Shown here piece after piece: positions 1 through 64,000 of a stretch of 64,000 nt of DNA; positions within the stretch are counted from its first letter, which is position 1; the number at the start of each line of letters is the position of its first letter. The position numbers and the translations under genes were made by a program. Under the pieces are notes generated by a model. It ran no database searches. It was not told where the DNA came from and was given only the letters and a program-made list of their open reading frames with translations. Source of the stretch: Xanthomonas translucens pv. cerealis (GTDB lineage: Bacteria > Pseudomonadota > Gammaproteobacteria > Xanthomonadales > Xanthomonadaceae); assembly GCF_006838285.1 (NCBI RefSeq), contig NZ_CP038228.1:2294001-2358000 (forward strand), given 5' to 3'.

Positions 1-2
1 CG

Positions 3-1028
3 ATGAACGCCAGCGATCCCGTCGCCCTGTCCCTGGACCAAGCCACCGCGTTGGTCGAACGCATCCTGCGCCATGCCGGCTTCGGCCCGGCGCATGTGCG
101 AACCCTCACCACCACGATCGTCGCAGGCGAACGCGACGGCTGCGCATCGCATGGGCTGTACCGGACCCTGGGATGCGTGGCGACGCTGCGCAACGGCAAG
201 GTGGTGGGCGATGCCGAACCGATCGTGCACGATCAGGCACCCGGGATCGTCCGCGTCGACGCATGCGGCGGCTTTTCGCTGCTGGCATTCGAGCGCGGCC
301 TGCCGTCGCTGATCGAAAAGGCGCGCGGCAATGGGCTAGCGGCGCTGGCGATCAACCATTGCGTGCATTTCTCCGCGCTATGGCCGGAAATCGAACGCAT
401 CACCGAGGCCGGGCTGGTCGCGCTGATCTGCAATCCCAGCCATGCCTGGGTCACGCCGGCCGGCGGCCACACGCCCTTGCTGGGAACCAACCCGCTCGCG
501 TTCGGCTGGCCGCGTGTGGATGCGCTTCCATTCGTGTTCGATTTCGCCACCAGCGCGGTGGCGCGCGGCGAGATCGAATTGCACCGCCGCGCCGGTCTGC
601 CGATTCCCGAAGGCTGGGGCGTGGACGCCAGCGGCAGGCCGACCACCGATCCGAACGTGGTCGCCGGCGGCGGTGGTGCGATGCTGACCTTCGGCGGACA
701 CAAGGGGTCGGCGCTGTCCGCCATGATCGAACTGATCGCCGGGCCGCTGATCGGCGACCTCACCAGCGCAGAATCGCTGGCGCACGATGCCGGCGCCGGC
801 GCCTCCCCCTACCACGGCGAATTGATCCTGGCCTTGGACCCGGTGCGGTTCCTGGGCGCGGAGTGGGCCGCGCACATGGCACGCGCCGAGGCGTTCTTCG
901 CCGCCTACCAGGACACCGGTGCGCGGCTGCCCTCGCAACGCCGCTATCAGGCGCGCGCGCGTAGCCTACGCGAGGGCGTTCGGATTCCACGCGACCTGCA
1001 TCGGGACCTGCTGACGTTGCTGGAGTAA
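3..1028 (+). CDS. Ldh-family NAD(P)H-dependent oxidoreductase, probable delta1-pyrroline-2-carboxylate/delta1-piperideine-2-carboxylate reductase
   Basis: This 341-residue protein has the length and motifs of the malate/L-lactate (YlbC/DpkA) dehydrogenase family. Visible landmarks are the N-terminal HGLYR segment near residue 51, the NHCVHF/SALWPEIE segment (about 118–130), TNPLAFGWP (about 160) and FGGHKGSALS (about 230), the last being typical of the cofactor-binding region. Characterised members reduce cyclic imino acids (delta1-pyrroline-2-carboxylate to L-proline) in D-proline, D-lysine and trans-3-hydroxyproline breakdown. The placement next to a hydroxyproline-related locus fits that role, but a malate/ureidoglycolate-type substrate is not excluded by sequence. 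The ATG at position 3 is almost at the window edge, so the ribosome binding site and any upstream partner gene cannot be seen. It is convergent with the TBDR gene ending at 1169. Confidence 0.75.
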   Translation: MNASDPVALSLDQATALVERILRHAGFGPAHVRTLTTTIVAGERDGCASHGLYRTLGCVATLRNGKVVGDAEPIVHDQAPGIVRVDACGGFSLLAFERGLPSLIEKARGNGLAALAINHCVHFSALWPEIERITEAGLVALICNPSHAWVTPAGGHTPLLGTNPLAFGWPRVDALPFVFDFATSAVARGEIELHRRAGLPIPEGWGVDASGRPTTDPNVVAGGGGAMLTFGGHKGSALSAMIELIAGPLIGDLTSAESLAHDAGAGASPYHGELILALDPVRFLGAEWAAHMARAEAFFAAYQDTGARLPSQRRYQARARSLREGVRIPRDLHRDLLTLLE

Positions 1029-1168
1029 GCAGGCGCAGCACGGCGGCGGCGCGTACACGGTTGCCGCCAGTATCGCGCACCACTACGTCAAGCCGCGCCT
1101 GAGCAGATGCCGACCGGGAATGGCATCGGCATCGGCAATGTCACGTTTCGGACTGGCCGAACGCGGGC

Positions 1169-4045
1169 TTAGAACTTCACCGTCGCCCGCGCCCAGTAGT
1201 AGCGGCCGAGCAGATCGTAGGTGGCCACGTCGGTGTTGGCGTTGGTGACGTTGTTGGCGTAGTACAGCGGCGGCTGCTTGTCGGCCAGGTTGTCCACACC
1301 CAGCTCGAGGCGGGTGTGCCAGGGCGTGAGGTTATAGCCGACCTGCACGTTGTGATAGACATAGGAACCGATGCCGCGCACCGTGCCTGGCAGGCCGGAA
1401 TCGGCCGACAGGCTCTGCCGCGTATCTTCGCTACCGATCTCGGTGCTGCCGATGTAGCGGATGCGCCACGACGCGCTCCAGTCGCCCAGGTTCCAGCTCA
1501 GCGCGCCGAGCCCGCGCCAGCGCGGGAAGTTGCCGTAGGCCTGGGTGTACTTGCCGGCATTGTGGATGGTGACGGTGCTGGCGTCGGTGGTGTCCGGATT
1601 GATGTCGTAGCGGATCACGTAAGTGCCGTTGAGGCTGGCGTTGAAGCTGCCCCACGCGGTGTCCGGCAGGCGGTAGTTGAGGCTGAAGTCGGTGCCGCTG
1701 GCCCACAGCTTGCCTAGGTTCACGGTGGGCTCGGCGATGTAATTGATGGTGCCGTTGTCGTTGCGGTGGATCAGCGCGCAGTAGGCGCTGGACGCGTTGG
1801 GATAGCACTGGTTGAGCACGGTCTGCGCCGAGACCTGGGTGATGGTGTCCTGCAGGTTGATCTTCCACAGGTCCGCGCTCATCGACAGGCCGTCCAGCCA
1901 GCCCGGATCGTAGACCACGCCGAAATCGTAGGACTTGCCGGTCTCCGGCTTGAGCTGGTAGCCGGCCACCACTGCGCCGGACGCTTTGGCGCCGATCTGG
2001 TTGTCGGCCTGCTGGTAGCTGCCGTCGGTGGGTACGTTGGCGCAGGCCGCAGCATGGCCGCCGGTATAGCCGTTGCACGGATCCTTGACCGTGGCCGAGT
2101 CGCCGACCACGCCGGAATACAGTTCGTTGATGTTCGGCGCGCGGAACACCTGCGACACGGTGCCGCGCAGTAACAGGTTCTGGATCGGACGGTACTCCAG
2201 CGAGACCTTGCTGTTGGTCTTGCTGCCGACGCTGTCGTAGTCGGAGAAGCGGCTGCCGACGGTCAGGTTCAGCGAATGCACCAGCGGCAGGTCGGCCAGC
2301 AGCGGGAACAGCGCCTCGGCATAGGCTTCCTTGACGCTGAAGCTGCCGCCGAGCACGGTGGCGCAGAATTCGATCACCCCGCACATGCCGTTCTCGTCGC
2401 CGGTCCACAGCGGGTCGGCGGCGGTGGAAGTGCTTTCCTTGCGGTAGGACACGCCCGCGGCCAGGCTCACCGTGCCGGCCGGCAGGTCGAACAGGTTGCC
2501 GTTGGCGTTGGCCTCGAACTGCTTGACCCTGTAGACGCTGGTCACGATCGGGTTGACCACCAGCGCTTCCAGCGCTGCCTTGTTGCTCTCGCTGTTGAGG
2601 TTGAACACGTCGATCGGGGTGCAGCCGGCGATCGCCGCACCGGCGCTGCCGCACTTGACCGTGCCGTCGCTGTCCAGGAACGACGGCCCTACCGCGGCGT
2701 TGAACCCGGCGTAGTCGAGGAAACCGTGGTTGACCGACTTCTGCTTGACCTTGCCGTAGTTGACGCTGGCATCCCATTGCCAGGAGCTGTCGCCGAAGCT
2801 GCCGCGCAGGCCGGGATTGATCTGGAAATTGTAGGTGTCGTATTCGTAGCGGCGGTTGCCCAGCACCGTGGCGCGGCTGTTGAAGCTGTTGTACGAAGTA
2901 TCGGCGCTGCGGTCGGTGCCGAAGTTGGCCCCGAACGGATTGTAGTAGCTGCCGGCGGAAACCAGGAAATTGTCGCCGTTGGCGAAGACCGGGATCGGCG
3001 CGATGATCGAGGACGAGGTGGTCTTGCTGAAGTAGGTGTTGACGTAGCCTTCCAGGTGATCGTTGAAGCGGAAGCTGCCGATCACGAAGGCATTGGTGCG
3101 TTCCTGCGGCGTCTGCAGCAGGTTGTACGGCTGGTAGTTGTAGGAATCGCTGGCGGCGTCGTAGCAATGGTACTGGCTGGCATTGGTCGGGCTGCCGCTG
3201 CCGCCGTTGAAGGTGACCCGCGCGCAGCCGTTGCTCGCCGCCAGCGCCCTGGACCGGTCGGAACCTTCGTCGAAGCTGACGCTGCCGGTCGGCGTGGCCG
3301 AGGAGCCCTGCTTCACCGGCACCCCGTCGATCAGCGACAGCGCATCCTTCGAATAGCTGCGCGCGCCGGCCGAGACCGGATCGATGTCGTGGTAGGACAG
3401 GCCGGCGACGATGCTGCCGCGCTCGCCGGTCTTGCCGGCGGTCAGCGAGAAGCTGCGGCGGTTGCCGTCGCTGCGCGAGCTGGTGCCGAAGTCGGTGCTG
3501 ACCTCGATGCCGTCCAAGCCCTTGCGCAGGATGAAGTTGACCACGCCGCCGATCGCGTCCGAGCCGTACACCGCCGAGGCGCCGTCGCTGAGCACTTCCA
3601 CCCGCTCGATCATCGTCGCCGGGATCGCGTTGACGTCGTTGCTGGCCAGGCGCGTGCCGTTGACCAGGATCAGCGTGCGCTTGTCGCCCAGGCCGCGCAG
3701 CGAGATGGTCGAGGCGCCGGTGCCGCCGCCGTTGTTGGTGTTGGGGTTGGTCGCATTGCCGGCGATCGCCGGCAGTTCCTGCACCAGGTCGCCGAGCGTG
3801 GCCTTGCCGGTCGCCTCGATCTGCGCGCGGTTGATCGTCACCACCGGGTTGGCGGTCTCGGTGTCGACCCGGCGCAGGCGCGAGCCGGTGACCACTACGC
3901 TGTCCAGGGTCTGGGTCTTGCCGTCGTCCGCACTCGCCTCCTGCGCCAGCGCCGGGCATGCGGCGCCCAGCGACAATGCGGCGACCACGGCCAGCGCCAG
4001 CGGCTGCGGGCGATGGGAAGGATGGGGTGCGTGCTGGAACGGCAT
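1169..4045 (-). CDS. TonB-dependent receptor (TBDR1)
   Basis: This is an outer-membrane TonB-dependent transporter of 958 residues. The start is the ATG at 4045, preceded by AGGAG at good spacing; the open frame extends upstream to 4396 but that extension has no signal peptide. A signal peptide ends near ALAQ (residues 1–31). The TonB box TLDSVVVTGSR follows, then a plug domain (about 60–190) with LGDLVQELPAIAG, ISLRGLG and GASAVYGSDAIGGVVNFI, then the 22-strand barrel ending in an aromatic residue (VKF). It resembles TBDR3 (25029–27863) at both the TonB box/plug start and the C-terminus (YYWARATVKF against YFWARLRTEF), so the two are likely paralogues. The promoter block at 4384–4424 is shared with the arabinosidase genes, suggesting import of arabino-oligosaccharides or glycopeptides; the substrate is inferred only. 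Confidence 0.93.
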   Translation of the reverse strand: MPFQHAPHPSHRPQPLALAVVAALSLGAACPALAQEASADDGKTQTLDSVVVTGSRLRRVDTETANPVVTINRAQIEATGKATLGDLVQELPAIAGNATNPNTNNGGGTGASTISLRGLGDKRTLILVNGTRLASNDVNAIPATMIERVEVLSDGASAVYGSDAIGGVVNFILRKGLDGIEVSTDFGTSSRSDGNRRSFSLTAGKTGERGSIVAGLSYHDIDPVSAGARSYSKDALSLIDGVPVKQGSSATPTGSVSFDEGSDRSRALAASNGCARVTFNGGSGSPTNASQYHCYDAASDSYNYQPYNLLQTPQERTNAFVIGSFRFNDHLEGYVNTYFSKTTSSSIIAPIPVFANGDNFLVSAGSYYNPFGANFGTDRSADTSYNSFNSRATVLGNRRYEYDTYNFQINPGLRGSFGDSSWQWDASVNYGKVKQKSVNHGFLDYAGFNAAVGPSFLDSDGTVKCGSAGAAIAGCTPIDVFNLNSESNKAALEALVVNPIVTSVYRVKQFEANANGNLFDLPAGTVSLAAGVSYRKESTSTAADPLWTGDENGMCGVIEFCATVLGGSFSVKEAYAEALFPLLADLPLVHSLNLTVGSRFSDYDSVGSKTNSKVSLEYRPIQNLLLRGTVSQVFRAPNINELYSGVVGDSATVKDPCNGYTGGHAAACANVPTDGSYQQADNQIGAKASGAVVAGYQLKPETGKSYDFGVVYDPGWLDGLSMSADLWKINLQDTITQVSAQTVLNQCYPNASSAYCALIHRNDNGTINYIAEPTVNLGKLWASGTDFSLNYRLPDTAWGSFNASLNGTYVIRYDINPDTTDASTVTIHNAGKYTQAYGNFPRWRGLGALSWNLGDWSASWRIRYIGSTEIGSEDTRQSLSADSGLPGTVRGIGSYVYHNVQVGYNLTPWHTRLELGVDNLADKQPPLYYANNVTNANTDVATYDLLGRYYWARATVKF

Positions 4046-4644
4046 GGAGATCTCCTGAGCGATGGCGACACGTGGCATAAGCGAAAACGATGGGCCGAAC
4101 AAATCCGCGCCGGCTCGCGCCAGCGGTCGAAACTGCGATGAGGACGACGCTGCAACAGCGACGCCGGTGATACGCCTCCTGCGCCGCGGCTCTGGCAAGG
4201 CCGGACACAACGACCGGGATGCCTGCGATCCTTCACACGCTGCCCGTGCGTACATCGCGGGTCCTGCGGTGAGTGGCCAAGGGCGGTGGCGGATCCTGTC
4301 CCGCGCACCGGCCGCTGCGCCGGAAAACCAAAGGTCATCACGTTTTAACGATGCAATCACAATGTGCCTGTAACTGCGACCGGCGTCTTGTCGCAATTAG
4401 CGGTTCTGCATGCGGAATAACGCATGGTCGTGGCGCGGCGGCGCGATCGGGCGGCCGACCGGCATGCATACCCGTTGCTTTCGGTTCAGTCAGGGAGCCG
4501 GTGCATGCCGGCGTGATGCTGCGTGCAACTCGGCACAACGTCTGTCGAACCACGGCAATGGCTGCGCTCCATCGCCAAGCCGCGCCGCGTACGCAATCCA
4601 CTGGTTGGCGCGGCGGCTGGACAGGCCGCGCGCGGCGGCAGCGG
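4046..4644. other. 600-bp intergenic region upstream of TBDR1
   Basis: No convincing gene is seen between TBDR1 and the arabinofuranosidase gene. The stretch holds the conserved promoter block at 4384–4424 and the GCACATTGTG element (minus strand, 4358–4367), leaving a leader of roughly 300 nt before TBDR1. A clear rho-independent terminator for the arabinofuranosidase gene was not found. Confidence 0.6.
4384..4424 (-). promoter_or_regulatory. Shared promoter block, copy A (TBDR1)
   Basis: The palindrome TGCGGAATAACGCA (plus strand 4411–4424) is followed, reading toward TBDR1, by exactly 18 bp and then GACAAGACG (minus strand, 4392–4384). The same layout and spacing occur before four other units in this window. 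GCACATTGTG lies 16 nt further downstream. The natural reading is an activator site above a -35-like element; roles are inferred. Confidence 0.72.
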
Positions 4645-7056
4645 TCATGCGCTCTCGGCCGGGATCAACCAGCCGCCGAACAGCGGCCCGGCGGTATCGC
4701 CGTGCTGCGGCTCGATGCGGAAGGTCAGCTGCGCAGCGCGGGTCAGCGCCGGCGGCAAGGCGTAGTCGCGATCGACGAAGTCGATGACCTGGCTGCGGTC
4801 CACCTGCACCTCCACCGCCAGCTTGCCGTCGATCAGGATGTTGAAGCGGCCCTTGTCGCTGCCCCAGAAGCGCAGGCGCAGCGCCAGCGGCTGCGCGCTG
4901 CCGCGCATCTGGAATTCGACGAAGCCCTTGCCGCGCACGTCGCGACACTGCTGGCGGCGGTAGGCGCCGCCGAAGGAGGTGTCGCTGCGCAGCGTGTGCG
5001 CCTGCTCGGAAGCCTCGTCGCCGAACTGGATCATGTCCACCGCGGTGGCCTGCAGCGCCGCGCGCTCGGCTTGCTGGCGCGCGCGCCGCGCCGCTTCCTG
5101 CGCCCACTGCGCCGGCGCCAGGCGCTTGAAGTACAGCGCGCTGCGGCGCTCGTATTGCGCGTAGAACGGCACGAAGGTCAGCCCCGGCGGCTGCGTGGCG
5201 GCGGCCAGGAAATGCCCGGGCTGCGGCAATTCGGCGAACCCTGCCAATGGATCGGCCGCGGCCACCAGCGCCGGGTCCGGCGCGTCATAGGGATCGGCGA
5301 CCGGGCCAAGATCGGCGGCCAGCGCCAGCGGGCCGCGCATCACCACCACCGTGTCGGCATCGCCGGCGGCATGCTCCAGGCGCAGCGGCATCGCCAAGTC
5401 CAGTTCGATCACATCGCCGCTGCGCCACTGCCGCTCCAGCGCCAGGTAGCCGTCGGCGGCCGTGCCGCGCTGGGCCTTGCCGTTGACGCGCAGCGTGTAG
5501 CCGCCCTGGCACCAGGCCGGCAGCCGCAGCAGCAGGCGCCGCGGCGTGCGGGCGCCGGCGCGACGCAGTTGCAGCCGCACCTTGCCGTTGTCCGGCACGC
5601 CGCTGTCCAGCTCCAGCGCCAGGTCGCGCTCGGGCCAGTCCAGGGTCGAGGGGATGTACAGGTTGACGTAGAGCGACGCCGCGTCCTGCCAATAGATCGA
5701 GTCGCCGAACTGCGCATGCGCCTCCATGCCGCTGCCGACGCAGCACCAGAACGAATCGAACTTGTCGGAGAAGCCGCGCTCGCCGCCGCTGATCATCGGC
5801 GTCATGTAGGTGAACATGCCGGTGGCCGGATGCTGCGCGGCCATCGTATGGTTGTGCAGGGTGCGCTCGTAGTAGTCGAAATAGCGCGCCTGCGGCGTCC
5901 ACTGGTACAGGTGTCGGGTCAGCTTGAGCATGTTGTAGCTGTTGCAGTGCTCGCAGGTCTGCTCGGTCAGGAACGCGGCGATGCTGTCCGGTTCCTGGAA
6001 ATACTCGCGGTCGGCATTGCCGCCGATCGCGTAGCTGTAGTGGCCGGTCACCGTCTCCCAGAAGAAACGCGCCGCCGCCGCGGCGTCGGCATCGCCGGCG
6101 ACCTCGAACTGGCGCGCCTCGCCGATGAACTTGGGCACCTGGGTATTGGCGTGGATATGCGCCAGTTCGTCGCGACCGGCAGCGGCCGGATCGATCACCT
6201 TCTCGTGGCGCAGGCGCTTGCCCAGCGCGATCCAGCGCGGATCGCCGGTACGCGCGCCCAGTTCGATGTAGGACTCGTTGAGGCCGCCGAACTCGGTGTC
6301 CAGCAAGGTCTGCATCTGCACGTGGTCGAGCGCGTCGAACACCCCGCCCAGATAGCCGGCCAGCGGCACCAGCACCTGCAGCGCCTGCGCGTTGCCGGCC
6401 AGTGCGTGCGCATCGAGCAGGCCGGCGAACAGCTTGTGCACCGTGTACAGCGGCGACCAGCTGCCGTTGAGGTTGAACTTGCTGCCCTTGATGATGCCGC
6501 GGCGCACTTCCTCGAACACCACCTTGCCGTTGTCGATGGCGCCCTTGTCGTTCTTGCGGGTGAGTCCGCCGACGTAGCCGTCCGCGTCCTTGGCCTGCGC
6601 GCGCGCCAGTTCGGCCACGATGTAGTCGATGCGCTGGCGCAGCGCCGCATCGCGGGTCTGCGCATGCATCTTGGCCAGCGCGCTGAGATAGTGGCCGAGC
6701 GTGTGCCCGGCGATGGTGTCCCCTTCCCAGCCGCCGTAGACCTCGCCCTTGGGCGGCAGGCCGGCGTAGTGCAGGAAGTTGTGCAACAGGCGGTCCGGTT
6801 CCAATTCCAGCAGGTAGCGGCGGTTGGTCTGCAGCGAATCCAGAAACAGCGACGGCTTCAGCGTGACCTGCTTGAGCGGCAGCGCCTGCACCGCGCCGGC
6901 GCTCGACGCGGCGGCATCCAGCGGGAAGCGCAGCAGCCCCGCGGCCACCGCCAGCGCGCTCCACTGCAGGAAGCGCCGCCGCGATGGATCCAGCGCGTGT
7001 GTACAGGCATCGGCGTGCGGCAGCGGATCGGTGGAGGGGTCATGCATGGATTTCAT
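4645..7056 (-). CDS. Tat-exported DUF1680 beta-L-arabinofuranosidase (GH127/GH146, HypBA1-like)
   Basis: This 803-residue glycoside hydrolase is predicted to release beta-L-arabinofuranose, the sugar attached to hydroxyproline in plant extensins. The N-terminus carries a Tat signal (RRRFLQWSALAVAAG, about 26–40), so it is exported folded. The family's zinc/thiolate active site is visible: E369-x-C371 in EHCNSYNMLKL and the pair C438–C439 in FWCCVGSGME, matching the Glu/Cys ligands and the catalytic Cys known in bifidobacterial HypBA1. The (alpha/alpha)6 domain is followed by a beta-rich C-terminal region with an extra module near 680–800. The ATG at 7056 has GGTGA upstream; an internal ATG three codons later is an alternative start. 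Xanthomonas enzymes acting on Hyp-linked arabinan have been placed in GH146, which shares this catalytic design. Promoter copy B lies 200 bp upstream. Confidence 0.88.
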   Translation of the reverse strand: MKSMHDPSTDPLPHADACTHALDPSRRRFLQWSALAVAAGLLRFPLDAAASSAGAVQALPLKQVTLKPSLFLDSLQTNRRYLLELEPDRLLHNFLHYAGLPPKGEVYGGWEGDTIAGHTLGHYLSALAKMHAQTRDAALRQRIDYIVAELARAQAKDADGYVGGLTRKNDKGAIDNGKVVFEEVRRGIIKGSKFNLNGSWSPLYTVHKLFAGLLDAHALAGNAQALQVLVPLAGYLGGVFDALDHVQMQTLLDTEFGGLNESYIELGARTGDPRWIALGKRLRHEKVIDPAAAGRDELAHIHANTQVPKFIGEARQFEVAGDADAAAAARFFWETVTGHYSYAIGGNADREYFQEPDSIAAFLTEQTCEHCNSYNMLKLTRHLYQWTPQARYFDYYERTLHNHTMAAQHPATGMFTYMTPMISGGERGFSDKFDSFWCCVGSGMEAHAQFGDSIYWQDAASLYVNLYIPSTLDWPERDLALELDSGVPDNGKVRLQLRRAGARTPRRLLLRLPAWCQGGYTLRVNGKAQRGTAADGYLALERQWRSGDVIELDLAMPLRLEHAAGDADTVVVMRGPLALAADLGPVADPYDAPDPALVAAADPLAGFAELPQPGHFLAAATQPPGLTFVPFYAQYERRSALYFKRLAPAQWAQEAARRARQQAERAALQATAVDMIQFGDEASEQAHTLRSDTSFGGAYRRQQCRDVRGKGFVEFQMRGSAQPLALRLRFWGSDKGRFNILIDGKLAVEVQVDRSQVIDFVDRDYALPPALTRAAQLTFRIEPQHGDTAGPLFGGWLIPAESA

Positions 7057-7463
7057 CGTAGATCACCGCGACGTGATGCGCCCAGCCCGGGGAAAACCAA
7101 TATGGATATCGGCATCTGCTGCTCCTGGTTGGACGATCTGTGAAAATACGGCCACTGGCCCGAGGCCGACCACGCAGTCGGCATGATTGGTAGCCGTGCC
7201 AAACCTGCGCAGCGAAGGTGCGCAGGCCATTGGTCATCATCCCGCGGGCGTCACCCTGCCGTCTTGTGCACAGACAGAAGAACGGATGCCGAATTACGCA
7301 CAAACCGCGCGTGGACGCGGTGCTTTGCTGCCGCGCGCGCGGCAGCGACATGCTGCGCAACACTCATGATCGTTTCGGCGTGGCGAGGGGCATCACGCAC
7401 CGCCGAACAGACAACGGCGGCGGACCCGCACGGGCACGCCGCCGCATGGCGCGACCCGCAGGA
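7057..7463. other. Intergenic region with promoter of the arabinofuranosidase gene
   Basis: No gene is supported here. It contains promoter block copy B at 7260–7300, leaving a leader of about 180 nt to the ATG at 7056. Short open frames in this stretch have no start context or family resemblance. Confidence 0.6.
7260..7300 (-). promoter_or_regulatory. Shared promoter block, copy B (GH127/GH146 gene)
   Basis: The palindrome-like TGCCGAATTACGCA (7287–7300) is followed on the minus strand by 18 bp and CACAAGACG (7268–7260). Spacing is identical to the other copies. One half-site base differs (TGCC instead of TGCG). Confidence 0.7.
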
Positions 7464-9323
7464 TTACTGCGAGCGCGGCGTTGCGGTGACTTCAGGCACT
7501 GCGCCGGTCAGATCCGCACCGTATTCCGGGTCCAGGATCAACCCAGGATCCACGTAGCCGTAGAACACGCCCTTGCTTGGCGACGCCCCGCGTTCCTCTG
7601 CATCGCCGCGCAACTGGGCATTACCGGACAGCGTGAATGCTTCGAACGCGCCCGGCCCCATGAACACCGTATGCACCTGGGCGCTGTCCCGAATCGTCGC
7701 TCCATCGTGCACTACGCTCAAGCCACCGACCACGACGTTGTCCTGGACGGTGCCGCCCATGATCGTGGCATGGTCCTGGATCCGGGCATTGCCCAGCACC
7801 TGCCCACCAAGCACGCGCGCGTCCGGGCCGACGTAGGCGGTGGGCGCGACATAGGCATTGCGCGCGACCCAGCCGCCACCGTTGGCGTGGCGGGTGCCGA
7901 GCGCCGTCGGCGTCGGCGCATTCGGCTGGCGGCCGGATGGATAGGCATTGTCGAGCGTGACGCTCCACGGGTAGCGATAGATCGAGTAATAAGACTGGTC
8001 CCACTTGATCTTGTGCATTTTGCTCGGTGTGCCCATCACCACCAGATAGAGCCCGGTATCGCCACGCTTCAGATCGAACTGCAGCGAAGCGCTGGCGCCG
8101 CGCTGCAAAGGGCTGTAACGCGCCTTGCCCGCCGCATCGATCGCAACCACGCCCCAGCGCCAGTCCGAATCGGGCAAGGCGATGGCACTGGGATCGTTGT
8201 CCAAGCCCGGCAATACGTTCACCGCGGACTGCGTCTGCACATCGCCTGCGAACTTGACGCCGATCGCGGCGGCGCCGGCAGCGGGAATCAACCGTACCAG
8301 GTTGTAGCCCCAACGCTGCGGCGCCCAATCGAACGGCACGCGGTAGCGGCGCTCCTGGCCCGGCACCTGGTCGAGCTGGGTCAGGCGCAAGGCGAGATCA
8401 CGGTTATTCCAATCCGCGGTGTTTTCTGGATCGAACGCATCGTTACTGCCGTATTGTTCGCGCATCAACACGCCATGATCGCGACCATCGGGATCGGTGT
8501 AATCCCAGTTCACGTTATGCATCGCCCAGTCGCCAAACACGTCGTTGAGCTGCGACTGGGTCCAGCCCATGTTGTCGCGGATGACCGAGAACGGATCCGC
8601 ATCGGCCAGGCCGGGATCGCCGGACTTGGGCGCCTTGGCCCACATGTCGTTGATGATGGAATAGCCGAAACGGTCCTTGAGATACTCCATGAATTGCCAG
8701 TTGCAGTAGCGGTCCCGGGTCGAGCCCAGGTAGAGATGCGGATAGTTCACAAGCGTCGTCGAGCAGTGAACCTCGGTGTTGTGGTACTCATCGATCTGGT
8801 GCGCCATCCAGTTGGCATGCGATTCCCAGATCCAGCCGGTGTACTCCGACTCGGTCAAACCACCGCTGGCGCCTTGCAGCGCATGGGTAAGTTCATGCGC
8901 CATATCCCAGTGATCCTGCAACAGGGAGATCGAAACCCACATGCCCATTCCGCCACTGTCGGTGACCCCGCCATGCATGCCAAAGTCGGACTTCAAATAG
9001 ATGCTGACCTTGTACTTCGTCGCCGAAGCGCAATAGGGTTCTGGAAAACGGATGCGGTTGATATAGGTGTTCCAGATCAATTCCAGTTCCTTGCCTGCCG
9101 CTTCCAGATCGGCGCGGGGAACCTGTTCTGCATCTTCCCAGCGGAACGCAAAGTGCGTGGTTTCGTAGCGCACTGCCGGCATGTCGGTGTCATTGGGATT
9201 GGCGACCCATTGGCCAGCGCTGCAGACGGCTGCCGCATGCGCGATGTGCGGCGCCAGGGCCAAACCAGCCGACATGCAAAGGCACGCGACTATGCGTAAC
9301 AATGACGACAGGGAACGTTTCAT
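7464..9323 (-). CDS. Svx/AvrXca-family secreted metallopeptidase with beta-helix tail
   Basis: A 619-residue secreted protein. A signal peptide (about 1–29, ending AHA) fits Sec export and probably type II secretion. A gluzincin-type zinc motif H143-E144-L-T-H147 is followed by W-E167-S-H-A-N, a plausible third ligand. Residues about 500–585 form hexapeptide-like repeats (VAPTAYVGPDARVLG and similar) typical of a left-handed beta-helix. The domain order resembles the Svx/AvrXca virulence–avirulence family; Svx of Pectobacterium is reported to be a gluzincin peptidase presumed to target plant extensins. That activity fits the adjacent Hyp-arabinan enzymes. The ATG at 9323 has AGGAGAG upstream. 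It does not carry the shared promoter block, so control may differ. The family call rests on motif recognition, not on an alignment. Confidence 0.78.
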   Translation of the reverse strand: MKRSLSSLLRIVACLCMSAGLALAPHIAHAAAVCSAGQWVANPNDTDMPAVRYETTHFAFRWEDAEQVPRADLEAAGKELELIWNTYINRIRFPEPYCASATKYKVSIYLKSDFGMHGGVTDSGGMGMWVSISLLQDHWDMAHELTHALQGASGGLTESEYTGWIWESHANWMAHQIDEYHNTEVHCSTTLVNYPHLYLGSTRDRYCNWQFMEYLKDRFGYSIINDMWAKAPKSGDPGLADADPFSVIRDNMGWTQSQLNDVFGDWAMHNVNWDYTDPDGRDHGVLMREQYGSNDAFDPENTADWNNRDLALRLTQLDQVPGQERRYRVPFDWAPQRWGYNLVRLIPAAGAAAIGVKFAGDVQTQSAVNVLPGLDNDPSAIALPDSDWRWGVVAIDAAGKARYSPLQRGASASLQFDLKRGDTGLYLVVMGTPSKMHKIKWDQSYYSIYRYPWSVTLDNAYPSGRQPNAPTPTALGTRHANGGGWVARNAYVAPTAYVGPDARVLGGQVLGNARIQDHATIMGGTVQDNVVVGGLSVVHDGATIRDSAQVHTVFMGPGAFEAFTLSGNAQLRGDAEERGASPSKGVFYGYVDPGLILDPEYGADLTGAVPEVTATPRSQ

Positions 9324-9977
9324 GCTCTCTCCTAAGGAATTGCAAGTGGTGAGCATCAAAGCATGCAATGGCAGCTTTGAGCGCTATCGCGCGCGTACCT
9401 GATCGAAACGACGCAAGCGTTGTGCCAAGAAACCATGCCAACGCTGCGTGGCGCATCGCAACGCGACAGTGTCGGGTCGACCGCGGCGCTCACGGCGTCG
9501 GGCACACATCGGTCGGACCAGCGGCAACGTCACGCTGGCAGGGACGTCCATCCCCGCGCATGAACACAGCGCACAGCAATGTTCGGAAAATCCTCCGCGT
9601 CGCACCGCGCTAGCGCGCGGTAGAGGCAAGGAAAACCAATCGAACGCTTTTGCGCACCCCCAACGACTCAATTCCCTTGGTTACCCGCTCGCGCGCCTGA
9701 CCGACCTGGAAGATGCTAGGGGCGCGCGAAAGTCGGCGCACTGCATGCGCTCGCAGAACTACAACTTGATTCGCTACAAAGACAGGAAATGCAGCGCCGA
9801 TCACGGCAGGAGCGCAATTTACATCACGCAGGCAAGCGATCACCTGGGTGCCGCGCGGACATCGCTCGATGCACGCCTATCCGCAGCCCATCGCGTGCCG
9901 CGACTGCAAGTGCGTTCGCCACAACCGCCTCGGCAGCGCAGCGCTGCTGCGCTCACCGGCGCGGCGCCTGCCTGCCC
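9324..9977. other. 650-bp intergenic region upstream of the Svx-like gene
   Basis: No convincing gene on either strand. A locally AT-richer stretch at about 9745–9840 could hold promoter elements, but neither the palindrome/ACAAGACG block nor an obvious PIP-box spacing (TTCGC-N15-TTCGC) was found. Confidence 0.5.
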
Positions 9978-12900
9978 TCACAACGCCAGGCGGATCCCGC
10001 CGTAGTACATGCGCCCGATCACGTCGTACACGCCTGCGTGGTAACCCAGCTCGAAATTGGCACCGCCCGCCTCCGCGCCCGGCACCCGCGGCGGCGCGCG
10101 GTCGAACAGGTTGCTGACCCCGCCGAACACTTCCAGCCCCGACTTGAGCCGGTAGTAGCCGGACACGTCGCTGTAGAACACGTTGCCGGCCCACACCTTC
10201 TGGTAGTCGGTGTCGCTGATCTCGGTGCTGTTGCGCATCTTGGAGAAGTGCCGCAGCGACCAGGTCGCGCCGGCGTGCGCGTTGGACCAGGTGGTGCGCA
10301 GCACGCCCTTCCATGAAGGCGAGCCGAACACGCCGGCGAAGCGGGTGACTTCTTCCGGCTGGTCCGGATCCAGCGTGTAGTCCTGGCGGATCAGGTGGGT
10401 GTAGTTCAGGTCGAACGACAGCGCGCCGGCATTCTGGTCCCAGCGCTCTGCCAGGTCGTAGCGGTACTGCGCGAAGAAGTCGACGCCGCGGGTCAGGTAG
10501 CGCGACAGGTTGAGCTTCTGGGTGACCGCGTTGAGCAGGTTGCCGTCGGCATCGCGGCTGACGAAGGAGCAGAACGGGTTGTCCAGGGTCGACGCGTCCA
10601 CGCACTTGTTGACGATGGTCTGCGCCGGGAACGAATCGATCGCGCCGCGCAGGTCGATGTTGTAGTAGTCCACCGACAGCGAGAAATCCTGCAGGAAACG
10701 CGGGCGCAGCACGATGCCGACGGTGCGGGTCTTGGCGGTTTCGTTGGCCAGTTCCAGGTTGCCCTTGGTGATGATGTCGCGGTACAGCCAGTAGGTGCTC
10801 TTGTCGGACGGATTGAGCTGCGCGCAGTTGGCCGCGGTGTACTGGCTGCGGTCGGTGCGGTAGCGCTGGTTGTAGCTGTTGCACGGATCGGTAATCCACA
10901 TGCCGCCGATGCTGCTGGCGGTGTACAGCTCGCCGATGTTGGGCGCACGCACCGCCTTGCCGTAGGTGCCGCGCAGGGTGATGTCCTGGATCGGCGCCCA
11001 GTCGATGCCGAACTTGTTGGTGACGGTGCGGCCGGCGGTGTTGTAGTCGGACACGCGCAGCGCCGCGTCCACGCCCAGGCGCTGCGCGAACAGCTTGTCG
11101 GCCAGCAGCGGCAGGTGCAGTTCGCTGTAGAGTTCCTTGACGTCGTACTGGCCGACCAGCGGCAGCTGGGTGGTGCCCAGGCTGGCGTCGTAGGCCGGAT
11201 TGGCCGGATCGTACTGGGCGATCGCGCCGATGTCGTTGCGCTCCTTGCGGTACTCGCCGCCGAACGCGATCTGCGCCTCGCCGCCGGGCAGGTCGAATAT
11301 GCCGCCAGAGGCATAGGCCGACAGCACCTGCTGGGTCATGGTGGTGGTGGCCCAGTCCGAGGTGTAGCGCAGGTAGCCGATCTCCTGCGCGGTCAGGCGC
11401 TTGAACGGATTCAACGGCACGCAGCCGTTGCCCGGATCGGTGAGCGTGCTGCGGCAGATCGCGCTGCCGTCGGCAGCGGCGGTGGAATCCACCGCCAGGT
11501 GGTAGCGCGTATAGGCCACCGTATCGATGTCGCGGTTGCGCTGCTCGGTTCGGCCGTAGGAGTAGTACGCGCTGTAGTTCCAGGCGCGCCCGCCCAGGCT
11601 GAAGTCGCCCTCCAGGCCGACCACACCCTGCAGCAGCTGGCGCCGGTACTGGCTGCCGCTCTGCCCCAGTTCGTCGTCGAAGTGCCGCGCGAAGTAGACC
11701 CCGTCGGTGATCGTGCCGCCGTTGGCCGCGCGCATCGCGTCGGTGATGAACGGGCTGTCGGCCGGCACCGCCTCGCTGCCGAACGCGCTCAGCGCGCGCC
11801 ACGCCGATTGCGAGGTGGTACGCGAATAGCCGACGTTGGCGAAGAAGCGCAGGCTGTCGCTGAAGTCGAAATTGAGCGTGGCGCGGCTGGCGAAACGATC
11901 CGACGGCACTGCCAGGTACCACGAGTCGTAGCGGCCGCCGTACTCGCCGCCGTCGGTGAGCAGGCTGCCCAGCGCGGTGGACGGATCGGCCAGGCTCAGC
12001 GGCACGCTGTTGACGTAGCCGCCCGGGCCGAGCACCGGCGCGCGCAGCTGGCCGTCGCCGGTCATCGCGTAGTGGCGGCCGCCGAGGATCAGCTGCGCGT
12101 CCTCGGCGTTGTTGATGTTGCGGTTGTTGTCGGAGATCCAGTAGCGCTGGTTGCGGTTGTTGCGCGTGTACATCGGGTAGCCCATGGCGGTCCACGGACG
12201 GTCCTGGCCGGACACCGAATCGGGCTCGCGCTCGTAGAAACCGTACGCGGTGACGTTGCCGCGGTTGTCGGCGAAGTTGCGCCCGAACAACGCATCGACG
12301 CTGCGGCTGCGCATGTCGCCGCGACTGGAGATACCGTAGCGGGCGCTGGCATCCAGGCCCTGGAAATCCTTCTTCAGGATGAAGTTGGCCACACCGGTGA
12401 CCGCATCGGCGCCGTACAGCGCGGAAGCGCCGCCGGTGATGACTTCCACGCGTTCGACCAGGCTGGAAGGAATATTGCTCACGTCCACCGCCGAGGTGCC
12501 CGGAATCGCCGGCACCTGGCGGCGGCCGTCGACCAGTACCAGGGTGCGCTGAGTCCCCATGCCGCGCAGGTCCAGCGCGTTGATGCCGGGATTGCCGGCC
12601 AGGTTGCTGGTCTGGCTGGTCTGGGTCAGCGCCAGGCTCGGCAGCTGATTGACCACATCGGCGATCTCGGTATAGCCGGCCGCACGGATCTGTTCAGCGC
12701 CGATCACGGTCAGCGGCGTGGGGCCGTCCAGCGCATCGTTGCGGCGGATGCGCGAGCCGGTGACGACCACGCTGTCCAGGGTCTTGGCGTCGGCGGCGCT
12801 GTCGCTGCCATCGGCCGCGGCGGCGGTCTTGTCGCGCACCACGACGGTCTGCTGCGCCGCCGCCGGCAACGCCGCGAGCAGGGCCATGGCGATCGCAACG

Positions 12901-12980
12901 CATAGCAGGCTGCGTCCTTGTCCGCAGCGATCGCGGCAAACCGAAGCTGCATGGATGGAAGGCAAGCGGACGTGATGCAT
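9978..12980 (-). CDS. TonB-dependent receptor (TBDR2)
   Basis: A 1000-residue outer-membrane TonB-dependent receptor. From the ATG at 12980 a long n-region leads to a hydrophobic signal segment (LLCVAIAMALLAALPAAAQ, about 27–45). The TonB box TLDSVVVTGSRIRR follows, then a plug with TEIADVVNQLPS, LDLRGMGTQRTLVLVDGRR and GASALYGADAVTGVANFIL, and a barrel ending GGIRLAL. It belongs to a different subgroup from TBDR1 and TBDR3: its C-terminus lacks their aromatic ending and its plug sequence differs. The start has only a weak GAGAG ribosome binding site, and the frame stays open further upstream, but the longer version has no export signal at its N-terminus. Promoter copy C lies about 180 bp upstream, tying it to the arabinoside genes; the ligand is unknown. 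Confidence 0.92.
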   Translation of the reverse strand: MHHVRLPSIHAASVCRDRCGQGRSLLCVAIAMALLAALPAAAQQTVVVRDKTAAAADGSDSAADAKTLDSVVVTGSRIRRNDALDGPTPLTVIGAEQIRAAGYTEIADVVNQLPSLALTQTSQTSNLAGNPGINALDLRGMGTQRTLVLVDGRRQVPAIPGTSAVDVSNIPSSLVERVEVITGGASALYGADAVTGVANFILKKDFQGLDASARYGISSRGDMRSRSVDALFGRNFADNRGNVTAYGFYEREPDSVSGQDRPWTAMGYPMYTRNNRNQRYWISDNNRNINNAEDAQLILGGRHYAMTGDGQLRAPVLGPGGYVNSVPLSLADPSTALGSLLTDGGEYGGRYDSWYLAVPSDRFASRATLNFDFSDSLRFFANVGYSRTTSQSAWRALSAFGSEAVPADSPFITDAMRAANGGTITDGVYFARHFDDELGQSGSQYRRQLLQGVVGLEGDFSLGGRAWNYSAYYSYGRTEQRNRDIDTVAYTRYHLAVDSTAAADGSAICRSTLTDPGNGCVPLNPFKRLTAQEIGYLRYTSDWATTTMTQQVLSAYASGGIFDLPGGEAQIAFGGEYRKERNDIGAIAQYDPANPAYDASLGTTQLPLVGQYDVKELYSELHLPLLADKLFAQRLGVDAALRVSDYNTAGRTVTNKFGIDWAPIQDITLRGTYGKAVRAPNIGELYTASSIGGMWITDPCNSYNQRYRTDRSQYTAANCAQLNPSDKSTYWLYRDIITKGNLELANETAKTRTVGIVLRPRFLQDFSLSVDYYNIDLRGAIDSFPAQTIVNKCVDASTLDNPFCSFVSRDADGNLLNAVTQKLNLSRYLTRGVDFFAQYRYDLAERWDQNAGALSFDLNYTHLIRQDYTLDPDQPEEVTRFAGVFGSPSWKGVLRTTWSNAHAGATWSLRHFSKMRNSTEISDTDYQKVWAGNVFYSDVSGYYRLKSGLEVFGGVSNLFDRAPPRVPGAEAGGANFELGYHAGVYDVIGRMYYGGIRLAL

Positions 12981-13356
12981 GGGCGTTCTCTCGGTTAATC
13001 GGCCTGCACGCAAAATCCAGGCCGCACGACGCCGCGTCCTCGCTGCCCGACGCAACCAGAACCGGTATCGATCGATGGAGGCCGTGCATCCCCGCACGGC
13101 GCAAAATGCGTTGTGCGCTGGCGCACATCGCCATCGCAGGGTTTCACGTCCGCAGGTGCAGCGTCTTGTGGAAAAACCTCGCCTTTGATGTGGAAATTTG
13201 TCATATGTCGCAACGGACTGCAGGAACCGGCACACCTCGCTGCAACCTCATGCACGCGCGTGCACCAGCCTCAGCGAATGCATTCGGCCGTGCCGGTGCC
13301 GGCCGCAACGGCTGTCCGCAGGCTGACGATCGCCGCGATTGCGGTCGAACACACGA
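12981..13356. other. Intergenic region with TBDR2 promoter
   Basis: No gene is supported. The region contains promoter block copy C (13162–13202), the most degenerate of the five in its palindrome but exact in spacing and in the CACAAGACG element. Confidence 0.6.
13162..13202 (-). promoter_or_regulatory. Shared promoter block, copy C (TBDR2)
   Basis: TGTGGAAATTTGTC (13189–13202) lies 18 bp from CACAAGACG (minus strand, 13170–13162). The palindrome arm is degenerate, but the distance and the 9-mer are exact, which is why it is accepted. Confidence 0.6.
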
Positions 13357-16300
13357 TCAGTTCCAGTTGTAGCGGATGGCGAACGACGCCGAACGCGGAG
13401 CCAGAGATGCCTGTCCGCCGTATCGGCTCTCCTTGACCAGGGCCGATCCGTTGTAATAACCGTAATAGGGGCTCACGAACACCAGAGTGTTTTTGTTCAG
13501 GACATTGCCCATGTTGAACTCCAAACGCAGACGGTTCGATCCCCAGCTGTGCTCCCAGGCGGTGTTCATATTGAGCAGCCACCAGCTCGGCAGGCGTCCC
13601 AGGCTGCCGCGGCTCACCGCGACGCCTGCGCAGTAATAGGCATGCTCGCCGGCGGTCCTGGCGGCATCGCTCGACAGCGGATACTGCGAGTAGCAGGATG
13701 TATTCGCGCCGCTCTGCCAGTTCAGCCCCAGCCCGGCACTGAATCCGCTGCTGCCGAACGTATGCGAGCTGTTGAGCAGGAACGCATGGCGGATATCCTG
13801 CGGCAGGTTGCCCGTCGCGCCCTGGGTCAGGGCAGCGTACTGGAACACCTGCGACCCCAGCAGATTGCTGGCCGGATCGCCTTCGGCGTAATAGCCCTCG
13901 TAGTTGCCCCATACGTGTTTTCAGGTGTAGCTGGCCTGCAGGAACACGGGTTGGTCGGGCGTCTCCGGGTGGACCATCTCGACGCTGAGGGTATAGGCCT
14001 TGCGCTTGGGCTTGGGCAGGCCTGCCGCGCTGGCGGGGACCACAACGGTCTCCAGGCTGCCGTCGTGATCGAAGTCGTTGCTCAGCACGATGTCCCTGCC
14101 CGGATTGACCAGCACGATGTTGCCGATGTACGGATCCTCGTAGCCCAACGACTGCAGATAGCGGTAGGCGGCGCTGCTGTAGCCGGGAGTGTTCAGGTCG
14201 CGCCAGGCCGAAATCGCCCGTTTCACGTTCGCATAGTTCAGCTCGAGCGTTTCCGACCAGTTCGGGACCAATCCGTTGTCCTGGAAATACAGCGCCAGAT
14301 TCTCCTGCTGCGACGTCCTGATATTGCGCGAAGACACCACGCGCGGGTCGGAAACCGTGCTGGTGACGGCATAACTGCCGAACTGCTGCGGAGCGATCAG
14401 CGTGCCGTCGGCGTTGATGCCATCGTAGGTGTAGTACTGGTACTGCTGGGTGGAATCGTTGAGGGCATTGGCCAGGATCACCCCAGGTACCGCCATGCTG
14501 TAAAGGCCATAGGTGAAACCGGCCTTCATCGAACTGTCGCCCTTGACATCCCACGACAGCCCGAAGCGTGGGGACGTGGTCCAGAAGTTCAGCGCCCTCA
14601 GACCGCTGCCCAACATGGACTGGTTGTTGTCGGGGCGCACGCCCGCGTAAACGACCAGGTTTTGCAGCGCTTGCCAGTAATCCTCCAGGTAGGCGCCGCG
14701 GTTGACCTGGGTCAGCGGCCCGCCGTAGTAGGACACGAAGGAACGCATGTACGGCGTATTGGCGGGAATGGCGATGCCGCTGGCGTCGTCCTTGCTCGGC
14801 GATCCCAGCGCATAGTCGAAGCAGGTGTAGTGGCCGCTCTCTCCATAAGCGGACTGGTTGTTCTCGAAGAACGCGTAGCGCTCGGCACCCGAGCCGATCT
14901 TGTGGCTGCCCGGTTGCCAGACCCAGTCCGTGCGAAACCCGCGCTTGGAGTAGTCGAAGGGGATTTCGCTGTCGGGCGAACCGTCGGAAACAACGTTATA
15001 GACGTTCTGGCCGCCGGAGTCGCGGGTGATTCGCGCCGAGAATATTTCGAAACCGTTGAACAGGTTCTGCTCGGAATGGGTGAAATAGCCGCCCATCACC
15101 GACAGGTCCATGCTGTCGTTCATGCGCCAACGGTAGCGTCCGACATAGAAATCTTCGTTCATTTTGAACAGCACGTTGCGGAAATACTGCCTCGAAGACT
15201 GCGCATCTCCCTGCTCGTTCAATTTCCAGATCGTGGTGTGGTCCTTGGTGTTGTTGTTTGCCGCCACCACGTCCAGGGTCTGATTTTCGGTGACGTTCCA
15301 GGTCAGCGTCGCCGCGGGGTTGTGGTAGTTGTGCATGAACTGGGCGGCATAGCCGAGCGTGCTGCCGTACAGGTAATTGCTGCGCGACGCCGGCTGGGTA
15401 TCCTGATATGCCAGATTGACGAACAAGCGGTCCTTCAGCAATGGGCCGGAAATCCACAACGTAGTGTTGAACGCCGTGTCCTGCTGCCCGTTGCTGGCGA
15501 TCCCTCCTTCCAGGAACCATGTCCTGTTGCCGTCGTTGTCGATCAGCGCATCGTCTTCGGTGTGGCGCCTGAGCAGCCTGGAGTAAGGCGGGACGATGTA
15601 GGAGGAGAACCCGGCACGCCAGGTGTTGTCGCCGGATTTCGTCGCCGCCGAAACCGAGCCTCCCATCGCGTTGGAGTACTTGGCCGAAGCGCCGTTGGCG
15701 ATGACCGCCGCATAGCCGATCAGCTCGCCCGGCACCATGTTGGCGCCGGCGCCGCTGTAATCGAAGGTCGTGTCGAACTCATTGACGTAGTAGCGCGTCT
15801 CGGTGCCGGAACCGCCACCGAAGGACGCGTACCCGGATCCGCCCGAGGGTTGCGAGGCGACCTGCGACATGAATTGCTGCGGGAGCGCGGTGAGCAGGTT
15901 GCTGTACGGCCCGCCGCTGCCGTTGTTGCCGCTGGTATCCACACCGGTCTTGCGCAACAGCTCCTGGGACTACTGCCGCGCCAGCTGCGGCGTGCTGACG
16001 TCGATCGGCGCGGTGTTGTCGGCGGCATTGTTGATGCCGGCGGCGCTGACCCTGACCTCGCCCAGCTTGGTGGCGGCGGCCCGCCGGTCGGCCAGTGGCG
16101 CCACCGCGGTGTAACTGCCCGGGCGCACGATCGCCTGCGTGCTCGCCAGCCGCTGCTCGCCGCAGCGCAGGACGATCTCGTACTTGCCTGGGCTCAGTCC
16201 GGCGATCGAGTATTTGACGGACGCATCGGGCTTGCGGATCTGCGTGGCGTTGGTATCGAGGTTGCGGATCACGACCTGCGCAGCGGCGATTCGGCCTTGC

Positions 16301-16449
16301 ATGTCGACCGCACCATACACCCCACCGCTGGACTCCTGCGCATGCACAGCGGGAACGGCGATCGTGGCCGCCACGATCGCGCTGAACAACAGCGACCGGC
16401 TCATGCTGCGGCGCCCAACACAGGGCTTGCGAAAGACCGCCTTGCTCAT
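13357..16449 (-). pseudogene. Oar-like TonB-dependent receptor with two in-frame nonsense codons (TBDR4)
   Basis: One reading frame of about 1030 codons runs from the ATG at 16449 (AGGAG upstream) to the stop at 13357. It is interrupted by TAG at 15970–15972 and TGA at 13921–13923, both in frame with no indel. The first segment has a signal peptide (ending VHAQ), a carboxypeptidase-regulatory-like beta domain (GAVDMQGRIAAAQVVIRN…) and the start of the plug. The middle carries plug and barrel sequence (YYVNEFDTTFDYSGAG, NAMGGSVSAATKSG). The last carries the C-terminal strands (ASFAIRYNWN). Both stops are one transition from TGG, and the context SYT[stop]KHVWGN is consistent with a lost Trp. 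The otherwise clean frame suggests recent inactivation, or alternatively sequencing error. No shared promoter block precedes it. Confidence 0.85.
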
Positions 16450-16770
16450 TGGAACTCTCCTGAATCATCGACACGAAGGAACATCCGGCATGGACAGCGG
16501 ACACCATTGCCATCCGCCGCAAGGCGCAGCCCCGCACACTTTCCTGGCTCATCGCAGCGACGAGCGCAACAACGCGATACGCTGCCGTTCCCGCATGCGC
16601 CGGAGCGCGACAGCGTCGTGTTCGAAAATGCGCCCACCCCGGGGATGCAAGGCCCTACGCGCCAGCCATTTCAGCGTCGATCACCGCATCCGTTTTGAAT
16701 GTGCACTCGGTAGCGCAATGCGATGTTTCTTGAGGTGTTTCTTGATGTGCTTGCGGCGCGGCAGCGCCAC
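16450..16770. other. Intergenic region between TBDR pseudogene and S9 peptidase gene
   Basis: No gene is supported. A short tandem similarity (TGTTTCTTGA near 16722–16745) is the only structure noticed. Neither a clear terminator nor the shared promoter block is seen. Confidence 0.45.
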
Positions 16771-19089
16771 TCATGTCCCGGCGTGCAGCGTGGAGGGCGC
16801 GCCATTCCAGTCCGGCGTCGGCGCCTGCTGCAGCCAACGCACGAAGAAGTCCGCCAGCCGGCGCTGGCCGTAGTCGCCGCCGGCGTCATGGTCGCCGCCC
16901 GGCACCACCAGCAGATCGAAATCCTTGCCGGCCTTGATCAGCCGATCGGCGACCTGGAAGGTGCTGGCCGGATCGACGTTGTGGTCCATGTCACCGGTCA
17001 CCAGCAGCAGATGCCCTTGCAGGCGCCAGGCGTTGTCGACATTGGACGAGGCCGAATACCACGGCCCAACCGGCCAGCCCATCCATTGCTCGTTCCACCA
17101 GATCTTGTCCATGCGGTTGTCGTGGCAGCCGGAATTGGCCACCGCAGCGATGTAGAACTCGGGATGGAACAGCAACGCGCCAAGCGCGCTCTGGCCGCCG
17201 GCGGAGGTACCGTAGATGCCCACGCCCTGCTCGATCGCATACCACGGATACTGCGCCGCCACGGCGCGGTGCCAGGCGATGCGATCGGGGAAACCGGCGT
17301 CCTTGAGATTGCGCCAGGCCACGTCGTGGAACGCGCGCGAGCGGTTGTTGGTGCCCATGCCGTCGATCTGCGCCACGGCGAAGCCGAGCGCGGTCAGCGC
17401 CGGCACGCGCGCACTGAAGGTCTTGGGCACGAACGAGCCGTGCGGCCCGGCGTAGATGTTTTCGACCACGCGGTAGCGCTGCCCGTCCACCTGTGCCTGC
17501 GGACGATGGATCACGCCCCATATCTCGGTCTTGCCGTCGCGGCCCGGCGCATGAAACGGCAGCGGCGGCACCCAGCCGGCGGCGCGCAAGCGGCTCAGGT
17601 CGGTGCGCTCGACTTGCTGCACCAGCGCGCCGTCGTCGCTGCGGCGCAGTTCCAGCACCGGTCCAAGATCCACCCGCGAATACAAATCGAGCAGCCAGCG
17701 TCCATCGGGCGACAGCACCACCTCGTGGTCGGCCTGCGCCGGAGTCAGCGCGGTCAGCCCGCGGCCGTCCACGCCGATGCGATAGGCGTGACGGTAGTAG
17801 GGATCTTCGCCCGGGTTCATGCCAGAGGCGGTGAAGTAGATCTGCTGCGCGGCCTCGTCGACGCGCTCGACCTTACGCACTACCCACTCGCCACGCGTGA
17901 CCTGGCGCGGGGCATCGCCGCGGCGCGTGTCGTACAGGTATAGCTGCTCCCAGCCGTCGCGTTCGGACGCCCACAGGGTGCGCGCGCCATCGGCGAAATC
18001 GTGGCGATAGCGTTTGCCGCCGTCCTCGTGGTTGCCGCTGAGATCGGAATATTCGATGAAGGTCGGCGAGGTTTCCTCGATCAGGGTGCGTGCCTGCGCG
18101 CTGCGCCCGTCCGCTTCGATGACCCGGTAGCGCTGGTGGCCGCGCTCGTTGTATTCGAATGTGAAGCCGCTGCCGTCACGGCGCCACTGCGGCCAACCCA
18201 GCGCGAACGCATTCGGGAACAGCGCCGTCGGCACCGCCTGCGCCTGCCGCGAGGCCAGGTCGAACAGCACCGGCTGCAGCATGGGCAGCGGATCGCCGGG
18301 CTTGGCATAGATCTGCTGGTGCAGCTTGGGCTGCAGTTGGTCCGGCGGCGCCGACTCGATGTAGTGCACCGTGCGCAGCGGCGCCGGCGTGACCCGGTAG
18401 GCGACCAACCGGGTCGAGTCCGGCGACCAGGCGAAACTGTCCACCGCGTAGTACGCGGCGGCGCTACCGTCGCGACTGAGCGCGACCGGCGCACCACCGG
18501 CGACCGGCGCGACCACCACGTTGCCGGCCTCGATCCAGGCGCGCCACTTGCCGTCCGGCGACGCCTGCGCATACGCCTGGCCCTGCTTCAGCGGAATGCT
18601 CAGGTCGTAGGAATCGGGCGGCAACGCGCCCATCTCGGTGCGCGTGCAACTGTACTTCGGCAGCGCGCACTGCCAGCGCACCCCAGCGCGCTCGAAGGCG
18701 AGCTGGTGCGCATCCAGCTCCACTGCGTGCAGTTGCAATGTGCTCGCATCAACCGGCTTGCCGCTGGCCGCGGACATCGCCGCCGCCAGCCGCGCGTGGT
18801 CGAAGGCAGGCTCGTTGCGGCCGCCGTCCACCGTCACCCGCCGGTACTCGATCGCCGGCGCGGCGCCGGCGCGTGCCAGCCTGCGCCGGTAAAGAAAATG
18901 CCCGGCATCCAGCCACAGCGGCTGCGACGGCTGGCGATCGACCAGCGCCTCGTAGCGCCGGCTCAGCGCCTGCGCACGCTGGTAGTCGTCCGCGCTCGGC
19001 GCGGCCAGCGCGCATGGCGCCAGCGCCGCCGCGACGAGCAACACTGCGCCCAGCGCCGCGAGGCGCAGCCGGTTCCGATCCGTTTTCAT
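16771..19089 (-). CDS. S9 family prolyl oligopeptidase/DPP IV-like serine peptidase (S9a)
   Basis: This 772-residue exported peptidase has a signal peptide (about 1–29), an N-terminal beta-propeller (about 60–500) and a C-terminal alpha/beta-hydrolase domain. The catalytic triad is visible: S629 in GIYGTSAGGQS, D702 in GDMDHNVDP and H734 in PGGDHD. DPP IV-type S9 enzymes cut after proline near the N-terminus, which suits Pro/Hyp-rich extensin fragments. It is the last gene of the TBDR3–GH121–GH43–S9a operon, starting 19 nt after the GH43 stop, with AGGTGG upstream of the ATG at 19089. It is a paralogue of S9b at 31698–34013: the lengths are nearly equal and the triad residues differ by only one position. 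The exact cleavage preference cannot be read from sequence. Confidence 0.9.
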   Translation of the reverse strand: MKTDRNRLRLAALGAVLLVAAALAPCALAAPSADDYQRAQALSRRYEALVDRQPSQPLWLDAGHFLYRRRLARAGAAPAIEYRRVTVDGGRNEPAFDHARLAAAMSAASGKPVDASTLQLHAVELDAHQLAFERAGVRWQCALPKYSCTRTEMGALPPDSYDLSIPLKQGQAYAQASPDGKWRAWIEAGNVVVAPVAGGAPVALSRDGSAAAYYAVDSFAWSPDSTRLVAYRVTPAPLRTVHYIESAPPDQLQPKLHQQIYAKPGDPLPMLQPVLFDLASRQAQAVPTALFPNAFALGWPQWRRDGSGFTFEYNERGHQRYRVIEADGRSAQARTLIEETSPTFIEYSDLSGNHEDGGKRYRHDFADGARTLWASERDGWEQLYLYDTRRGDAPRQVTRGEWVVRKVERVDEAAQQIYFTASGMNPGEDPYYRHAYRIGVDGRGLTALTPAQADHEVVLSPDGRWLLDLYSRVDLGPVLELRRSDDGALVQQVERTDLSRLRAAGWVPPLPFHAPGRDGKTEIWGVIHRPQAQVDGQRYRVVENIYAGPHGSFVPKTFSARVPALTALGFAVAQIDGMGTNNRSRAFHDVAWRNLKDAGFPDRIAWHRAVAAQYPWYAIEQGVGIYGTSAGGQSALGALLFHPEFYIAAVANSGCHDNRMDKIWWNEQWMGWPVGPWYSASSNVDNAWRLQGHLLLVTGDMDHNVDPASTFQVADRLIKAGKDFDLLVVPGGDHDAGGDYGQRRLADFFVRWLQQAPTPDWNGAPSTLHAGT

Positions 19090-19108
19090 AAGTCAGCCAC
19101 CTGATGCA

Positions 19109-20701
19109 TCACCGTGTGTCGCAGCGCTGCGCATCCGCAGCACCGGCCTGAACCAGGCGCTGCGCGCGCGTGGCCCACAGTTCCCATTCCTGCACCGCCA
19201 GCGCGGCATAGCCACTGTCGCCGCCGGAGGCATCGAACACCGCGCGCACACAGCGCGTGGTCACCGGCGCGAAACGCAACGTCTGCACGCGGCCGGCAAC
19301 CGCGCCGCGCGTCGCCTCCGCCAGCGGCAGCCACTGCCCGTCCTTGCGGTATTGCAGATGCCAGCGCGCCGGCGGCGCCACGCCTTGGTTCGCGCCGGGC
19401 GGATGGTCGGCCCAGAACACGATGCGGCTGCGCTGCAGCGTCACCGGCTGCGCCCAGCTGTACTGGATCCACTGCTGCGGCGGATTGTGCGCGGTCCAAC
19501 TGCCCCACATCTGTGGCGGCAGCGGATTGCGCTTGACCACGCCGTCGTTGAGCGCGGCGATCCAGTATTGATGCGGGATGTCCGGGCCGTTGGAGGCGCT
19601 GGCATGGGCGTAGCGGGCGACGTTGCGCTGCAGCGGCACCGGCGGCTGCGGCGCACGGGTGGCATGCACCGGACGGATCCGCGCCGGCTGCTGCGTCTCG
19701 TCCCAGTCCATCCGGTCGATCGCCACGCTGCGGCGGAAATGGCCGCCGCCCTTGGCATCGGCGGTGTGGTAGACCAGATACCACTGGCCCTTGAACTGCA
19801 CGATGCCCGGATGCGAGGTGGTGGAGGACACCGGCGGCAGGATCACCCCGCGGTAGGTCCACGGCCCCAGCGGTGACGGCGCAGTGCCGTAGGCGATGCA
19901 GGCGTGGTACAGCGTCGGCGTGCAGTCGGAATCCGGCCCGGCACGGTTGCCGGCATAGGCCATGTAGTAGGTGCCGTTGCGCTTGAACAGCCATGGCGCT
20001 TCGAAATAGCCGTCCAGCGTGGTCACCGCCACCGCCGCGCCCTTGGGCGTGACCATGTCGCGTTGCAGTTCGATGCCGAACAGCTTGGCGAAGGTGCCCC
20101 AGTACAGATACACGCGGCCGTCGTCGTCGACCAGCACGGTCGGGTCGATGTTCTGGATGGTGTTCCTGACCGGTAGCGACTGCGACAGGATCGGCCCTTG
20201 CGGATGCGCATCGCGCCACGGCCCCAGCGGGCTGTCGGCGACCGCCACGCCGATCGCGAACGGATCGGCGTTGGACGAGTGCTTTTCCTCCACCGGCGCA
20301 TACAGGTAATAGCGGCGATCAGGCCCCTGCACGATCTGCGCGGCATAGGCGCGGCCCGCGGCGGCCCAGGCGAAGACCTGTTCCGGACGCAGCAGCGACG
20401 GATAGTGGGTCCAGGTGCCGCTGCCGACATCGTCGGTCACCAGCAGTTGCCAGCGCTGGATCACGAAGTCGTTGAGGTCGGGCGGCGCTTCGTCGCGGCC
20501 GGCGATGATGTATAGCTTGCCGTCGGCGACCAGCGGCGCCGGATCGGCGGAATAGTCGCGGCCGTCGGCCAGGATCGGATTGCCGGCGCTGTGCACGCTG
20601 CGCACAAGCAGCGGCCCAGCGTGCGCTGCGGCAAGGGCGAGCGCCAACAGCAGGCCGGCGCCGACGCGCGCGGCAGGTTGCATGACACGGCGCAAGCTCA
20701 T
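19109..20701 (-). CDS. GH43 glycosidase (probable alpha-L-arabinofuranosidase) with C-terminal discoidin-like module
   Basis: This 530-residue exported enzyme has a signal peptide (about 1–28) and a five-bladed propeller of GH43 type. The three family acids are visible: D53 (YSADPAPLV), D186 (NIDPTVLVDDDG) and E234 (GYFEAPWLFKRNGTYYMAYAG). The C-terminal part (about 390–515) is a discoidin-like sugar-binding module with LNDG, WGSW and VFWADHP, clearly related to one in the neighbouring GH121-type protein. The start at 20701 overlaps the upstream stop by 4 nt (ATGA), so the two are translationally coupled. In Xanthomonas euvesicatoria a GH43 alpha-L-arabinofuranosidase was described that works with beta-L-arabinofuranosidases on Hyp-linked arabino-oligosaccharides. 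This gene is the likely counterpart, though other GH43 specificities are possible. Confidence 0.88.
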   Translation of the reverse strand: MSLRRVMQPAARVGAGLLLALALAAAHAGPLLVRSVHSAGNPILADGRDYSADPAPLVADGKLYIIAGRDEAPPDLNDFVIQRWQLLVTDDVGSGTWTHYPSLLRPEQVFAWAAAGRAYAAQIVQGPDRRYYLYAPVEEKHSSNADPFAIGVAVADSPLGPWRDAHPQGPILSQSLPVRNTIQNIDPTVLVDDDGRVYLYWGTFAKLFGIELQRDMVTPKGAAVAVTTLDGYFEAPWLFKRNGTYYMAYAGNRAGPDSDCTPTLYHACIAYGTAPSPLGPWTYRGVILPPVSSTTSHPGIVQFKGQWYLVYHTADAKGGGHFRRSVAIDRMDWDETQQPARIRPVHATRAPQPPVPLQRNVARYAHASASNGPDIPHQYWIAALNDGVVKRNPLPPQMWGSWTAHNPPQQWIQYSWAQPVTLQRSRIVFWADHPPGANQGVAPPARWHLQYRKDGQWLPLAEATRGAVAGRVQTLRFAPVTTRCVRAVFDASGGDSGYAALAVQEWELWATRAQRLVQAGAADAQRCDTR

Positions 20702-23700
20702 GGCGCCACCGCCGCATCGACCACGATCTGCAGCCGCACCGGCAACTGTCCGCTGCCGCCGCGCCCCTGCACGCTGCCGACGAGGCTGGACGTGCCAGGC
20801 ACCGCATACGCGGCCGGCGCCAACGGCGGCCACTGCACCGGCACGCGTTCGCGCGAGCCGTCGTTGTACTGCACGCTAACGAATGCCGGCAGTACCGGCA
20901 CCTGCCCGGCGCGCACGTGCAGCGGCGGTGGCGCCTGCACCGTGTTGATCTGGCCCGGCGCGGTGGCGCGCACCCAGATGCTGGCGCTGACCGGCACGCC
21001 ACCATCGGCCAGGCCCTGCACCTGTACGCGGCCTTCGCTGGCCAGCGCGGAGGCATCCAGTTGCGGCCAGCGCACGCCCAGCCACGCCCAGCTGCCGTCG
21101 GCGAAATAACCGGCGATGCGCTGCGGTAAGGCCGGCGTCTCGCCCGGCGCCACCCGCACGTCGATCGGCTCGGTCGTGTCGGCGCGCTCGGCGAACACCT
21201 GCCATTCGTCGATGCCGACCGCGGCATGGCCGTTGCCCTGCACCGCGGTATCCAGCACCACACGCAATGCGCTGGTGCTCACCGGCGCGAACGCCACGCG
21301 ACTCGCTTCGCCGCGCGCGGCGAGCGGATAGCCGCCGCGTACCGCGATATCGCGCCACTGCTCGCCGTCGCGGTATTGCAGCTTCCACGCACGCGGCGGC
21401 GCAACGCCGCCATCGGGCTGGTCGTCCCAGAAATACAGCGCGGCACCATTCAGGCGCTGCGCTTGCCGCCATTGGTACTGCACCCAGACCGAGGCCGGTT
21501 GCGCGCGGCCCCAGCTGCCCCAGCGCCGGTCCGCAGCCGGCACCTGGCCAGGCGTCGGCAGCAGCCCGTCGTTGAGCGCCTGCAGCCGGTGATGGCCGGC
21601 GGTGACCTGCGCGCTGGCCTCGGCGTCGCCCTGCACTTCCAGGCCCTGCCCCACCGGCATCGGCGCGGCGATCACGGCCACGTCGGCATGGCCTTGCAAC
21701 GCGCCATCGTCGGCCTGCAAGCGCAGCGTGTAGGCACCGGGCGCGGTGAAGCGCACGCTGCTGCTGGCCGCCTGCGGTTCCTCGAAGATCGCCGCGCCGC
21801 CCGGCGGCGCCTGCAGCACGCGCCACTGCAGCGCCAAGCTGCCGTTCGGCAGCGCGTCGTCGCCGACGCGGCCAACGACACGCAGTGCGCCGCCGCCGAC
21901 GCCATCCTGCTGCCATGCCTCGACCTGCGGCGCCTGATTGGGCTTCGCCGCCGGCACCCGTGCGCCGCTGGCATAGGCCTGGATTTCCTTGATCCCGGTG
22001 CGCAGCGCGCCGGCATGCGTCACCAGCACGCGCAGCCGTTGCACGCGCAACGCCGGGAAACGCACACGGTTGCGATTGCCCTGCGCGATCGGCGCATCGC
22101 GCACCTGGCCGGGCACGGTCTTCCAGGCGGCGCCGTCGAAATACTGCAGCACGTACAGCCACGGCGGCGCGTAGCCGGCGCGGGTGCCGGAAGGAAAACC
22201 GTGCTGTTCGCCGGGCGGCGAGGAACTGCGGTAGAAGTACAGGCGCACGTCGTCCAGCGTCTGTGGCCGGCCCAGGTCGAGTTCGATCCAGTCGCTGCGC
22301 GACGGCGACCCGGCCGTACCCCAGAACGGCTCGTTGGCGGTGCTGCCGTCCACCGCCGCGGTGGCAGGGAAACCGTCGGCGGCATCGCTGGCGCTCACCG
22401 TCGCGCCTTGCGCGAGGTTGCGCGCGGTTGCCGGCAGCGTGGTGTCCACGCCGGCGTCGGCCAGCATGGCGGTGATGCGCGCATCGGCAGCGAAACGCAC
22501 CTGCGCCGGCGTCTGCAGGGCGATGGCCTTCGAACCGACCACACGCAGCCGCGCGGCATCCGCATTGACCGCATCCGGCAGCGCCTGCACGCGACCGCTG
22601 GCCGGGTCGTAGAGCACATGCGCCAGGCGATCGACGGTGAACGCCAGCGTCCCGTCCAGATACAGCGAATAACCCTTGGGCACCGCGCCGCGGTAGTGGC
22701 GACCGTCGCGGTCCCAGACGATGGCAAGGTCGCGGTCGCGATAGCGTATTGCGTCGACGGCGAAGTGATCCCAGCCGATATCGATCGGAGACAGCTCGAT
22801 CCTGGCATCGCTGCGCGGACGCAGGCCCATCGCGTCCTCGATCACGGTGAAGTTGGTCGCACCGAGTTGGGTGTGGTGGATCCACGAGCGGTAGCCGATG
22901 CTGCCGCCGTCGGCGGCACTGCCCTGCGCCCAGAACTCGTTCTGGTCCGGGTAGCGATTGTCGCCATCGATGTAGTGCGCCCAGGCGTTCCAGTACAGCA
23001 GCTTGCGGTAGCTGCCCGCGTCCAGGTACGCACTGGGATAGTCGCGCAGCGCGCTGCCGAGCAGGCGGAAGGCGACGGTGGAGTTGATTACCGAGAAGTT
23101 GTTGCTGCCGCCGCCGCGCGCCTGCCGGTCGGCCTGGTTGGCGGTATAGAACGGGAAGATCGGGTACTGCCGCGCGTCGGCGAACAGGCGCAGTGCGCGC
23201 ACGTATTTCGGGTCGTAGTCGGCATCGCCCTGCCTGGGCATCAGGCCGACGCTGAACGGGTAGTAGTTGTTGGTCTCCTTCCAGTCCACCGGCAGCCGCG
23301 CGCCATCGGCCTGGCGCTGCTTGAGCAGGTCGCCGTGCAGGCCCATGCCGTCGGCGCTCGCGCTGTGGTCCTGCCACAGCACGGCGAGTACGGCGCGGCG
23401 GATCTTCGCCGCCAGCGCCTGCATGCGCAGCGCAGTGGCCGCATCGCCGGCGAGCTGCGCGGCCTGCGCCGCGGCCAGCGCGTTGGCGTAGACATAGGCG
23501 CTCTCGCTGCGGTCCATGCGGATCTGGCCGTGCTGTTTGGCCCAGTCGAAGGACACCGCATCGGCGTCGTTGCCGGTCATCGCCGCCCAGTCGTATTCGA
23601 TCAGGCCGTTGCCGTTGCGGTCGTAGGCGCGCAGCAACGCATCCACATCGGCGCTGGCGTAGCGCGCCAGCTGCGCCGCCACCGCCGGCGGTCCGCCGTG

Positions 23701-25011
23701 CAGCTGGTAGGCGCGCCAGGCAGCGGCGCTGAGGTATTGGGCGTAGGAATTGGACCAGTTCTCCGGCGCGCCGGGATTGTCCACGTACTTGCCGCCGCCG
23801 GCGGTCTCGCCGGCACCCAGCCACGAGCCGTAGGCGTAGCTGGGATCGCGCAGGTACTTGAGGTCGTCGATGAACATGCCGGTGGTCAGCACGATCGCGT
23901 TGTCGTAGCCGAGCACGCCTTCGATCGCCACCGGGAACTGGTAGTCGTTGCCGGGCACCGCGGCGTCGAGGAAATTGAAGCGCAGCAGCCACCAGCGGTA
24001 GAACAACGTCTTGTCGATGTTGTCCTCGGGCGTGTCCAGGTACGGCAGGTTGTCGGCCCACCAGCGGTTGTAGGCGACGACGTGCTCGCGGTAGGCCTGC
24101 TGCGGCGACTGCGCGGCGATGTGCCGGTACTCCTGCAGCGATTCTGGCAGCTCGCGGGTGACCAGCCCGAGCTGTACCTTCAGCGTGGCCGCCTCGCCGC
24201 GCGCCGGCACTGCCACGCAGCGCGCGATGGAACCGCCATCGACCGCAAAGCCGTCGCCGGACAGGCGCGGGAAGACCGTGGTGATCGCATTGTGGGTGGC
24301 AAACGCACCGGTGAGTTCGGCGCCGTCGGCATGCGTGGCCATCGGCGAGATCGCGCGCAGAGTCAGCGTACGCGCCACGCCGTCGCTGCTGGACAGCGTG
24401 GCCTCGGACACGGCCACGTTCTGCTCGCTGATGAACTTGACCAGGCGCAGCCGCACGCCGGTGCCGGCATCGGTGTAGACGCTGATGAAGTAGCTCGGCG
24501 TCTGCCGCCGCTGCGCGCTGTCCTCGACAAGGTGCAACGGCTTGCCGTCGATCTCCGCCTGCAACCGGAACAGCGCATCGTGGCCGGTCTTGTGCGCATA
24601 GGCGACATCGCCGACGAAGCCGGGCTGTTGCGGCTGGTGGGTGTACATGTACGCAGCGCGGCCGCGGCTGAACAGCCAGTTGTTGTCGTCGTCGAAGCCG
24701 CCGCCGGTGCCGCTGCGCGCGAGCATGCGGTCGATCCAGAAATCCTTGCCCGGCGCGGTGCCGGCGCCGGCCGCCAGATCGGCGGCGAACACCCGCTGCA
24801 GATGCCCGCCCGGCGCGAAGGCCACGCCGCTGTCCGGAATCGGTGTCGGCGTGCCCTTGAAATGCGGATAGCCGAGCGCGGCGTTGCTGGCCTGCAAGGC
24901 TTCGCCATCGGCAGAGGCGACGGCGCTGGCCGCCACCGCAGCGCACGCCGCGCCCAGCACCACCGCGAACAACGCGGCGGCGGCGCGCGGCCGCCGCCAT
25001 GCCGCGGCCAC
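20698..25011 (-). CDS. Large GH121-type (HypBA2-like) beta-L-arabinooligosaccharide hydrolase, multidomain
   Basis: About 1437 residues. A signal sequence (AAAWRRPRAAAALFAVVLGAA) is followed by a beta-sandwich and an (alpha/alpha)6 catalytic barrel (about 60–800). The barrel shows EGVLGYDNAIVLTTGMFIDDLKYL, YDRNGNGLIEYDW, DRSESAYVYANALA and DQNEFWAQG. After it come an F5/8C-like module (NLAQGATVSASDAADGFPAT), an Ig-like segment, a second discoidin-like module shared with the GH43 protein, and two short Ig-like repeats (RIAGYFADGSW…, FVSVQYNDGSR…). The fold resembles GH121/GH142/GH63; GH121 is preferred from context (Hyp-linked Ara oligosaccharides) and should be tested. No ATG fits: GTG at 25011 (weak AGG) or TTG at 25026 are candidates. 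The open frame continues upstream in a shadow of TBDR3, so longer versions are wrong. Confidence 0.78.
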   Translation of the reverse strand: MAAAWRRPRAAAALFAVVLGAACAAVAASAVASADGEALQASNAALGYPHFKGTPTPIPDSGVAFAPGGHLQRVFAADLAAGAGTAPGKDFWIDRMLARSGTGGGFDDDNNWLFSRGRAAYMYTHQPQQPGFVGDVAYAHKTGHDALFRLQAEIDGKPLHLVEDSAQRRQTPSYFISVYTDAGTGVRLRLVKFISEQNVAVSEATLSSSDGVARTLTLRAISPMATHADGAELTGAFATHNAITTVFPRLSGDGFAVDGGSIARCVAVPARGEAATLKVQLGLVTRELPESLQEYRHIAAQSPQQAYREHVVAYNRWWADNLPYLDTPEDNIDKTLFYRWWLLRFNFLDAAVPGNDYQFPVAIEGVLGYDNAIVLTTGMFIDDLKYLRDPSYAYGSWLGAGETAGGGKYVDNPGAPENWSNSYAQYLSAAAWRAYQLHGGPPAVAAQLARYASADVDALLRAYDRNGNGLIEYDWAAMTGNDADAVSFDWAKQHGQIRMDRSESAYVYANALAAAQAAQLAGDAATALRMQALAAKIRRAVLAVLWQDHSASADGMGLHGDLLKQRQADGARLPVDWKETNNYYPFSVGLMPRQGDADYDPKYVRALRLFADARQYPIFPFYTANQADRQARGGGSNNFSVINSTVAFRLLGSALRDYPSAYLDAGSYRKLLYWNAWAHYIDGDNRYPDQNEFWAQGSAADGGSIGYRSWIHHTQLGATNFTVIEDAMGLRPRSDARIELSPIDIGWDHFAVDAIRYRDRDLAIVWDRDGRHYRGAVPKGYSLYLDGTLAFTVDRLAHVLYDPASGRVQALPDAVNADAARLRVVGSKAIALQTPAQVRFAADARITAMLADAGVDTTLPATARNLAQGATVSASDAADGFPATAAVDGSTANEPFWGTAGSPSRSDWIELDLGRPQTLDDVRLYFYRSSSPPGEQHGFPSGTRAGYAPPWLYVLQYFDGAAWKTVPGQVRDAPIAQGNRNRVRFPALRVQRLRVLVTHAGALRTGIKEIQAYASGARVPAAKPNQAPQVEAWQQDGVGGGALRVVGRVGDDALPNGSLALQWRVLQAPPGGAAIFEEPQAASSSVRFTAPGAYTLRLQADDGALQGHADVAVIAAPMPVGQGLEVQGDAEASAQVTAGHHRLQALNDGLLPTPGQVPAADRRWGSWGRAQPASVWVQYQWRQAQRLNGAALYFWDDQPDGGVAPPRAWKLQYRDGEQWRDIAVRGGYPLAARGEASRVAFAPVSTSALRVVLDTAVQGNGHAAVGIDEWQVFAERADTTEPIDVRVAPGETPALPQRIAGYFADGSWAWLGVRWPQLDASALASEGRVQVQGLADGGVPVSASIWVRATAPGQINTVQAPPPLHVRAGQVPVLPAFVSVQYNDGSRERVPVQWPPLAPAAYAVPGTSSLVGSVQGRGGSGQLPVRLQIVVDAAVAP

Positions 25012-25028
25012 GCTGCCTGCCGGCAACC

Positions 25029-27863
25029 TCAAAATTCGGTCCTGAGCCTGGCCCAGAAGTAGCGTCCCAGCGTGTCGTAGGTGAACGCGTCGGTATTGGC
25101 CGCGCTCGCATAGCTGTAGTACTGCGGCGGCTTGCGGTTGCCGACGTTGTTGGCGCCGGCCGACAGCGTGGTGTGCAAGCTTTCGAATTTCCGGCTCAGC
25201 GAGACATCGTGGTAGGTGACCGTACCGACCTTGAAGTAGACGCAGCTGCCGTCGGCGGCGGTGTTCCCGCAAAAGTCCTCGTAGGCGCTGCCGACCGTGG
25301 TCGGGCCGAGCAGGCGCGTGTTCCAGCTGGCGTGCCACGGCCCGTTGTCCCAGTCCAGATTGAAGCTGGCGCGCCAGCGCGGCATGTTGCCGTAGCTGGA
25401 CATCTCGCCGACGTAGTTGTGGCCGTCGCCGCTGAACCTGTAGCTGGACAGGAACGTGGCATCCACGCCGGTCTGGAAGCTGCCCCAGGCGGTGTCGCGC
25501 AACGCGTACTTGATGCCGATGTCGTCGCCGCGGATATCGACCTTGCCGCTGTTGATCGCGAACGGCACGGTCACGCTGACCAGTTGCCCGCTGGCGTTGC
25601 GCTGGATCAACGGACAGTACGCGCTCTGGCCGTCGTAGCAGTTCTGCAGCACCTGGTCCAGGCCGGAGTTGTTGATCATGTCGTCGAGCGTGACCCGCCA
25701 GCTGTCCAGGTTCAGGGACAAGCCGTCCGCCCAGCCCGGATCGTAGACCGCGCCGACGTTGTAGGACCGGCCCTGCTCGGGCTTGATCGCGAAGCCGGCA
25801 TTGGCCGAGCCGGTGGTCAGCACGTTGAACGAGGAGGTGTTGACGAAGCTGCCGTTGGTCGGCACGTTGGCGCAGGCCGCGGCGTTGCCGCCGCCGGTGT
25901 AGCCCTTGCACGGGTCGGTGTAGTTGCCGCTGGCATCGACCACCGTGTTGTACGGCGAGCCGTACAGGTCGCCCAGCGCCGGCGCGCGGAACACCTGCGA
26001 GCCGGTGGCGCGGATCAGCAGGTTGTCGATCGGGCGCCATTCCAGCGCGACCTTGCTGTTGGTGGTGTTGCCCCAGTAGTCGTACCTGGAATAGCGCGTG
26101 CCCAGGTTGAGGTTCAGCGCCTGCGCGCCGGGCACGTCCTTGAGTAGCGGAATCAGCATTTCGGCGTAGGCTTCCTTGATCGTCTCCTCGTGGCCCTGGT
26201 TCATGATGCAGCCGTCGTTGTAGTCGCAGTTGCCTTCGGCATCGGCGGCGGCGACCGGGTTGCTGGTGCCCTGCGCGAACCCGTTCTTGCGGAACGACAG
26301 CCCGAACGCGGCCTGCACCATCCCCGCCGGCATCGCGAACAGGTCGCCGTTGACGCTGGCCTCGGCGAACTTCATCGTGCTCTGGTCGATCAGGTCGACC
26401 GCGCTCTGGGTGGCCTTGATCCCGGCGATGGTCGCCGGATCGTCGGGATTGAACACGTTGATCGGGGTACAGCCGGCGATCGCGTTGCCTGGCGTGCCGC
26501 ACTTGACCACGCCGTCGCTGTCCAGGAACGAGGCGCCGACCGCGTTGTTCAGCGCCGAGCCGATCGAAAAGCCGTTGCGCACCAGCGTGTCCTTGTAACG
26601 CGCATAGCCGGCCGCCGCGTCCCATTGCCAGCTGCTGTCGGCGAACTTGCCGCGCAGCCCGGCCACGATGTTGGTCTGGTACATGGTCGAGGTGTAGACG
26701 CGGGTGTTGGCCGCCACCGAACGCAGCAGGTAACGCGACAGCTGGCTGCCGAACGGGTTGTAGTAGTTCTGCGCAACGTTGGGCAGCTCCATGCCGTAGG
26801 CGGTCAGCTGCGAGGTGGTCTCGCTGCGGGTCCAGAACATGTCCAGGTAACCCTGCACGTTCGGGGTGAAGTCGAAGCTGGCGTGGGCGGAGAAGTTGCT
26901 GCGCTGCACCGGGGTGATCAGGTATTGGCCGAAATAGCCGTCATAGCCGTCGGTGGCCGCGTTGTAGGTGCGGAAATCGCCGGCATCGACCGCGCCTGGC
27001 GCCAGGCCGCTGTCCGGGGTCAACACGCGGCCATCGTTGAGGAAGGCACGGGTGTCGGTGCCGCGACGTTGCACCACCTGGCCGTCGAGATAGTCCAGCG
27101 CGGTCTTGGAATAGCTGCGGTCATCGTCGTACAGCGCGTTCATCGAGCTGCGGCTCAGGCCCAGGATCAGCCCGCCGCGCTCCCAGGTCTTGCCCCACTC
27201 CACACCCACCGAACGGCGGTTGCCGTCGCCGTGCGTGCTCTGGCCGTAGTCGACGGTCGCGGCGGCGCCGTTGTACTTGTCCTTGAGGATGATGTTGACC
27301 ACGCCGGCGATGGCATCGGAGCCGTACACCGAGGACGCGCCGTCGGTCAGCACCTCGATCCGCTCCACCATCGCCGCCGGGATCGCGTTGATGTCCACGC
27401 CGGGCGCGGCGGAGACGCTGCTGGCCGGGCCGGCCATGCGGTGGCCGTTGACCAGCACCAGGGTGCGCTCGGCGCCGAGATTGCGCAGCGAGACCAGCGC
27501 GCGGCCGTGGCTGAAGCCGGAATTGAGCGAGATGTTGGGCATGTTGCCGGCCATCGCCGGCAGTTGCTGCAGCAGCTGGCCGAGCGTGTCCTGGCCGCTG
27601 TCCTGGATCCGTTGCCGGTCGATGGTGATCACCGGGCTGGCGGTCTCCGCATCGACGCGGCGGAGATGGCTGCCGGTCACGGTGACCTTTTCCAGCGTGG
27701 TGGCGGCGGCGTTGTCGGCACTGGCGTCCTGCGCCAGCGCGGCCGGTGCGGTCGCGGCCAGCGTCAGTGCGGTGCAGATCGCCGCTTCCAGCGGACCAGG
27801 CCGCTGCGCGCGGCGCCATGCAGACGGAAACAGAAGCGCAGCGCGTTCGGACAAAGACGTCAT
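25029..27863 (-). CDS. TonB-dependent receptor (TBDR3), first gene of the arabinoside operon
   Basis: A 944-residue outer-membrane receptor. The ATG at 27863 follows AGGAG; the signal segment reaches AALAQ (about residue 46). The TonB box is TLEKVTVTGSHLRR. The plug has LGQLLQQLPAMAGN, VSLRNLGAERTLVLVNGHR and GASSVYGSDAIAGVVNIIL, and the barrel ends YFWARLRTEF. It is closely similar to TBDR1 in the plug and C-terminus. The GH121-type gene starts about 18 nt after its stop, then GH43 and S9a follow with overlaps or short gaps, so import and degradation are co-expressed. Promoter copy D lies 230 bp upstream. Probable cargo is arabino-oligosaccharides or Hyp-glycopeptides, inferred from the operon. 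Confidence 0.93.
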   Translation of the reverse strand: MTSLSERAALLFPSAWRRAQRPGPLEAAICTALTLAATAPAALAQDASADNAAATTLEKVTVTGSHLRRVDAETASPVITIDRQRIQDSGQDTLGQLLQQLPAMAGNMPNISLNSGFSHGRALVSLRNLGAERTLVLVNGHRMAGPASSVSAAPGVDINAIPAAMVERIEVLTDGASSVYGSDAIAGVVNIILKDKYNGAAATVDYGQSTHGDGNRRSVGVEWGKTWERGGLILGLSRSSMNALYDDDRSYSKTALDYLDGQVVQRRGTDTRAFLNDGRVLTPDSGLAPGAVDAGDFRTYNAATDGYDGYFGQYLITPVQRSNFSAHASFDFTPNVQGYLDMFWTRSETTSQLTAYGMELPNVAQNYYNPFGSQLSRYLLRSVAANTRVYTSTMYQTNIVAGLRGKFADSSWQWDAAAGYARYKDTLVRNGFSIGSALNNAVGASFLDSDGVVKCGTPGNAIAGCTPINVFNPDDPATIAGIKATQSAVDLIDQSTMKFAEASVNGDLFAMPAGMVQAAFGLSFRKNGFAQGTSNPVAAADAEGNCDYNDGCIMNQGHEETIKEAYAEMLIPLLKDVPGAQALNLNLGTRYSRYDYWGNTTNSKVALEWRPIDNLLIRATGSQVFRAPALGDLYGSPYNTVVDASGNYTDPCKGYTGGGNAAACANVPTNGSFVNTSSFNVLTTGSANAGFAIKPEQGRSYNVGAVYDPGWADGLSLNLDSWRVTLDDMINNSGLDQVLQNCYDGQSAYCPLIQRNASGQLVSVTVPFAINSGKVDIRGDDIGIKYALRDTAWGSFQTGVDATFLSSYRFSGDGHNYVGEMSSYGNMPRWRASFNLDWDNGPWHASWNTRLLGPTTVGSAYEDFCGNTAADGSCVYFKVGTVTYHDVSLSRKFESLHTTLSAGANNVGNRKPPQYYSYASAANTDAFTYDTLGRYFWARLRTEF

Positions 27864-28175
27864 CGGATTCTCCTGGGCGGCGATGCATGGCGGTCGGCAG
27901 GGCCGGCCGCCCTTCCCCGGGCCGCCGTCCCCATCGCCAGCGATCGGTGGCGAGACGGAACAGGGTGTCGCGCGCAGGGCGTGGTGGCAGGGGAAGCCGC
28001 CGCCGGCGCCGCTGCGTGCGGCGCTGCATCGTGCAGAAATCTCCCCCCGAGACTTCATTGCACCGACACAATGTGCGCGTATCGTAACGTCTTCGTCTTG
28101 TCTTATTTACCGCTTAAACGTGCGGAATCTCGCACTTCGCGATACCCGACGGGACAGTTCCGACTTTTTCGCCAC
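27864..28175. other. Intergenic region with the arabinoside-operon promoter
   Basis: No gene is supported. It holds promoter block copy D (28094–28134) and the GCACATTGTG element (minus strand, 28067–28076), leaving a leader of roughly 200 nt to TBDR3. Confidence 0.65.
28094..28134 (-). promoter_or_regulatory. Shared promoter block, copy D (TBDR3 operon)
   Basis: TGCGGAATCTCGCA (28121–28134) is followed on the minus strand by 18 bp and GACAAGACG (28102–28094), then 17 nt later by GCACATTGTG. The layout closely matches copy A. Confidence 0.75.
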
Positions 28176-30545
28176 TCAGCCGTAGACGGCCGAAATCGTC
28201 ATCTGCCGCACCGCGCCGGCGGGCACCTGCACGCGTTCCTTGCGCGGCCCGGACAAGGCCACCGCGTGGCCGTCGATCAGCACCTCGCGCAGCTGCGTGC
28301 CGGCTGGCACGCGCAGGGTCAGCCAGGTTCGCGCCGGCGCCTGCGCAGGCAGGGTCAGCGTGCCGTCGATGCGCTTGCTGGCCGGATCGCCGCGCAGGCG
28401 CAGCGATACCGCGCCCCAGCGGGTCGGCGCGGCGGCGATCGCGATCGGCTCGCCGCTGCCCAGCCACTCGCGCGGCAGCGCACGCGCCAGGAACAGCGCT
28501 TCGCCGGCGCTGTCCTCGAACACCAGCATCCAGCGCAACAGCAGCGGGATGGTCATCTGCGCCGGGATGCAGAACAGCGGCATGCCGCCGGTGATGCCGC
28601 TGACCTCGCCCGCGGTCCAGCTGCCGCGCGTGTGCACGTGGTAGCGGTGCGCGTACAGGAACAGCAGGTATTCCTCGATCCGGTCCAGGCGCAGCAGCTG
28701 CTGCGCATAGCCGTAGGAAATGAAACCGAGCAGGTCGCGCCCTTCCGGGGTGGGCGGGGCGATGTTGCCGACCACGCCCAGGCTGGTGCCGCCGTGGCCG
28801 CGCACGCAGTCGATGACCAGGTGCGAAAGATCGTCGGGCAGCACGTCGGCCTGCAGCAGTTCGGCGTAGGCGCGGTGCGGCCAGCCCTGCTCGCTGGGCC
28901 TCTCCTGCTGCAATGACTGGCGGAAGGTCAGCTTCACGCCCGGTAGCGGGCCGATGTAGGCCGGCGTGAGGTCGCGGCGGATATTGCTGCGCAAGGTCTT
29001 GTGCAGTTGCGCAGTCAGTTGCTGCGCGCGCCGCCGCCACTGCGCCGCGGCGGCTTGCGCGCCCGGCCCGGCGATCGTGGTCCACACCGCGGCAATGTCC
29101 TGCCAGCCGCGGATGGCCAGCGCGCTGTTGGCGTAATACGGCTTCCACCACAGCATCGGATCCGGGAACAGGCAGGCGTCGGATTCGTTCCAACCGTGGA
29201 TCAGGCCATGCCCGGGCGCCTTGGCCGGCAGCTGCAGGCTGGCGTCGTGCAACTCCAGCAGGATCTGCACCGTCGCTTCGATCTTGCCGCGGTGCTTGCG
29301 CAGCAGCACCGCATCGCCGGTGTAGCGTAGGTAGCGCGCCAGCAGCGACAGGGTCAGGCCGAACTGTCCGGTCTCCGCGCCGCGCATGTTGACCATGCCG
29401 TCGTCCTGCACGAAATCGCTGAAGTAGCCATCCAACACCGCCGCAGCCTGGGCGAAGCGGCCCCACTCCAGGTTGGCGTACAGCGAACTGGTGAAGGTGT
29501 CCTGGAAGCCGTCGTATTCGTTGCCGTAGTAGTCGCGATCGACCGCGCCGTATTTCGGATAGGTGCCGCCGGGACGCACCACCAGCTCGCGGGCGAAGGC
29601 GAAGCGCGCCATGTCGCTCCAGCTGGCGTCGGGCAGCTGCGCCTGCACGGTGTCGGCGAGCAGGCCCTGCCAGTAGCCGGCGAAGGCGAGCAGGCCGCGG
29701 TAGAAGTCCTCGGCGCTGCGCGGGCCGCGCCGCGGCGGATAGTCGGGATAGCTGTAGCCGTACACCACCTTGGTCACCTGGCCGTGCTCGACCAGCGCGC
29801 TGCGGTGCCAGGTCTGCACGATGAAGCGATCGCTGGCGAGCACGTCGGCGAACAGCAGCACGTCGTAGTAGCGGCCCTCGCCGGCCGGCACCACCTTGCG
29901 CACCGCCGGCATCCAGCCGCCGAGCAGGCCTTCGTGGCGGCGGGCGACGAGCTCGGCCTTGCCCAGCTCGGGAAAGGCGTGCAGCGCGCGATAGCAGCGG
30001 GTGCGACCGTCCGGGTACACCGGCATGGTGTCGGCGCATTCGCGGGTGCCGACGAAGGTGGTCCACGGCAGGCGCCCGTCGTAGTCCTTGGGATCCAGTT
30101 GCGAGGCCGGCGGCGGCGCCGCGTCGCGCACTTCGTCGGCGCGCGGGTCGCCGTCGCGCAGCAAGCGGTCGGCGAGCAGGTCGGCCTCTGCCAGCGCCAC
30201 CTCGGCCAGCTGCATGCCGAAGTACGGCGCCTGCGCGCTGGCGTAGACCGCTTCGGTGCGCTTGCCCAGCACCAGCGCGCCGCCGGGGCCGAGCAGGGTC
30301 AGGTCGCCGTCGGCGCGGCGCAGGTCTTCGTACACCTGCCACTGCGCGCCGGCCTGGGTGAAGCGGCATTGCAGGGTGTGGCCGGCGAGCGCATCGGCGG
30401 CCAGCGGCTGCAGGCGTGGTGCCGCCGGCGCTGGCGACGTGGCCGGCGCGGCGTTGGCGGGCGCGGCGATGCCGCCGGCCAGGGCTTCGACACCGGCCAC
30501 TGCGCCGACCGCCAAGCCCTGACGCAGGAAATCTCTGCGATCCAT
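28176..30545 (-). CDS. Tat-exported six-hairpin-type putative glycoside hydrolase, family not recognised
   Basis: 789 residues. A Tat signal (MDRRDFLRQGLAVGAVAG) precedes a beta-rich N-terminal region and a helical stretch typical of (alpha/alpha)6 glycosidases: GNEYDGFQDTF, GMVNMRGAETGQFGL, HGWNESDACLFPDPMLWWKP and HTRGSWTAGEVSGITGG. A beta-sandwich ends the protein (VRQMTISAVYG). I do not recognise a numbered family; acids in NEYDGFQD, GWNESD and WTAGE are candidate catalytic residues by inference only. The ATG at 30545 has GGGGGGA upstream. It is transcribed alone toward the TBDR3 operon, with its own promoter copy E 56 bp upstream of the start, which argues that it acts on the same plant glycan as the other enzymes. 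Confidence 0.8.
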   Translation of the reverse strand: MDRRDFLRQGLAVGAVAGVEALAGGIAAPANAAPATSPAPAAPRLQPLAADALAGHTLQCRFTQAGAQWQVYEDLRRADGDLTLLGPGGALVLGKRTEAVYASAQAPYFGMQLAEVALAEADLLADRLLRDGDPRADEVRDAAPPPASQLDPKDYDGRLPWTTFVGTRECADTMPVYPDGRTRCYRALHAFPELGKAELVARRHEGLLGGWMPAVRKVVPAGEGRYYDVLLFADVLASDRFIVQTWHRSALVEHGQVTKVVYGYSYPDYPPRRGPRSAEDFYRGLLAFAGYWQGLLADTVQAQLPDASWSDMARFAFARELVVRPGGTYPKYGAVDRDYYGNEYDGFQDTFTSSLYANLEWGRFAQAAAVLDGYFSDFVQDDGMVNMRGAETGQFGLTLSLLARYLRYTGDAVLLRKHRGKIEATVQILLELHDASLQLPAKAPGHGLIHGWNESDACLFPDPMLWWKPYYANSALAIRGWQDIAAVWTTIAGPGAQAAAAQWRRRAQQLTAQLHKTLRSNIRRDLTPAYIGPLPGVKLTFRQSLQQERPSEQGWPHRAYAELLQADVLPDDLSHLVIDCVRGHGGTSLGVVGNIAPPTPEGRDLLGFISYGYAQQLLRLDRIEEYLLFLYAHRYHVHTRGSWTAGEVSGITGGMPLFCIPAQMTIPLLLRWMLVFEDSAGEALFLARALPREWLGSGEPIAIAAAPTRWGAVSLRLRGDPASKRIDGTLTLPAQAPARTWLTLRVPAGTQLREVLIDGHAVALSGPRKERVQVPAGAVRQMTISAVYG

Positions 30546-30600
30546 GTACCGTCCCCCCGATGAGCAATAGCGCATCATCGTGCGCCGCAGGGGGCGGTCA

Positions 30601-30641
30601 CGTCTTGTGTGCTGTGTCGAGGATCGGTGCGGAAAATTGCA
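30601..30641 (-). promoter_or_regulatory. Shared promoter block, copy E (Tat-exported putative glycosidase)
   Basis: TGCGGAAAATTGCA (30628–30641) is followed on the minus strand by 18 bp and CACAAGACG (30609–30601). This copy is closest to its gene, so the start of transcription is likely within 56 bp of the ATG. Confidence 0.7.
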
Positions 30642-30727
30642 TAGCCTTGGGTGGGGCGCAGGAGCTGCACCGGGCTCGTGCGTGCGCTCGGAGGGGCACA
30701 GCAGCAGGTGCGCGAGGCTGCGCAACT

Positions 30728-30772
30728 ACCCTCATCCGCCCCTGCGGGGCACCTTCTCCCGCAGGGAGAAGG
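30728..30772. repeat. Dispersed repeat, CCCTCATCCGCCCC…TCTCCC type (single module)
   Basis: CCCTCATCCGCCCC, a small GGGGC hairpin and an inverted CTTCTCCC/GGGAGAAGG pair. The same module recurs at 35763–35894 and 49347–49479 in two-armed form. Non-coding, lying between genes. Confidence 0.75.
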
Positions 30773-30786
30773 AGAGCGGCGTGGCC

Positions 30787-31095
30787 TCAGGCCAGGACGT
30801 CGAGCAGGCTGCCGACAGTGTCGTCGGCCGCGCGCAGCACCCGCGCGTTGGCCTGGAAATCGTTGCGTGCCGACAGCCCGCCGACCATGTCGTCGACCAG
30901 GTCGCTACCCTCGCCGCCCGCCGCCGTCACCTGGGCGACCACGCCGCCACCAGCGGTTTCCTGGTTGGCCGTCACCTGGCGCTGGAAGCCCTCGGTGGCG
31001 GCGTTGGCGATATTGTTCGCGCGCGCTTGCAGCCCGGACGCGGCGGCACGCATGCCGGACAGGGCAATCGAGGGCACCGAAGCGATGGAACTCAT
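30787..31095 (-). CDS. Small flagellar basal-body-rod-like protein
   Basis: A 102-residue protein with the N-terminal signature of rod/hook proteins (SGMRAAASGLQARANNIANAATEGFQRQ, about 13–40) and a C-terminal helix (NDFQANARVLRAADDTVGSLLDVL) like the FlgC/FlgG end that packs against the N-terminal helix. Between them is a short Gly/Ala-rich linker instead of the full hook-family domain. It stands alone, away from any flagellar cluster visible here, so its role in flagella is unproven. The ATG at 31095 has no strong ribosome binding site. Confidence 0.65.
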   Translation of the reverse strand: MSSIASVPSIALSGMRAAASGLQARANNIANAATEGFQRQVTANQETAGGGVVAQVTAAGGEGSDLVDDMVGGLSARNDFQANARVLRAADDTVGSLLDVLA

Positions 31096-31135
31096 GCGCG
31101 TTTGCTCGTTGGGCGGCCGCAGCGCGGCCGCAAGG

Positions 31136-31568
31136 TCAATAGGTTCCCACGGTCACCCGCAGCACGTAGCGATCGCGGCGCCGGAAGTTGAGCCCGTAGT
31201 CGGTCTCGTCGCCGTTCAACAGGCGCACGAACTGCCACTGGCCATCGACGTAGCGGCCCTGCTCCACGCGCAGCAGTTGCCCGTACTCGATATCGGCACG
31301 GTCGCGCGCAAATTCAACGCGGGAATTGAATCCCGTGACCAGGAACACGTTCGGCTGCAGTTCCAGCACCAGCGCGCGGCCGTCGTACTGCGCGGTGCCG
31401 GGCAGGATCGCCGGCGCCTCGCCCCAGCCTGGCGCGCCGAACGCTGTACGGCATGCCGTCGACGCACAGCGCGTGGTGGCCGTCGCGGCTGACGTAGCGA
31501 GGGATTTCTTCCGCGATGGCTAGCGTGGGGGCGAGCAGCAGGAGTGCGGCAAGGATCGGGTGGCTGTG
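31136..31568 (-). pseudogene. Remnant of a GH35-like beta-galactosidase with DUF5597 tail (large internal deletion)
   Basis: Two pieces of one gene are joined out of frame. The 5' piece (31568 to about 31440) encodes a signal-like segment and the enzyme's start, IPRYVSRDGHHALCVDGMPY. The 3' piece (about 31440–31136) encodes FGAPGWGEAPAILPGTAQYD… and ends VEQGRYVDGQWQFVRLLNGDETDYGLNF…VTVGTY, as in the DUF5597 C-terminal domain of GH35-like enzymes. The catalytic body, roughly 400 residues in intact relatives, is missing. No normal start codon precedes the signal segment; an inverted repeat (31574–31668) abuts it. A lost galactosidase would fit a locus once acting on arabinogalactan-type glycans. 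Family assignment rests on remembered motif similarity. Confidence 0.65.
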
Positions 31569-31573
31569 GGGGC

Positions 31574-31668
31574 GGGACCGGGGACCGGAAAAGCCAGGAG
31601 TGCGTTGTTCCGGCGCCACCGGCTGCAGCTGTTGCTGCTGCCGTTTCGGGTCCCTGGTCCCCGGTCCC
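31574..31668. repeat. Inverted repeat, GGGACCGGGGACC arms
   Basis: GGGACCGGGGACC at 31574–31586 pairs perfectly (13 bp) with GGTCCCCGGTCCC at 31656–31668. It resembles the larger hairpin at 47841–47941 in style. It abuts the broken 5' end of the GH35-like remnant and lies just after the S9b stop. Confidence 0.7.
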
Positions 31669-31697
31669 GACTCAAGAATCGACGCATCCCACCCTCC

Positions 31698-34013
31698 TCA
31701 ATTGGTCGCATTCCAGCGCGGCGTCGGCGCGCCCAGCAGATGGCGCACGAAGAAGTCGTACTGGCGCCGCTGCACGTAGCCGATCGGGCCGGTAGAGCGG
31801 CCTACCGAGTGCTCGCCGCCGGGCACATTCAGCAGGTCGAAATCCTTGCCGGCCTTGATCAGCGCATCCACCACCTGCGCGGTCGAGGCAGGATCGACGT
31901 TGCTGTCCTGCTCGCCGACGATCAGCAGCAGCTCGCCGCGCAGCCTGGCCGCGTTGTCCACGCCGGAGGCGGCGGCGTAGCTGGCGTCCACCGGCCAGCC
32001 CAACCACTGCTCGTTCCAGCTGATCTTGTCCATGCGGTTGTCGTAGCAACCGGCGAACGCCACGCCCACCTTGTAGAAATCCGGATGCCGTTCCAGCGCG
32101 CCCAGCGTGCTCTGCCCACCGGCCGAGGCGCCGTAGATGCCGACGCGGGAGATGTCGTAGGACGGGTCCTGCGCGGCCAGCGCCTTGTGCCAGGCGATGC
32201 GGTCCGGGAACCCGGAATCGCCGAGGTTCTTCCAGGCCACATCGTGGAACGCCTTGGAGCGGTTGGCGGTGCCCATGCCGTCGATCATCACCACGATGAA
32301 GCCCAGGTCGGCCTGCGCCTGCATGCCGATCTGCTTGTCGCCGCCGGAGTGGTAGCCGAACGGCCAGAAGGTCTTGGGCACGAAGCTGTCGTGCGGGCCG
32401 GCATAGATGTTTTCGATCACCGGGTATGTCTTGTGCGGGTCGTAGTCGCGCGGGCGCACCACCATGCCCCAGATGTCGGTGCGGCCGTCGCGGCCCTTGG
32501 CCACGAAGGTTTGCGGCGCGCGCCAGCCGGCGGCCTGCAGCTTGCCGATGTCGCCGCGCTCCACCACCTGCAGCAGGGTGCCGTCGATTTCATGCAGCTC
32601 CATCAGCGGCGGCAGGTCCGGGCGCGAATAGGTGTCCACGTAGTGGCGGCCGTCGTCGGCGATGGCCACGTCGTGGTCGGCATCGGCGGTGGTCAGCCGG
32701 GTCAGGTGGCCGCCGTCGAAGTCCACCGCGAACAGCTGCCGGTCGTACGGGTCCTCGCCCGCATCCATGCCGCTGGCGGAGAACCAGATGCGGCGCTGCG
32801 CGTCGTCCACGCGCAGCACGTCGCGCACGATCCATTCGCCCTTGGTGACCTGCGCCTTGACCTTGCCGGTTTCGCCATCGAACAGATAGAGATGGCGCCA
32901 GCCGTCGCGCTCGGAGATCCACAGGATTTCCTTGCCGAGTCCGTCTACGTCGTGGCGGTAGCTGCGATCGGCATAGACTAAGGTCCTGGCGTCCTCGCCC
33001 ACCGCCACGTGCGCGCGGCCGCTGGCCGCGTCCACCGCGATCGCGCGCATGCGCTGGAAACCGCGCTGCACGTAGTCGAACACGAAGCTGCGGCTGTCCG
33101 TGCGCCACTGGATCGGCGACAGCTGGTACGGATTGGCGAACAGCGCGTCGTCGATGGCGATACGCCGCGCGCCGGCGTTGGCGGACAGACCGGCGAGGTC
33201 GAACAGCACCGGCCGTTCGATATCCACCGCATCGCCGGGCTTGGGATACAGCTGGGTGCGCAGGCGCGGCTGGCCGCCGCCGGGCGGCGCCGCCTCCACC
33301 CGCGTCACCCGCCGCGCGAACCCCGGACGCACCTTGTACACCGCCAGCCGCTGCGCATCCGGCGACCAGGCCAGCGTTTCCGTATCGTAGAAGTCGTCGG
33401 CGCGGCCGTCGGCGCTCAGGCGCAGCACATGGCCGTCGGCGACGCTGCGCAGCACGATATCGTGGCCGTCGGCGAACGCGTCCCAGCGTCCGTCGGGCGA
33501 GCGCCGCGGCGTGTTGTCGGCGGCGACCGCCGGATCGCGGACCACGCCGAAGCCGCGCGGCCGCGGCTGCGAGCCGCTGTCCGCGCGCGCGCACACGTAG
33601 TCGGTCAACGTGCAGCGCCACGGCGCGTCGTCGATCTGGAACGCGATCGCGGCGTTGTCGCGGCCGGCATCGGCCACATAGCTGAAGCGCTCGAACGGCA
33701 GGCGCAGCGCCGGATACGCGGTCCCGGCCGCGGCGCTCAGCCCGCGCGCCAACCGCAGCGCATCGAACGCCGGCTGCTTGCGCTGGCCGGCCAGCTCCTC
33801 GCGCACGAAGGCGAAGCCGCCGGGCACCGTCTTGCGGTAATAGAACGTGCCGTCGTCGCGCCATTGCGCCGGCCAGGCGACGTTCTCGGTCAGCGTCATC
33901 CACGCCTCGCGCAGACCGAGCGAGCGCTGGTAGTCGACAACGCTCGGCGCGGCCTGGGCGTGGACGGCGAAGGACGCCGCGGCCAGCACGAGCGATGCAA
34001 GGAGTCTGTTCAT
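31698..34013 (-). CDS. S9 family prolyl oligopeptidase/DPP IV-like serine peptidase (S9b)
   Basis: 771 residues, with a signal peptide (about 1–22, ending VHAQA), a beta-propeller and an alpha/beta-hydrolase domain. The triad is S630 in GIYGASAGGQS, D703 in GEQDSNVDP and H735 in PGGEHSVG. The start at 34013 is chosen because the signal peptide begins there; the frame stays open upstream. It is the last gene of the Hyp catabolic operon, 129 bp behind the permease, with a short repeat-derived sequence between them. It is paralogous to S9a, which sits in the arabinoside operon, so one Pro-specific exopeptidase accompanies each half of the system. Confidence 0.9.
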   Translation of the reverse strand: MNRLLASLVLAAASFAVHAQAAPSVVDYQRSLGLREAWMTLTENVAWPAQWRDDGTFYYRKTVPGGFAFVREELAGQRKQPAFDALRLARGLSAAAGTAYPALRLPFERFSYVADAGRDNAAIAFQIDDAPWRCTLTDYVCARADSGSQPRPRGFGVVRDPAVAADNTPRRSPDGRWDAFADGHDIVLRSVADGHVLRLSADGRADDFYDTETLAWSPDAQRLAVYKVRPGFARRVTRVEAAPPGGGQPRLRTQLYPKPGDAVDIERPVLFDLAGLSANAGARRIAIDDALFANPYQLSPIQWRTDSRSFVFDYVQRGFQRMRAIAVDAASGRAHVAVGEDARTLVYADRSYRHDVDGLGKEILWISERDGWRHLYLFDGETGKVKAQVTKGEWIVRDVLRVDDAQRRIWFSASGMDAGEDPYDRQLFAVDFDGGHLTRLTTADADHDVAIADDGRHYVDTYSRPDLPPLMELHEIDGTLLQVVERGDIGKLQAAGWRAPQTFVAKGRDGRTDIWGMVVRPRDYDPHKTYPVIENIYAGPHDSFVPKTFWPFGYHSGGDKQIGMQAQADLGFIVVMIDGMGTANRSKAFHDVAWKNLGDSGFPDRIAWHKALAAQDPSYDISRVGIYGASAGGQSTLGALERHPDFYKVGVAFAGCYDNRMDKISWNEQWLGWPVDASYAAASGVDNAARLRGELLLIVGEQDSNVDPASTAQVVDALIKAGKDFDLLNVPGGEHSVGRSTGPIGYVQRRQYDFFVRHLLGAPTPRWNATN

Positions 34014-34044
34014 TGCGTTTCCACTTCCCCTGAATTTCCTGCAC

Positions 34045-34140
34045 TTCTGTAGCAGCGGCTCTACGTGGCCTCGGGCCATCAGCCGCGACAGAATGTTTCA
34101 GCAAGTTCTGTAGCGGCTAAAGCCCACAGAAACGAGCACA
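34045..34140. repeat. Short GC-rich inverted repeat of the 'CTGTAG…CGGCT…AGCCGCGACAG' type
   Basis: CTTCTGTAGCAGCGGCT, AGCCGCGACAGAA and CTGTAGCGGCTAAAGCC occur in turn between the permease and S9b genes. The core resembles GTAGGAGCGGCTTCAGCC at 50890–50913 and the pair at 55704–55763. It may form a hairpin that attenuates or stabilises the operon transcript. Confidence 0.5.
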
Positions 34141-34142
34141 GC

Positions 34143-35714
34143 CTATTCCCCATCGTCCTCTTCCAGCGCCAGCTGGTCGCTGCGCAGGCCGGTGCTTGCG
34201 CCCCAGTGGTAGCAGCCGAACGCGATCACCGCCACGCTCAGCGTGTCCCAGGGATGCGCGATCTGGCCGGTGCCGCCGAAGCTGCCCAGGTAGGACACCA
34301 GCAGCACCAGCACGAAGAACCCGATCAGCCACAGCGCGCCGCGCACCTGCCGCCACAGCTGTGCGCGCCCGGCCGCGCTCGGCAGCTTGTACAGCACGTA
34401 TAGCGCGAACATCGCCACCTGCAGGCCGAGCAGCCACGACAGCGTGCTCCAGGTGGACCAGTACACGATCAGCGCGGCGACAATGAACGACAGCGGCCCG
34501 AGCACGGCAAAACTGCGCAGCAGGAACGGCCGCGGCAGCTGCGGCGCGCTGCGGCGCAACGCCGCCACGGTCACCGGCGCCACTGCATAGCTCAGTACCA
34601 GCGCCGCCGACACCACCTGGATCAGCGTGTCCCACGACGGGAACGGCAGGGTCCAGAACACCGACAGCGCCAGGCTCAGCCACAGCGCCGGACGCGGAAT
34701 GCCGGACTTGGCATCGACCCGGGTCAGCGCCGACAGGAAACCGCCGCTGCGCGCCCAGCCGTAGACCACGCGCGGCGTGGCATTCATGTAGATATTGCCG
34801 GTGCCGCTGGGCGAGATCATCGCATCGCAGATCACCAGCGCCGCCAGCCAGCCCATGCCCAGCGCCAACGCGATGTCGTGGTACGGCAGCGCGAACGCCT
34901 TGTCGATGCCGCCCCAGCCCTGGCTCAGGTACGCGGCCGGCACGCCGCCCAGGAACGCCAGCTGCAGCAGCACGTAGATGACCGTGGACAGCGCCACCGA
35001 CAGGATCAGCGCGATCGGGATGTTGCGCTGCGGATCGCGCACCTCGCTGGCCACCGACACGATCGGGGTCAGCCCCAGATAGGCGAAGATGATGCCGCCA
35101 GCCGAGATCGCCGCCTCCACGCCGGCCGCGCCCGACGGGGCGAAGCCCTGCACATGCAGGTTCTGCGGATTGAAGTGGGCCATCAGCAGCACGATCACCA
35201 ACAGCGGCACCAGGAACTTGAACACGCTCACGATGTTGTTGGCGGTGGCGAAGGTCTTGACGCTGAAGTAGTTGAGCAGGAAGAACACCACCAGCAGCGC
35301 CAGCTGCAGCAGCCAGCCGGCCACGCTGGGATGGGTGCTGCCGGCCTGGTTCAACGACGGAAACCAGGCCGCGGCGTACTGCCGCGCCGCCTCGACCTCG
35401 ATCGCGATCAGGCTGGAGAACGCGATCAGGGTGATGAAACCCATCAGCCAGCCGAGCAGCGGGCCGTGCGAATACTCCGGGTAGCGCACCACCCCGCCGG
35501 CACGCGGCAGCGCCGCGCCCAATTCGCAATACACCAGGCCCAGCAGCAGCACCGCCACCCCGCCGGCGATCCACGACACGATACCGGCCGGGCCGGCGAT
35601 GGCCGACACATGGCTGGCCGAGAACAGCCAACCGGAGCCGAAGATCGAACCGAGCCCGATGAAGGTCAGGTCGGTCAGGCTCAGACGCTTGTGGAACTTG
35701 CCTTGTGTGGTCAT
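34143..35714 (-). CDS. APC-superfamily amino acid permease
   Basis: A 523-residue inner-membrane transporter with about 12 hydrophobic helices. The start of TM1 shows the APC signature (LTFIGLGSIFGSGWLFSASHVSAIAGPAGIVSWI, about 12–45). Later segments include GGIIFAYLGLTPIVSVASEV and NATPRVVYGWARSGGFLSALT. The ATG at 35714 has a GGGGGG ribosome binding site. Its place within the hydroxyproline operon suggests uptake of hydroxyproline, proline or short products of the co-transcribed peptidases; substrate is inferred. A dispersed repeat fills the 192-bp gap to the upstream DUF885 gene, which could weaken coupling between the two. Confidence 0.88.
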   Translation of the reverse strand: MTTQGKFHKRLSLTDLTFIGLGSIFGSGWLFSASHVSAIAGPAGIVSWIAGGVAVLLLGLVYCELGAALPRAGGVVRYPEYSHGPLLGWLMGFITLIAFSSLIAIEVEAARQYAAAWFPSLNQAGSTHPSVAGWLLQLALLVVFFLLNYFSVKTFATANNIVSVFKFLVPLLVIVLLMAHFNPQNLHVQGFAPSGAAGVEAAISAGGIIFAYLGLTPIVSVASEVRDPQRNIPIALILSVALSTVIYVLLQLAFLGGVPAAYLSQGWGGIDKAFALPYHDIALALGMGWLAALVICDAMISPSGTGNIYMNATPRVVYGWARSGGFLSALTRVDAKSGIPRPALWLSLALSVFWTLPFPSWDTLIQVVSAALVLSYAVAPVTVAALRRSAPQLPRPFLLRSFAVLGPLSFIVAALIVYWSTWSTLSWLLGLQVAMFALYVLYKLPSAAGRAQLWRQVRGALWLIGFFVLVLLVSYLGSFGGTGQIAHPWDTLSVAVIAFGCYHWGASTGLRSDQLALEEDDGE

Positions 35715-35762
35715 GGTGCCCCCCGCTGGAAAGGTTGTAACCGGTTCCTGACTACTGCAGTT

Positions 35763-35894
35763 GTCCCCTTCTCCCCTCGGGAGAAGATGCCCCGAAGGTG
35801 CGGATGAGGGTACGGGCACAGCCTCGTGTCGTTTCGACCCTGCGAGGCTTCGCCCCGTACCCTCACCCCAACCCCTCTCCCAGGGGGAGAGGGG
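35763..35894. repeat. Dispersed two-armed repeat, CTTCTCCC…CCTCTCCC type
   Basis: Opposed modules: CTTCTCCCCTCGGGAGAAG…CGGATGAGGGTACG on one side and CGTACCCTCACCCCAACCCC plus CTCTCCC/GGGAGAGG on the other. The same two-armed element follows ftsY at 49347–49479. Non-coding, inside the Hyp operon between permease and DUF885 genes. Confidence 0.75.
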
Positions 35895-35906
35895 CCAGCA
35901 TTCCTA

Positions 35907-37726
35907 CTACTTTGAAGCCTCCTGCGCCCAAGGCGACTTCCCGCCCTCTGCAATGAAACGATCGATGCGCTGCTCCAGCACCGGCAGCGGCACCGAGCCG
36001 GTTTCCAGGATCGCGTCGTGGAAAGCGCGGATGTCGAATTTCTCGCCCAGCGCGGCCTCGGCCTTGCGTCGCAACGCGATGATCTTCAGTTCGCCCAGGT
36101 AATACGACAGCGCCTGCCCCGGCCATGCGATGTAGCGGTCCACCTCGGTAGTCACCTCGTGCTGGCTCAGCGCGGTGTTGTCGCGCAGGTAGGCCTGCGC
36201 CTGCTCGCGGCTCCAGCCGTAATGGTGGATGCCGGTGTCGATCACCAGCCGGCAAGCGCGCCACATCTGGTAGGTCAGGTAGCCGAAGCGGTCGTACGGC
36301 GTGTCGTACAGACCCATCTCCTGCCCCAGGTACTCCGAATACACCGCCCAGCCTTCGCCGTAGGCGGAGATGAAGGTGTAGCGGCGGAAGTCCGGCAGGT
36401 TGTCCTGCTCGGCCGCCAGCGGCATCTGCAGCGCATGGCCGGGCGAGGACTCGTGCAGGGTCAGCGCGGTCAGGTTGTACAGCGGGCGCGACGGCAGGTC
36501 GTAGGTGTTGACCAGGTAGATGCCGGGGCCGCCGCGGCCGCCGGTGTAGAACGGCGCCAGTTCCGCCGGCACCGGTTCGATCGCGAAGCGGCGCCGCGGC
36601 AGGCGGCCGATGTAGTCGCCGACCTTGGCATCCACCCGCTTGGCGATCCAGGCCGCGTCCTTCAGCAGTTCCTCCGGGGTCTTGGCGTAGAACCGGGGAT
36701 CGGTGCGCAGGTAATGCAGGAACGCGGGGAAGGTCTGCTGCCCGGCCGGCGTCTTGAAGCCGCTGTCGGCGATGGTCTGGTCCATCTCCTTGCGCAGGCG
36801 CGCCACTTCCTTCAGGCCGACCTCGTGGATCTGCTCCGGGGTCATGTCCAGCGTGGTGTATTCGCGGATCTGCGCACGGTAGTAGGCGGCGCCGTCGGGT
36901 ACCGACTCGATGGCCAGCGCCGGACGCGTCTTCGGCAGGTATTCCTCGCGCATGAAGCGCAGCAGCTTGGCGTAGGCGGGCGCTACCTGTTTGGCGATGG
37001 CCGCTTGCGCCTGCGCACGCAGTTGCGCCTGCACCGCGGCGGGAATCGTCGCCGGCATCTGCTTGAAGGGGGCGTAGAACAGGTTGTGCTCGCCCTGCGC
37101 CTGCGCCACTTCGGCGATCGACTCGGTGCGGCCGTCGAGGGTGACCTTCGGTTGCGCGAAACCGCGCGCCAGGCCGGCGCGCATGTTGGCGATCTGCTCG
37201 TCGAAATAGCGCGGGATGTCGGCCAGCTGGCCGAGGTAGCGCTGATAGTCCTCACGGCTGTGCAGGGTGCTGCGCGCGGTGAAGCCCAGGTCGCTCCAGA
37301 ACGCGCTGTCGCTGTTGAACGGCATCTCCCAGGCACGGAAGTGCTGCTGGTCTAGCAGCACCTGCAACTGCTGCCGGTAGACCTGGTAGTTCACCTGGTC
37401 CTGCGCCGACAGCTGCGCTGGGTCGATCGCATCCAGCTCGCGCAGCACCTGCTGCCAGTAAGCGGTGCGCTGCTCCTGCGTGGCCGGATCCAGCTTCGGC
37501 AAATGGTCGGCGGCCAGGCCCTGACTGTCTTCGTCGTCGGCGCCGGCGGACTGCTGCTGGCGCCATTTCCACTCGCGCAGGTACAGCGCCTTGAAGCGTG
37601 CGCTAGCGTCGCTGCTCGCCGCTGCGGCCGCCGGTCGCGCGGGCTCGGCGGCAGTGGCCACGCCCTGCCCTGCCAGCGCGCACAGCATGGCCAGCAGCAG
37701 TGGCGTACGGAGTCGGGAATTCGGGC

Positions 37727-37730
<4 letters not shown>
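35907..37730 (-). CDS. DUF885 family putative zinc peptidase (DUF885a)
   Basis: 607 residues, exported (signal peptide about 1–27, ending ATAA). DUF885 proteins are predicted gluzincin-like metallopeptidases. Here the motif region reads LTLHESSPGHALQ, with EGWAVYSE about 40 residues later and a YLGELKIIALRRKAE helix near the C-terminus. Compared with its neighbour's HEGVPGHH, the motif has Ala in place of the second His of the GHH pair, so metal binding or activity may differ. The start at 37730 overlaps the upstream stop by 4 nt (ATGA) and follows GGAGA. Co-transcription with Hyp catabolism suggests a role in cleaving Pro/Hyp-containing peptides; no substrate is known from sequence. Confidence 0.85.
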
Positions 37731-39559
<1,829 letters not shown>

Positions 39560-39623
39560 CGACGGACTCCGGTAAGCGAATGGAACCTCTGCGGCGGCGC
39601 CGCGCCAGCGGCCGCCGCCTGCA

Positions 39624-40832
39624 TCAGGCGAACGGCCGGTCGATCGCCGGCGACGGCGGCGTGAACCACTGCGCGCCGTGTTCGGTGACGTAGAAATGGT
39701 CTTCCAGGCGCACGCCGAACTCGCCAGGCACCACGATCATCGGTTCGTTGCTGCAGCACATGCCTGGCGCCAGCGCCAGCGCATTGCCACGTACCAGATA
39801 CGGCGCCTCGTGGATGCTCATGCCGCAGCCATGGCCCGTGCGGTGCGGCAATCCCGGCAGGCGATAGTCCGGTCCCAGGCCCGCCGCCTGCAGCACCTCG
39901 CGCGCCGCCTGGTCCACCGCCGCGCAACTCACGCCTGGCCGCACCGCGGCGAACGCGGCCGCCTGCGCGTCGTGCTCCAGCTGCCAGATGCGCCGCTGCT
40001 TTTCGCTCGGCTCGCCGAAGATGTAGGTGCGGGTGATGTCGGAGTGGTAACCGTGCACGGTACAGCCGGTATCGATCAGCACCAGTTCGCCTGCACGCAA
40101 CGCCTGCACGCCGGGAATGCCGTGCGGATACGCGGTGGCATGGCCGAACTGCACAATGCAGAAGGTGGAGCCGTTGTCGGCGCCGAGCGCGCGATGCGCC
40201 TGGTCGATGAAGCGCACCAGTTCGGCAGTGGTGATGCCGTCGTGAATCAGGCCGGCGGCCAGCCGCTGCACCTGCAGGGTCATGTCGCAGGCCTGCTGCA
40301 TCAACGCCAGTTCCGCCGCCGACTTGCGCATGCGGCAGCCATCGACGATCGGCGTCGCGTCGCGGATCGCGACCCGGTCCAGCACCGCGCTGAGCCCGCT
40401 GTGCACGGCGAAGGCGATGCCCGGATCCAGCGCCAGCGCCTGCGCGCCGAGTTCGCTCAGCGCCTCGGCGACCAGCCCGTGCGGGTCCTCGTGTTCTTCC
40501 CACAGCCGCTTGCGCACCGGGATGCGCAGCACCGCGTCCAGCGAGCCTTCCTCGAACGCCGGGCAGATCAGCAGCGGATCGCCTTCGGCGGTCAGCAGCA
40601 TCGCCACCAGGCGCTCGCTGGCGCCCCACGCCACGCCTGTGAAATAGCGCAGCGAGGCGCCGGCGCCGATCAGCAGCGCATCGGCGCCCTGCGCGCGCAG
40701 CAACGCGCGTGCCCGTGTCAGCCGCTGCTGGTATTCCTGCGGCTGGATCGGCGGCGCCGGCGTCGGCCACGGCGCCAGCTGCGCATGCGCCATGGCCAGG
40801 CTCAGCCCGCCGATCTGCGCCGCCGCGCTCAT
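39624..40832 (-). CDS. M24 family Xaa-Pro aminopeptidase/dipeptidase
   Basis: 402 residues with the pita-bread fold order: an N-terminal creatinase-like domain (about 20–160) and a C-terminal metallopeptidase domain. The five metal ligands of the family are visible in LIDTGCTVHGYHSDITRT (two Asp), RTGHGCGMSIHE (His), CSNEPM (Glu) and VRLEDHF (Glu). M24B enzymes release residues N-terminal to proline and would free Hyp/Pro from short peptides. No signal peptide is evident, so it is probably cytoplasmic. Its start at 40832 overlaps the semialdehyde dehydrogenase stop (ATGA), giving a direct link between peptide trimming and Hyp oxidation. Confidence 0.9.
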   Translation of the reverse strand: MSAAAQIGGLSLAMAHAQLAPWPTPAPPIQPQEYQQRLTRARALLRAQGADALLIGAGASLRYFTGVAWGASERLVAMLLTAEGDPLLICPAFEEGSLDAVLRIPVRKRLWEEHEDPHGLVAEALSELGAQALALDPGIAFAVHSGLSAVLDRVAIRDATPIVDGCRMRKSAAELALMQQACDMTLQVQRLAAGLIHDGITTAELVRFIDQAHRALGADNGSTFCIVQFGHATAYPHGIPGVQALRAGELVLIDTGCTVHGYHSDITRTYIFGEPSEKQRRIWQLEHDAQAAAFAAVRPGVSCAAVDQAAREVLQAAGLGPDYRLPGLPHRTGHGCGMSIHEAPYLVRGNALALAPGMCCSNEPMIVVPGEFGVRLEDHFYVTEHGAQWFTPPSPAIDRPFA

Positions 40833-42421
40833 GCCGCGCGCTCCACGTCGGCGACGCTCCACTGGCCGTCGATCAGCCGTTGCACGCCGCCGGGATTGCG
40901 GTCGCGCAGCAGTTCCGGCAGCAGCGCATCGGGCAGCCCGTCATAGCTGTGCAACGCGGCGAAACGGCGGATCGCGGCCGGCATGCCGACCGCAGTGAAA
41001 CCCGGATGGCCGGTGCTCGGGTAAGGCCCGCCGTGGTTCATCGCCGCGCTGACCGCCACGCCGGTCGGCATCTTGTTGCAGATCAGGCGTCCGACCCGCG
41101 GCCGCAACGCGGCGGCCAGCTCGGCGAACAGCACATCGTCGCTGCCGTCGGCGGCGCGGTACACGGTGCCGGTGAGGTTGCCCTCCAGGCTGTGCGCCAA
41201 CGCGGTCATCTGCGCCAGACCGGCAACGCGCACCACCAGGCTGACCGGGCCGAACGCCTCGGTCTGCAACGCCTCGGGCTGTTGCAGGAAGGCCTGCGCC
41301 GACACCGCCAGCAGAGTCGGCGCATGCCGGTAGCCCGGCGCTGGCGCGGCTTCGCCGCCGGCCAGCACACTGGCGCCGGCATTGCGCAACGTGAGCACGC
41401 CGCGCTGCAGGTGCTCGAGCACGCCACGCGAGAACAGCAGGCTCGGCGCGGCCGCGGTGAAGTGCGCACTGGCCGCGGCGACGAACGCATCGCCGGCCTC
41501 GCCCTCGGGTACCACCACGATGCCGGGATTGGTGCAGAACTGGCCGCTGCCCATCGTGCACGAGGCGAAGAATTCCTGCGCCAGCGCCGCGCCGCGCTCG
41601 GCAAGCGCGCCCGGCAGCAGGAACACCGGATTGACGCTGGACAACTCGACGTAGGCCGGCACCCCGGCACGGTCGGCCGCGGCCTTCAGCGCCAGTCCGC
41701 CGGCACGGCTGCCGGTGAAGCCGATCGCGCCCAGCCGCGGATCGCCGGCCAGTTCCAGGCCCAGCGTGTTGTCGAAGTGGTACAGCAACTGCACCGCCGC
41801 GGCCGGCAGGCCGTTGTCCAGCAGCGCCTGATGCGCGAGTTGCGCCAGGCGTTGGCTGGTGGCCGGATGCGACGGATGCGCCTTGGCGATGACCGGATTG
41901 CGCGCGGCGATGGCCGAGGCGAAATCGCTGCCGGCCACCGCGTTGAACGCGAACGGGAAATTGTTCGGGCCGAACACCAGCACCGGCTTGTGCAACGGCC
42001 CCAGCTGCGCGCGCAGGCCGGCCGCGGTATCGATCACCGGCTGCGTCCAGCTATGGCTGCGCACCGCCTGCGCGGCCTGGCGCAGCTGGCCGCTTGCGCG
42101 CGGCAACTCCACCTTGGCCAAGCGCGGTTCGACCGGCAAGCCGGTCTCGGCATGCGCCAGTGCGACCAACTGCTCCACGTCGGCATCGATCGCCGCGGCG
42201 TAGGCATCGAGGAACCCGGCGATGCGCTCGGGCGGGGCCGCGGCCAGCGCGTCGGCGACCAGCACCGACGCGCTCAGCGCCGCTTCCAGGTCGGCGGCGC
42301 CGCTGACCGGGAATTCCGGTCCGAACGCATTCCCGTCGCGCGGGTCCTCGGCACGGAAGCTGCCACGCGCTTCCAGCGACGGCTGCCAACGGCCGGCAAG
42401 CAACAGCGGCTGCATGCTCAT
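40829..42421 (-). CDS. Alpha-ketoglutaric semialdehyde dehydrogenase (aldehyde dehydrogenase family)
   Basis: 530 residues. It would oxidise 2,5-dioxopentanoate to 2-oxoglutarate, the last step of hydroxyproline breakdown. The ALDH signatures are present: FGPNNFPFAFNAVAGSD for the NAD(P) site, ELSSVNP containing the general-base Glu, and GSGQFCTNPG with the catalytic Cys. The divergence from betaine-type ALDHs and the context match the KGSADH group found in Hyp and arabinose pathways. L-arabinose released by the neighbouring glycosidases could also feed this enzyme if a non-phosphorylating arabinose route exists elsewhere. Two starts are possible: 42421 (MSMQ) or 42415, the latter with a better GAGATGAG ribosome binding site. 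Confidence 0.88.
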   Translation of the reverse strand: MSMQPLLLAGRWQPSLEARGSFRAEDPRDGNAFGPEFPVSGAADLEAALSASVLVADALAAAPPERIAGFLDAYAAAIDADVEQLVALAHAETGLPVEPRLAKVELPRASGQLRQAAQAVRSHSWTQPVIDTAAGLRAQLGPLHKPVLVFGPNNFPFAFNAVAGSDFASAIAARNPVIAKAHPSHPATSQRLAQLAHQALLDNGLPAAAVQLLYHFDNTLGLELAGDPRLGAIGFTGSRAGGLALKAAADRAGVPAYVELSSVNPVFLLPGALAERGAALAQEFFASCTMGSGQFCTNPGIVVVPEGEAGDAFVAAASAHFTAAAPSLLFSRGVLEHLQRGVLTLRNAGASVLAGGEAAPAPGYRHAPTLLAVSAQAFLQQPEALQTEAFGPVSLVVRVAGLAQMTALAHSLEGNLTGTVYRAADGSDDVLFAELAAALRPRVGRLICNKMPTGVAVSAAMNHGGPYPSTGHPGFTAVGMPAAIRRFAALHSYDGLPDALLPELLRDRNPGGVQRLIDGQWSVADVERAA

Positions 42422-42422
42422 C

Positions 42423-43328
42423 TCAGAGTCCGGGGTGGGTGGCGATGGCGTGGTCGATCACCTTCAGCGCCGCTTCGCGCTCGGCGCCGTCGACGACCAG
42501 GCGCGGTGCGCGCACGCGCTCGCTGCCCAGGCCGACCTTCTCCTGCACCAGCTTGATCAGCTGCACGAACTTGGGCACGGTGTCCAGGCGCAGCAGCGGC
42601 AGGAACCAGTCGTACAGCGCCTTGGCCGCCGGGTAGCCGCCGTCGCGGGCCAGCTCGAACAGCTTCACCGACTCCTTCGGATACGCATTGACCAGGCCGG
42701 CGATCCAGCCCTGGGCGCCCATGCTGATGCCTTCGACGATCGCATCGTCCATGCCCACCAGCAGCACCAGGCGGTCGTTGAGCAGTTCGCCCAGCGCGGC
42801 GAAGCGGCGCACGTCGCCGGAGGATTCCTTGACCGCTTGCAGGTTCGGGAATTCGGCGGCCAGCTCGGCGATCTGCGCCGGGCTGAAATCGGTCTTGTAA
42901 GCGACCGGGTTGTTGTACAGGATCACCGGCAGGTCGGTGGCGGCGATCACCGCACGCGCATGCGCGCCCATCTCGCGCCAGTCGGTGGAGTACACGTACG
43001 GCGGCAGCACCATGATGCCGCCGCAGCCGACCTGCTTGGCCGCCTGCGCCAGGCGCACGGCCTCGTCGGTGGACAGCGCGGCGATGCCCGGCACCACCGG
43101 GATGCGGCCGCCCAGCGCCTGCACCAGGGTCTTCAGGATCGCGACCTTGTCGTCGAAGCTGAGCGTGGCGGCCTCGCCGAGCGAGCCCAGCGGCACGATC
43201 GCGGTGCAGCCGGCGTCGACCATGACCTGCGCATGCTTGGCCAGGAACGCGTGGTCGATGCTGCCGTCGGCATTGAACGGAGTGGTGATGGCCGGCAGCA
43301 CGCCGTACCAAAAAGAAGCCTTGCTCAT
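42423..43328 (-). CDS. DapA-family delta1-pyrroline-4-hydroxy-2-carboxylate deaminase
   Basis: 301 residues of the dihydrodipicolinate synthase/N-acetylneuraminate lyase superfamily. The Schiff-base Lys lies in LQAVKESSGDVRR, the helper Tyr in PVILYNNP, and the substrate loop in PLGSLGEAATLS. In Hyp operons the family member deaminates and dehydrates delta1-pyrroline-4-hydroxy-2-carboxylate to alpha-ketoglutaric semialdehyde. The gene lies between the dehydrogenase alpha subunit (4-nt gap) and the semialdehyde dehydrogenase (1-nt gap), exactly at that place in the pathway, so function is assigned mainly by context. Confidence 0.9.
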   Translation of the reverse strand: MSKASFWYGVLPAITTPFNADGSIDHAFLAKHAQVMVDAGCTAIVPLGSLGEAATLSFDDKVAILKTLVQALGGRIPVVPGIAALSTDEAVRLAQAAKQVGCGGIMVLPPYVYSTDWREMGAHARAVIAATDLPVILYNNPVAYKTDFSPAQIAELAAEFPNLQAVKESSGDVRRFAALGELLNDRLVLLVGMDDAIVEGISMGAQGWIAGLVNAYPKESVKLFELARDGGYPAAKALYDWFLPLLRLDTVPKFVQLIKLVQEKVGLGSERVRAPRLVVDGAEREAALKVIDHAIATHPGL

Positions 43329-43332
43329 GGGA

Positions 43333-44673
43333 TTACACCTTGTCGAGGGTTGTGAGTGGAGGTTCGGGAAGCAGGGGATCGGGAAGCGATCGGGCGAGCG
43401 CGTCCAGGCGCACCGGGAACAGCGGCGGCCGGCGGCCGTCGTCGGAAAAATCGTCGTGGCGGGGCGCCAGCCCCAGCTCGGTCAGCGCACTGCCGCAGAT
43501 GCGGCCCTGGCAGGCGCCCATGCCGCAGCGCGAGACCAGCTTGGCGTCGCGCAGGTCGGCATGACCGTGCAAGGCCGACAGCGGCACGTCTTCGCAGCGG
43601 CACACCAGCGTGTCCGGTGCGGCCAGCGCGTGGATGCGCGGGTCCAGCGCGAACTGCCGCTGCAGCAACGCCGCGAACGCGCGTGCGCGCCGCCGCTGCG
43701 GCTGCAATGCCTGCGCCGCGGCGCCCTGCCCGGCGGCCAGGTGTCCGGCGATGGCGCCTTCGACGCGCGCGCAATCGCGCCCGCCGATGCCCAGCGCCTC
43801 GCCGGCGGCGTACACGCCTGCGACGCTGGTATGCAACTGCGCGTCCACCGCCACGCACGGATGCGCGCCGCTGCGCCCCAGCCGGCAGCCGAGCAGTTGC
43901 GCCAGCTCCACGTTCGGCACCAGTCCGTAGCCGACCGCCAGCTGCTCGCAGTCGATGCTGCGGCGGCCGCGCGGGCCGTCGATCTGCACCGATTGCAGCT
44001 GGCCGTCGCCATGCGCCGACAGCACCACGCTGCCGCTGTAATAGGCGACGCCGGCCAACTGCGCGCGCAGGCTCAGCGCCTGCAGCGCCTTGTCCGGCCA
44101 GCGCCACGGCAGTTGCGCGGCGAAGCCGGCCAGATTGCGCAGCGAGGCCTGTTCGACGATGCCCAGCACCTGCGCGCCGTGGCGCCGCAGCGTCGCCGCG
44201 CTGGCCAGCAGCAGCGGGCCGCTGCCGGCCACCAGTACGCGCTTGCCGGCCAACGGCCAGCCCTGCTTGGCCAGCGCCTGCGCGCCGCCGGCGCCGGTGA
44301 CGCCGGGCAGGGTCCAGCCGGGGAACGGCAGCAGCAATTCGCGCGCGCCGGTGGCCAGCACCAGTGCGTCGTAACCGATCCAGCGCGTGCCCTGCGGGCC
44401 ATCGGCCAGCAGTTGTCGGTCCTGCGCCATCAACAACTGGGTCTGCGCCAGAAATTCGATCTTGCTCGCCGCCAGCTGCGCCAGCACGCGCGCGGCCAGC
44501 TTCGGCGGCGCATGGGCCACATCGTGACGCCAGATCTGGCCGCCGGCGCGCGCCTGCAGATCGACCAGGGCCACGCGCCGGCCATGCCCAGCCGCGGCAA
44601 GCGCCGCCGCCAGTCCGGCCGGACCGGCACCGGCCACGATCACGTCGTAGTGCAGCGCGCGCGGCTCAGGCAT
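43333..44673 (-). CDS. D-hydroxyproline dehydrogenase, FAD/NAD(P)-binding subunit (alpha, HcnB-like)
   Basis: 446 residues. The start at 44673 lies just before the dinucleotide fold YDVIVAGAGPAGLAAALAAA; the longer open frame upstream is a shadow of the ferredoxin-like gene. A GGQIWRHD loop, a second NAD-type GSGPLLLASAATL motif, and a C-terminal BFD-like cysteine cluster (CRCEDVP…CGMGACQGRICG, C-x-C…C-x4-C) probably binding [2Fe-2S] are visible. Together with the small 2Fe-2S and FAD subunits it forms the heteromeric D-Hyp dehydrogenase known from Pseudomonas and relatives, passing electrons from D-Hyp to the respiratory chain. It overlaps the small subunit gene by 8 nt. Confidence 0.87.
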   Translation of the reverse strand: MPEPRALHYDVIVAGAGPAGLAAALAAAGHGRRVALVDLQARAGGQIWRHDVAHAPPKLAARVLAQLAASKIEFLAQTQLLMAQDRQLLADGPQGTRWIGYDALVLATGARELLLPFPGWTLPGVTGAGGAQALAKQGWPLAGKRVLVAGSGPLLLASAATLRRHGAQVLGIVEQASLRNLAGFAAQLPWRWPDKALQALSLRAQLAGVAYYSGSVVLSAHGDGQLQSVQIDGPRGRRSIDCEQLAVGYGLVPNVELAQLLGCRLGRSGAHPCVAVDAQLHTSVAGVYAAGEALGIGGRDCARVEGAIAGHLAAGQGAAAQALQPQRRRARAFAALLQRQFALDPRIHALAAPDTLVCRCEDVPLSALHGHADLRDAKLVSRCGMGACQGRICGSALTELGLAPRHDDFSDDGRRPPLFPVRLDALARSLPDPLLPEPPLTTLDKV

Positions 44674-44914
44674 CGGTCCACACCTGCATGCCGGCGCGCA
44701 CCGGGGTGATGCAGGCGCGCCACTGACCGACGCCGTCGATGCGCACCCGGCATTCGCTGCACACGCCCATGCCGCACAGCGGCGCGCGCGGCTGGCCGCT
44801 GCGCGAACGGCGGAAATGCGCCGCCACCTGCGCCACGGCCGCGGCCACGCTGCTGCCGTCCAGCACCTCGACAGTCTGCCCATTGACCTGCAGGCGCAGC
44901 ATCGGCGCGCTCAC
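44666..44914 (-). CDS. D-hydroxyproline dehydrogenase, small [2Fe-2S] subunit (gamma, HcnA-like)
   Basis: 82 residues from the GTG at 44914 (GTGA overlap with the upstream stop), or 78 from the ATG at 44902. The short ferredoxin-like fold shows PLCGMGVCSECRVRIDGVGQWRAC: a C-x4-C-x2-C-x11-C cluster binding one [2Fe-2S] centre. Overlaps of a few bases on both sides show tight coupling with the two flavoprotein subunits, in line with a stable heteromeric dehydrogenase. Proteins of this size in Hyp operons serve as the electron relay between the two flavins. Confidence 0.85.
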   Translation of the reverse strand: MSAPMLRLQVNGQTVEVLDGSSVAAAVAQVAAHFRRSRSGQPRAPLCGMGVCSECRVRIDGVGQWRACITPVRAGMQVWTDA

Positions 44915-46011
44915 GACAGCGCCCGCATGGGCGCGAACGGCGCCGGATCCAGCGCAGGGGTGCGCTGCAGCAGCAGATCCAGCAGCAAGCGCGCGCTGCC
45001 CAGCGCGGTGGTCACGCCCAAGCCTTCGTGGCCGGCCGCGACCCAAACGCCATCGCGCTCCGGCACCGCGCCCAGGTAGGGACGGCCATCGGGCGTGGCC
45101 GGACGCAGCCCGGTCCAGACCCGGATCGCCTGCAGCTGGCGCAACGCCGGCAGGAACGCGAACGCGCGCTCGAGCATGCGTTGCAGCATCGGCATCGACA
45201 CGCTGCGATCGCTGGCATCGAATTCGCGCGAGGAGCCGATCAGGATCTGCCCGGTCGGCCGCGGCTGCACGTTGAACGCCACGCTGCTGCCGTCGCTGCC
45301 ATGCGCGCTGTCGGCATAGCCAAGCTCCAGCAATTGGTGGCCGACGAAGCCGGGATAGCGGTCGGTGATGACCAGTTGCCCCTTGCGCGCACGCATCGGC
45401 AATTCCGGCAGCAACTCCGTCAACGCGCAGCCGGTGGCGACCAGCACCGGCCCGCTCAGCCGGCTGCCGTCGTCCAGCAGCACGCCGCCGCCGGCCAGCG
45501 CCAGCGCGCGGCACCCGGCATACAGCTGCGCACCGGCGGCGAGCGCCCGCTCGACCAGATGTCGCGCCATCCGCGGCGGATACACCACCGCTTCGGCGGC
45601 CACGCGCATGCCGCCGGCCAGCCCCGGCACCAGCGCCGGCTCCAGCCGGTACAACGCCTCGGCATCGATCGCCTCGGCGTGCACGCCGGCCGCAGCCAGG
45701 CGTTGGATCTTGGCCGGGATCGCCTCCAGCTCGCTTGCCTGCCGCGCCACCCACAGCGTGCCGCAGCGGCTGAATTCGGCCGCCGGCAAGTGCGCGAATT
45801 CTTCCCACAGGCGCAGCGAATACGCCGACAGCGCCAATTCCGCAGGATCCTCGTCCATCGCCACCAGATGGCCCATCGCCGCAGCGGTGGAACCGCCGCC
45901 AATCGTGCCCGACTCGACGATCGCCACCCGCAACCCGGCCGCCGCGGCCGCATCGGCGCAGGCCGCGCCGACGATGCCGGCGCCGACGACGATCAGGTCG
46001 AAGCCGCTCAT
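44911..46011 (-). CDS. D-hydroxyproline dehydrogenase, FAD-dependent oxidoreductase subunit (beta, DAO family)
   Basis: 366 residues of the D-amino-acid oxidase (DAO) family. The N-terminal FAD fold [23 protein letters not shown] begins at residue 3, [22 protein letters not shown] lies near 40, and the C-terminal [16 protein letters not shown]…[14 protein letters not shown] is typical of glycine/proline-type DAO subunits. It would be the subunit that oxidises D-hydroxyproline to the pyrroline. The start at 46011 overlaps the epimerase stop (ATGA); the longer open frame runs through the epimerase and is not used. Confidence 0.88.
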
Positions 46012-46949
46012 CCGGCGCCGATGCCCCAGGCGAACGGATCCTGCGCATCGATCAGCAACTGCGCGCGCGCGGTGAGATGCGCCTGCCCGGTGATCCGCGG
46101 CAGCACGCCGCGGCTGCCAGCCACGTAGCTGCCTTCGAACAGGCTGCCGAGGATGCCCTCCTGGCGCCACACCTGGCCGGGCGCCAGCTTGCCGTCGGCG
46201 GCCAGGCACGCCAGCTTGGCGCTGGTGCCGGTGCCGCACGGCGAGCGGTCGTAGGCCAGGCCCGGGCACAGCACGAAGTTGCGCGCATCGGCGCCGGCGC
46301 CAGGCGCCGGGCCGTTGATCTCGATATGGTCGATCTCGCCATCGTCGGCGCCGCGGATGCCGGCCGCTTCCAGCGCCAGCCGCAGCGCTTCGGTGTACGC
46401 GGTCAGCGCGCGCTGGTTGCGCAGCTCCAGCGCGCACGGCGTCTGCTCGGTGATGAAGAACCAGTTGCCGCCCCAGGCCACGTCGCCACGCACGCGGCCG
46501 TAGCCCGGCACCTGCACCTCAATGCTGGCGGCGTGGCGGTAGCTTTCCACGTTGTCCACCGAGACCCGGCCGTCGTCGTGCAACTTCACCCCGACCGTCC
46601 CCACCGGGGTCTCGATGCGGTGCGTGCCCGGCGCCAGCCGGCCCAGCTCGGCCAGCGTGCGCACCAGGCCGATGGTGCCGTGGCCGCACATGCCCAGATA
46701 GCCGACGTTGTTGAAGAAGATCACCGCGGCGCAGGCATCGGCCGCGATCGGCGGCAACAGCAGCGCGCCGACCATGGTGTCCGAGCCGCGCGGCTCGCAG
46801 GCGATGGCGCTGCGCCAGCGATCGAAGCGATCGCGGAACAGATCGCGCCGCTGCGGCAGCGGGCCGGTGCCCAGGTCGGGAAAGCCGGCGACGACGACAC
46901 GGGTCGGTTCGCCGCCGGTATGCGAGTCGATCACATCGAGTGTATGCAT
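46008..46949 (-). CDS. 4-hydroxyproline 2-epimerase (proline racemase family)
   Basis: 313 residues. It interconverts trans-4-hydroxy-L-proline and cis-4-hydroxy-D-proline, the entry step of the pathway. The two catalytic cysteines are present: C88 in [10 protein letters not shown] and C238 in [11 protein letters not shown], a pair that separates 4-Hyp epimerases from trans-3-Hyp dehydratases, which have Thr at the second site. D234 and the HTGGEPTR start are also typical. It is the first gene of an operon of 11 genes; the ATG at 46949 is about 57 bp from the palindrome at 47006–47019, and no strong ribosome binding site is seen. Confidence 0.94.
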
Positions 46950-47126
46950 AGATCCATGCTCACATTCCGGGCCACTGGCGGCTAGCAGCGTTTGCGTGTC
47001 ATAAATGCGGAAGTTCGCACAACCCCAGCGTCCCGGAAGGCCCGACTTAGGCTAGGATCGACAAACAGGGGGAGGCTTGCCGCGGCTTGCCTGCCGCCGC
47101 AGCCTACTACCGCCCGGTGAGTGCAG
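46950..47126. other. Divergent promoter region of the Hyp operon and its regulator
   Basis: This 177-bp gap separates the epimerase gene from the PAS–AraC gene. It contains the palindrome at 47006–47019 and, on the plus strand, a TTAGGCTAGGAT stretch (about 47047–47058) that could serve as a -10 for the regulator. The 18-bp/ACAAGACG arrangement of copies A–E is not repeated here in recognisable form. Confidence 0.6.
47006..47019. promoter_or_regulatory. Palindromic operator-like site, TGCGGAAGTTCGCA
   Basis: TGCGGAAGTTCGCA is the most symmetric copy of the palindrome found upstream of the arabinoside genes. On the minus strand the 9-mer at the expected 18-bp distance is TGCTAGCCG, matching CACAAGACG at only 5 of 9 positions, so promoter structure differs. 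Its central position between divergent genes suits control of both. Confidence 0.65.
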
Positions 47127-47834
47127 ATGGATACTTTGATTTCCGCGCTGGAAATGCAGACGCTGTTCGACGCGCTGCCGGACGTGGTGTTCTTCGTCAA
47201 GGACCGCGACGGCCGCTACACCCACGTCAACCTGACCCTGGTGCGGCGTCTGGGCAAGAAATACCGTGCCGACCTGATCGGCAAATCGGCGCTGGAAGTG
47301 TTCCCGCTGCCGCTGGGCGGCAGCTACGTGATGCAGGACCGGCGCGTGCTGTGCGGCGAGATGATCGAGAACCAGTTGGAAGTGCACCTGTTCCCGAACC
47401 GCACCCCGGGCTGGTGCCTGACCTTCAAGCGCCCGCTGTGCGAGCACAACGAAGTGATCGGCGTGGTCGGCATCTCGCGCGACCTGGGCCAGCCGGACAG
47501 CCGCCATTCGGCCTACGAACGCATCAGCCGCGCGATGGAGCACATGCAGAACCACTACGGCGACAACCTGCGCGTGCAGACCCTGGCCGACCTGGCGGAA
47601 CTGTCGGTGGCGCAGCTGGAACGGCATTTCCGCCGCGTGTTCCAGCTGACCCCGCAGCAATTACTGACCAAGATGCGCATCGAAGCGGCGATGCGCCTGC
47701 TGCATGGCGAGGACAGCATCGCCAGCATCGGCCAGGTCTGCGGCTTTGCCGACCAGAGCGCGTTCGCGCGCCAGTTCAAGGCCACCGTCGGCATGACCCC
47801 GCGGGATTATCGGTCGATGAAGGGGAAGCTTTGA
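47127..47834 (+). CDS. PAS-domain AraC family transcriptional regulator of the Hyp operon
   Basis: 235 residues: an N-terminal PAS-like sensor (about 8–115, FDALPDVVFFVKDRDGRYTHVN) and a C-terminal AraC-type double helix-turn-helix (about 130–232, VQTLADLAELSVAQLERHFRRVF and IASIGQVCGFADQSAFARQFKATVGMTPRDYR). It probably senses hydroxyproline or a pathway intermediate and activates the divergent operon. The ATG at 47127 is preferred over the GTG at 47121 because GGTGA lies at good spacing. Whether it binds the palindrome is unknown: AraC proteins usually read direct repeats, which is a point against it. Confidence 0.85.
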   Translation: MDTLISALEMQTLFDALPDVVFFVKDRDGRYTHVNLTLVRRLGKKYRADLIGKSALEVFPLPLGGSYVMQDRRVLCGEMIENQLEVHLFPNRTPGWCLTFKRPLCEHNEVIGVVGISRDLGQPDSRHSAYERISRAMEHMQNHYGDNLRVQTLADLAELSVAQLERHFRRVFQLTPQQLLTKMRIEAAMRLLHGEDSIASIGQVCGFADQSAFARQFKATVGMTPRDYRSMKGKL

Positions 47835-47840
47835 GGGGGC

Positions 47841-47941
47841 CGGGACTCTGGACCCGGGACTCGAAAGCGCAGCGCCGCGAACTGAAAGAAGCGTTACCGA
47901 CTCACGTTCTTCGAGTCCCGGGTCCCGGGTCCAGAGTCCCG
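47841..47941. repeat. Long inverted repeat between the regulator gene and ftsY
   Basis: A left arm CGGGACTCTGGACCCGGG…TCGAA (47841–47865) is complementary over 25 nt to the right arm at 47910–47941. The right arm carries a 7-nt internal duplication (TCCCGGG). It can form a strong hairpin that may end transcription of the regulator. The same style occurs at 31574–31668. Confidence 0.8.
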
Positions 47942-48005
47942 CCCCCCACCCAGACCTAACAGGCGCAAGTGGTAGCATTCTCCGTTTCCGGTACACGCGT
48001 TATCC

Positions 48006-49340
48006 ATGGTCAGCCTATTCCGCCGCAACAAGCCCCAGGACCACGCTGGCGATAGCCGCGGCACCCAGCGCTACAGCATCGAGGAACTGGCCGCCGCCTT
48101 CCCCAAGCCGGCCGGCGAAGCCGCCACGCCGGCACCAACGCCGGCCTTACCTGCTGCGCCCGCGGCCGAAGCCGCGCCGACATCGCCGCCGCCGGAGGTA
48201 GCCGCGCCCGTCGCCCTGCGCGAGGCGCCCACGGTCGCGCCCGATCCCATCCCCGCGCCCGGCCACGTCGCGCTCCCGCCACAGGCGCCCACGCCGCCGC
48301 CCGAGGTGCACGTGCCGGCGCCCGCGGCGACCCCGGCTGCGGCGGCGCCGCTTCCCGATCCGGCCGCGGCATTCGCCGCCGCGTTCGACGTGCGCGCCGA
48401 CGCGCCGCCCGCCGCCACCGCCGGCAAGTCCGGCTGGCGCGAACGCCTGCGCAACAGCACCATCGCGCGCAGCTTCGGCGGCCTGTTCGCGCGCAACCCC
48501 AAGCTCGACGACGACCTGCTCGACGAGATCGAGACCGCGCTGATCACCGCCGACGTCGGCGTGCCGGCCACCACCGCGCTGATCGAAAACCTGCGCAAGC
48601 GCATGAAGGCGCGCGAATTCGTCGACGCGCAGGCGCTGCTGCGCGCGCTGCGTGCCGACCTGATCGCGATCCTGCAGCCGGTCGCCAAACCGCTGCAGAT
48701 CGACCGCAATGCCAAGCCGTTCGTGGTGCTCACCGTCGGCGTCAACGGCGTCGGCAAGACCACCACCATCGGCAAGCTGGCCAAGCGTTTCAAGGACGAC
48801 GGCCACAGCCTGATGCTGGCCGCCGGCGACACCTTCCGCGCCGCCGCGGTGGCGCAGCTGCAGGCCTGGGGCGATCGCAATGGCGTGACCGTGATCGCGC
48901 AGGGCCAGAACGCCGACGCCGCCTCGGTCGCATTCGACGCGCTGCAGGCCGGCAAGGCGCGCGGCACCGAGGTGCTGATCGCCGACACCGCCGGGCGCCT
49001 GCACACCCAGACCGGGCTGATGAACGAGCTGGGCAAGATCCGCCGCGTGCTCGGCAAGCTCGACCCGGCCGCGCCGCACGAAGTGCTGATGGTCATCGAC
49101 GGCACCACCGGCCAGAACGCGCTATCGCAGCTGCGCCAATTCCACGCCGCGGTCGGCGTTACCGGGCTGGTGGTGACCAAGCTCGACGGCACCGCCAAGG
49201 GCGGCGTGGTGTTCGCGCTGGCGCGCGAGTTCGGCATCCCGATCCGCTACGCCGGCATCGGCGAGCGCCCGGAAGACCTGCGCGTGTTCGACGCCGAAGC
49301 CTTCGTCGACGCCTTGCTGCCGGAAGCGCTGGGCGCCTGA
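48006..49340 (+). CDS. ftsY: Signal recognition particle receptor FtsY
   Basis: 444 residues. The membrane-associated N-terminal part is Pro/Ala-rich (about 35–125) and unusually poor in acidic residues compared with enteric FtsY. The NG domain follows, with helical N-domain (about 150–215) and GTPase motifs GVNGVGKTTTIGKLA (G1), DTFRAAAVAQLQ (G2), DTAGRLHTQ (G3), TKLDGTAKGG (G4) and the closing GIGERPEDLRVFDAEAFVDALL. It docks SRP–ribosome complexes to SecYEG. The ATG at 48006 begins directly after the hairpin region. Confidence 0.97.
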   Translation: MVSLFRRNKPQDHAGDSRGTQRYSIEELAAAFPKPAGEAATPAPTPALPAAPAAEAAPTSPPPEVAAPVALREAPTVAPDPIPAPGHVALPPQAPTPPPEVHVPAPAATPAAAAPLPDPAAAFAAAFDVRADAPPAATAGKSGWRERLRNSTIARSFGGLFARNPKLDDDLLDEIETALITADVGVPATTALIENLRKRMKAREFVDAQALLRALRADLIAILQPVAKPLQIDRNAKPFVVLTVGVNGVGKTTTIGKLAKRFKDDGHSLMLAAGDTFRAAAVAQLQAWGDRNGVTVIAQGQNADAASVAFDALQAGKARGTEVLIADTAGRLHTQTGLMNELGKIRRVLGKLDPAAPHEVLMVIDGTTGQNALSQLRQFHAAVGVTGLVVTKLDGTAKGGVVFALAREFGIPIRYAGIGERPEDLRVFDAEAFVDALLPEALGA

Positions 49341-49346
49341 CCTTGA

Positions 49347-49479
49347 GCCCCTCTCCCATCGGGAGAGGGGTTGGGGTGAGGGTACGGCGCGAAAGCGTCC
49401 CGCCGACCCCAACTACACGGAGCTTCGCTCCGTACCCTCATCCGCCCCTTCGGGGCACCTTCTCCCGATGGGAGAAGGA
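49347..49479. repeat. Dispersed two-armed repeat between ftsY and mutY
   Basis: CTCTCCCATCGGGAGAGG plus TTGGGGTGAGGGTACG, then CGTACCCTCATCCGCCCC and CTTCTCCCGATGGGAGAAGG. It is the same element as 35763–35894. Its right end lies 17 nt before the mutY ATG, so it forms part of the mutY leader. Confidence 0.78.
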
Positions 49480-49495
49480 ACGACTCGATGCCAGC

Positions 49496-50557
49496 ATGCG
49501 CCAGCTCCCAGACACCTTCGCCCCCCGCCTGCTCGCCTGGTTCGACCGCCACGGCCGCCACGACCTGCCCTGGCAGCATCCGCGCAGCCCGTATCGCGTG
49601 TGGCTGTCGGAAATCATGCTGCAGCAGACCCAGGTGTCGGTGGTGATCCCGTACTTCCTGCGCTTCCTGCAGCACTTTCCGACCTTGCACGACCTGGCCG
49701 CGGCCGACACCGACGCGGTGATGGCGCAATGGGCTGGGCTGGGCTACTACGCCCGCGCGCGCAATCTGCATGCCGCGGCCAAGCGCTGCGTGGAGCTGCA
49801 CGGCGGCGAGCTGCCGCGCGATATCGATGCGCTGCACGCGCTGCCCGGGATCGGCCGCAGCACTGCCGGCGCGATCCTCAGCCAGGCCTGGAACGACCGC
49901 TTCCCAATCCTGGACGGCAACGTCAAGCGCGTGCTGACCCGCTACCACGGCATCGCCGGCTATCCCGGCCTGCCAGCAGTGGAGAAGCCGCTGTGGGCGA
50001 TCGCCGAAGCGCACGTGGCCGCGGTCGCCGACGGGCGCATGGCCGACTACACCCAGGCGCAGATGGATTTCGGCGCCACCCTGTGCACCCGCGCCAACCC
50101 GGCCTGCGTGCTGTGCCCGCTGCAGCACGACTGCGTAGCGCGCCGCGACGGCCTGGTCGAAGCATTGCCCACCCCGAAACCGGGCAAGACCCTGCCCGAA
50201 CGCGAAGCATTGGCGCTGCTGCTGGAGAACGCCGCCGGCGAGCTGCTGCTGCAACGGCGCCCGCCGAGCGGCATCTGGGCCTCGCTGTGGACGCTGCCGC
50301 AGGCCGAGAGCGAGAGCGAATTGCGCGCCTGGTTCGAACGCCAGACACGCGGCCGCGACTTCGACGCGGCCGAGCCGATGCCGCCGATCGTGCATACCTT
50401 CAGCCACTATCGCCTGCACCTGCAGCCGCTGCGCCTGCGCAAGGTCGCCCTGCGTGACGCGGTACGCGACAATGACGACCTGCGCTGGGTGGCGCGTGCC
50501 GACCTGTCCGCACTCGGCCTGCCCGCCCCGATCCGCAAACTGCTCGACGGCCTCTGA
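49496..50557 (+). CDS. mutY: A/G-specific adenine glycosylase MutY
   Basis: 353 residues. The enzyme removes adenine mispaired with 8-oxoguanine. Catalytic E39 lies in SEIMLQQTQV, a helix-hairpin-helix in LPGIGRSTAGAIL, and D140 in ILDGNVKRVL. The [4Fe-4S] cluster is C-x6-C-x2-C-x5-C (CTRANPACVLCPLQHDC), and a NUDIX-like C-terminal domain begins near 235 (REALALLLENAAGELLLQRRP). The ATG at 49496 has a weak ribosome binding site; the frame is open upstream through a dispersed repeat, so the longer form is not used. Confidence 0.97.
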   Translation: MRQLPDTFAPRLLAWFDRHGRHDLPWQHPRSPYRVWLSEIMLQQTQVSVVIPYFLRFLQHFPTLHDLAAADTDAVMAQWAGLGYYARARNLHAAAKRCVELHGGELPRDIDALHALPGIGRSTAGAILSQAWNDRFPILDGNVKRVLTRYHGIAGYPGLPAVEKPLWAIAEAHVAAVADGRMADYTQAQMDFGATLCTRANPACVLCPLQHDCVARRDGLVEALPTPKPGKTLPEREALALLLENAAGELLLQRRPPSGIWASLWTLPQAESESELRAWFERQTRGRDFDAAEPMPPIVHTFSHYRLHLQPLRLRKVALRDAVRDNDDLRWVARADLSALGLPAPIRKLLDGL

Positions 50558-50587
50558 TCGTCGCCCACCGCGCCACCAGGAACCGCC

Positions 50588-50866
50588 ATGTCCCGCACCG
50601 TCTTCTGCCAGTACCAACAACGCGACACCGAAGGCCTCGACTACGTGCCGTATCCCGGCGAACTCGGCCAGCGCGTGTTCGCGCAGATCGGCAAGGCCGG
50701 CTGGCAGGCGTGGCTGGCGCACCAGACCATGCTGATCAACGAGAACCGGCTATCGCCGCGCGAACCCAAGCATCGCGCGTTCCTCGAGGCAGAACTGGAG
50801 AAATTCCTGTTCCAGGGCGGCGCACCCAAGCCCGAGGGCTACGTGGAACCCGAGCAGGAGTCCTGA
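50588..50866 (+). CDS. yggX: Probable Fe(2+)-trafficking protein YggX
   Basis: 92 residues, the usual family length. The YggX signature is visible: [25 protein letters not shown] at the N-terminus with the family Cys in FCQYQ, then [25 protein letters not shown]. It protects iron–sulfur enzymes from oxidative damage. It starts 30 nt after mutY with AGGAACC upstream; the mutY–yggX pair is also linked in enteric bacteria, which fits MutY being an Fe–S enzyme. Confidence 0.96.
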
Positions 50867-50887
50867 GCGCAGGCAAGACGAAGCTCC

Positions 50888-50920
50888 GTGTAGGAGCGGC
50901 TTCAGCCGCGACAGAACCCA
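50888..50920. repeat. Dispersed repeat GTAGGAGCGGCTTCAGCCGC
   Basis: TGTAGGAGCGGCTTCAGCC followed by GCGACAGAA is a short hairpin-forming element widely scattered in Xanthomonas-type genomes. Relatives in this window lie at 34045–34140 and 55704–55763. It lies between the convergent yggX and DUF6491 genes and might serve as a bidirectional terminator. Confidence 0.7.
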
Positions 50921-50997
50921 TCGGCAAAGCCCGCCGCGACCGCAGCCGCTGCGCGCCCGCCTCTTCCACACCAACCGCAACCCGCCTGACGCCGACG

Positions 50998-51459
50998 CTA
51001 CTGCGCCGGCGCCTGACGCTGCGCCCGCTCCTGCACCTTGGCCTGGCGCAATTCCTTTTCCGAGATACGCAGCGCCTTGATGTCGAGCGGGCGGATGCTC
51101 TGGATGCGGCACGGCAGGCGGATCGCGCCCGGGCTGCCGCCGATCACCAGCACGTCGTCGAAACGCGCCGACACGCGGTCGCTGAAATGGGTGATGGCGA
51201 TGCTGGGAGCGAAGTCCAGATCGGTGCAGCGGCCGCTCAACTCCAGCAGATAGGCCTGGTTCGGCCGCGTCCACACCGCAAGCGCGCTGTCGCCGAGCGC
51301 GGTCCAGCCGCTGAGCCGGTTGAAGTACTGGAAGTCGCGCACCGGCGCAGCAGCGTGGGCGCGGTACAGCGCCAGGCGCTCGTCGTCGCTGATCCGGTTG
51401 CTGGCGCAGCCGGCCAGCAGCGCGGCCAGTCCCAGCAATGACAGCAGCAAGCGTTTCAT
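50998..51459 (-). CDS. DUF6491-like lipoprotein of unknown function
   Basis: 153 residues. The start at 51459 (MKRLLLSLLGLAALLAGCAS) gives a clean lipoprotein signal with lipobox LLAGC; the frame is open upstream without a better start. The mature part contains NRISDDERLALYRAHA, a beta-rich centre (GRCTDLDFAPSIAITHF) with a Cys that may pair with the Cys in RLPCRIQSIRP, and a charged C-terminal helix (EKELRQAKVQERAQRQ). It is a periplasmic-facing lipoprotein of unknown function; the family name is given from similarity of pattern only. Confidence 0.78.
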   Translation of the reverse strand: MKRLLLSLLGLAALLAGCASNRISDDERLALYRAHAAAPVRDFQYFNRLSGWTALGDSALAVWTRPNQAYLLELSGRCTDLDFAPSIAITHFSDRVSARFDDVLVIGGSPGAIRLPCRIQSIRPLDIKALRISEKELRQAKVQERAQRQAPAQ

Positions 51460-51577
51460 GGATGAGTCTCGCGGTGGCGACAGGCGCATGATGCACCCGC
51501 GCCATGCGCGCCCTCGCAGCCGCACCCAGCCACATTCAGCAACCAGGCAGCTGCCGCGGCGCGTGGCGACGGCGCGC

Positions 51578-52489
51578 TTATCGCTGCGCCGTCTTCGCCG
51601 TTTCGCAGAAGCGCTGCCGGTACTCCAGCGCCTTGGGCATCAGCGCCTGCAGGTTCTGGATCCGCGTGCCCGGATTGGGGTGCGTGGACGAGAACTCGGG
51701 CGGCGCCTGGCCGCCGCCGCTGGCGCTCATCCGCTGCCACAGCGGCACCGCTTCGCGCGGATCGAAACACGCCGCCGCGGCCAGCATCAGCCCGACCTCG
51801 TCGGCCTGGGTCTCGTGGCTGCGCGCGTACGGCAGCAGATAGCCATAGCCCATCGCCGCCATCGCCATCTGCTGCTGTTGCGGGTCCATGCCGCTGGCCG
51901 CGCCGGCCATCTGCCCGATCTGGGTCAGCTTCTGCTGCGCCATGCGTTGCGCGCCGTGGCGCAGCAGTGCATGCGCGATCTCGTGGCCCATCACCACCGC
52001 CATCGCATCGGCGCTCCTGGTCACCGGCAACAAGCCGGTGTAGACCGCCATCTTGCCGCCGGGCAGGCAGAACGCATTGGCCTGCTCGGACTCGATCACG
52101 TTGACGTCCCAGTCGAAGCCGCGCGCGTAGTGCCTGGCCTGCATGCCGTGCTCGGCGGCCAGCGCGTCCTCGACCACGTCGACCTTGGCGATCAGCCGCT
52201 GCGCGATCGCGCGCACCTGCTGCGCCACCTGCGACTGCGGATCGACCGGGTGTTCCTTCGCCAGGATCTCCTGGTAAGCCTGCAGGCCCAGCGCCTTCTC
52301 GTCCTCGACGCCGAGCGAATTGTCGATCAGCACCTTCTGGCCGGTGTAGGGATCCTCGCTGCGGTTGGAGAACCAATAGAACCCTGCGTACACCGCGAAG
52401 CCCAGCAGCACCAGCCAGCGCACGCCGCCCAGCGGCCCGCGGCGGTTCCCGCCCTGTTCCCCGCCCTGGCGGCCGAACACGTTGCTCAT
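51578..52489 (-). CDS. M48 family membrane-associated metallopeptidase
   Basis: 303 residues, with one N-terminal transmembrane segment (about 25–40, WLVLLGFAVYAGFYWF) anchoring a periplasmic domain. The zinc site is HEIAHALLRH, with a likely third ligand Glu in SHETQADEVG about 60 residues later. M48 enzymes such as LoiP/BepA degrade damaged outer-membrane proteins. The start ATG at 52489 has AGGGG upstream; a TTG two codons earlier is less likely. The C-terminal STHPNPGTRIQNLQ segment is also typical. Confidence 0.92.
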   Translation of the reverse strand: MSNVFGRQGGEQGGNRRGPLGGVRWLVLLGFAVYAGFYWFSNRSEDPYTGQKVLIDNSLGVEDEKALGLQAYQEILAKEHPVDPQSQVAQQVRAIAQRLIAKVDVVEDALAAEHGMQARHYARGFDWDVNVIESEQANAFCLPGGKMAVYTGLLPVTRSADAMAVVMGHEIAHALLRHGAQRMAQQKLTQIGQMAGAASGMDPQQQQMAMAAMGYGYLLPYARSHETQADEVGLMLAAAACFDPREAVPLWQRMSASGGGQAPPEFSSTHPNPGTRIQNLQALMPKALEYRQRFCETAKTAQR

Positions 52490-52571
52490 CTCCAATCCCC
52501 TTGCTGGCTGGTGGGCGGCGAAGGCGCCTGCCTGTGCGCGGCACTGTAGCCGGGCGCGCTGCGCGGCCGCG

Positions 52572-54479
52572 TCAAATTCCGCGCACCAGGCGGAAACCGA
52601 CCCGGGCGCTGGTGGTATCGGAGTCCTGCATCAGCCGCCAGGCGGAACGGGTCTGCTCCGGCGCGTTGGCCCAGTTGCCGCCGCGCACCACACGCGAGCG
52701 GCAGCCGGGGTTGTACCAAGAGGCGCCGTCGGCCGGTGCGCGGCGGTAGCTGGAATGCCAGCAATCGGCGACCCACTCGCTGAGGTTGCCGCCCATGTCG
52801 TGCAGACCCCAGGCGTTGGCCTTGAAGCTGGCGACCGGCGCCGGCCCCCAGAAGCCGTCGGCATAGCCGACGAAGGAGTTGTTCCAGTGCCGGCCGCCGG
52901 GCGAGACGTCGCCGCCGCCGGTGAAGTTGCCGGCGCCGGGCGGCGGCGTGCCGGCGTTGCCCCAGGGATAACGGCCGCGGCCGCCGGCGCGCAGCGCGTA
53001 TTCGAACTCGGCCTCGCTGGGCAGCCGGTAGTGGCGCCCCGTCTGCTGCGACAGCCACGCTGCGTAGGCCTCGGCATCGCGCACGCTGACGTGCATCACC
53101 GGGCTGTTCGGCGCGGCGCGCGCGCCGTTGTAGCCGGACTGCCAGTCGGTGCCGCTGCGGCGCACGAAGTTGCCGCTGCGCTCATCGTAGACGATCGAAT
53201 GCCCGCGCCGCGTGGCCCGCGGCCGCGCGCCGCTGACCTCGACGAAGCGACGGAACTCGGCCACGGTGACCTCGGTGATCGACATCGCGAAGCCGCGGTC
53301 GAAACGCACGTAGTGCAGCGGCTGCTCCGCCGGCATCGCGCCCGGCTCGCTGTCGCTGGCGCCCATGCGGAAGCCGCCGTGCGGCACCACGATCATCTGC
53401 GGCCCGCGCTCGCCGCTGCTCATGGCGTCGGTGAACACCTGGCCGGGGCGGAAGCTGCCGTAGTAGGTGGCCAGGTCGATACGCTCGCGCAGCATCGCCG
53501 CCACCGGATCGCCCGGATCGGCGATGCGCAACACATCGCCCAGTTTCTCGCGCGCCGCCTTCAGTCCGGCCGGCGTGGCCAGGTCGCGCAGGCCGGCGTC
53601 GCGCAGCACGGCGATGCGCGCGGTGCGTACGCCTTCCACCCGCACACGCGCGTCACGCACGGTGGCGGCAGCGTCGCGGATCCGCGCCGCGCGCGCCAGC
53701 CAGCTGCCGGCAGCGGCGAAATCGGACAGCCTCGCGGCCGCCTCGGCGCGCCGGATCAACGCGCTCTCCACCGCCGCCACGCCCTGACGGGCGCGCGCGT
53801 CGTCGGCGTCAAGTTGCAGTGCTTCGCGGAAGTTGGCCAGCGCGCCGTTGCCGTCTTCGCCGAGCCGACCGGCGCGTAGATCGTCTTCGCCAGCGCGGTT
53901 GTAGGCCAGCACCCGCTGCGCGGTCTCCACCCGCTGCTGCAGGCGCCGCACCGCCGGATCGTCGGCATCCAGCGACAGCGCCACCATCGCGATGCGATCG
54001 GCGCGCCCGGGTGCCTGCTCCTGCTGCTCCGATGCGCGCAACAGGTCGTCGCCGAGTTGCAGCAGCCGGCGCCGCGCCTTGCGCAGGCCGTCGCGCGCGA
54101 CCGGGTCCTGCGGCGCCAGCGCACGGATCGCCAGGTACAGCGGGATCGCCGATTGCGGGTCCTCGAACAGGCGGTCCTCGGCCAGCGCGCGCGCGGCATC
54201 GCGGCGCGCCCGCGCCAGTTGCGCGCGCTCGAGCGCCGGCAGCGGCGGCTGCCAGCGCGCCACCGTCTCGGCGGCATCCTCGCCGCCGATGGTGACGCTT
54301 GGCGCCTGCACCGACTTGCTGGCTGCCGTTGCCGCCGCCTGCGCGGGTTTGGCGAGCACAGGCCTGGCGGGTTGCGCCGGTGGCGCAGGCGCCGGCCCGC
54401 TGCAGCCGCACAGCAGCGCGACCAGCAGGGTCCAGGCGATCACGGTGCCGCTCGTACGCACGCTTCCTCCCAACGACAT
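52572..54479 (-). CDS. SUMF1/formylglycine-generating-enzyme-domain lipoprotein
   Basis: 635 residues. A lipobox (LLCGC, around Cys25) follows a hydrophobic segment. Residues about 80–340 are helical and Ala/Arg-rich with tetratricopeptide-like repeats (ALANFREALQLDADDARARQGVAAVESAL). The C-terminal domain (about 375–635) has the FGE-sulfatase fold signatures: MVVPHGGFRMGAS-type start, EVTVAEFRRFVEVSG, LPSEAEFEYALRAGGRGRYPWG and GGNLSEWVADCW…VVRGGNWANAPEQTRSAWR. Cysteines are sparse, so copper-type formylglycine formation is doubtful; many such bacterial proteins act as regulatory or binding modules. Divergent from rnd. Confidence 0.88.
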   Translation of the reverse strand: MSLGGSVRTSGTVIAWTLLVALLCGCSGPAPAPPAQPARPVLAKPAQAAATAASKSVQAPSVTIGGEDAAETVARWQPPLPALERAQLARARRDAARALAEDRLFEDPQSAIPLYLAIRALAPQDPVARDGLRKARRRLLQLGDDLLRASEQQEQAPGRADRIAMVALSLDADDPAVRRLQQRVETAQRVLAYNRAGEDDLRAGRLGEDGNGALANFREALQLDADDARARQGVAAVESALIRRAEAAARLSDFAAAGSWLARAARIRDAAATVRDARVRVEGVRTARIAVLRDAGLRDLATPAGLKAAREKLGDVLRIADPGDPVAAMLRERIDLATYYGSFRPGQVFTDAMSSGERGPQMIVVPHGGFRMGASDSEPGAMPAEQPLHYVRFDRGFAMSITEVTVAEFRRFVEVSGARPRATRRGHSIVYDERSGNFVRRSGTDWQSGYNGARAAPNSPVMHVSVRDAEAYAAWLSQQTGRHYRLPSEAEFEYALRAGGRGRYPWGNAGTPPPGAGNFTGGGDVSPGGRHWNNSFVGYADGFWGPAPVASFKANAWGLHDMGGNLSEWVADCWHSSYRRAPADGASWYNPGCRSRVVRGGNWANAPEQTRSAWRLMQDSDTTSARVGFRLVRGI

Positions 54480-54581
54480 TGGCCTCCCGATGGCATCCGC
54501 GCATCGCGTCCGTGCGGCCGGCGGGCCGACGTTAGGCTATTCTCGCCTGCCTGAGCAAACCCTGCATTCGACGGAAACCAC

Positions 54582-55667
54582 GTGCCCTATTGGATCAAGC
54601 AACCCGCCGAGCTGGCCGAACGGCTGGCGCAGCGCCCGGCCAGGATCGGCCTGGATACCGAATTCGTCCGCGAACGCACCTACTGGCCGCAATTGGCACT
54701 GGTGCAGATGGCGGTGGCCGACGAGATCCTGCTGATCGATCCGCTGATCCCCGGCATGCCGCAAGCGCTGGCGCCGTGGCTGTCGGACCCGGCCATCCTC
54801 AAGGTCATGCACAGCGCCAGCGAAGACCTGGTCGCGTTCAAGTGTGCCTGCGGCGCGCTGCCACGGCCCCTGTTCGACACCCAGATCGGCGCCGGCCTGG
54901 CCGGCATCGGCGCCGGCATGGGCTACCAGAAGCTGGTCCAGGAAATCACCGGCGTGCACCTGGCCAAGGGCGAGACCCGCTCGGACTGGCTGCGCCGTCC
55001 GCTGTCGCCTGCGCAGCTGGACTACGCCGCCGACGACGTGCGCCACCTGTTCGCGATCCACGACGCATTGCAGGAACGGCTGCAAACGCTGGACCGCAGC
55101 GCCTGGCTGCACGAAGACGGCGAGCGCCTGCTCGGCACCGTGGAGCACGACGAAGGAGAGCGCTGGCCGCATCTGGGCATGCGCTCGGCGCAGTTCATGG
55201 ATCCGCCGGCGCAGCAGCGCCTGCTGCGCCTGCTGCGCTGGCGCGACGTGCAAGCACGGCACAGCGACAAGCCGCGCAGCTGGATCCTGGACAACGAACT
55301 GGCCGCCACCCTGGCGCGCTTCCCTCCCGGCGACCGCCACGCGCTGCAGGCGATGCTGGACAAGCACCCCAAAGCGCCGCGCAAGCTCGGCGACGCGCTG
55401 TGGCAGGCGCTGACCACGCCGCTGGCCGACGAAGCGGACGCGCCGTTGGCGCTGGCCGCCAGCGACGACAACAAGGCCGCCTTGAAGCGACTGCAGGACG
55501 CGGTATCCGCACGCAGCGCCGAACTCGGCCTGGCCGACGGCCTGCTCGCTTCGCGCAAGCACCTGGAAGCCCTGCTGGAAGGCGGCCAATGGCCGCAGCC
55601 GCTGGCCGGCTGGCGCCGGCGCGAACTGGAAGCGACGCTGCAGCCGCTGCTGGGCAGCGCGGGCTAG
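54582..55667 (+). CDS. rnd: Ribonuclease D
   Basis: 361 residues. A 3'–5' exoribonuclease that trims tRNA precursors. DEDD motifs are visible: D25/E27 in GLDTEFVRE, an Exo II region in LKVMHSASEDLVAFK, and Exo III in AQLDYAADDVRHL. Two HRDC domains fill the C-terminal half (RLLRLLRWRDVQARHSDKPRSWILDNELAATLARFPPG and the segment from about 290). The start is a GTG at 54582 (MPYWIKQPAEL). It lies upstream of an H-NS-like gene on the other strand. Confidence 0.95.
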   Translation: MPYWIKQPAELAERLAQRPARIGLDTEFVRERTYWPQLALVQMAVADEILLIDPLIPGMPQALAPWLSDPAILKVMHSASEDLVAFKCACGALPRPLFDTQIGAGLAGIGAGMGYQKLVQEITGVHLAKGETRSDWLRRPLSPAQLDYAADDVRHLFAIHDALQERLQTLDRSAWLHEDGERLLGTVEHDEGERWPHLGMRSAQFMDPPAQQRLLRLLRWRDVQARHSDKPRSWILDNELAATLARFPPGDRHALQAMLDKHPKAPRKLGDALWQALTTPLADEADAPLALAASDDNKAALKRLQDAVSARSAELGLADGLLASRKHLEALLEGGQWPQPLAGWRRRELEATLQPLLGSAG

Positions 55668-55703
55668 GACAGCATCGGCGCAAGCGTCAGCAAGCGAAGC
55701 GTT

Positions 55704-55763
55704 GTGGGCGACTTCAGTCGCGACGGCTTTACTGGTAGAACACGTCGCAACTGAAGTCGCGAC
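55704..55763. repeat. Inverted repeat GGCGACTTCAGTCGCGAC / GTCGCAACTGAAGTCGCGAC
   Basis: The two arms (55704–55724 and 55744–55763) pair around TTCAGT/ACTGAA. It belongs to the same family as the GTAGGAGCGGCTTCAGCC element. Together with flanking sequence it fills the gap between rnd and the H-NS terminator; no gene is seen in 55668–55942. Confidence 0.65.
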
Positions 55764-55942
55764 CGCAGGGTCGCCAGCGCACGGACGAAAAGCACCTGGC
55801 AATCGCAACGTATTCTCCGGCGCCAGGCCGCCCAGGCAAGCAGGTCCTGGCGCTGCGCGCCATGCTCCGGCATGCCGGACGCAATCCGTTCATCCATGGC
55901 GAAGCGAGGCCAGCGCCATACTGTTTAAAAACCATCGGGGAT

Positions 55943-55969
55943 AAAAAGGCCAGGAAACCTGGCCTTTTT
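55943..55969 (-). terminator. Bidirectional rho-independent terminator (H-NS-like gene / rnd)
   Basis: AAAAAGGCCAGG-AAA-CCTGGCCTTTTT: a perfect 12-bp stem with a 3-nt loop and T-runs on both strands. It lies just after the H-NS-like stop and also faces the end of rnd. Confidence 0.93.
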
Positions 55970-55976
55970 CGACCGA

Positions 55977-56381
55977 TCAGTATTTGACCAGCGGGAACTT
56001 CAGGTCCGGGTTGCGCGCCTTCCATTCGTTGTAGGCGGCGGTCCCTTCCCAGGCGGCGAACGCCTTCGGGGTGCGGCCGCGGCCGGACCAGGTCTCGCCG
56101 GTGTGCGGCAGCTGGTACTTCGGCTTGACCTCGCTGCGGCCGCCGGAGGACTTGGCGCTGGCCGGCTTCGGCGCCGCACTGGTCACGTAGGCAGCGATCT
56201 CGTTGCGCTGCTTGGCGCTGAAGAACTCGGCGAACTGCTCCAGCAGCGACAGGATGTTGGCATGCGCGGCGCTGGTCTCGCCTTCGCGCGCCTGCTTCTC
56301 CTGCTCTTCCAGCTTGCGAATTTCTTCGTGCAGCTTGGCCTTGGCTTCGGCGATTTGTTGCAAGTTGCGAACTTCCGTCAT
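55977..56381 (-). CDS. H-NS family nucleoid-associated DNA-binding protein
   Basis: 134 residues. The N-terminal coiled coil (about 5–65, IAEAKAKLHEEIRKLEEQEKQARE) mediates oligomerisation. A basic linker leads to the H-NS-type DNA-binding motif TWSGRGRTPKAF (about 99–110) and a conserved end (YNEWKARNPDLKFPLVKY). Members silence AT-rich and foreign DNA and affect virulence genes in Xanthomonas. The ATG at 56381 lies downstream of an AT-rich promoter stretch (56400–56480), which itself could be autoregulated. Confidence 0.93.
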   Translation of the reverse strand: MTEVRNLQQIAEAKAKLHEEIRKLEEQEKQAREGETSAAHANILSLLEQFAEFFSAKQRNEIAAYVTSAAPKPASAKSSGGRSEVKPKYQLPHTGETWSGRGRTPKAFAAWEGTAAYNEWKARNPDLKFPLVKY

Positions 56382-56668
56382 TTTTCAAAGACCCGTGGAT
56401 AAAAGATTTGGAACGGACGGAATATTTCATCCGGAACGACGAAATCGTCTGGCGAGGATTTCGGCCTCCTATTATATCGACTCTGTCCGCTGGCTGCCCG
56501 AATGCGCGTGCGTATTCCTGTCTTCACATGGAGCCGGCGCGGCTTGCGCCTACGGATGCGCTGCGCAAGCCGCGCTGCGCGCGGCGCGTCGGGACTGCCT
56601 CGCCGCCACAGATCCACCGCCCCTCTTGGCACGCATGCCATGGGCCAGTTAGACTATGCGTCTGATGT

Positions 56669-56744
<76 letters not shown>

Positions 56745-56755
56745 CTTGTTCAGAC

Positions 56756-56787
56756 AAAAGCCCCGGAGGCAACTCCGGGGCTTTTTT
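56756..56787 (+). terminator. Rho-independent terminator of tRNA-Ala
   Basis: AAAAGCCCCGGAG-GCAA-CTCCGGGGCTTTTTT: a long GC-rich stem with a GCAA tetraloop and six T, 12 nt after the tRNA. Confidence 0.95.
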
Positions 56788-56941
56788 GTGGCTGCATTCC
56801 GGCGCCGGCACACATAGGACACGCCCCTACCGCGATGGCATTGCGCGGCGGTTGGCGCTGCGCGGTTCAGTTGCTGATCTGCTGCGCACGGGGCAGCGGC
56901 GCCGCGCTCGCCATCGCTGTGAACGGCAGGCGACGGCAGCT

Positions 56942-57103
56942 TCAGCCGGTGTGTTCGCCGGAACTGGGGCCGCGCTCGTGCGCCTGGCGCAGTTTCTCGT
57001 CCTCCAGTCCCTGCCGTTGCTTGGCGGTGTCGTCCTGGGCGCGGTCCTGCTGACCTTCGCGGATGCCTTGTTCGTCGCTGTGCTGTTTGTCCTGGTTCGG
57101 CAT
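56942..57103 (-). CDS. Small hydrophilic protein, 53 residues, unknown function
   Basis: The translation begins MPNQDKQHSDEQGIREGQQD, continues with RAQDDTAKQRQGLEDEKLRQ, and ends AHERGPSSGEHTG before TGA. It is highly charged, has no Cys or Trp, no signal peptide and probably one amphipathic helix or disorder. Start evidence: GAGGTCC at 7-nt spacing before the ATG at 57103. Its composition resembles small stress-related or disordered proteins, but no family is recognised. It lies between the tRNA and cheW. Confidence 0.7.
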   Translation of the reverse strand: MPNQDKQHSDEQGIREGQQDRAQDDTAKQRQGLEDEKLRQAHERGPSSGEHTG

Positions 57104-57195
57104 GTACGGACCTCGCTGTGGCGGGCGGATGCCCTACCGCCACGACACTAGCCGGTCCAACGTGATGCGCGTATCACGGCGACAGCGCAGAACGC

Positions 57196-57717
57196 TCAGG
57201 CGGCCAACGCGGCCGCAGGCGCGTGGGCATGGACGTCGCCGTCGATCGCCAGCACACGCGTGCGCTCCAGAAGGATCACCAGCCGACCGTCCAACTTTCC
57301 CACGCCCTGCATCAGTTCGTCGCCGATGCCGCAACCGAACGACGGTGCCGCCTCGATCTGCTGCGGCGAAATATCCAGCACCTCGCTGACCGCGTCGACC
57401 AGCAACCCGAACGCCTGATCGGCGCCTTCGCGTTCCAGCGTCACGATCACCACGCAACTGCGCCGGGTGACCTCGTTGGACGCGCGGCCGAGCCGCCGTT
57501 GCAGATCCACGATCGGCACCACCGCGCCACGCAGGTTGATCACCCCGCGCACGCACGCAGGCATGGACGGGACCGGCGTGGGCGCACGGTACTCGATGAT
57601 TTCCTTGATGCCCACGATGCTCAGGCCGAACAACTCCTGGCCCAGCTGGAAGGTCAGGAACTGCAATGGGCCATGATCGGGCTCTTGCGCCGAAGCACCA
57701 AACGTCGCGTTCTGCAT
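57196..57717 (-). CDS. cheW: Chemotaxis coupling protein CheW
   Basis: 173 residues. The CheW fold is seen in FLTFQLGQELFGLSIVGIKEIIEY (about 19–42), MPACVRGVINLRGAVVPIVDLQRRLG (about 52–77) and the later FGLLVDAVSEVLDISPQQI. It couples methyl-accepting receptors to the CheA kinase. It starts 12 nt after the stop of the upstream receptor gene, so the unit mcp–mcp–cheW is one operon. A short Ala/His tail (HAHAPAAALAA) extends beyond the usual end. Confidence 0.95.
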   Translation of the reverse strand: MQNATFGASAQEPDHGPLQFLTFQLGQELFGLSIVGIKEIIEYRAPTPVPSMPACVRGVINLRGAVVPIVDLQRRLGRASNEVTRRSCVVIVTLEREGADQAFGLLVDAVSEVLDISPQQIEAAPSFGCGIGDELMQGVGKLDGRLVILLERTRVLAIDGDVHAHAPAAALAA

Positions 57718-57728
57718 CAGCTCATCCT

Positions 57729-59405
57729 CTAGAAATTGACGAATTGCGCTTCGTCCGGGGATTCGACCATCGCATAGGCGGCAGGCAAAGGCCGCGCACG
57801 TGCGGCCTTACCTGCCGCCGCCCGCGCCGGCCGCACCACGCCCGTGCGTGGCCGCTCGACGCCGCGCGGCGGCAACGTCTCCTGGCCGCGGTTCAAGCGG
57901 AAGAACGCCATTGCATGCTGCAGCGACTCGGCCTGCGAGCTCATTTGCTCGGCGGTCGCCGCCAGCTGCTCGGAGGCAGTGGCGTTCTGCTGCGTGGTCT
58001 GGCTCAGCTGCGACACCGCAAGATTGATCTGGTTCACGCCGGAGGACTGCTCCTGCGACGCGGCGGCGATCTCCTGCACCAGGTCGGAGGTCTTCTTGAT
58101 ACTGGGCACGATGGTCTCCAGCAGGTTGCCTGCGCGGTCCGCCAGGCCCACGCTGTTGGCCGCCACCTCGCCGATTTCCTGCGCGGCCACCTGGCTGCGC
58201 TCGGCCAGCTTGCGCACTTCCGCGGCGACCACCGCAAAGCCCTTGCCATGCTCGCCGGCACGCGCGGCCTCGATCGCCGCGTTCAGCGCCAGCAGGTTGG
58301 TCTGGTAGGCGATGTCGTCGATGATGCCGATCTTCTGCGCGATCTGCTTCATCGCATGGGTGGAGGCCAGCACCGCGGCGCCGCCTTCGACGGCGTCCTT
58401 GGCCGCCTGCGCGGACATGCCCTCGGTGATCCGGGCGTTGTCGGTGTTCTGCCCGATCGAAGCGGTCATTTGCTCCAGCGAGGCGCTGGTCTCCTCCACC
58501 CCGGCAGCCTGTTCGCTGGCCGCCTGGCTCAATGCCTGCGCGGTGGCGCTGACCTCCTCCGACGAACCGGCCAGCGACTGCGCGCTGTTGTTGACGTCGC
58601 CGACCACCTCCGCCAAGCGGTCGACCATCATTTGCAAGGCCACCATCGCGCTGCTGGTATCGTTGCCGCGGGTCGGCACCTGCACGGTGAGATCGCCCTG
58701 CGCGATGCGCGTGGCCACTTCCATCACCATGCCCGGCTCGCCCCCCAGTTCGGTCATCAGCGAGCGCGTGATCAGGAACCCGATCATCACCGCGCACAGC
58801 GCCGCGGCCAGGCTGCCGATGATCAAGGTGATGCTGGTGCGCCGCTGCAGTTGCTCGGCCTCGGCCGCACGTGCCGCCAGCAGATCGCTCTCGGCCTGGC
58901 GCACTTCGGCCATCTTGTCGCGCATGGCGTCCATGTAGGCCTTGCCCTTGGAAGAGCGCACCGCGGCCGCGAGCGCCTCCATCGTCGCGTCGCCGCCGTT
59001 GACGTTGTGGCGCAAGGCGATCTGCGGGTGCACTGCCTGGCCCAGCCACTGCTTCTGCGCCTCCTTCAACGCATTCAGCCGCGTCTGTTGTTTGGCATTG
59101 TCAACGGTCAACTCGCGGGCTTTGGTCAGGTGCTGCTCAAAATCGGCCAGGCCGGTCCGGTAGGGCTGCAGGAATTCGTCTTCGCCGGTCAGGGAGAACC
59201 CGCGGGTGCCGGTCTCGATGTTGATCAGGCTGGTGAGCGCGCCGTCCACTTCGGCGATCACTTTGTAGGTGTGCGTGTTCCAGTAGTTGGCCTGCGACAA
59301 CGCGGTGACGTTGTAGTAGGCCACCGCTGCCAGCGCCACGAGAATCAACAGAATGACCGAAAATCCGCCGTAGAGTTTGGTCGATATCTTGGTGTTTTTG
59401 ATCAC
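57729..59405 (-). CDS. Methyl-accepting chemotaxis protein with CHASE3-like sensor (MCP1)
   Basis: 558 residues. TM1 (about 10–30) and TM2 (about 195–215) enclose a periplasmic sensor whose [31 protein letters not shown] pattern matches CHASE3 domains. HAMP (about 215–270) and a signalling domain with [27 protein letters not shown] follow; no C-terminal CheR-tether motif is seen. The start is GTG at 59405 with GGAGA upstream. The signalling domain is almost the same as in MCP2, 80 bp upstream, whereas sensors differ, so the pair likely arose by duplication with sensor change. Confidence 0.94.
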
Positions 59406-59484
59406 GGAATTCTCTCCGAAAGGGGATGCACGTTATGGGGGCAGGGAAGCGTTCGAGCGCCGCGCGGTGTCGCCGCGCGGCGCA

Positions 59485-61152
59485 TCAGGCATGACCCAGC
59501 CGCACCTCGCCGCGGTCCGGCTTTGCGCTGCCCGGCCGGCGCGCAGCACTCATCCGATCGCGCACTGCCGGACGCGATCGGGGGTTGCGCGCCGAGCTTT
59601 CCGCATCGCCTTCGCGCATCTGTGCGCTGCCGGTGCGCGCAAGCCCGGGCAACTGGAAGAACGCCATGCTGTCCTGCAATTGCATGGCCTGCGAACTCAT
59701 TGCTTCGGCGGTCGCCGCCAACTCCTCGGAGGCGGTGGCGTTGTGCTGCGTGGTCTGGCTCAACTGCACCACTGCGGCATTGATCTGCGCTACACCGGAC
59801 GCCTGCTCCTGCGAGGCGGCGGCGATTTCCTGCACCAGATCGGAGGTCTTCTTGATGCTGGGCACGATGGTTTCCAGCAGGCGTCCGGCCTTCTCCGCCA
59901 GCTCGACGCTGGAGCCGGCGACCTCGCCGATTTCCTGCGCGGCGATCTGGCTGCGCTCGGCCAGCTTGCGCACTTCCGCGGCGACCACGGCGAAGCCTTT
60001 GCCATGCTCGCCGGCGCGCGCCGCCTCGATCGCCGCATTCAGCGCCAGCAGATTGGTCTGGTAGGCGATGTCGTCGATGATGCCGATCTTCTGCGCGATC
60101 TGCTTCATCGCCGCCACGGTGGCCACCACGGCTTCGCCGCCCTCCAGCGTTTCCCTGGCAGCCTGCGCCGCCATGCCGTCGGTGATGCGTGCGTTGTCGG
60201 TGTTCTGCCCGATCGAGGCGGTCATCTGCTCCAGCGAGGCGCTGGTCTCCTCGACCCCGGCCGCCTGCTCGGTCGAGGCCTGGCTCAGCGACTGCGCGGT
60301 CGCATTGACTTCCTCCGAAGCGCCGGCCAGGGTCTGCGCGCTGGCGTTGACCTCGCCGACCACCTGCTGCAACTTGCCGACCATGCGCTGCATCGCCAGC
60401 AGCAACTGCCCTGCCTCGTCCTTCGACTTGACCTCGATCAGCACGCTCAGGTCGCCCTCGGCCAACGCATTGGCGACATCCACCGCCTTGCCGATCGGCT
60501 TGGTCACGCTGCGGCTGATGAAGAAACCCATACCGACCCCGAGCAGCACGCCGCCGACGATGATCGCGGTCAGCATCCTGGCGCTGCTGACATGGATTGC
60601 ATGGGTTTCGGCGCTTGCCTCGGCGGCGCGGGTTTCCTTGATGGCGGCCAGTTCGCTCATCAGCAGATCAAGTTCGTCGGAAGCGCCGCGCACCTTGCCG
60701 GACAGGTCGATGAGTTCCGGGCTGGTATGCTGCAGCGGCTCGCGCGCGACCTTTTCGACGAACCGGCCGCGATGCAGCAGGTAGTCCTTCCACACGCTGT
60801 CGAAACGCGCCAGTTTGGCCTTGGACTCCGGGGCGCTGAATGACCCCCGCGCCTTGGCGACGTAATCGACGACGTTGGCGGTGTACTTGTCCAGGCTGGC
60901 CAGATGCTTGGCGCGCTCCTCCTGGGTGGAGGACAGCTGCAGGTTGGCGCGCGCACGGCCGGCGTTGATCAGGTTGATGTTGGCTTCCTTGATGTTGGAC
61001 AGGCCGAGCAACTCGCGCTCGTACAACTGCGTGGCGTAGTCGTTGATGCGCCCGGAATTGCGGATGCCGATCGCGCCTATGCACGCGCCGATGGCCGCCA
61101 CGATCAGGAACGCGCAGGTCAGCCTGATACCGATTTTCATATTGCCCAACAT
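59485..61152 (-). CDS. Methyl-accepting chemotaxis protein with four-helix-bundle-type sensor (MCP2)
   Basis: 555 residues. The start at 61152 ([22 protein letters not shown]) has GGGGAAAC upstream; the earlier open frame is not used. The periplasmic sensor (about 30–180) is helical, with [32 protein letters not shown] near the first helix as in 4HB_MCP ligand domains. TM2 (about 190–210), HAMP and the hairpin signalling domain follow, with an Arg-rich tail ([21 protein letters not shown]). It leads the mcp–mcp–cheW operon behind a sigma-28-like promoter at 61304–61331. Confidence 0.93.
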
Positions 61153-61629
61153 GATGTTTCCCCGATTGTTTGGTAACGACCGTGTCACCACGACCGGTCT
61201 CGATGCTCCTTCCCGTGGCAATCCGCCTGACGTCGTCGGGAATGAACATCAACGTGCGTAAGGCCGCGATGTCCTTGCTGCGGTAGCGCCCGTTGCCTGA
61301 ACGCTATCGGCGCTCGCCGAAGCCGCCTTTAATCGATGCCTCAATTGCGGAATTCAGCACACAGGCGTGGGCGTGCGGGTATTCGATGAATACGCTCGAC
61401 AGCCTTTGGAAGAGGCTTTGGAAGCAGCAGGAAACGGCTTGGCGCGTTTTGCGCACATGCTGCACTTGTTCTGTAAACGAATTCGGACCGTGCAGGGCAG
61501 CTGCAAAAGCGTGATGCAAACCTAGGCGATCCGTAGACAAAGCGTGAAAACTTTGCCCATGGACAGGGTTTCTCTGCGATCTCTGAATGAAATACGTTAC
61601 TGAACAGGGAGGCAGGCGAGCATCGCGCC
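61153..61629. other. Intergenic region between MCP2 and the lhr-like gene
   Basis: 477 bp with no convincing gene. The stretch 61370–61600 is AT-richer than its surroundings. The sigma-28-like promoter at 61304–61331 is the only regulatory site recognised. Confidence 0.55.
61304..61331 (-). promoter_or_regulatory. Sigma-28 (FliA)-like promoter of the mcp–mcp–cheW operon
   Basis: On the minus strand TAAA (61331–61328) is followed by 16 bp and GCCGATAG (61311–61304), near the flagellar consensus TAAA-N15-GCCGATAA. It lies 150 nt before the MCP2 ATG. The spacer is one base longer than ideal. Confidence 0.6.
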
Positions 61630-64000
61630 TCAGCGCAGGCCGGCGAGCATGGCTGCGATCTCATTGCGTGTGCCGGATGCAGGCGCTTCGGTCAGTCGCT
61701 GCCGTGCCAGCGCGCTGTCGGCAGCGCTCAATTCCTGCAACGGCTCGAAACGCTCGGCGACCCAGGCCGCCACCGGCACGCCGTCGCGGTACAGCACCCG
61801 TGCGCCGGGCACGCGCGGCACCCGGCTGCCCGGCAGCACGCTGCCGAGCAGGTTGGCCGGATCGGCGGCAGGCACGCACAGCCAGGCGCCGTCGTGCGGC
61901 TGGCGCCGCACCTGGCGCAGCAGGCCGATCGCCTCGGGCAAGGCGAACTGCTCGCCCGACAGGCCACCGATGAAGCGCCCGCCGCGGATCTCGCCACGCG
62001 CCTCCCGCCGCTGATAGACGCGCAGCAGTTCGCGCCACGGCGGCAGCCACGACGCTTCGCGTTCGAGCAGACGCCAGCAGATCACGCCGTAGCGACGCAG
62101 CAAGGTCCGCGCCAGATGCTCGAGCGCCTCGCTGCGCGCCGAGGCGTCGCCAGCCTCGCTGACGCCGCGCAGCAGCGCCCAGCGCCCCGCATCCTGGATG
62201 ACGTACAGCGGCACCCGGCGCCGGCGCTGCAACAGCGCCGACGGTCGCTTCGAGGCCGGCACCAACAACGCGCGCAGACCGGCGTAGCTGTCGCAGTGGA
62301 TGCGGCCTGCGGCCACCAGCTCGGCCAGCGCATCTTCCAGTTCGATGGACAGCAGCCGCGTGGCATCGGCGATCTCGTCGAAGAACGAGGCGCCATGCGT
62401 ACCCAAGTAATCGACCACTTTCTGCGCGCGCGAGCCTGGCGCACCCGACGCGGCGGCATCCGCGGCCGGCGCCAGCCATGACCATTGCGCGGCACTGCGC
62501 CGCGGCAGCAGCAGGATCGGCGTGCTGCGCAGCGAACCGGCGCCGCCGGCATTGACCGCTGCCGGGGGCGTGCGCGTCCACAGCGTGCGCCCGGCGCTGC
62601 ACAGGTCGTCCAGCCAGGCCAACGCGTAGTCGCGCACCCGCGCCGGCAACAGCTCCGCTTCCCACAGCGCCGCCGGCGCTTCGAAGCCTTCCAGCTGCGC
62701 CAGCACGCCGAGCGCGACCAGCGCCTCGTGCATCCCGTCGCGGCTGCGCGGCTGCGGCCAGGCTTCCTCGCGCACGGCGGGATCGCGTCGGGGTCGAGCC
62801 GGCTGACGTCATCGGCGCTGTCCGGATCCTGGTAGCGGCGGCTGTGCACAGCCTGGGTGCGGCGCTCTTCCAGCGGCGCATCGTCGAGGAACGCGTACGG
62901 CCGCGCGTCCAGCGCCTCGGCCGCGAGCGGCGACGGCGCCGCCAGATCGCGCCAACACACGCACGCTGCCGTCCTCGATGCCGCGCAGCAGTTGCAGCCA
63001 GCCGTCGCTGTCCATCGCCTGGTGCAGGCAATCGTGCAGCGTCTGCGCGACCAGCAGGTGTTCGGGAATCTCGCGCTCGCCGACCAGATTCTCCGCACAG
63101 GCGACCTGGTCGGGGAACACCGTGGCCAACAGATCTTCCAACTTCATCCGCTGCAGCGGCGGGGCGACCTTGCGCCCGCCGCTGAAGCGCGGCAAGGCCA
63201 GCGCGTTGGTGGCATTCCAGCGCCAGCGCACGCCGAACAGCGGCGCGTCCAGCAGCGCCTGCACCAGCAGCTGCAGCGCCGACGACGCATGCAGAGAGCG
63301 CGCGACCTCTTCCAGCGCGAAGCTGTGCCGGGTCGACAGCGACAACACGATCACGTCCTCGGTGGCCGCCGCCTGCAGTTCGAAATTGAAGATGCGGCAG
63401 ATGCGCTTGCGCAAGGCCGGACCCCAGGCGCGATTGATGCGGCTGCCGTACACGCTGTGGATCACCAACTGGGTGCCGCCGCTGGCGTCGAAGAAGCGCT
63501 CCAGCACGATGCAAGTTTGCGTGGGCAGCGCGCCCAGCGCAGTGCGTGCGCGGTCCAGATAGTCCAGCAACTGCTGCGCAGCGGCGGCGTCCAGCGCCAG
63601 TTCCGCGTGCAGCCAGGCCAGCGCCTGCGCTGTGCCGCCCTGCTCCAGGCACCGCTCCAGCTGCGCGCGCAGCCGCGGCACGCCCACCGACAGTTCGTCG
63701 CTGCGCCCCGGCGCCTCGCCTAGCCAGAACGGGATGTTCGGCGGCGCGCCGCGCGCGTCTTCCACCCGCACCCTCCCTGCCTCCACGCGCAGGATGCGAT
63801 AGCTGGCATTGCCAGGCTGGAACACGTCGCCGCTGAGGCTCTCCACCGCGAAGTCTTCGTTGACCGTACCGATGGTCGCGGCCTGCGGCTCCAGCAACAC
63901 GCTGTAGTCGCCGGTCTCTGGAATCGTGCCGCCGGAGGTCAGCGCGGCCATGCGCGCGCCGCGGCGCTGGCGCACGCGGCCATGCACTGCGTCGCGATGC
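61630..64000 (-). pseudogene. lhr: Lhr-type DEAD/DEAH helicase, C-terminal part, with two compensating frameshifts (5' end beyond window)
   Basis: The coding sequence enters from the right edge, so the helicase motor domains are not in view. The part seen matches the WH/beta-barrel and C-terminal regions of large Lhr proteins ([71 protein letters not shown], then [14 protein letters not shown]…). Reading shifts to another frame near 62945–62965 (apparent +1, after GSVRV) and returns near 62775–62785 (apparent -1, after DPDAI), leaving about 170 nt in the second frame. Downstream the frame is clean to the stop at 61630 (NEIAAMLAGLR). This may be a true double mutation or sequencing error; the protein could still be nearly full length if the two offset. 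Confidence 0.8.

Follow-up and report, generated by a model that had tools for sequence, protein, structure and literature searches.

Predicted coupling of arabinoside-removing glycosidases to hydroxyproline catabolism in a locus of Xanthomonas translucens pv. cerealis

Background

Several described systems resemble the locus reported here. The XeHypAA-XeHypBA2-XeHypBA1 system of X. euvesicatoria consists of homologous GH43, GH121 and GH146 enzymes with a neighbouring S9 peptidase (PMC6085000). Its BA2-AA operon is controlled and induced by HrpX and is expressed in planta (PMC6085000, PMC9266454), and a triple deletion mutant of the three glycosidase genes retained pathogenicity (PMC6085000). 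X. euvesicatoria is said not to use L-arabinose, and the reason for keeping the Hyp-arabinosidases is left open (PMC6085000). Unlike our locus, that system carries an HrpX box, and the sections of the work cited here treat the three enzymes and make no mention of hydroxyproline (Hyp) catabolism (PMC6085000). The HypAA/HypBA1/HypBA2 cluster of Bifidobacterium longum follows the same logic of arabinoside degradation, but in that organism the sugar is the food and enters through an ABC transporter, and no Hyp operon appears in the cited part of the account (PMC7263609).

Control of polymer digestion and Hyp use by one regulator is known from the HypR regulon of Proteobacteria, which in Alteromonadales covers Hyp enzymes, secreted collagenases and a TonB transporter; that regulon involves a GntR regulator and animal collagen, whereas our locus combines an AraC-PAS regulator with plant-glycoprotein glycosidases (PMC5343134). 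Our epimerase belongs to the HypE family, of which the X. campestris member has a solved structure (4JUU), but the cited portion of the survey of 4-hydroxyproline epimerase neighbourhoods mentions peptidases only by the trans-3-Hyp dehydratase of bacilli and contains no arabinosidase link (PMC4113996). The Svx metallopeptidase of Pectobacterium, of the same family as ours, cleaves carrot extensin, in line with an initial annotation of this DNA, and the cited part of its description makes no connection with glycosidases or with the use of Hyp (PMC13164431). The same annotation regarded the glycosidase steps as already described and their link to Hyp oxidation as under-described. The former are indeed published, with activities for the X. 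euvesicatoria homologues, and we found no description in the literature of a link between the glycosidases and Hyp catabolism, of the regulatory site or of the protein TatGH discussed below.

Results and discussion

Gene content and proposed pathway

The window analysed is a stretch of 64,000 nucleotides (contig NZ_CP038228.1, positions 2,294,001 to 2,358,000). A 47-kb part of it, 1169..47834, encodes a GH146 arabinofuranosidase, GH43 and GH121 enzymes, Svx, a pair of S9 peptidases, TonB receptors and a closely packed Hyp operon (Table 1). The full gene set claimed for it, comprising glycosidases, Svx, peptidases, TonB receptors, a permease and Hyp enzymes, is present. With respect to CUT/PUL-like criteria, it has TonB receptors and secreted glycosidases together with a common regulatory site that is predicted only. 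Features additional to the initial annotation are the shared site, TatGH, a chemoreceptor, a 78-aa 2Fe-2S-type ORF and a broken TonB receptor.

Table 1. Positions of genes and predicted regulatory sites in the window
Feature	Position	Strand	Basis or remark
TBDR1, TonB-dependent receptor	1169..4396	-	Pfam; relatives adjoin GH127-type enzyme and TatGH
Predicted regulatory site upstream of TBDR1, 13.2 bits	4410..4427	+	matrix score
GH127/146 (DUF1680) beta-L-arabinofuranosidase, GH146-like, Tat-type signal	4645..7047	-	Pfam, PDB-chain comparison
Predicted regulatory site before GH146 gene, 24.7 bits	7286..7303	+	matrix score
Svx/AvrXca metallopeptidase, HExxH	7464..9323	-	NF040510; 8/20 congeners
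TBDR2, TonB-dependent receptor	9978..13235	-	Pfam
TonB-dependent receptor split over three frames	13357..16449	-	pieces 13357-13848, 13921-15957, 15970-16449; inferred from position and relatives
S9a, S9 prolyl-type peptidase	16771..19089	-	Pfam
GH43 enzyme, HypAA homologue	19109..20701	-	position and family; overlaps GH121 stop
GH121 beta-L-arabinobiosidase, HypBA2 homologue	20698..25011	-	PDB-chain match
TBDR4, TonB-dependent receptor	25029..28058	-	Pfam; true start probably ~27863
Weak predicted site upstream of TBDR4, 8.6 bits, under threshold used	28120..28137	+	matrix score
TatGH, Tat-type (alpha/alpha)6 glycosidase-like protein, no Pfam family	28176..30578	-	predicted structure
Predicted regulatory site, 17.3 bits, 49 bp upstream of TatGH	30627..30644	+	matrix score
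S9b, S9 DPP-IV-like peptidase	31698..34013	-	Pfam
APC-type amino acid permease	34143..35714	-	Pfam
DUF885 protein, presumed peptidase	35907..37730	-	Pfam
Second DUF885 protein, presumed peptidase	37727..39559	-	Pfam
M24 prolidase-like peptidase	39624..40832	-	family match
Aldehyde dehydrogenase, presumed 2-oxoglutarate semialdehyde dehydrogenase	40829..42421	-	family and operon position
DHDPS-family protein, presumed pyrroline-4-hydroxy-2-carboxylate deaminase	42423..43328	-	family and operon position
FAD subunit, presumed D-Hyp dehydrogenase	43333..44673	-	family match
Small 2Fe-2S-type subunit, presumed D-Hyp dehydrogenase, 78 aa	44666..44902	-	read by eye, without family scan
DAO-family FAD subunit, presumed D-Hyp dehydrogenase	44911..46011	-	family match
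HypE, 4-hydroxyproline 2-epimerase	46008..46949	-	NF010577, cysteine motifs
Predicted site in the hypE-AraC gene spacer, 29.2 bits, part of the training set	47005..47022	+	matrix score
PAS-domain regulator of the AraC family, oriented divergently to hypE	47121..47834	+	family match
Chemoreceptor (MCP), predicted regulon member	59485..61221	-	site upstream
Predicted regulatory site before chemoreceptor gene, 16.9 bits	61345..61362	+	matrix score

We consider it rather probable that the locus is one hydroxyproline-glycoprotein utilisation system leading from deglycosylation to 2-oxoglutarate. Judging from the activities published for the X. euvesicatoria homologues, the secreted GH43, GH121 and GH146 enzymes would strip Hyp-linked arabinosides from extensin-type plant proteins. 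Svx (where present) and the S9, DUF885 and M24 enzymes may then cut the bared Hyp/Pro-rich chain, whose fragments would be imported by the TonB receptors and the permease. HypE, the three-subunit D-Hyp dehydrogenase, the deaminase and the aldehyde dehydrogenase would, by homology, convert Hyp to 2-oxoglutarate. Arabinose would then be just the wrapping, and the main payload would be hydroxyproline. Extensin is a candidate substrate from published assays of homologues, and growth on a Hyp-glycoprotein substrate would be expected. If this is true, a Hyp-eating regulon would answer why X. euvesicatoria keeps its Hyp-arabinosidases, and would parallel, on the plant side, the collagen-Hyp regulons known from Alteromonadales.

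The chain nearest to the DUF1680 enzyme is 5opj (E 3e-133), which we take to be the GH146 enzyme BT0349. The bit scores are 449 for 5opj and 174 for 8k7x, compared to 53-54 for the 'non-reducing end' chains 3wre, 3wkw and 7exu. With the GH146 and GH127 labels that we presume for these five chains, the catalytic domain is, by sequence comparison, closer to GH146 than to GH127 structures. The X. euvesicatoria homologue has likewise been termed GH146 (PMC10850190). Several overlapping ORFs obscure the GH121 gene, which was placed in the minus-strand frame from 20698 to about 25011. The catalytic part of its product matches chain 6m5a, a beta-L-arabinobiosidase, with E 1.1e-218 over residues 25-840; the frame 20876-25111 gave no match and was abandoned in its favour. 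HypBA2 has three conserved acidic residues, E383, D515 and E713 (PMC7263609), and our GH121 has acidic residues in matching conserved stretches, which may correspond to these three.

The Hyp operon runs in the order HypE, three-part dehydrogenase, deaminase, aldehyde dehydrogenase, M24, two DUF885 proteins, permease and S9. By family and layout, the epimerase, dehydrogenase, deaminase and semialdehyde dehydrogenase genes of a trans-4-Hyp catabolic operon lie in this one operon, bearing out the claim of a full set for epimerisation, oxidation, deamination and semialdehyde oxidation with roles assigned by homology or position. HypE, which has two cysteine motifs of catalytic type, scores 455 bits against NF010577 (cut-off 442) and is alone among the members in reaching the cut-off of a specific equivalog; position is the basis for the remaining roles. 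The ORF at 44666-44902 fits a three-part D-Hyp dehydrogenase.

Svx scores 1044 bits against NCBIfam NF040510 (cut-off 625) and has its HExxH motif at residue 143. The middle piece of the broken receptor at 13357-16449 has a full-length match in X. albilineans L132. A tRNA-Arg call by ARAGORN at 27694-27790 is probably false, as it lies inside the TBDR4 ORF.

Linkage of glycosidases and hydroxyproline genes across genomes

A comparison of gene order across Xanthomonas showed the GH121-HypE linkage to be kept in 20 of 20 congeners (own genome included), with the two genes 19-23 kb apart on the same strand and GH121 in pieces in one genome. Outside the genus the distance is 24.6-32.9 kb in all 7 assessable genomes, while in 3 more the genes lie on separate contigs. 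Among 198 genomes sampled in the family, HypE occurs in 19/19 genomes with GH121 and in 22/179 others; in a phylum sample of 398 genomes, GH121 was found in our own genome only. The arrangement recurs in these whole-genome samples, but the relatives are non-independent, and the linkage and site counts partly reflect common descent.

It is improbable, though worth weighing, that the locus consists of two adjacent and functionally separate systems kept together by descent, an arabinoside-harvesting locus and a general catabolism of Hyp/Pro peptides from collagen, gelatin or any Hyp peptide. In the 22 family genomes with HypE and without GH121, M24 adjoins HypE in 14 and DUF885 in 13, so that both appear to be general Hyp-peptide enzymes. 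The GH121 module and HypE lie on different contigs in Dyella marensis, a GPH-type sugar symporter adjoins the glycosidases of [Pseudomonas] boreopolis, and a pentonate dehydratase and an SDR stand between the glycosidase and Hyp blocks of P. helianthi. Against such a separation, several genera and also a second family have the predicted site in front of both halves, TatGH and HypE are linked in 29/29 genomes, the rearranged genome G826 still keeps the gene set within 20 kb, and the locus is complete even in G186, where the FtsY-MutY flank of other genomes was not seen. Our own genome has an 85%-identical pentonate dehydratase outside the locus, so arabinose may still be used. As a discriminator of arabinose use this enzyme proved uninformative, since the P. 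helianthi protein has a close homologue in 20/20 congeners (full length in 19, fragments in G004).

The single pathway from extensin to 2-oxoglutarate put forward in the initial annotation is thus supported by the conserved linkage in two families and the shared predicted site, but its membership has to be narrowed. Svx, S9a and TBDR2 are non-core members, since Svx is present in only 8/20 congeners and all three are without the site, and M24 and DUF885 serve Hyp peptides in general. The glycosidases themselves are dispensable in infection and decaying in places, which counts against our main reading: the X. euvesicatoria triple mutant stays pathogenic, in G019 GH121 is fragmented and GH43 has no match, and BA2 or the neighbouring S9 gene is a pseudogene in some X. 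euvesicatoria strains (PMC6085000).

We regard as very unlikely a role mainly in virulence, whereby deglycosylation and Svx cleavage would weaken the plant wall and suppress defence with feeding secondary. The HrpX-induced, in planta expression of the X. euvesicatoria operon and the status of Svx as a Pectobacterium virulence factor point that way (PMC6085000, PMC9266454), whereas the triple glycosidase mutant remains pathogenic (PMC6085000). The PIP box TTCGB-N15-TTCGB has 0 matches in the window, by which HrpX control there was ruled out, and Svx is absent from 12/20 congeners. The core is also found in Luteibacter, Dyella and Pseudoxanthomonas, which are not known mainly as plant pathogens.

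A shared predicted regulatory site

The predicted site is a palindrome, ATGCGGAAAT-NN-GCACAA. Its matrix was built from 17 distinct HypE/AraC sites drawn from 48 of 49 HypE/AraC spacers, the consensus being read off the alignment and then matched. A site was counted if it scored at least 13 and lay at most 300 bp upstream, the threshold of 13 having been chosen after the first scores were seen. Three duplicates, L109, L128 and L129 (the same as G002, G061 and G186), were left out of the counts, as were upstreams under 250 bp, GH127 matches below 50% identity and any match whose start lay past residue 60.

The site precedes TatGH in 34/36 upstreams (own genus 20/20, genus g17 12/12), with G061 and G186 as the misses, and the count is 34/36 at a threshold of 11 and 33/36 at 15. 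It occurs before TBDR1 in 6/10, GH146 in 11/30 and TBDR4 in 7/33 cases, and 0 or 1 times before each of 17 genes other than these three and TatGH; before Svx, S9a and TBDR2 the counts are 0/10, 1/25 and 0/7. Over 60 permuted matrices the mean was at most 0.8% per gene, with single matrices reaching 0.33 of upstreams for ALDH and 0.20 for several genes. GH146 and TBDR4 are the weakest regulon members, as the site precedes GH146 in 0/12 cases in genus g17 and one permuted matrix reached 0.18 for TBDR4 against the real 7/33. In 11 further genomes, none of them in the training set, the site is present at HypE in 11/11 and at GH127 in 7/9. It also precedes 8 of the 8 congeneric chemoreceptor orthologues found.

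The AraC-PAS protein probably acts on this palindrome, binding being assumed from position. It would jointly switch the Hyp operon, TatGH, the TBDR4-GH121-GH43 operon, GH146, TBDR1 and the chemoreceptor. There is only a slight chance that the palindrome belongs instead to a global regulator, with no dedicated link between the halves. A relaxed pattern has 30 matches genome-wide, and the stronger ones include matches before tsaD, before a phage baseplate gene and in the L149 spacer (20.7 bits), which has no related gene. Yet 6 of the 30 fall within the window, 1.4% of the genome, where 0.39 are expected, an excess that is partly circular because the relaxation was fitted to previously identified sites, and the hypE site adjoins the AraC gene in 48/50 spacers.

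TatGH, a glycosidase-like protein without a Pfam family

A structure model of TatGH built from an alignment reached pLDDT 81.8; a model without alignment (pLDDT 38) was discarded. The sole match of its profile to PDB sequences had E 0.63, and no single GH family was prominent in the list of structural matches, so none was assigned. In an order-wide sample TatGH is present in 29/299 genomes, in two families, with HypE on the same contig 9.5-27.3 kb away in each and on the same strand in 28/29. TatGH may take off one further sugar. We propose tentatively, at somewhat less than even chances, that AraC-PAS controls a lineage-wide Hyp-glycoprotein regulon, which would begin with chemotaxis, continue with deglycosylation and peptidolysis and end at 2-oxoglutarate, and that TatGH founds an undescribed glycosidase family. 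This family would be dedicated to the sugars that plant proteins carry on Hyp (or on neighbouring Ser) and would belong with Hyp catabolism, not with sugar use. In the second family, a GH127-family enzyme adjoins TatGH in 8/10 genomes (3 Pfam-confirmed), and in G856 the genes for S9b, a GH35-like protein, TatGH and GH146 are consecutive, each overlapping the next or separated from it by no more than 11 bases.

Organization of the locus

A 64-kb window of the Xanthomonas translucens pv. cerealis genome, a single contig of 4.62 Mb, carries the genes in question in two blocks (see table). The hydroxyproline (Hyp) block encodes, in order, the 4-hydroxyproline 2-epimerase HypE, the DAO, 2Fe-2S and FAD subunits, a deaminase, an aldehyde dehydrogenase (ALDH), an M24 peptidase, two DUF885 proteins, a permease and the S9 peptidase S9b, and its neighboring genes overlap or lie less than 200 bases apart. 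The regulator gene AraC-PAS is divergent from it. The glycan block comprises TatGH, a Tat-type glycosidase-like protein; TBDR4-GH121-GH43-S9a; TBDR2; Svx; the beta-L-arabinofuranosidase GH146; and TBDR1, where TBDR denotes TonB-dependent receptors and GH121 a beta-L-arabinobiosidase. The nearest GH121 among the named loci is that of X. bonasiae FX4 (95%), and the strain is presumably an early-branching member of Xanthomonas.

Coordinates of features in the window unless another locus is named
Feature	Position	Remarks
Hyp and glycan blocks	1169-47834	minus strand nearly throughout
Extra TonB receptor	13357-16449	split across three frames; middle piece has a full-length match in X. albilineans (L132)
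tRNA-Arg(cct) call	27694-27790	within the frame of TBDR4; likely spurious
One or two small ORFs	30787-31369	TatGH-S9b interval; the G008 counterpart, 102 aa, resembles a flagellar rod/hook-type N-terminus
Chemoreceptor gene with site	59485-61362	
Second chemoreceptor gene	genome C1:760426 (L143)	21.9-bit site upstream
Distant DUF6055 protein	L063:14603-16591 (G133)	Svx-like, 24% identity, near an S9a gene

The HypE sequence contains the cysteine motifs MCGHG and SPCGTGT, which we take to mark epimerases rather than dehydratases. HExxH is present in Svx and GxSxGG in both S9a and S9b, while GH146 and TatGH start with twin-arginine-like signals. Closest to S9b (E 3e-48) is the dipeptidyl peptidase IV chain 2ecf, presumably that of S. 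maltophilia. The title of a 2008 study cited in an excerpt of PMC5807507 names a 4-hydroxyproline substrate for the S. maltophilia enzyme.

Linkage of arabinoside and hydroxyproline genes

All 20 Xanthomonas genomes, the present one included, contain both HypE and a GH121 match, separated by 19–23 kb on the same strand as judged from coordinates. Svx occurs in 8 of the 20, always on the same strand and 25–37 kb from HypE, and the copy in G019 contains a stop. The initial annotation had proposed gene order across Xanthomonas as a check on its pathway. In the regions of 18 other genomes (G001 left out; the regions of G013 and G015 stop short of the glycan block) the genes present keep one order, although some receptors, one of the DUF885 genes, Svx and S9a are not always there. 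In G019 both GH121 and a DUF885 gene are fragmented, and GH43 has no match in the locus region.

In the family sample, GH121 was found in 19 of 198 genomes (5 of 54 genera) and HypE in 41, one of which (G151) has merely a weak relative. All 19 GH121 genomes also possess HypE (Fisher P = 1.7e-15, not corrected for descent). Ten of the GH121 genomes lie outside the genus; seven carry both genes on one contig, 24.6–32.9 kb apart on the same strand, and in three the genes are split over contigs. The order of GH43, GH121, TBDR4 and TatGH is kept there as far as the contigs reach (only part is visible in G048); GH146 and TBDR1 occupy the far end, and which of the two comes first varies. HypE was likewise present in 31 of 31 named GH121 genomes, several of which overlap with the sampled ones; among the named carriers are X. 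arboricola, X. euvesicatoria, X. albilineans, P. helianthi and [Pseudomonas] boreopolis. In Dyella marensis (G825 and G233 treated as one genome, their HypE coordinates being identical) the two genes are on different contigs of 670,117 and 493,268 bases. Among 398 genomes of the phylum sample, GH121 was found nowhere except in the present genome.

Hydroxyproline blocks lacking GH121

In 22 family genomes with HypE and without GH121, compared over regions of at most 20 kb (the G034 contig ends inside the operon), M24 adjoins HypE in 14, a DUF885 gene does so in 13, and S9b-like genes with at least 61% identity do in 5. Because these peptidases stand beside HypE without GH121, the link between peptidases and Hyp is a general one that is not confined to arabinosylated proteins. 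G154 (L096) and G171 (L104) have the Hyp block and TatGH, with GH121 absent.

A shared predicted regulatory site

A palindrome, in its best form ATGCGGAAATTCGCACAA, is found in 48 of 49 HypE/AraC spacers, mostly 56–60 bases from hypE. A matrix built from 17 distinct sites of these spacers gave, besides the training site, four best matches in the window, all upstream of genes: GH146 (24.7 bits), TatGH (17.3), a chemoreceptor gene (16.9) and TBDR1 (13.2). Single sites are inconclusive, since the top scores in eight Markov shuffles range from 8.6 to 21.5. Recurrence among genomes is tabulated below; with sixty column-permuted matrices the per-gene means were 0 to 0.8% and single maxima at most 33%.

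Recurrence of the predicted site (score at least 13 within 300 bp upstream, each genome counted once)
Gene	Genomes with site
HypE; AraC (one common spacer, the training place)	49/51; 48/50
TatGH	34/36
TBDR1	6/10
GH146	11/30 (Xanthomonas 9/14; g17, another genus, 0/12)
TBDR4	7/33
GH121; GH43; S9a	1/38; 0/37; 1/25
TBDR2; relatives of broken receptor; Svx	0/7; 0/5; 0/10
S9b; permease; M24; two DUF885 genes	0/35; 0/37; 0/42; 1/41 and 0/27
ALDH; deaminase; FAD subunit; DAO	1/48; 0/49; 0/44; 0/45
FtsY; MutY	1/17; 0/28

In alignments upstream of TatGH and TBDR1, a further block, ACAAGACG, is conserved along with the site, and the flanks have diverged. Eleven further genomes, none itself in the training set, have the site in the hypE spacer in 11 of 11 cases and before a GH127 gene in 7 of 9. 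It also precedes the chemoreceptor gene in all 8 orthologues, all from Xanthomonas; the orthologue is absent from 5 of 13 flanks examined. The regulon may extend to chemotaxis toward Hyp or its peptides. Some further genomic matches, before tsaD and a phage baseplate gene, appear to be due to chance. Among known regulators HypR offers the closest parallel: in Alteromonadales its regulons take in collagenases (PMC5343134, in excerpt).

Putative substrate and accessory genes

The excerpted text of PMC6085000 describes three glycosidase steps in X. euvesicatoria (Nakamura et al.), with a prolyl-oligopeptidase pseudogene adjacent to the glycosidase genes, inability to use L-arabinose, and mutants that are still pathogenic, and asks why the bacterium has these enzymes. 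The linkage and the predicted site suggest an answer, namely that the hydroxyproline backbone would be the target. Excerpts of other papers report that Pectobacterium Svx cuts carrot extensin (PMC13164431) and that degradation of HRGPs by Latescibacteria was inferred from gene content alone (PMC4454575). Among open-access papers, as far as their listings and excerpts extend, none was found to join arabinosidases and Hyp catabolism in one locus.

P. helianthi, D. marensis and G826 carry GH27 alpha-galactosidases at the glycan block, and G133, G061 and G856 have GH35/DUF5597 genes between TatGH and the Hyp block. Extensin serines bear alpha-galactose (PMC9266454, in excerpt), and both kinds of neighbor, none of them in the present window, are compatible with a glycoprotein substrate. 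Distant DUF6055 (Svx-like) proteins near S9a occur in some Xanthomonas sensu stricto genomes. In Pseudoxanthomonas helianthi (G186; L061-L062) the interval between TatGH and the Hyp block contains a GH127-like ORF (25% match), an ORF that on reading resembles a GPH sugar symporter, an arabinonate/xylonate-type dehydratase and a xylose-dehydrogenase-like SDR. A possible meeting point of pentose oxidation with Hyp catabolism is 2-oxoglutarate semialdehyde.
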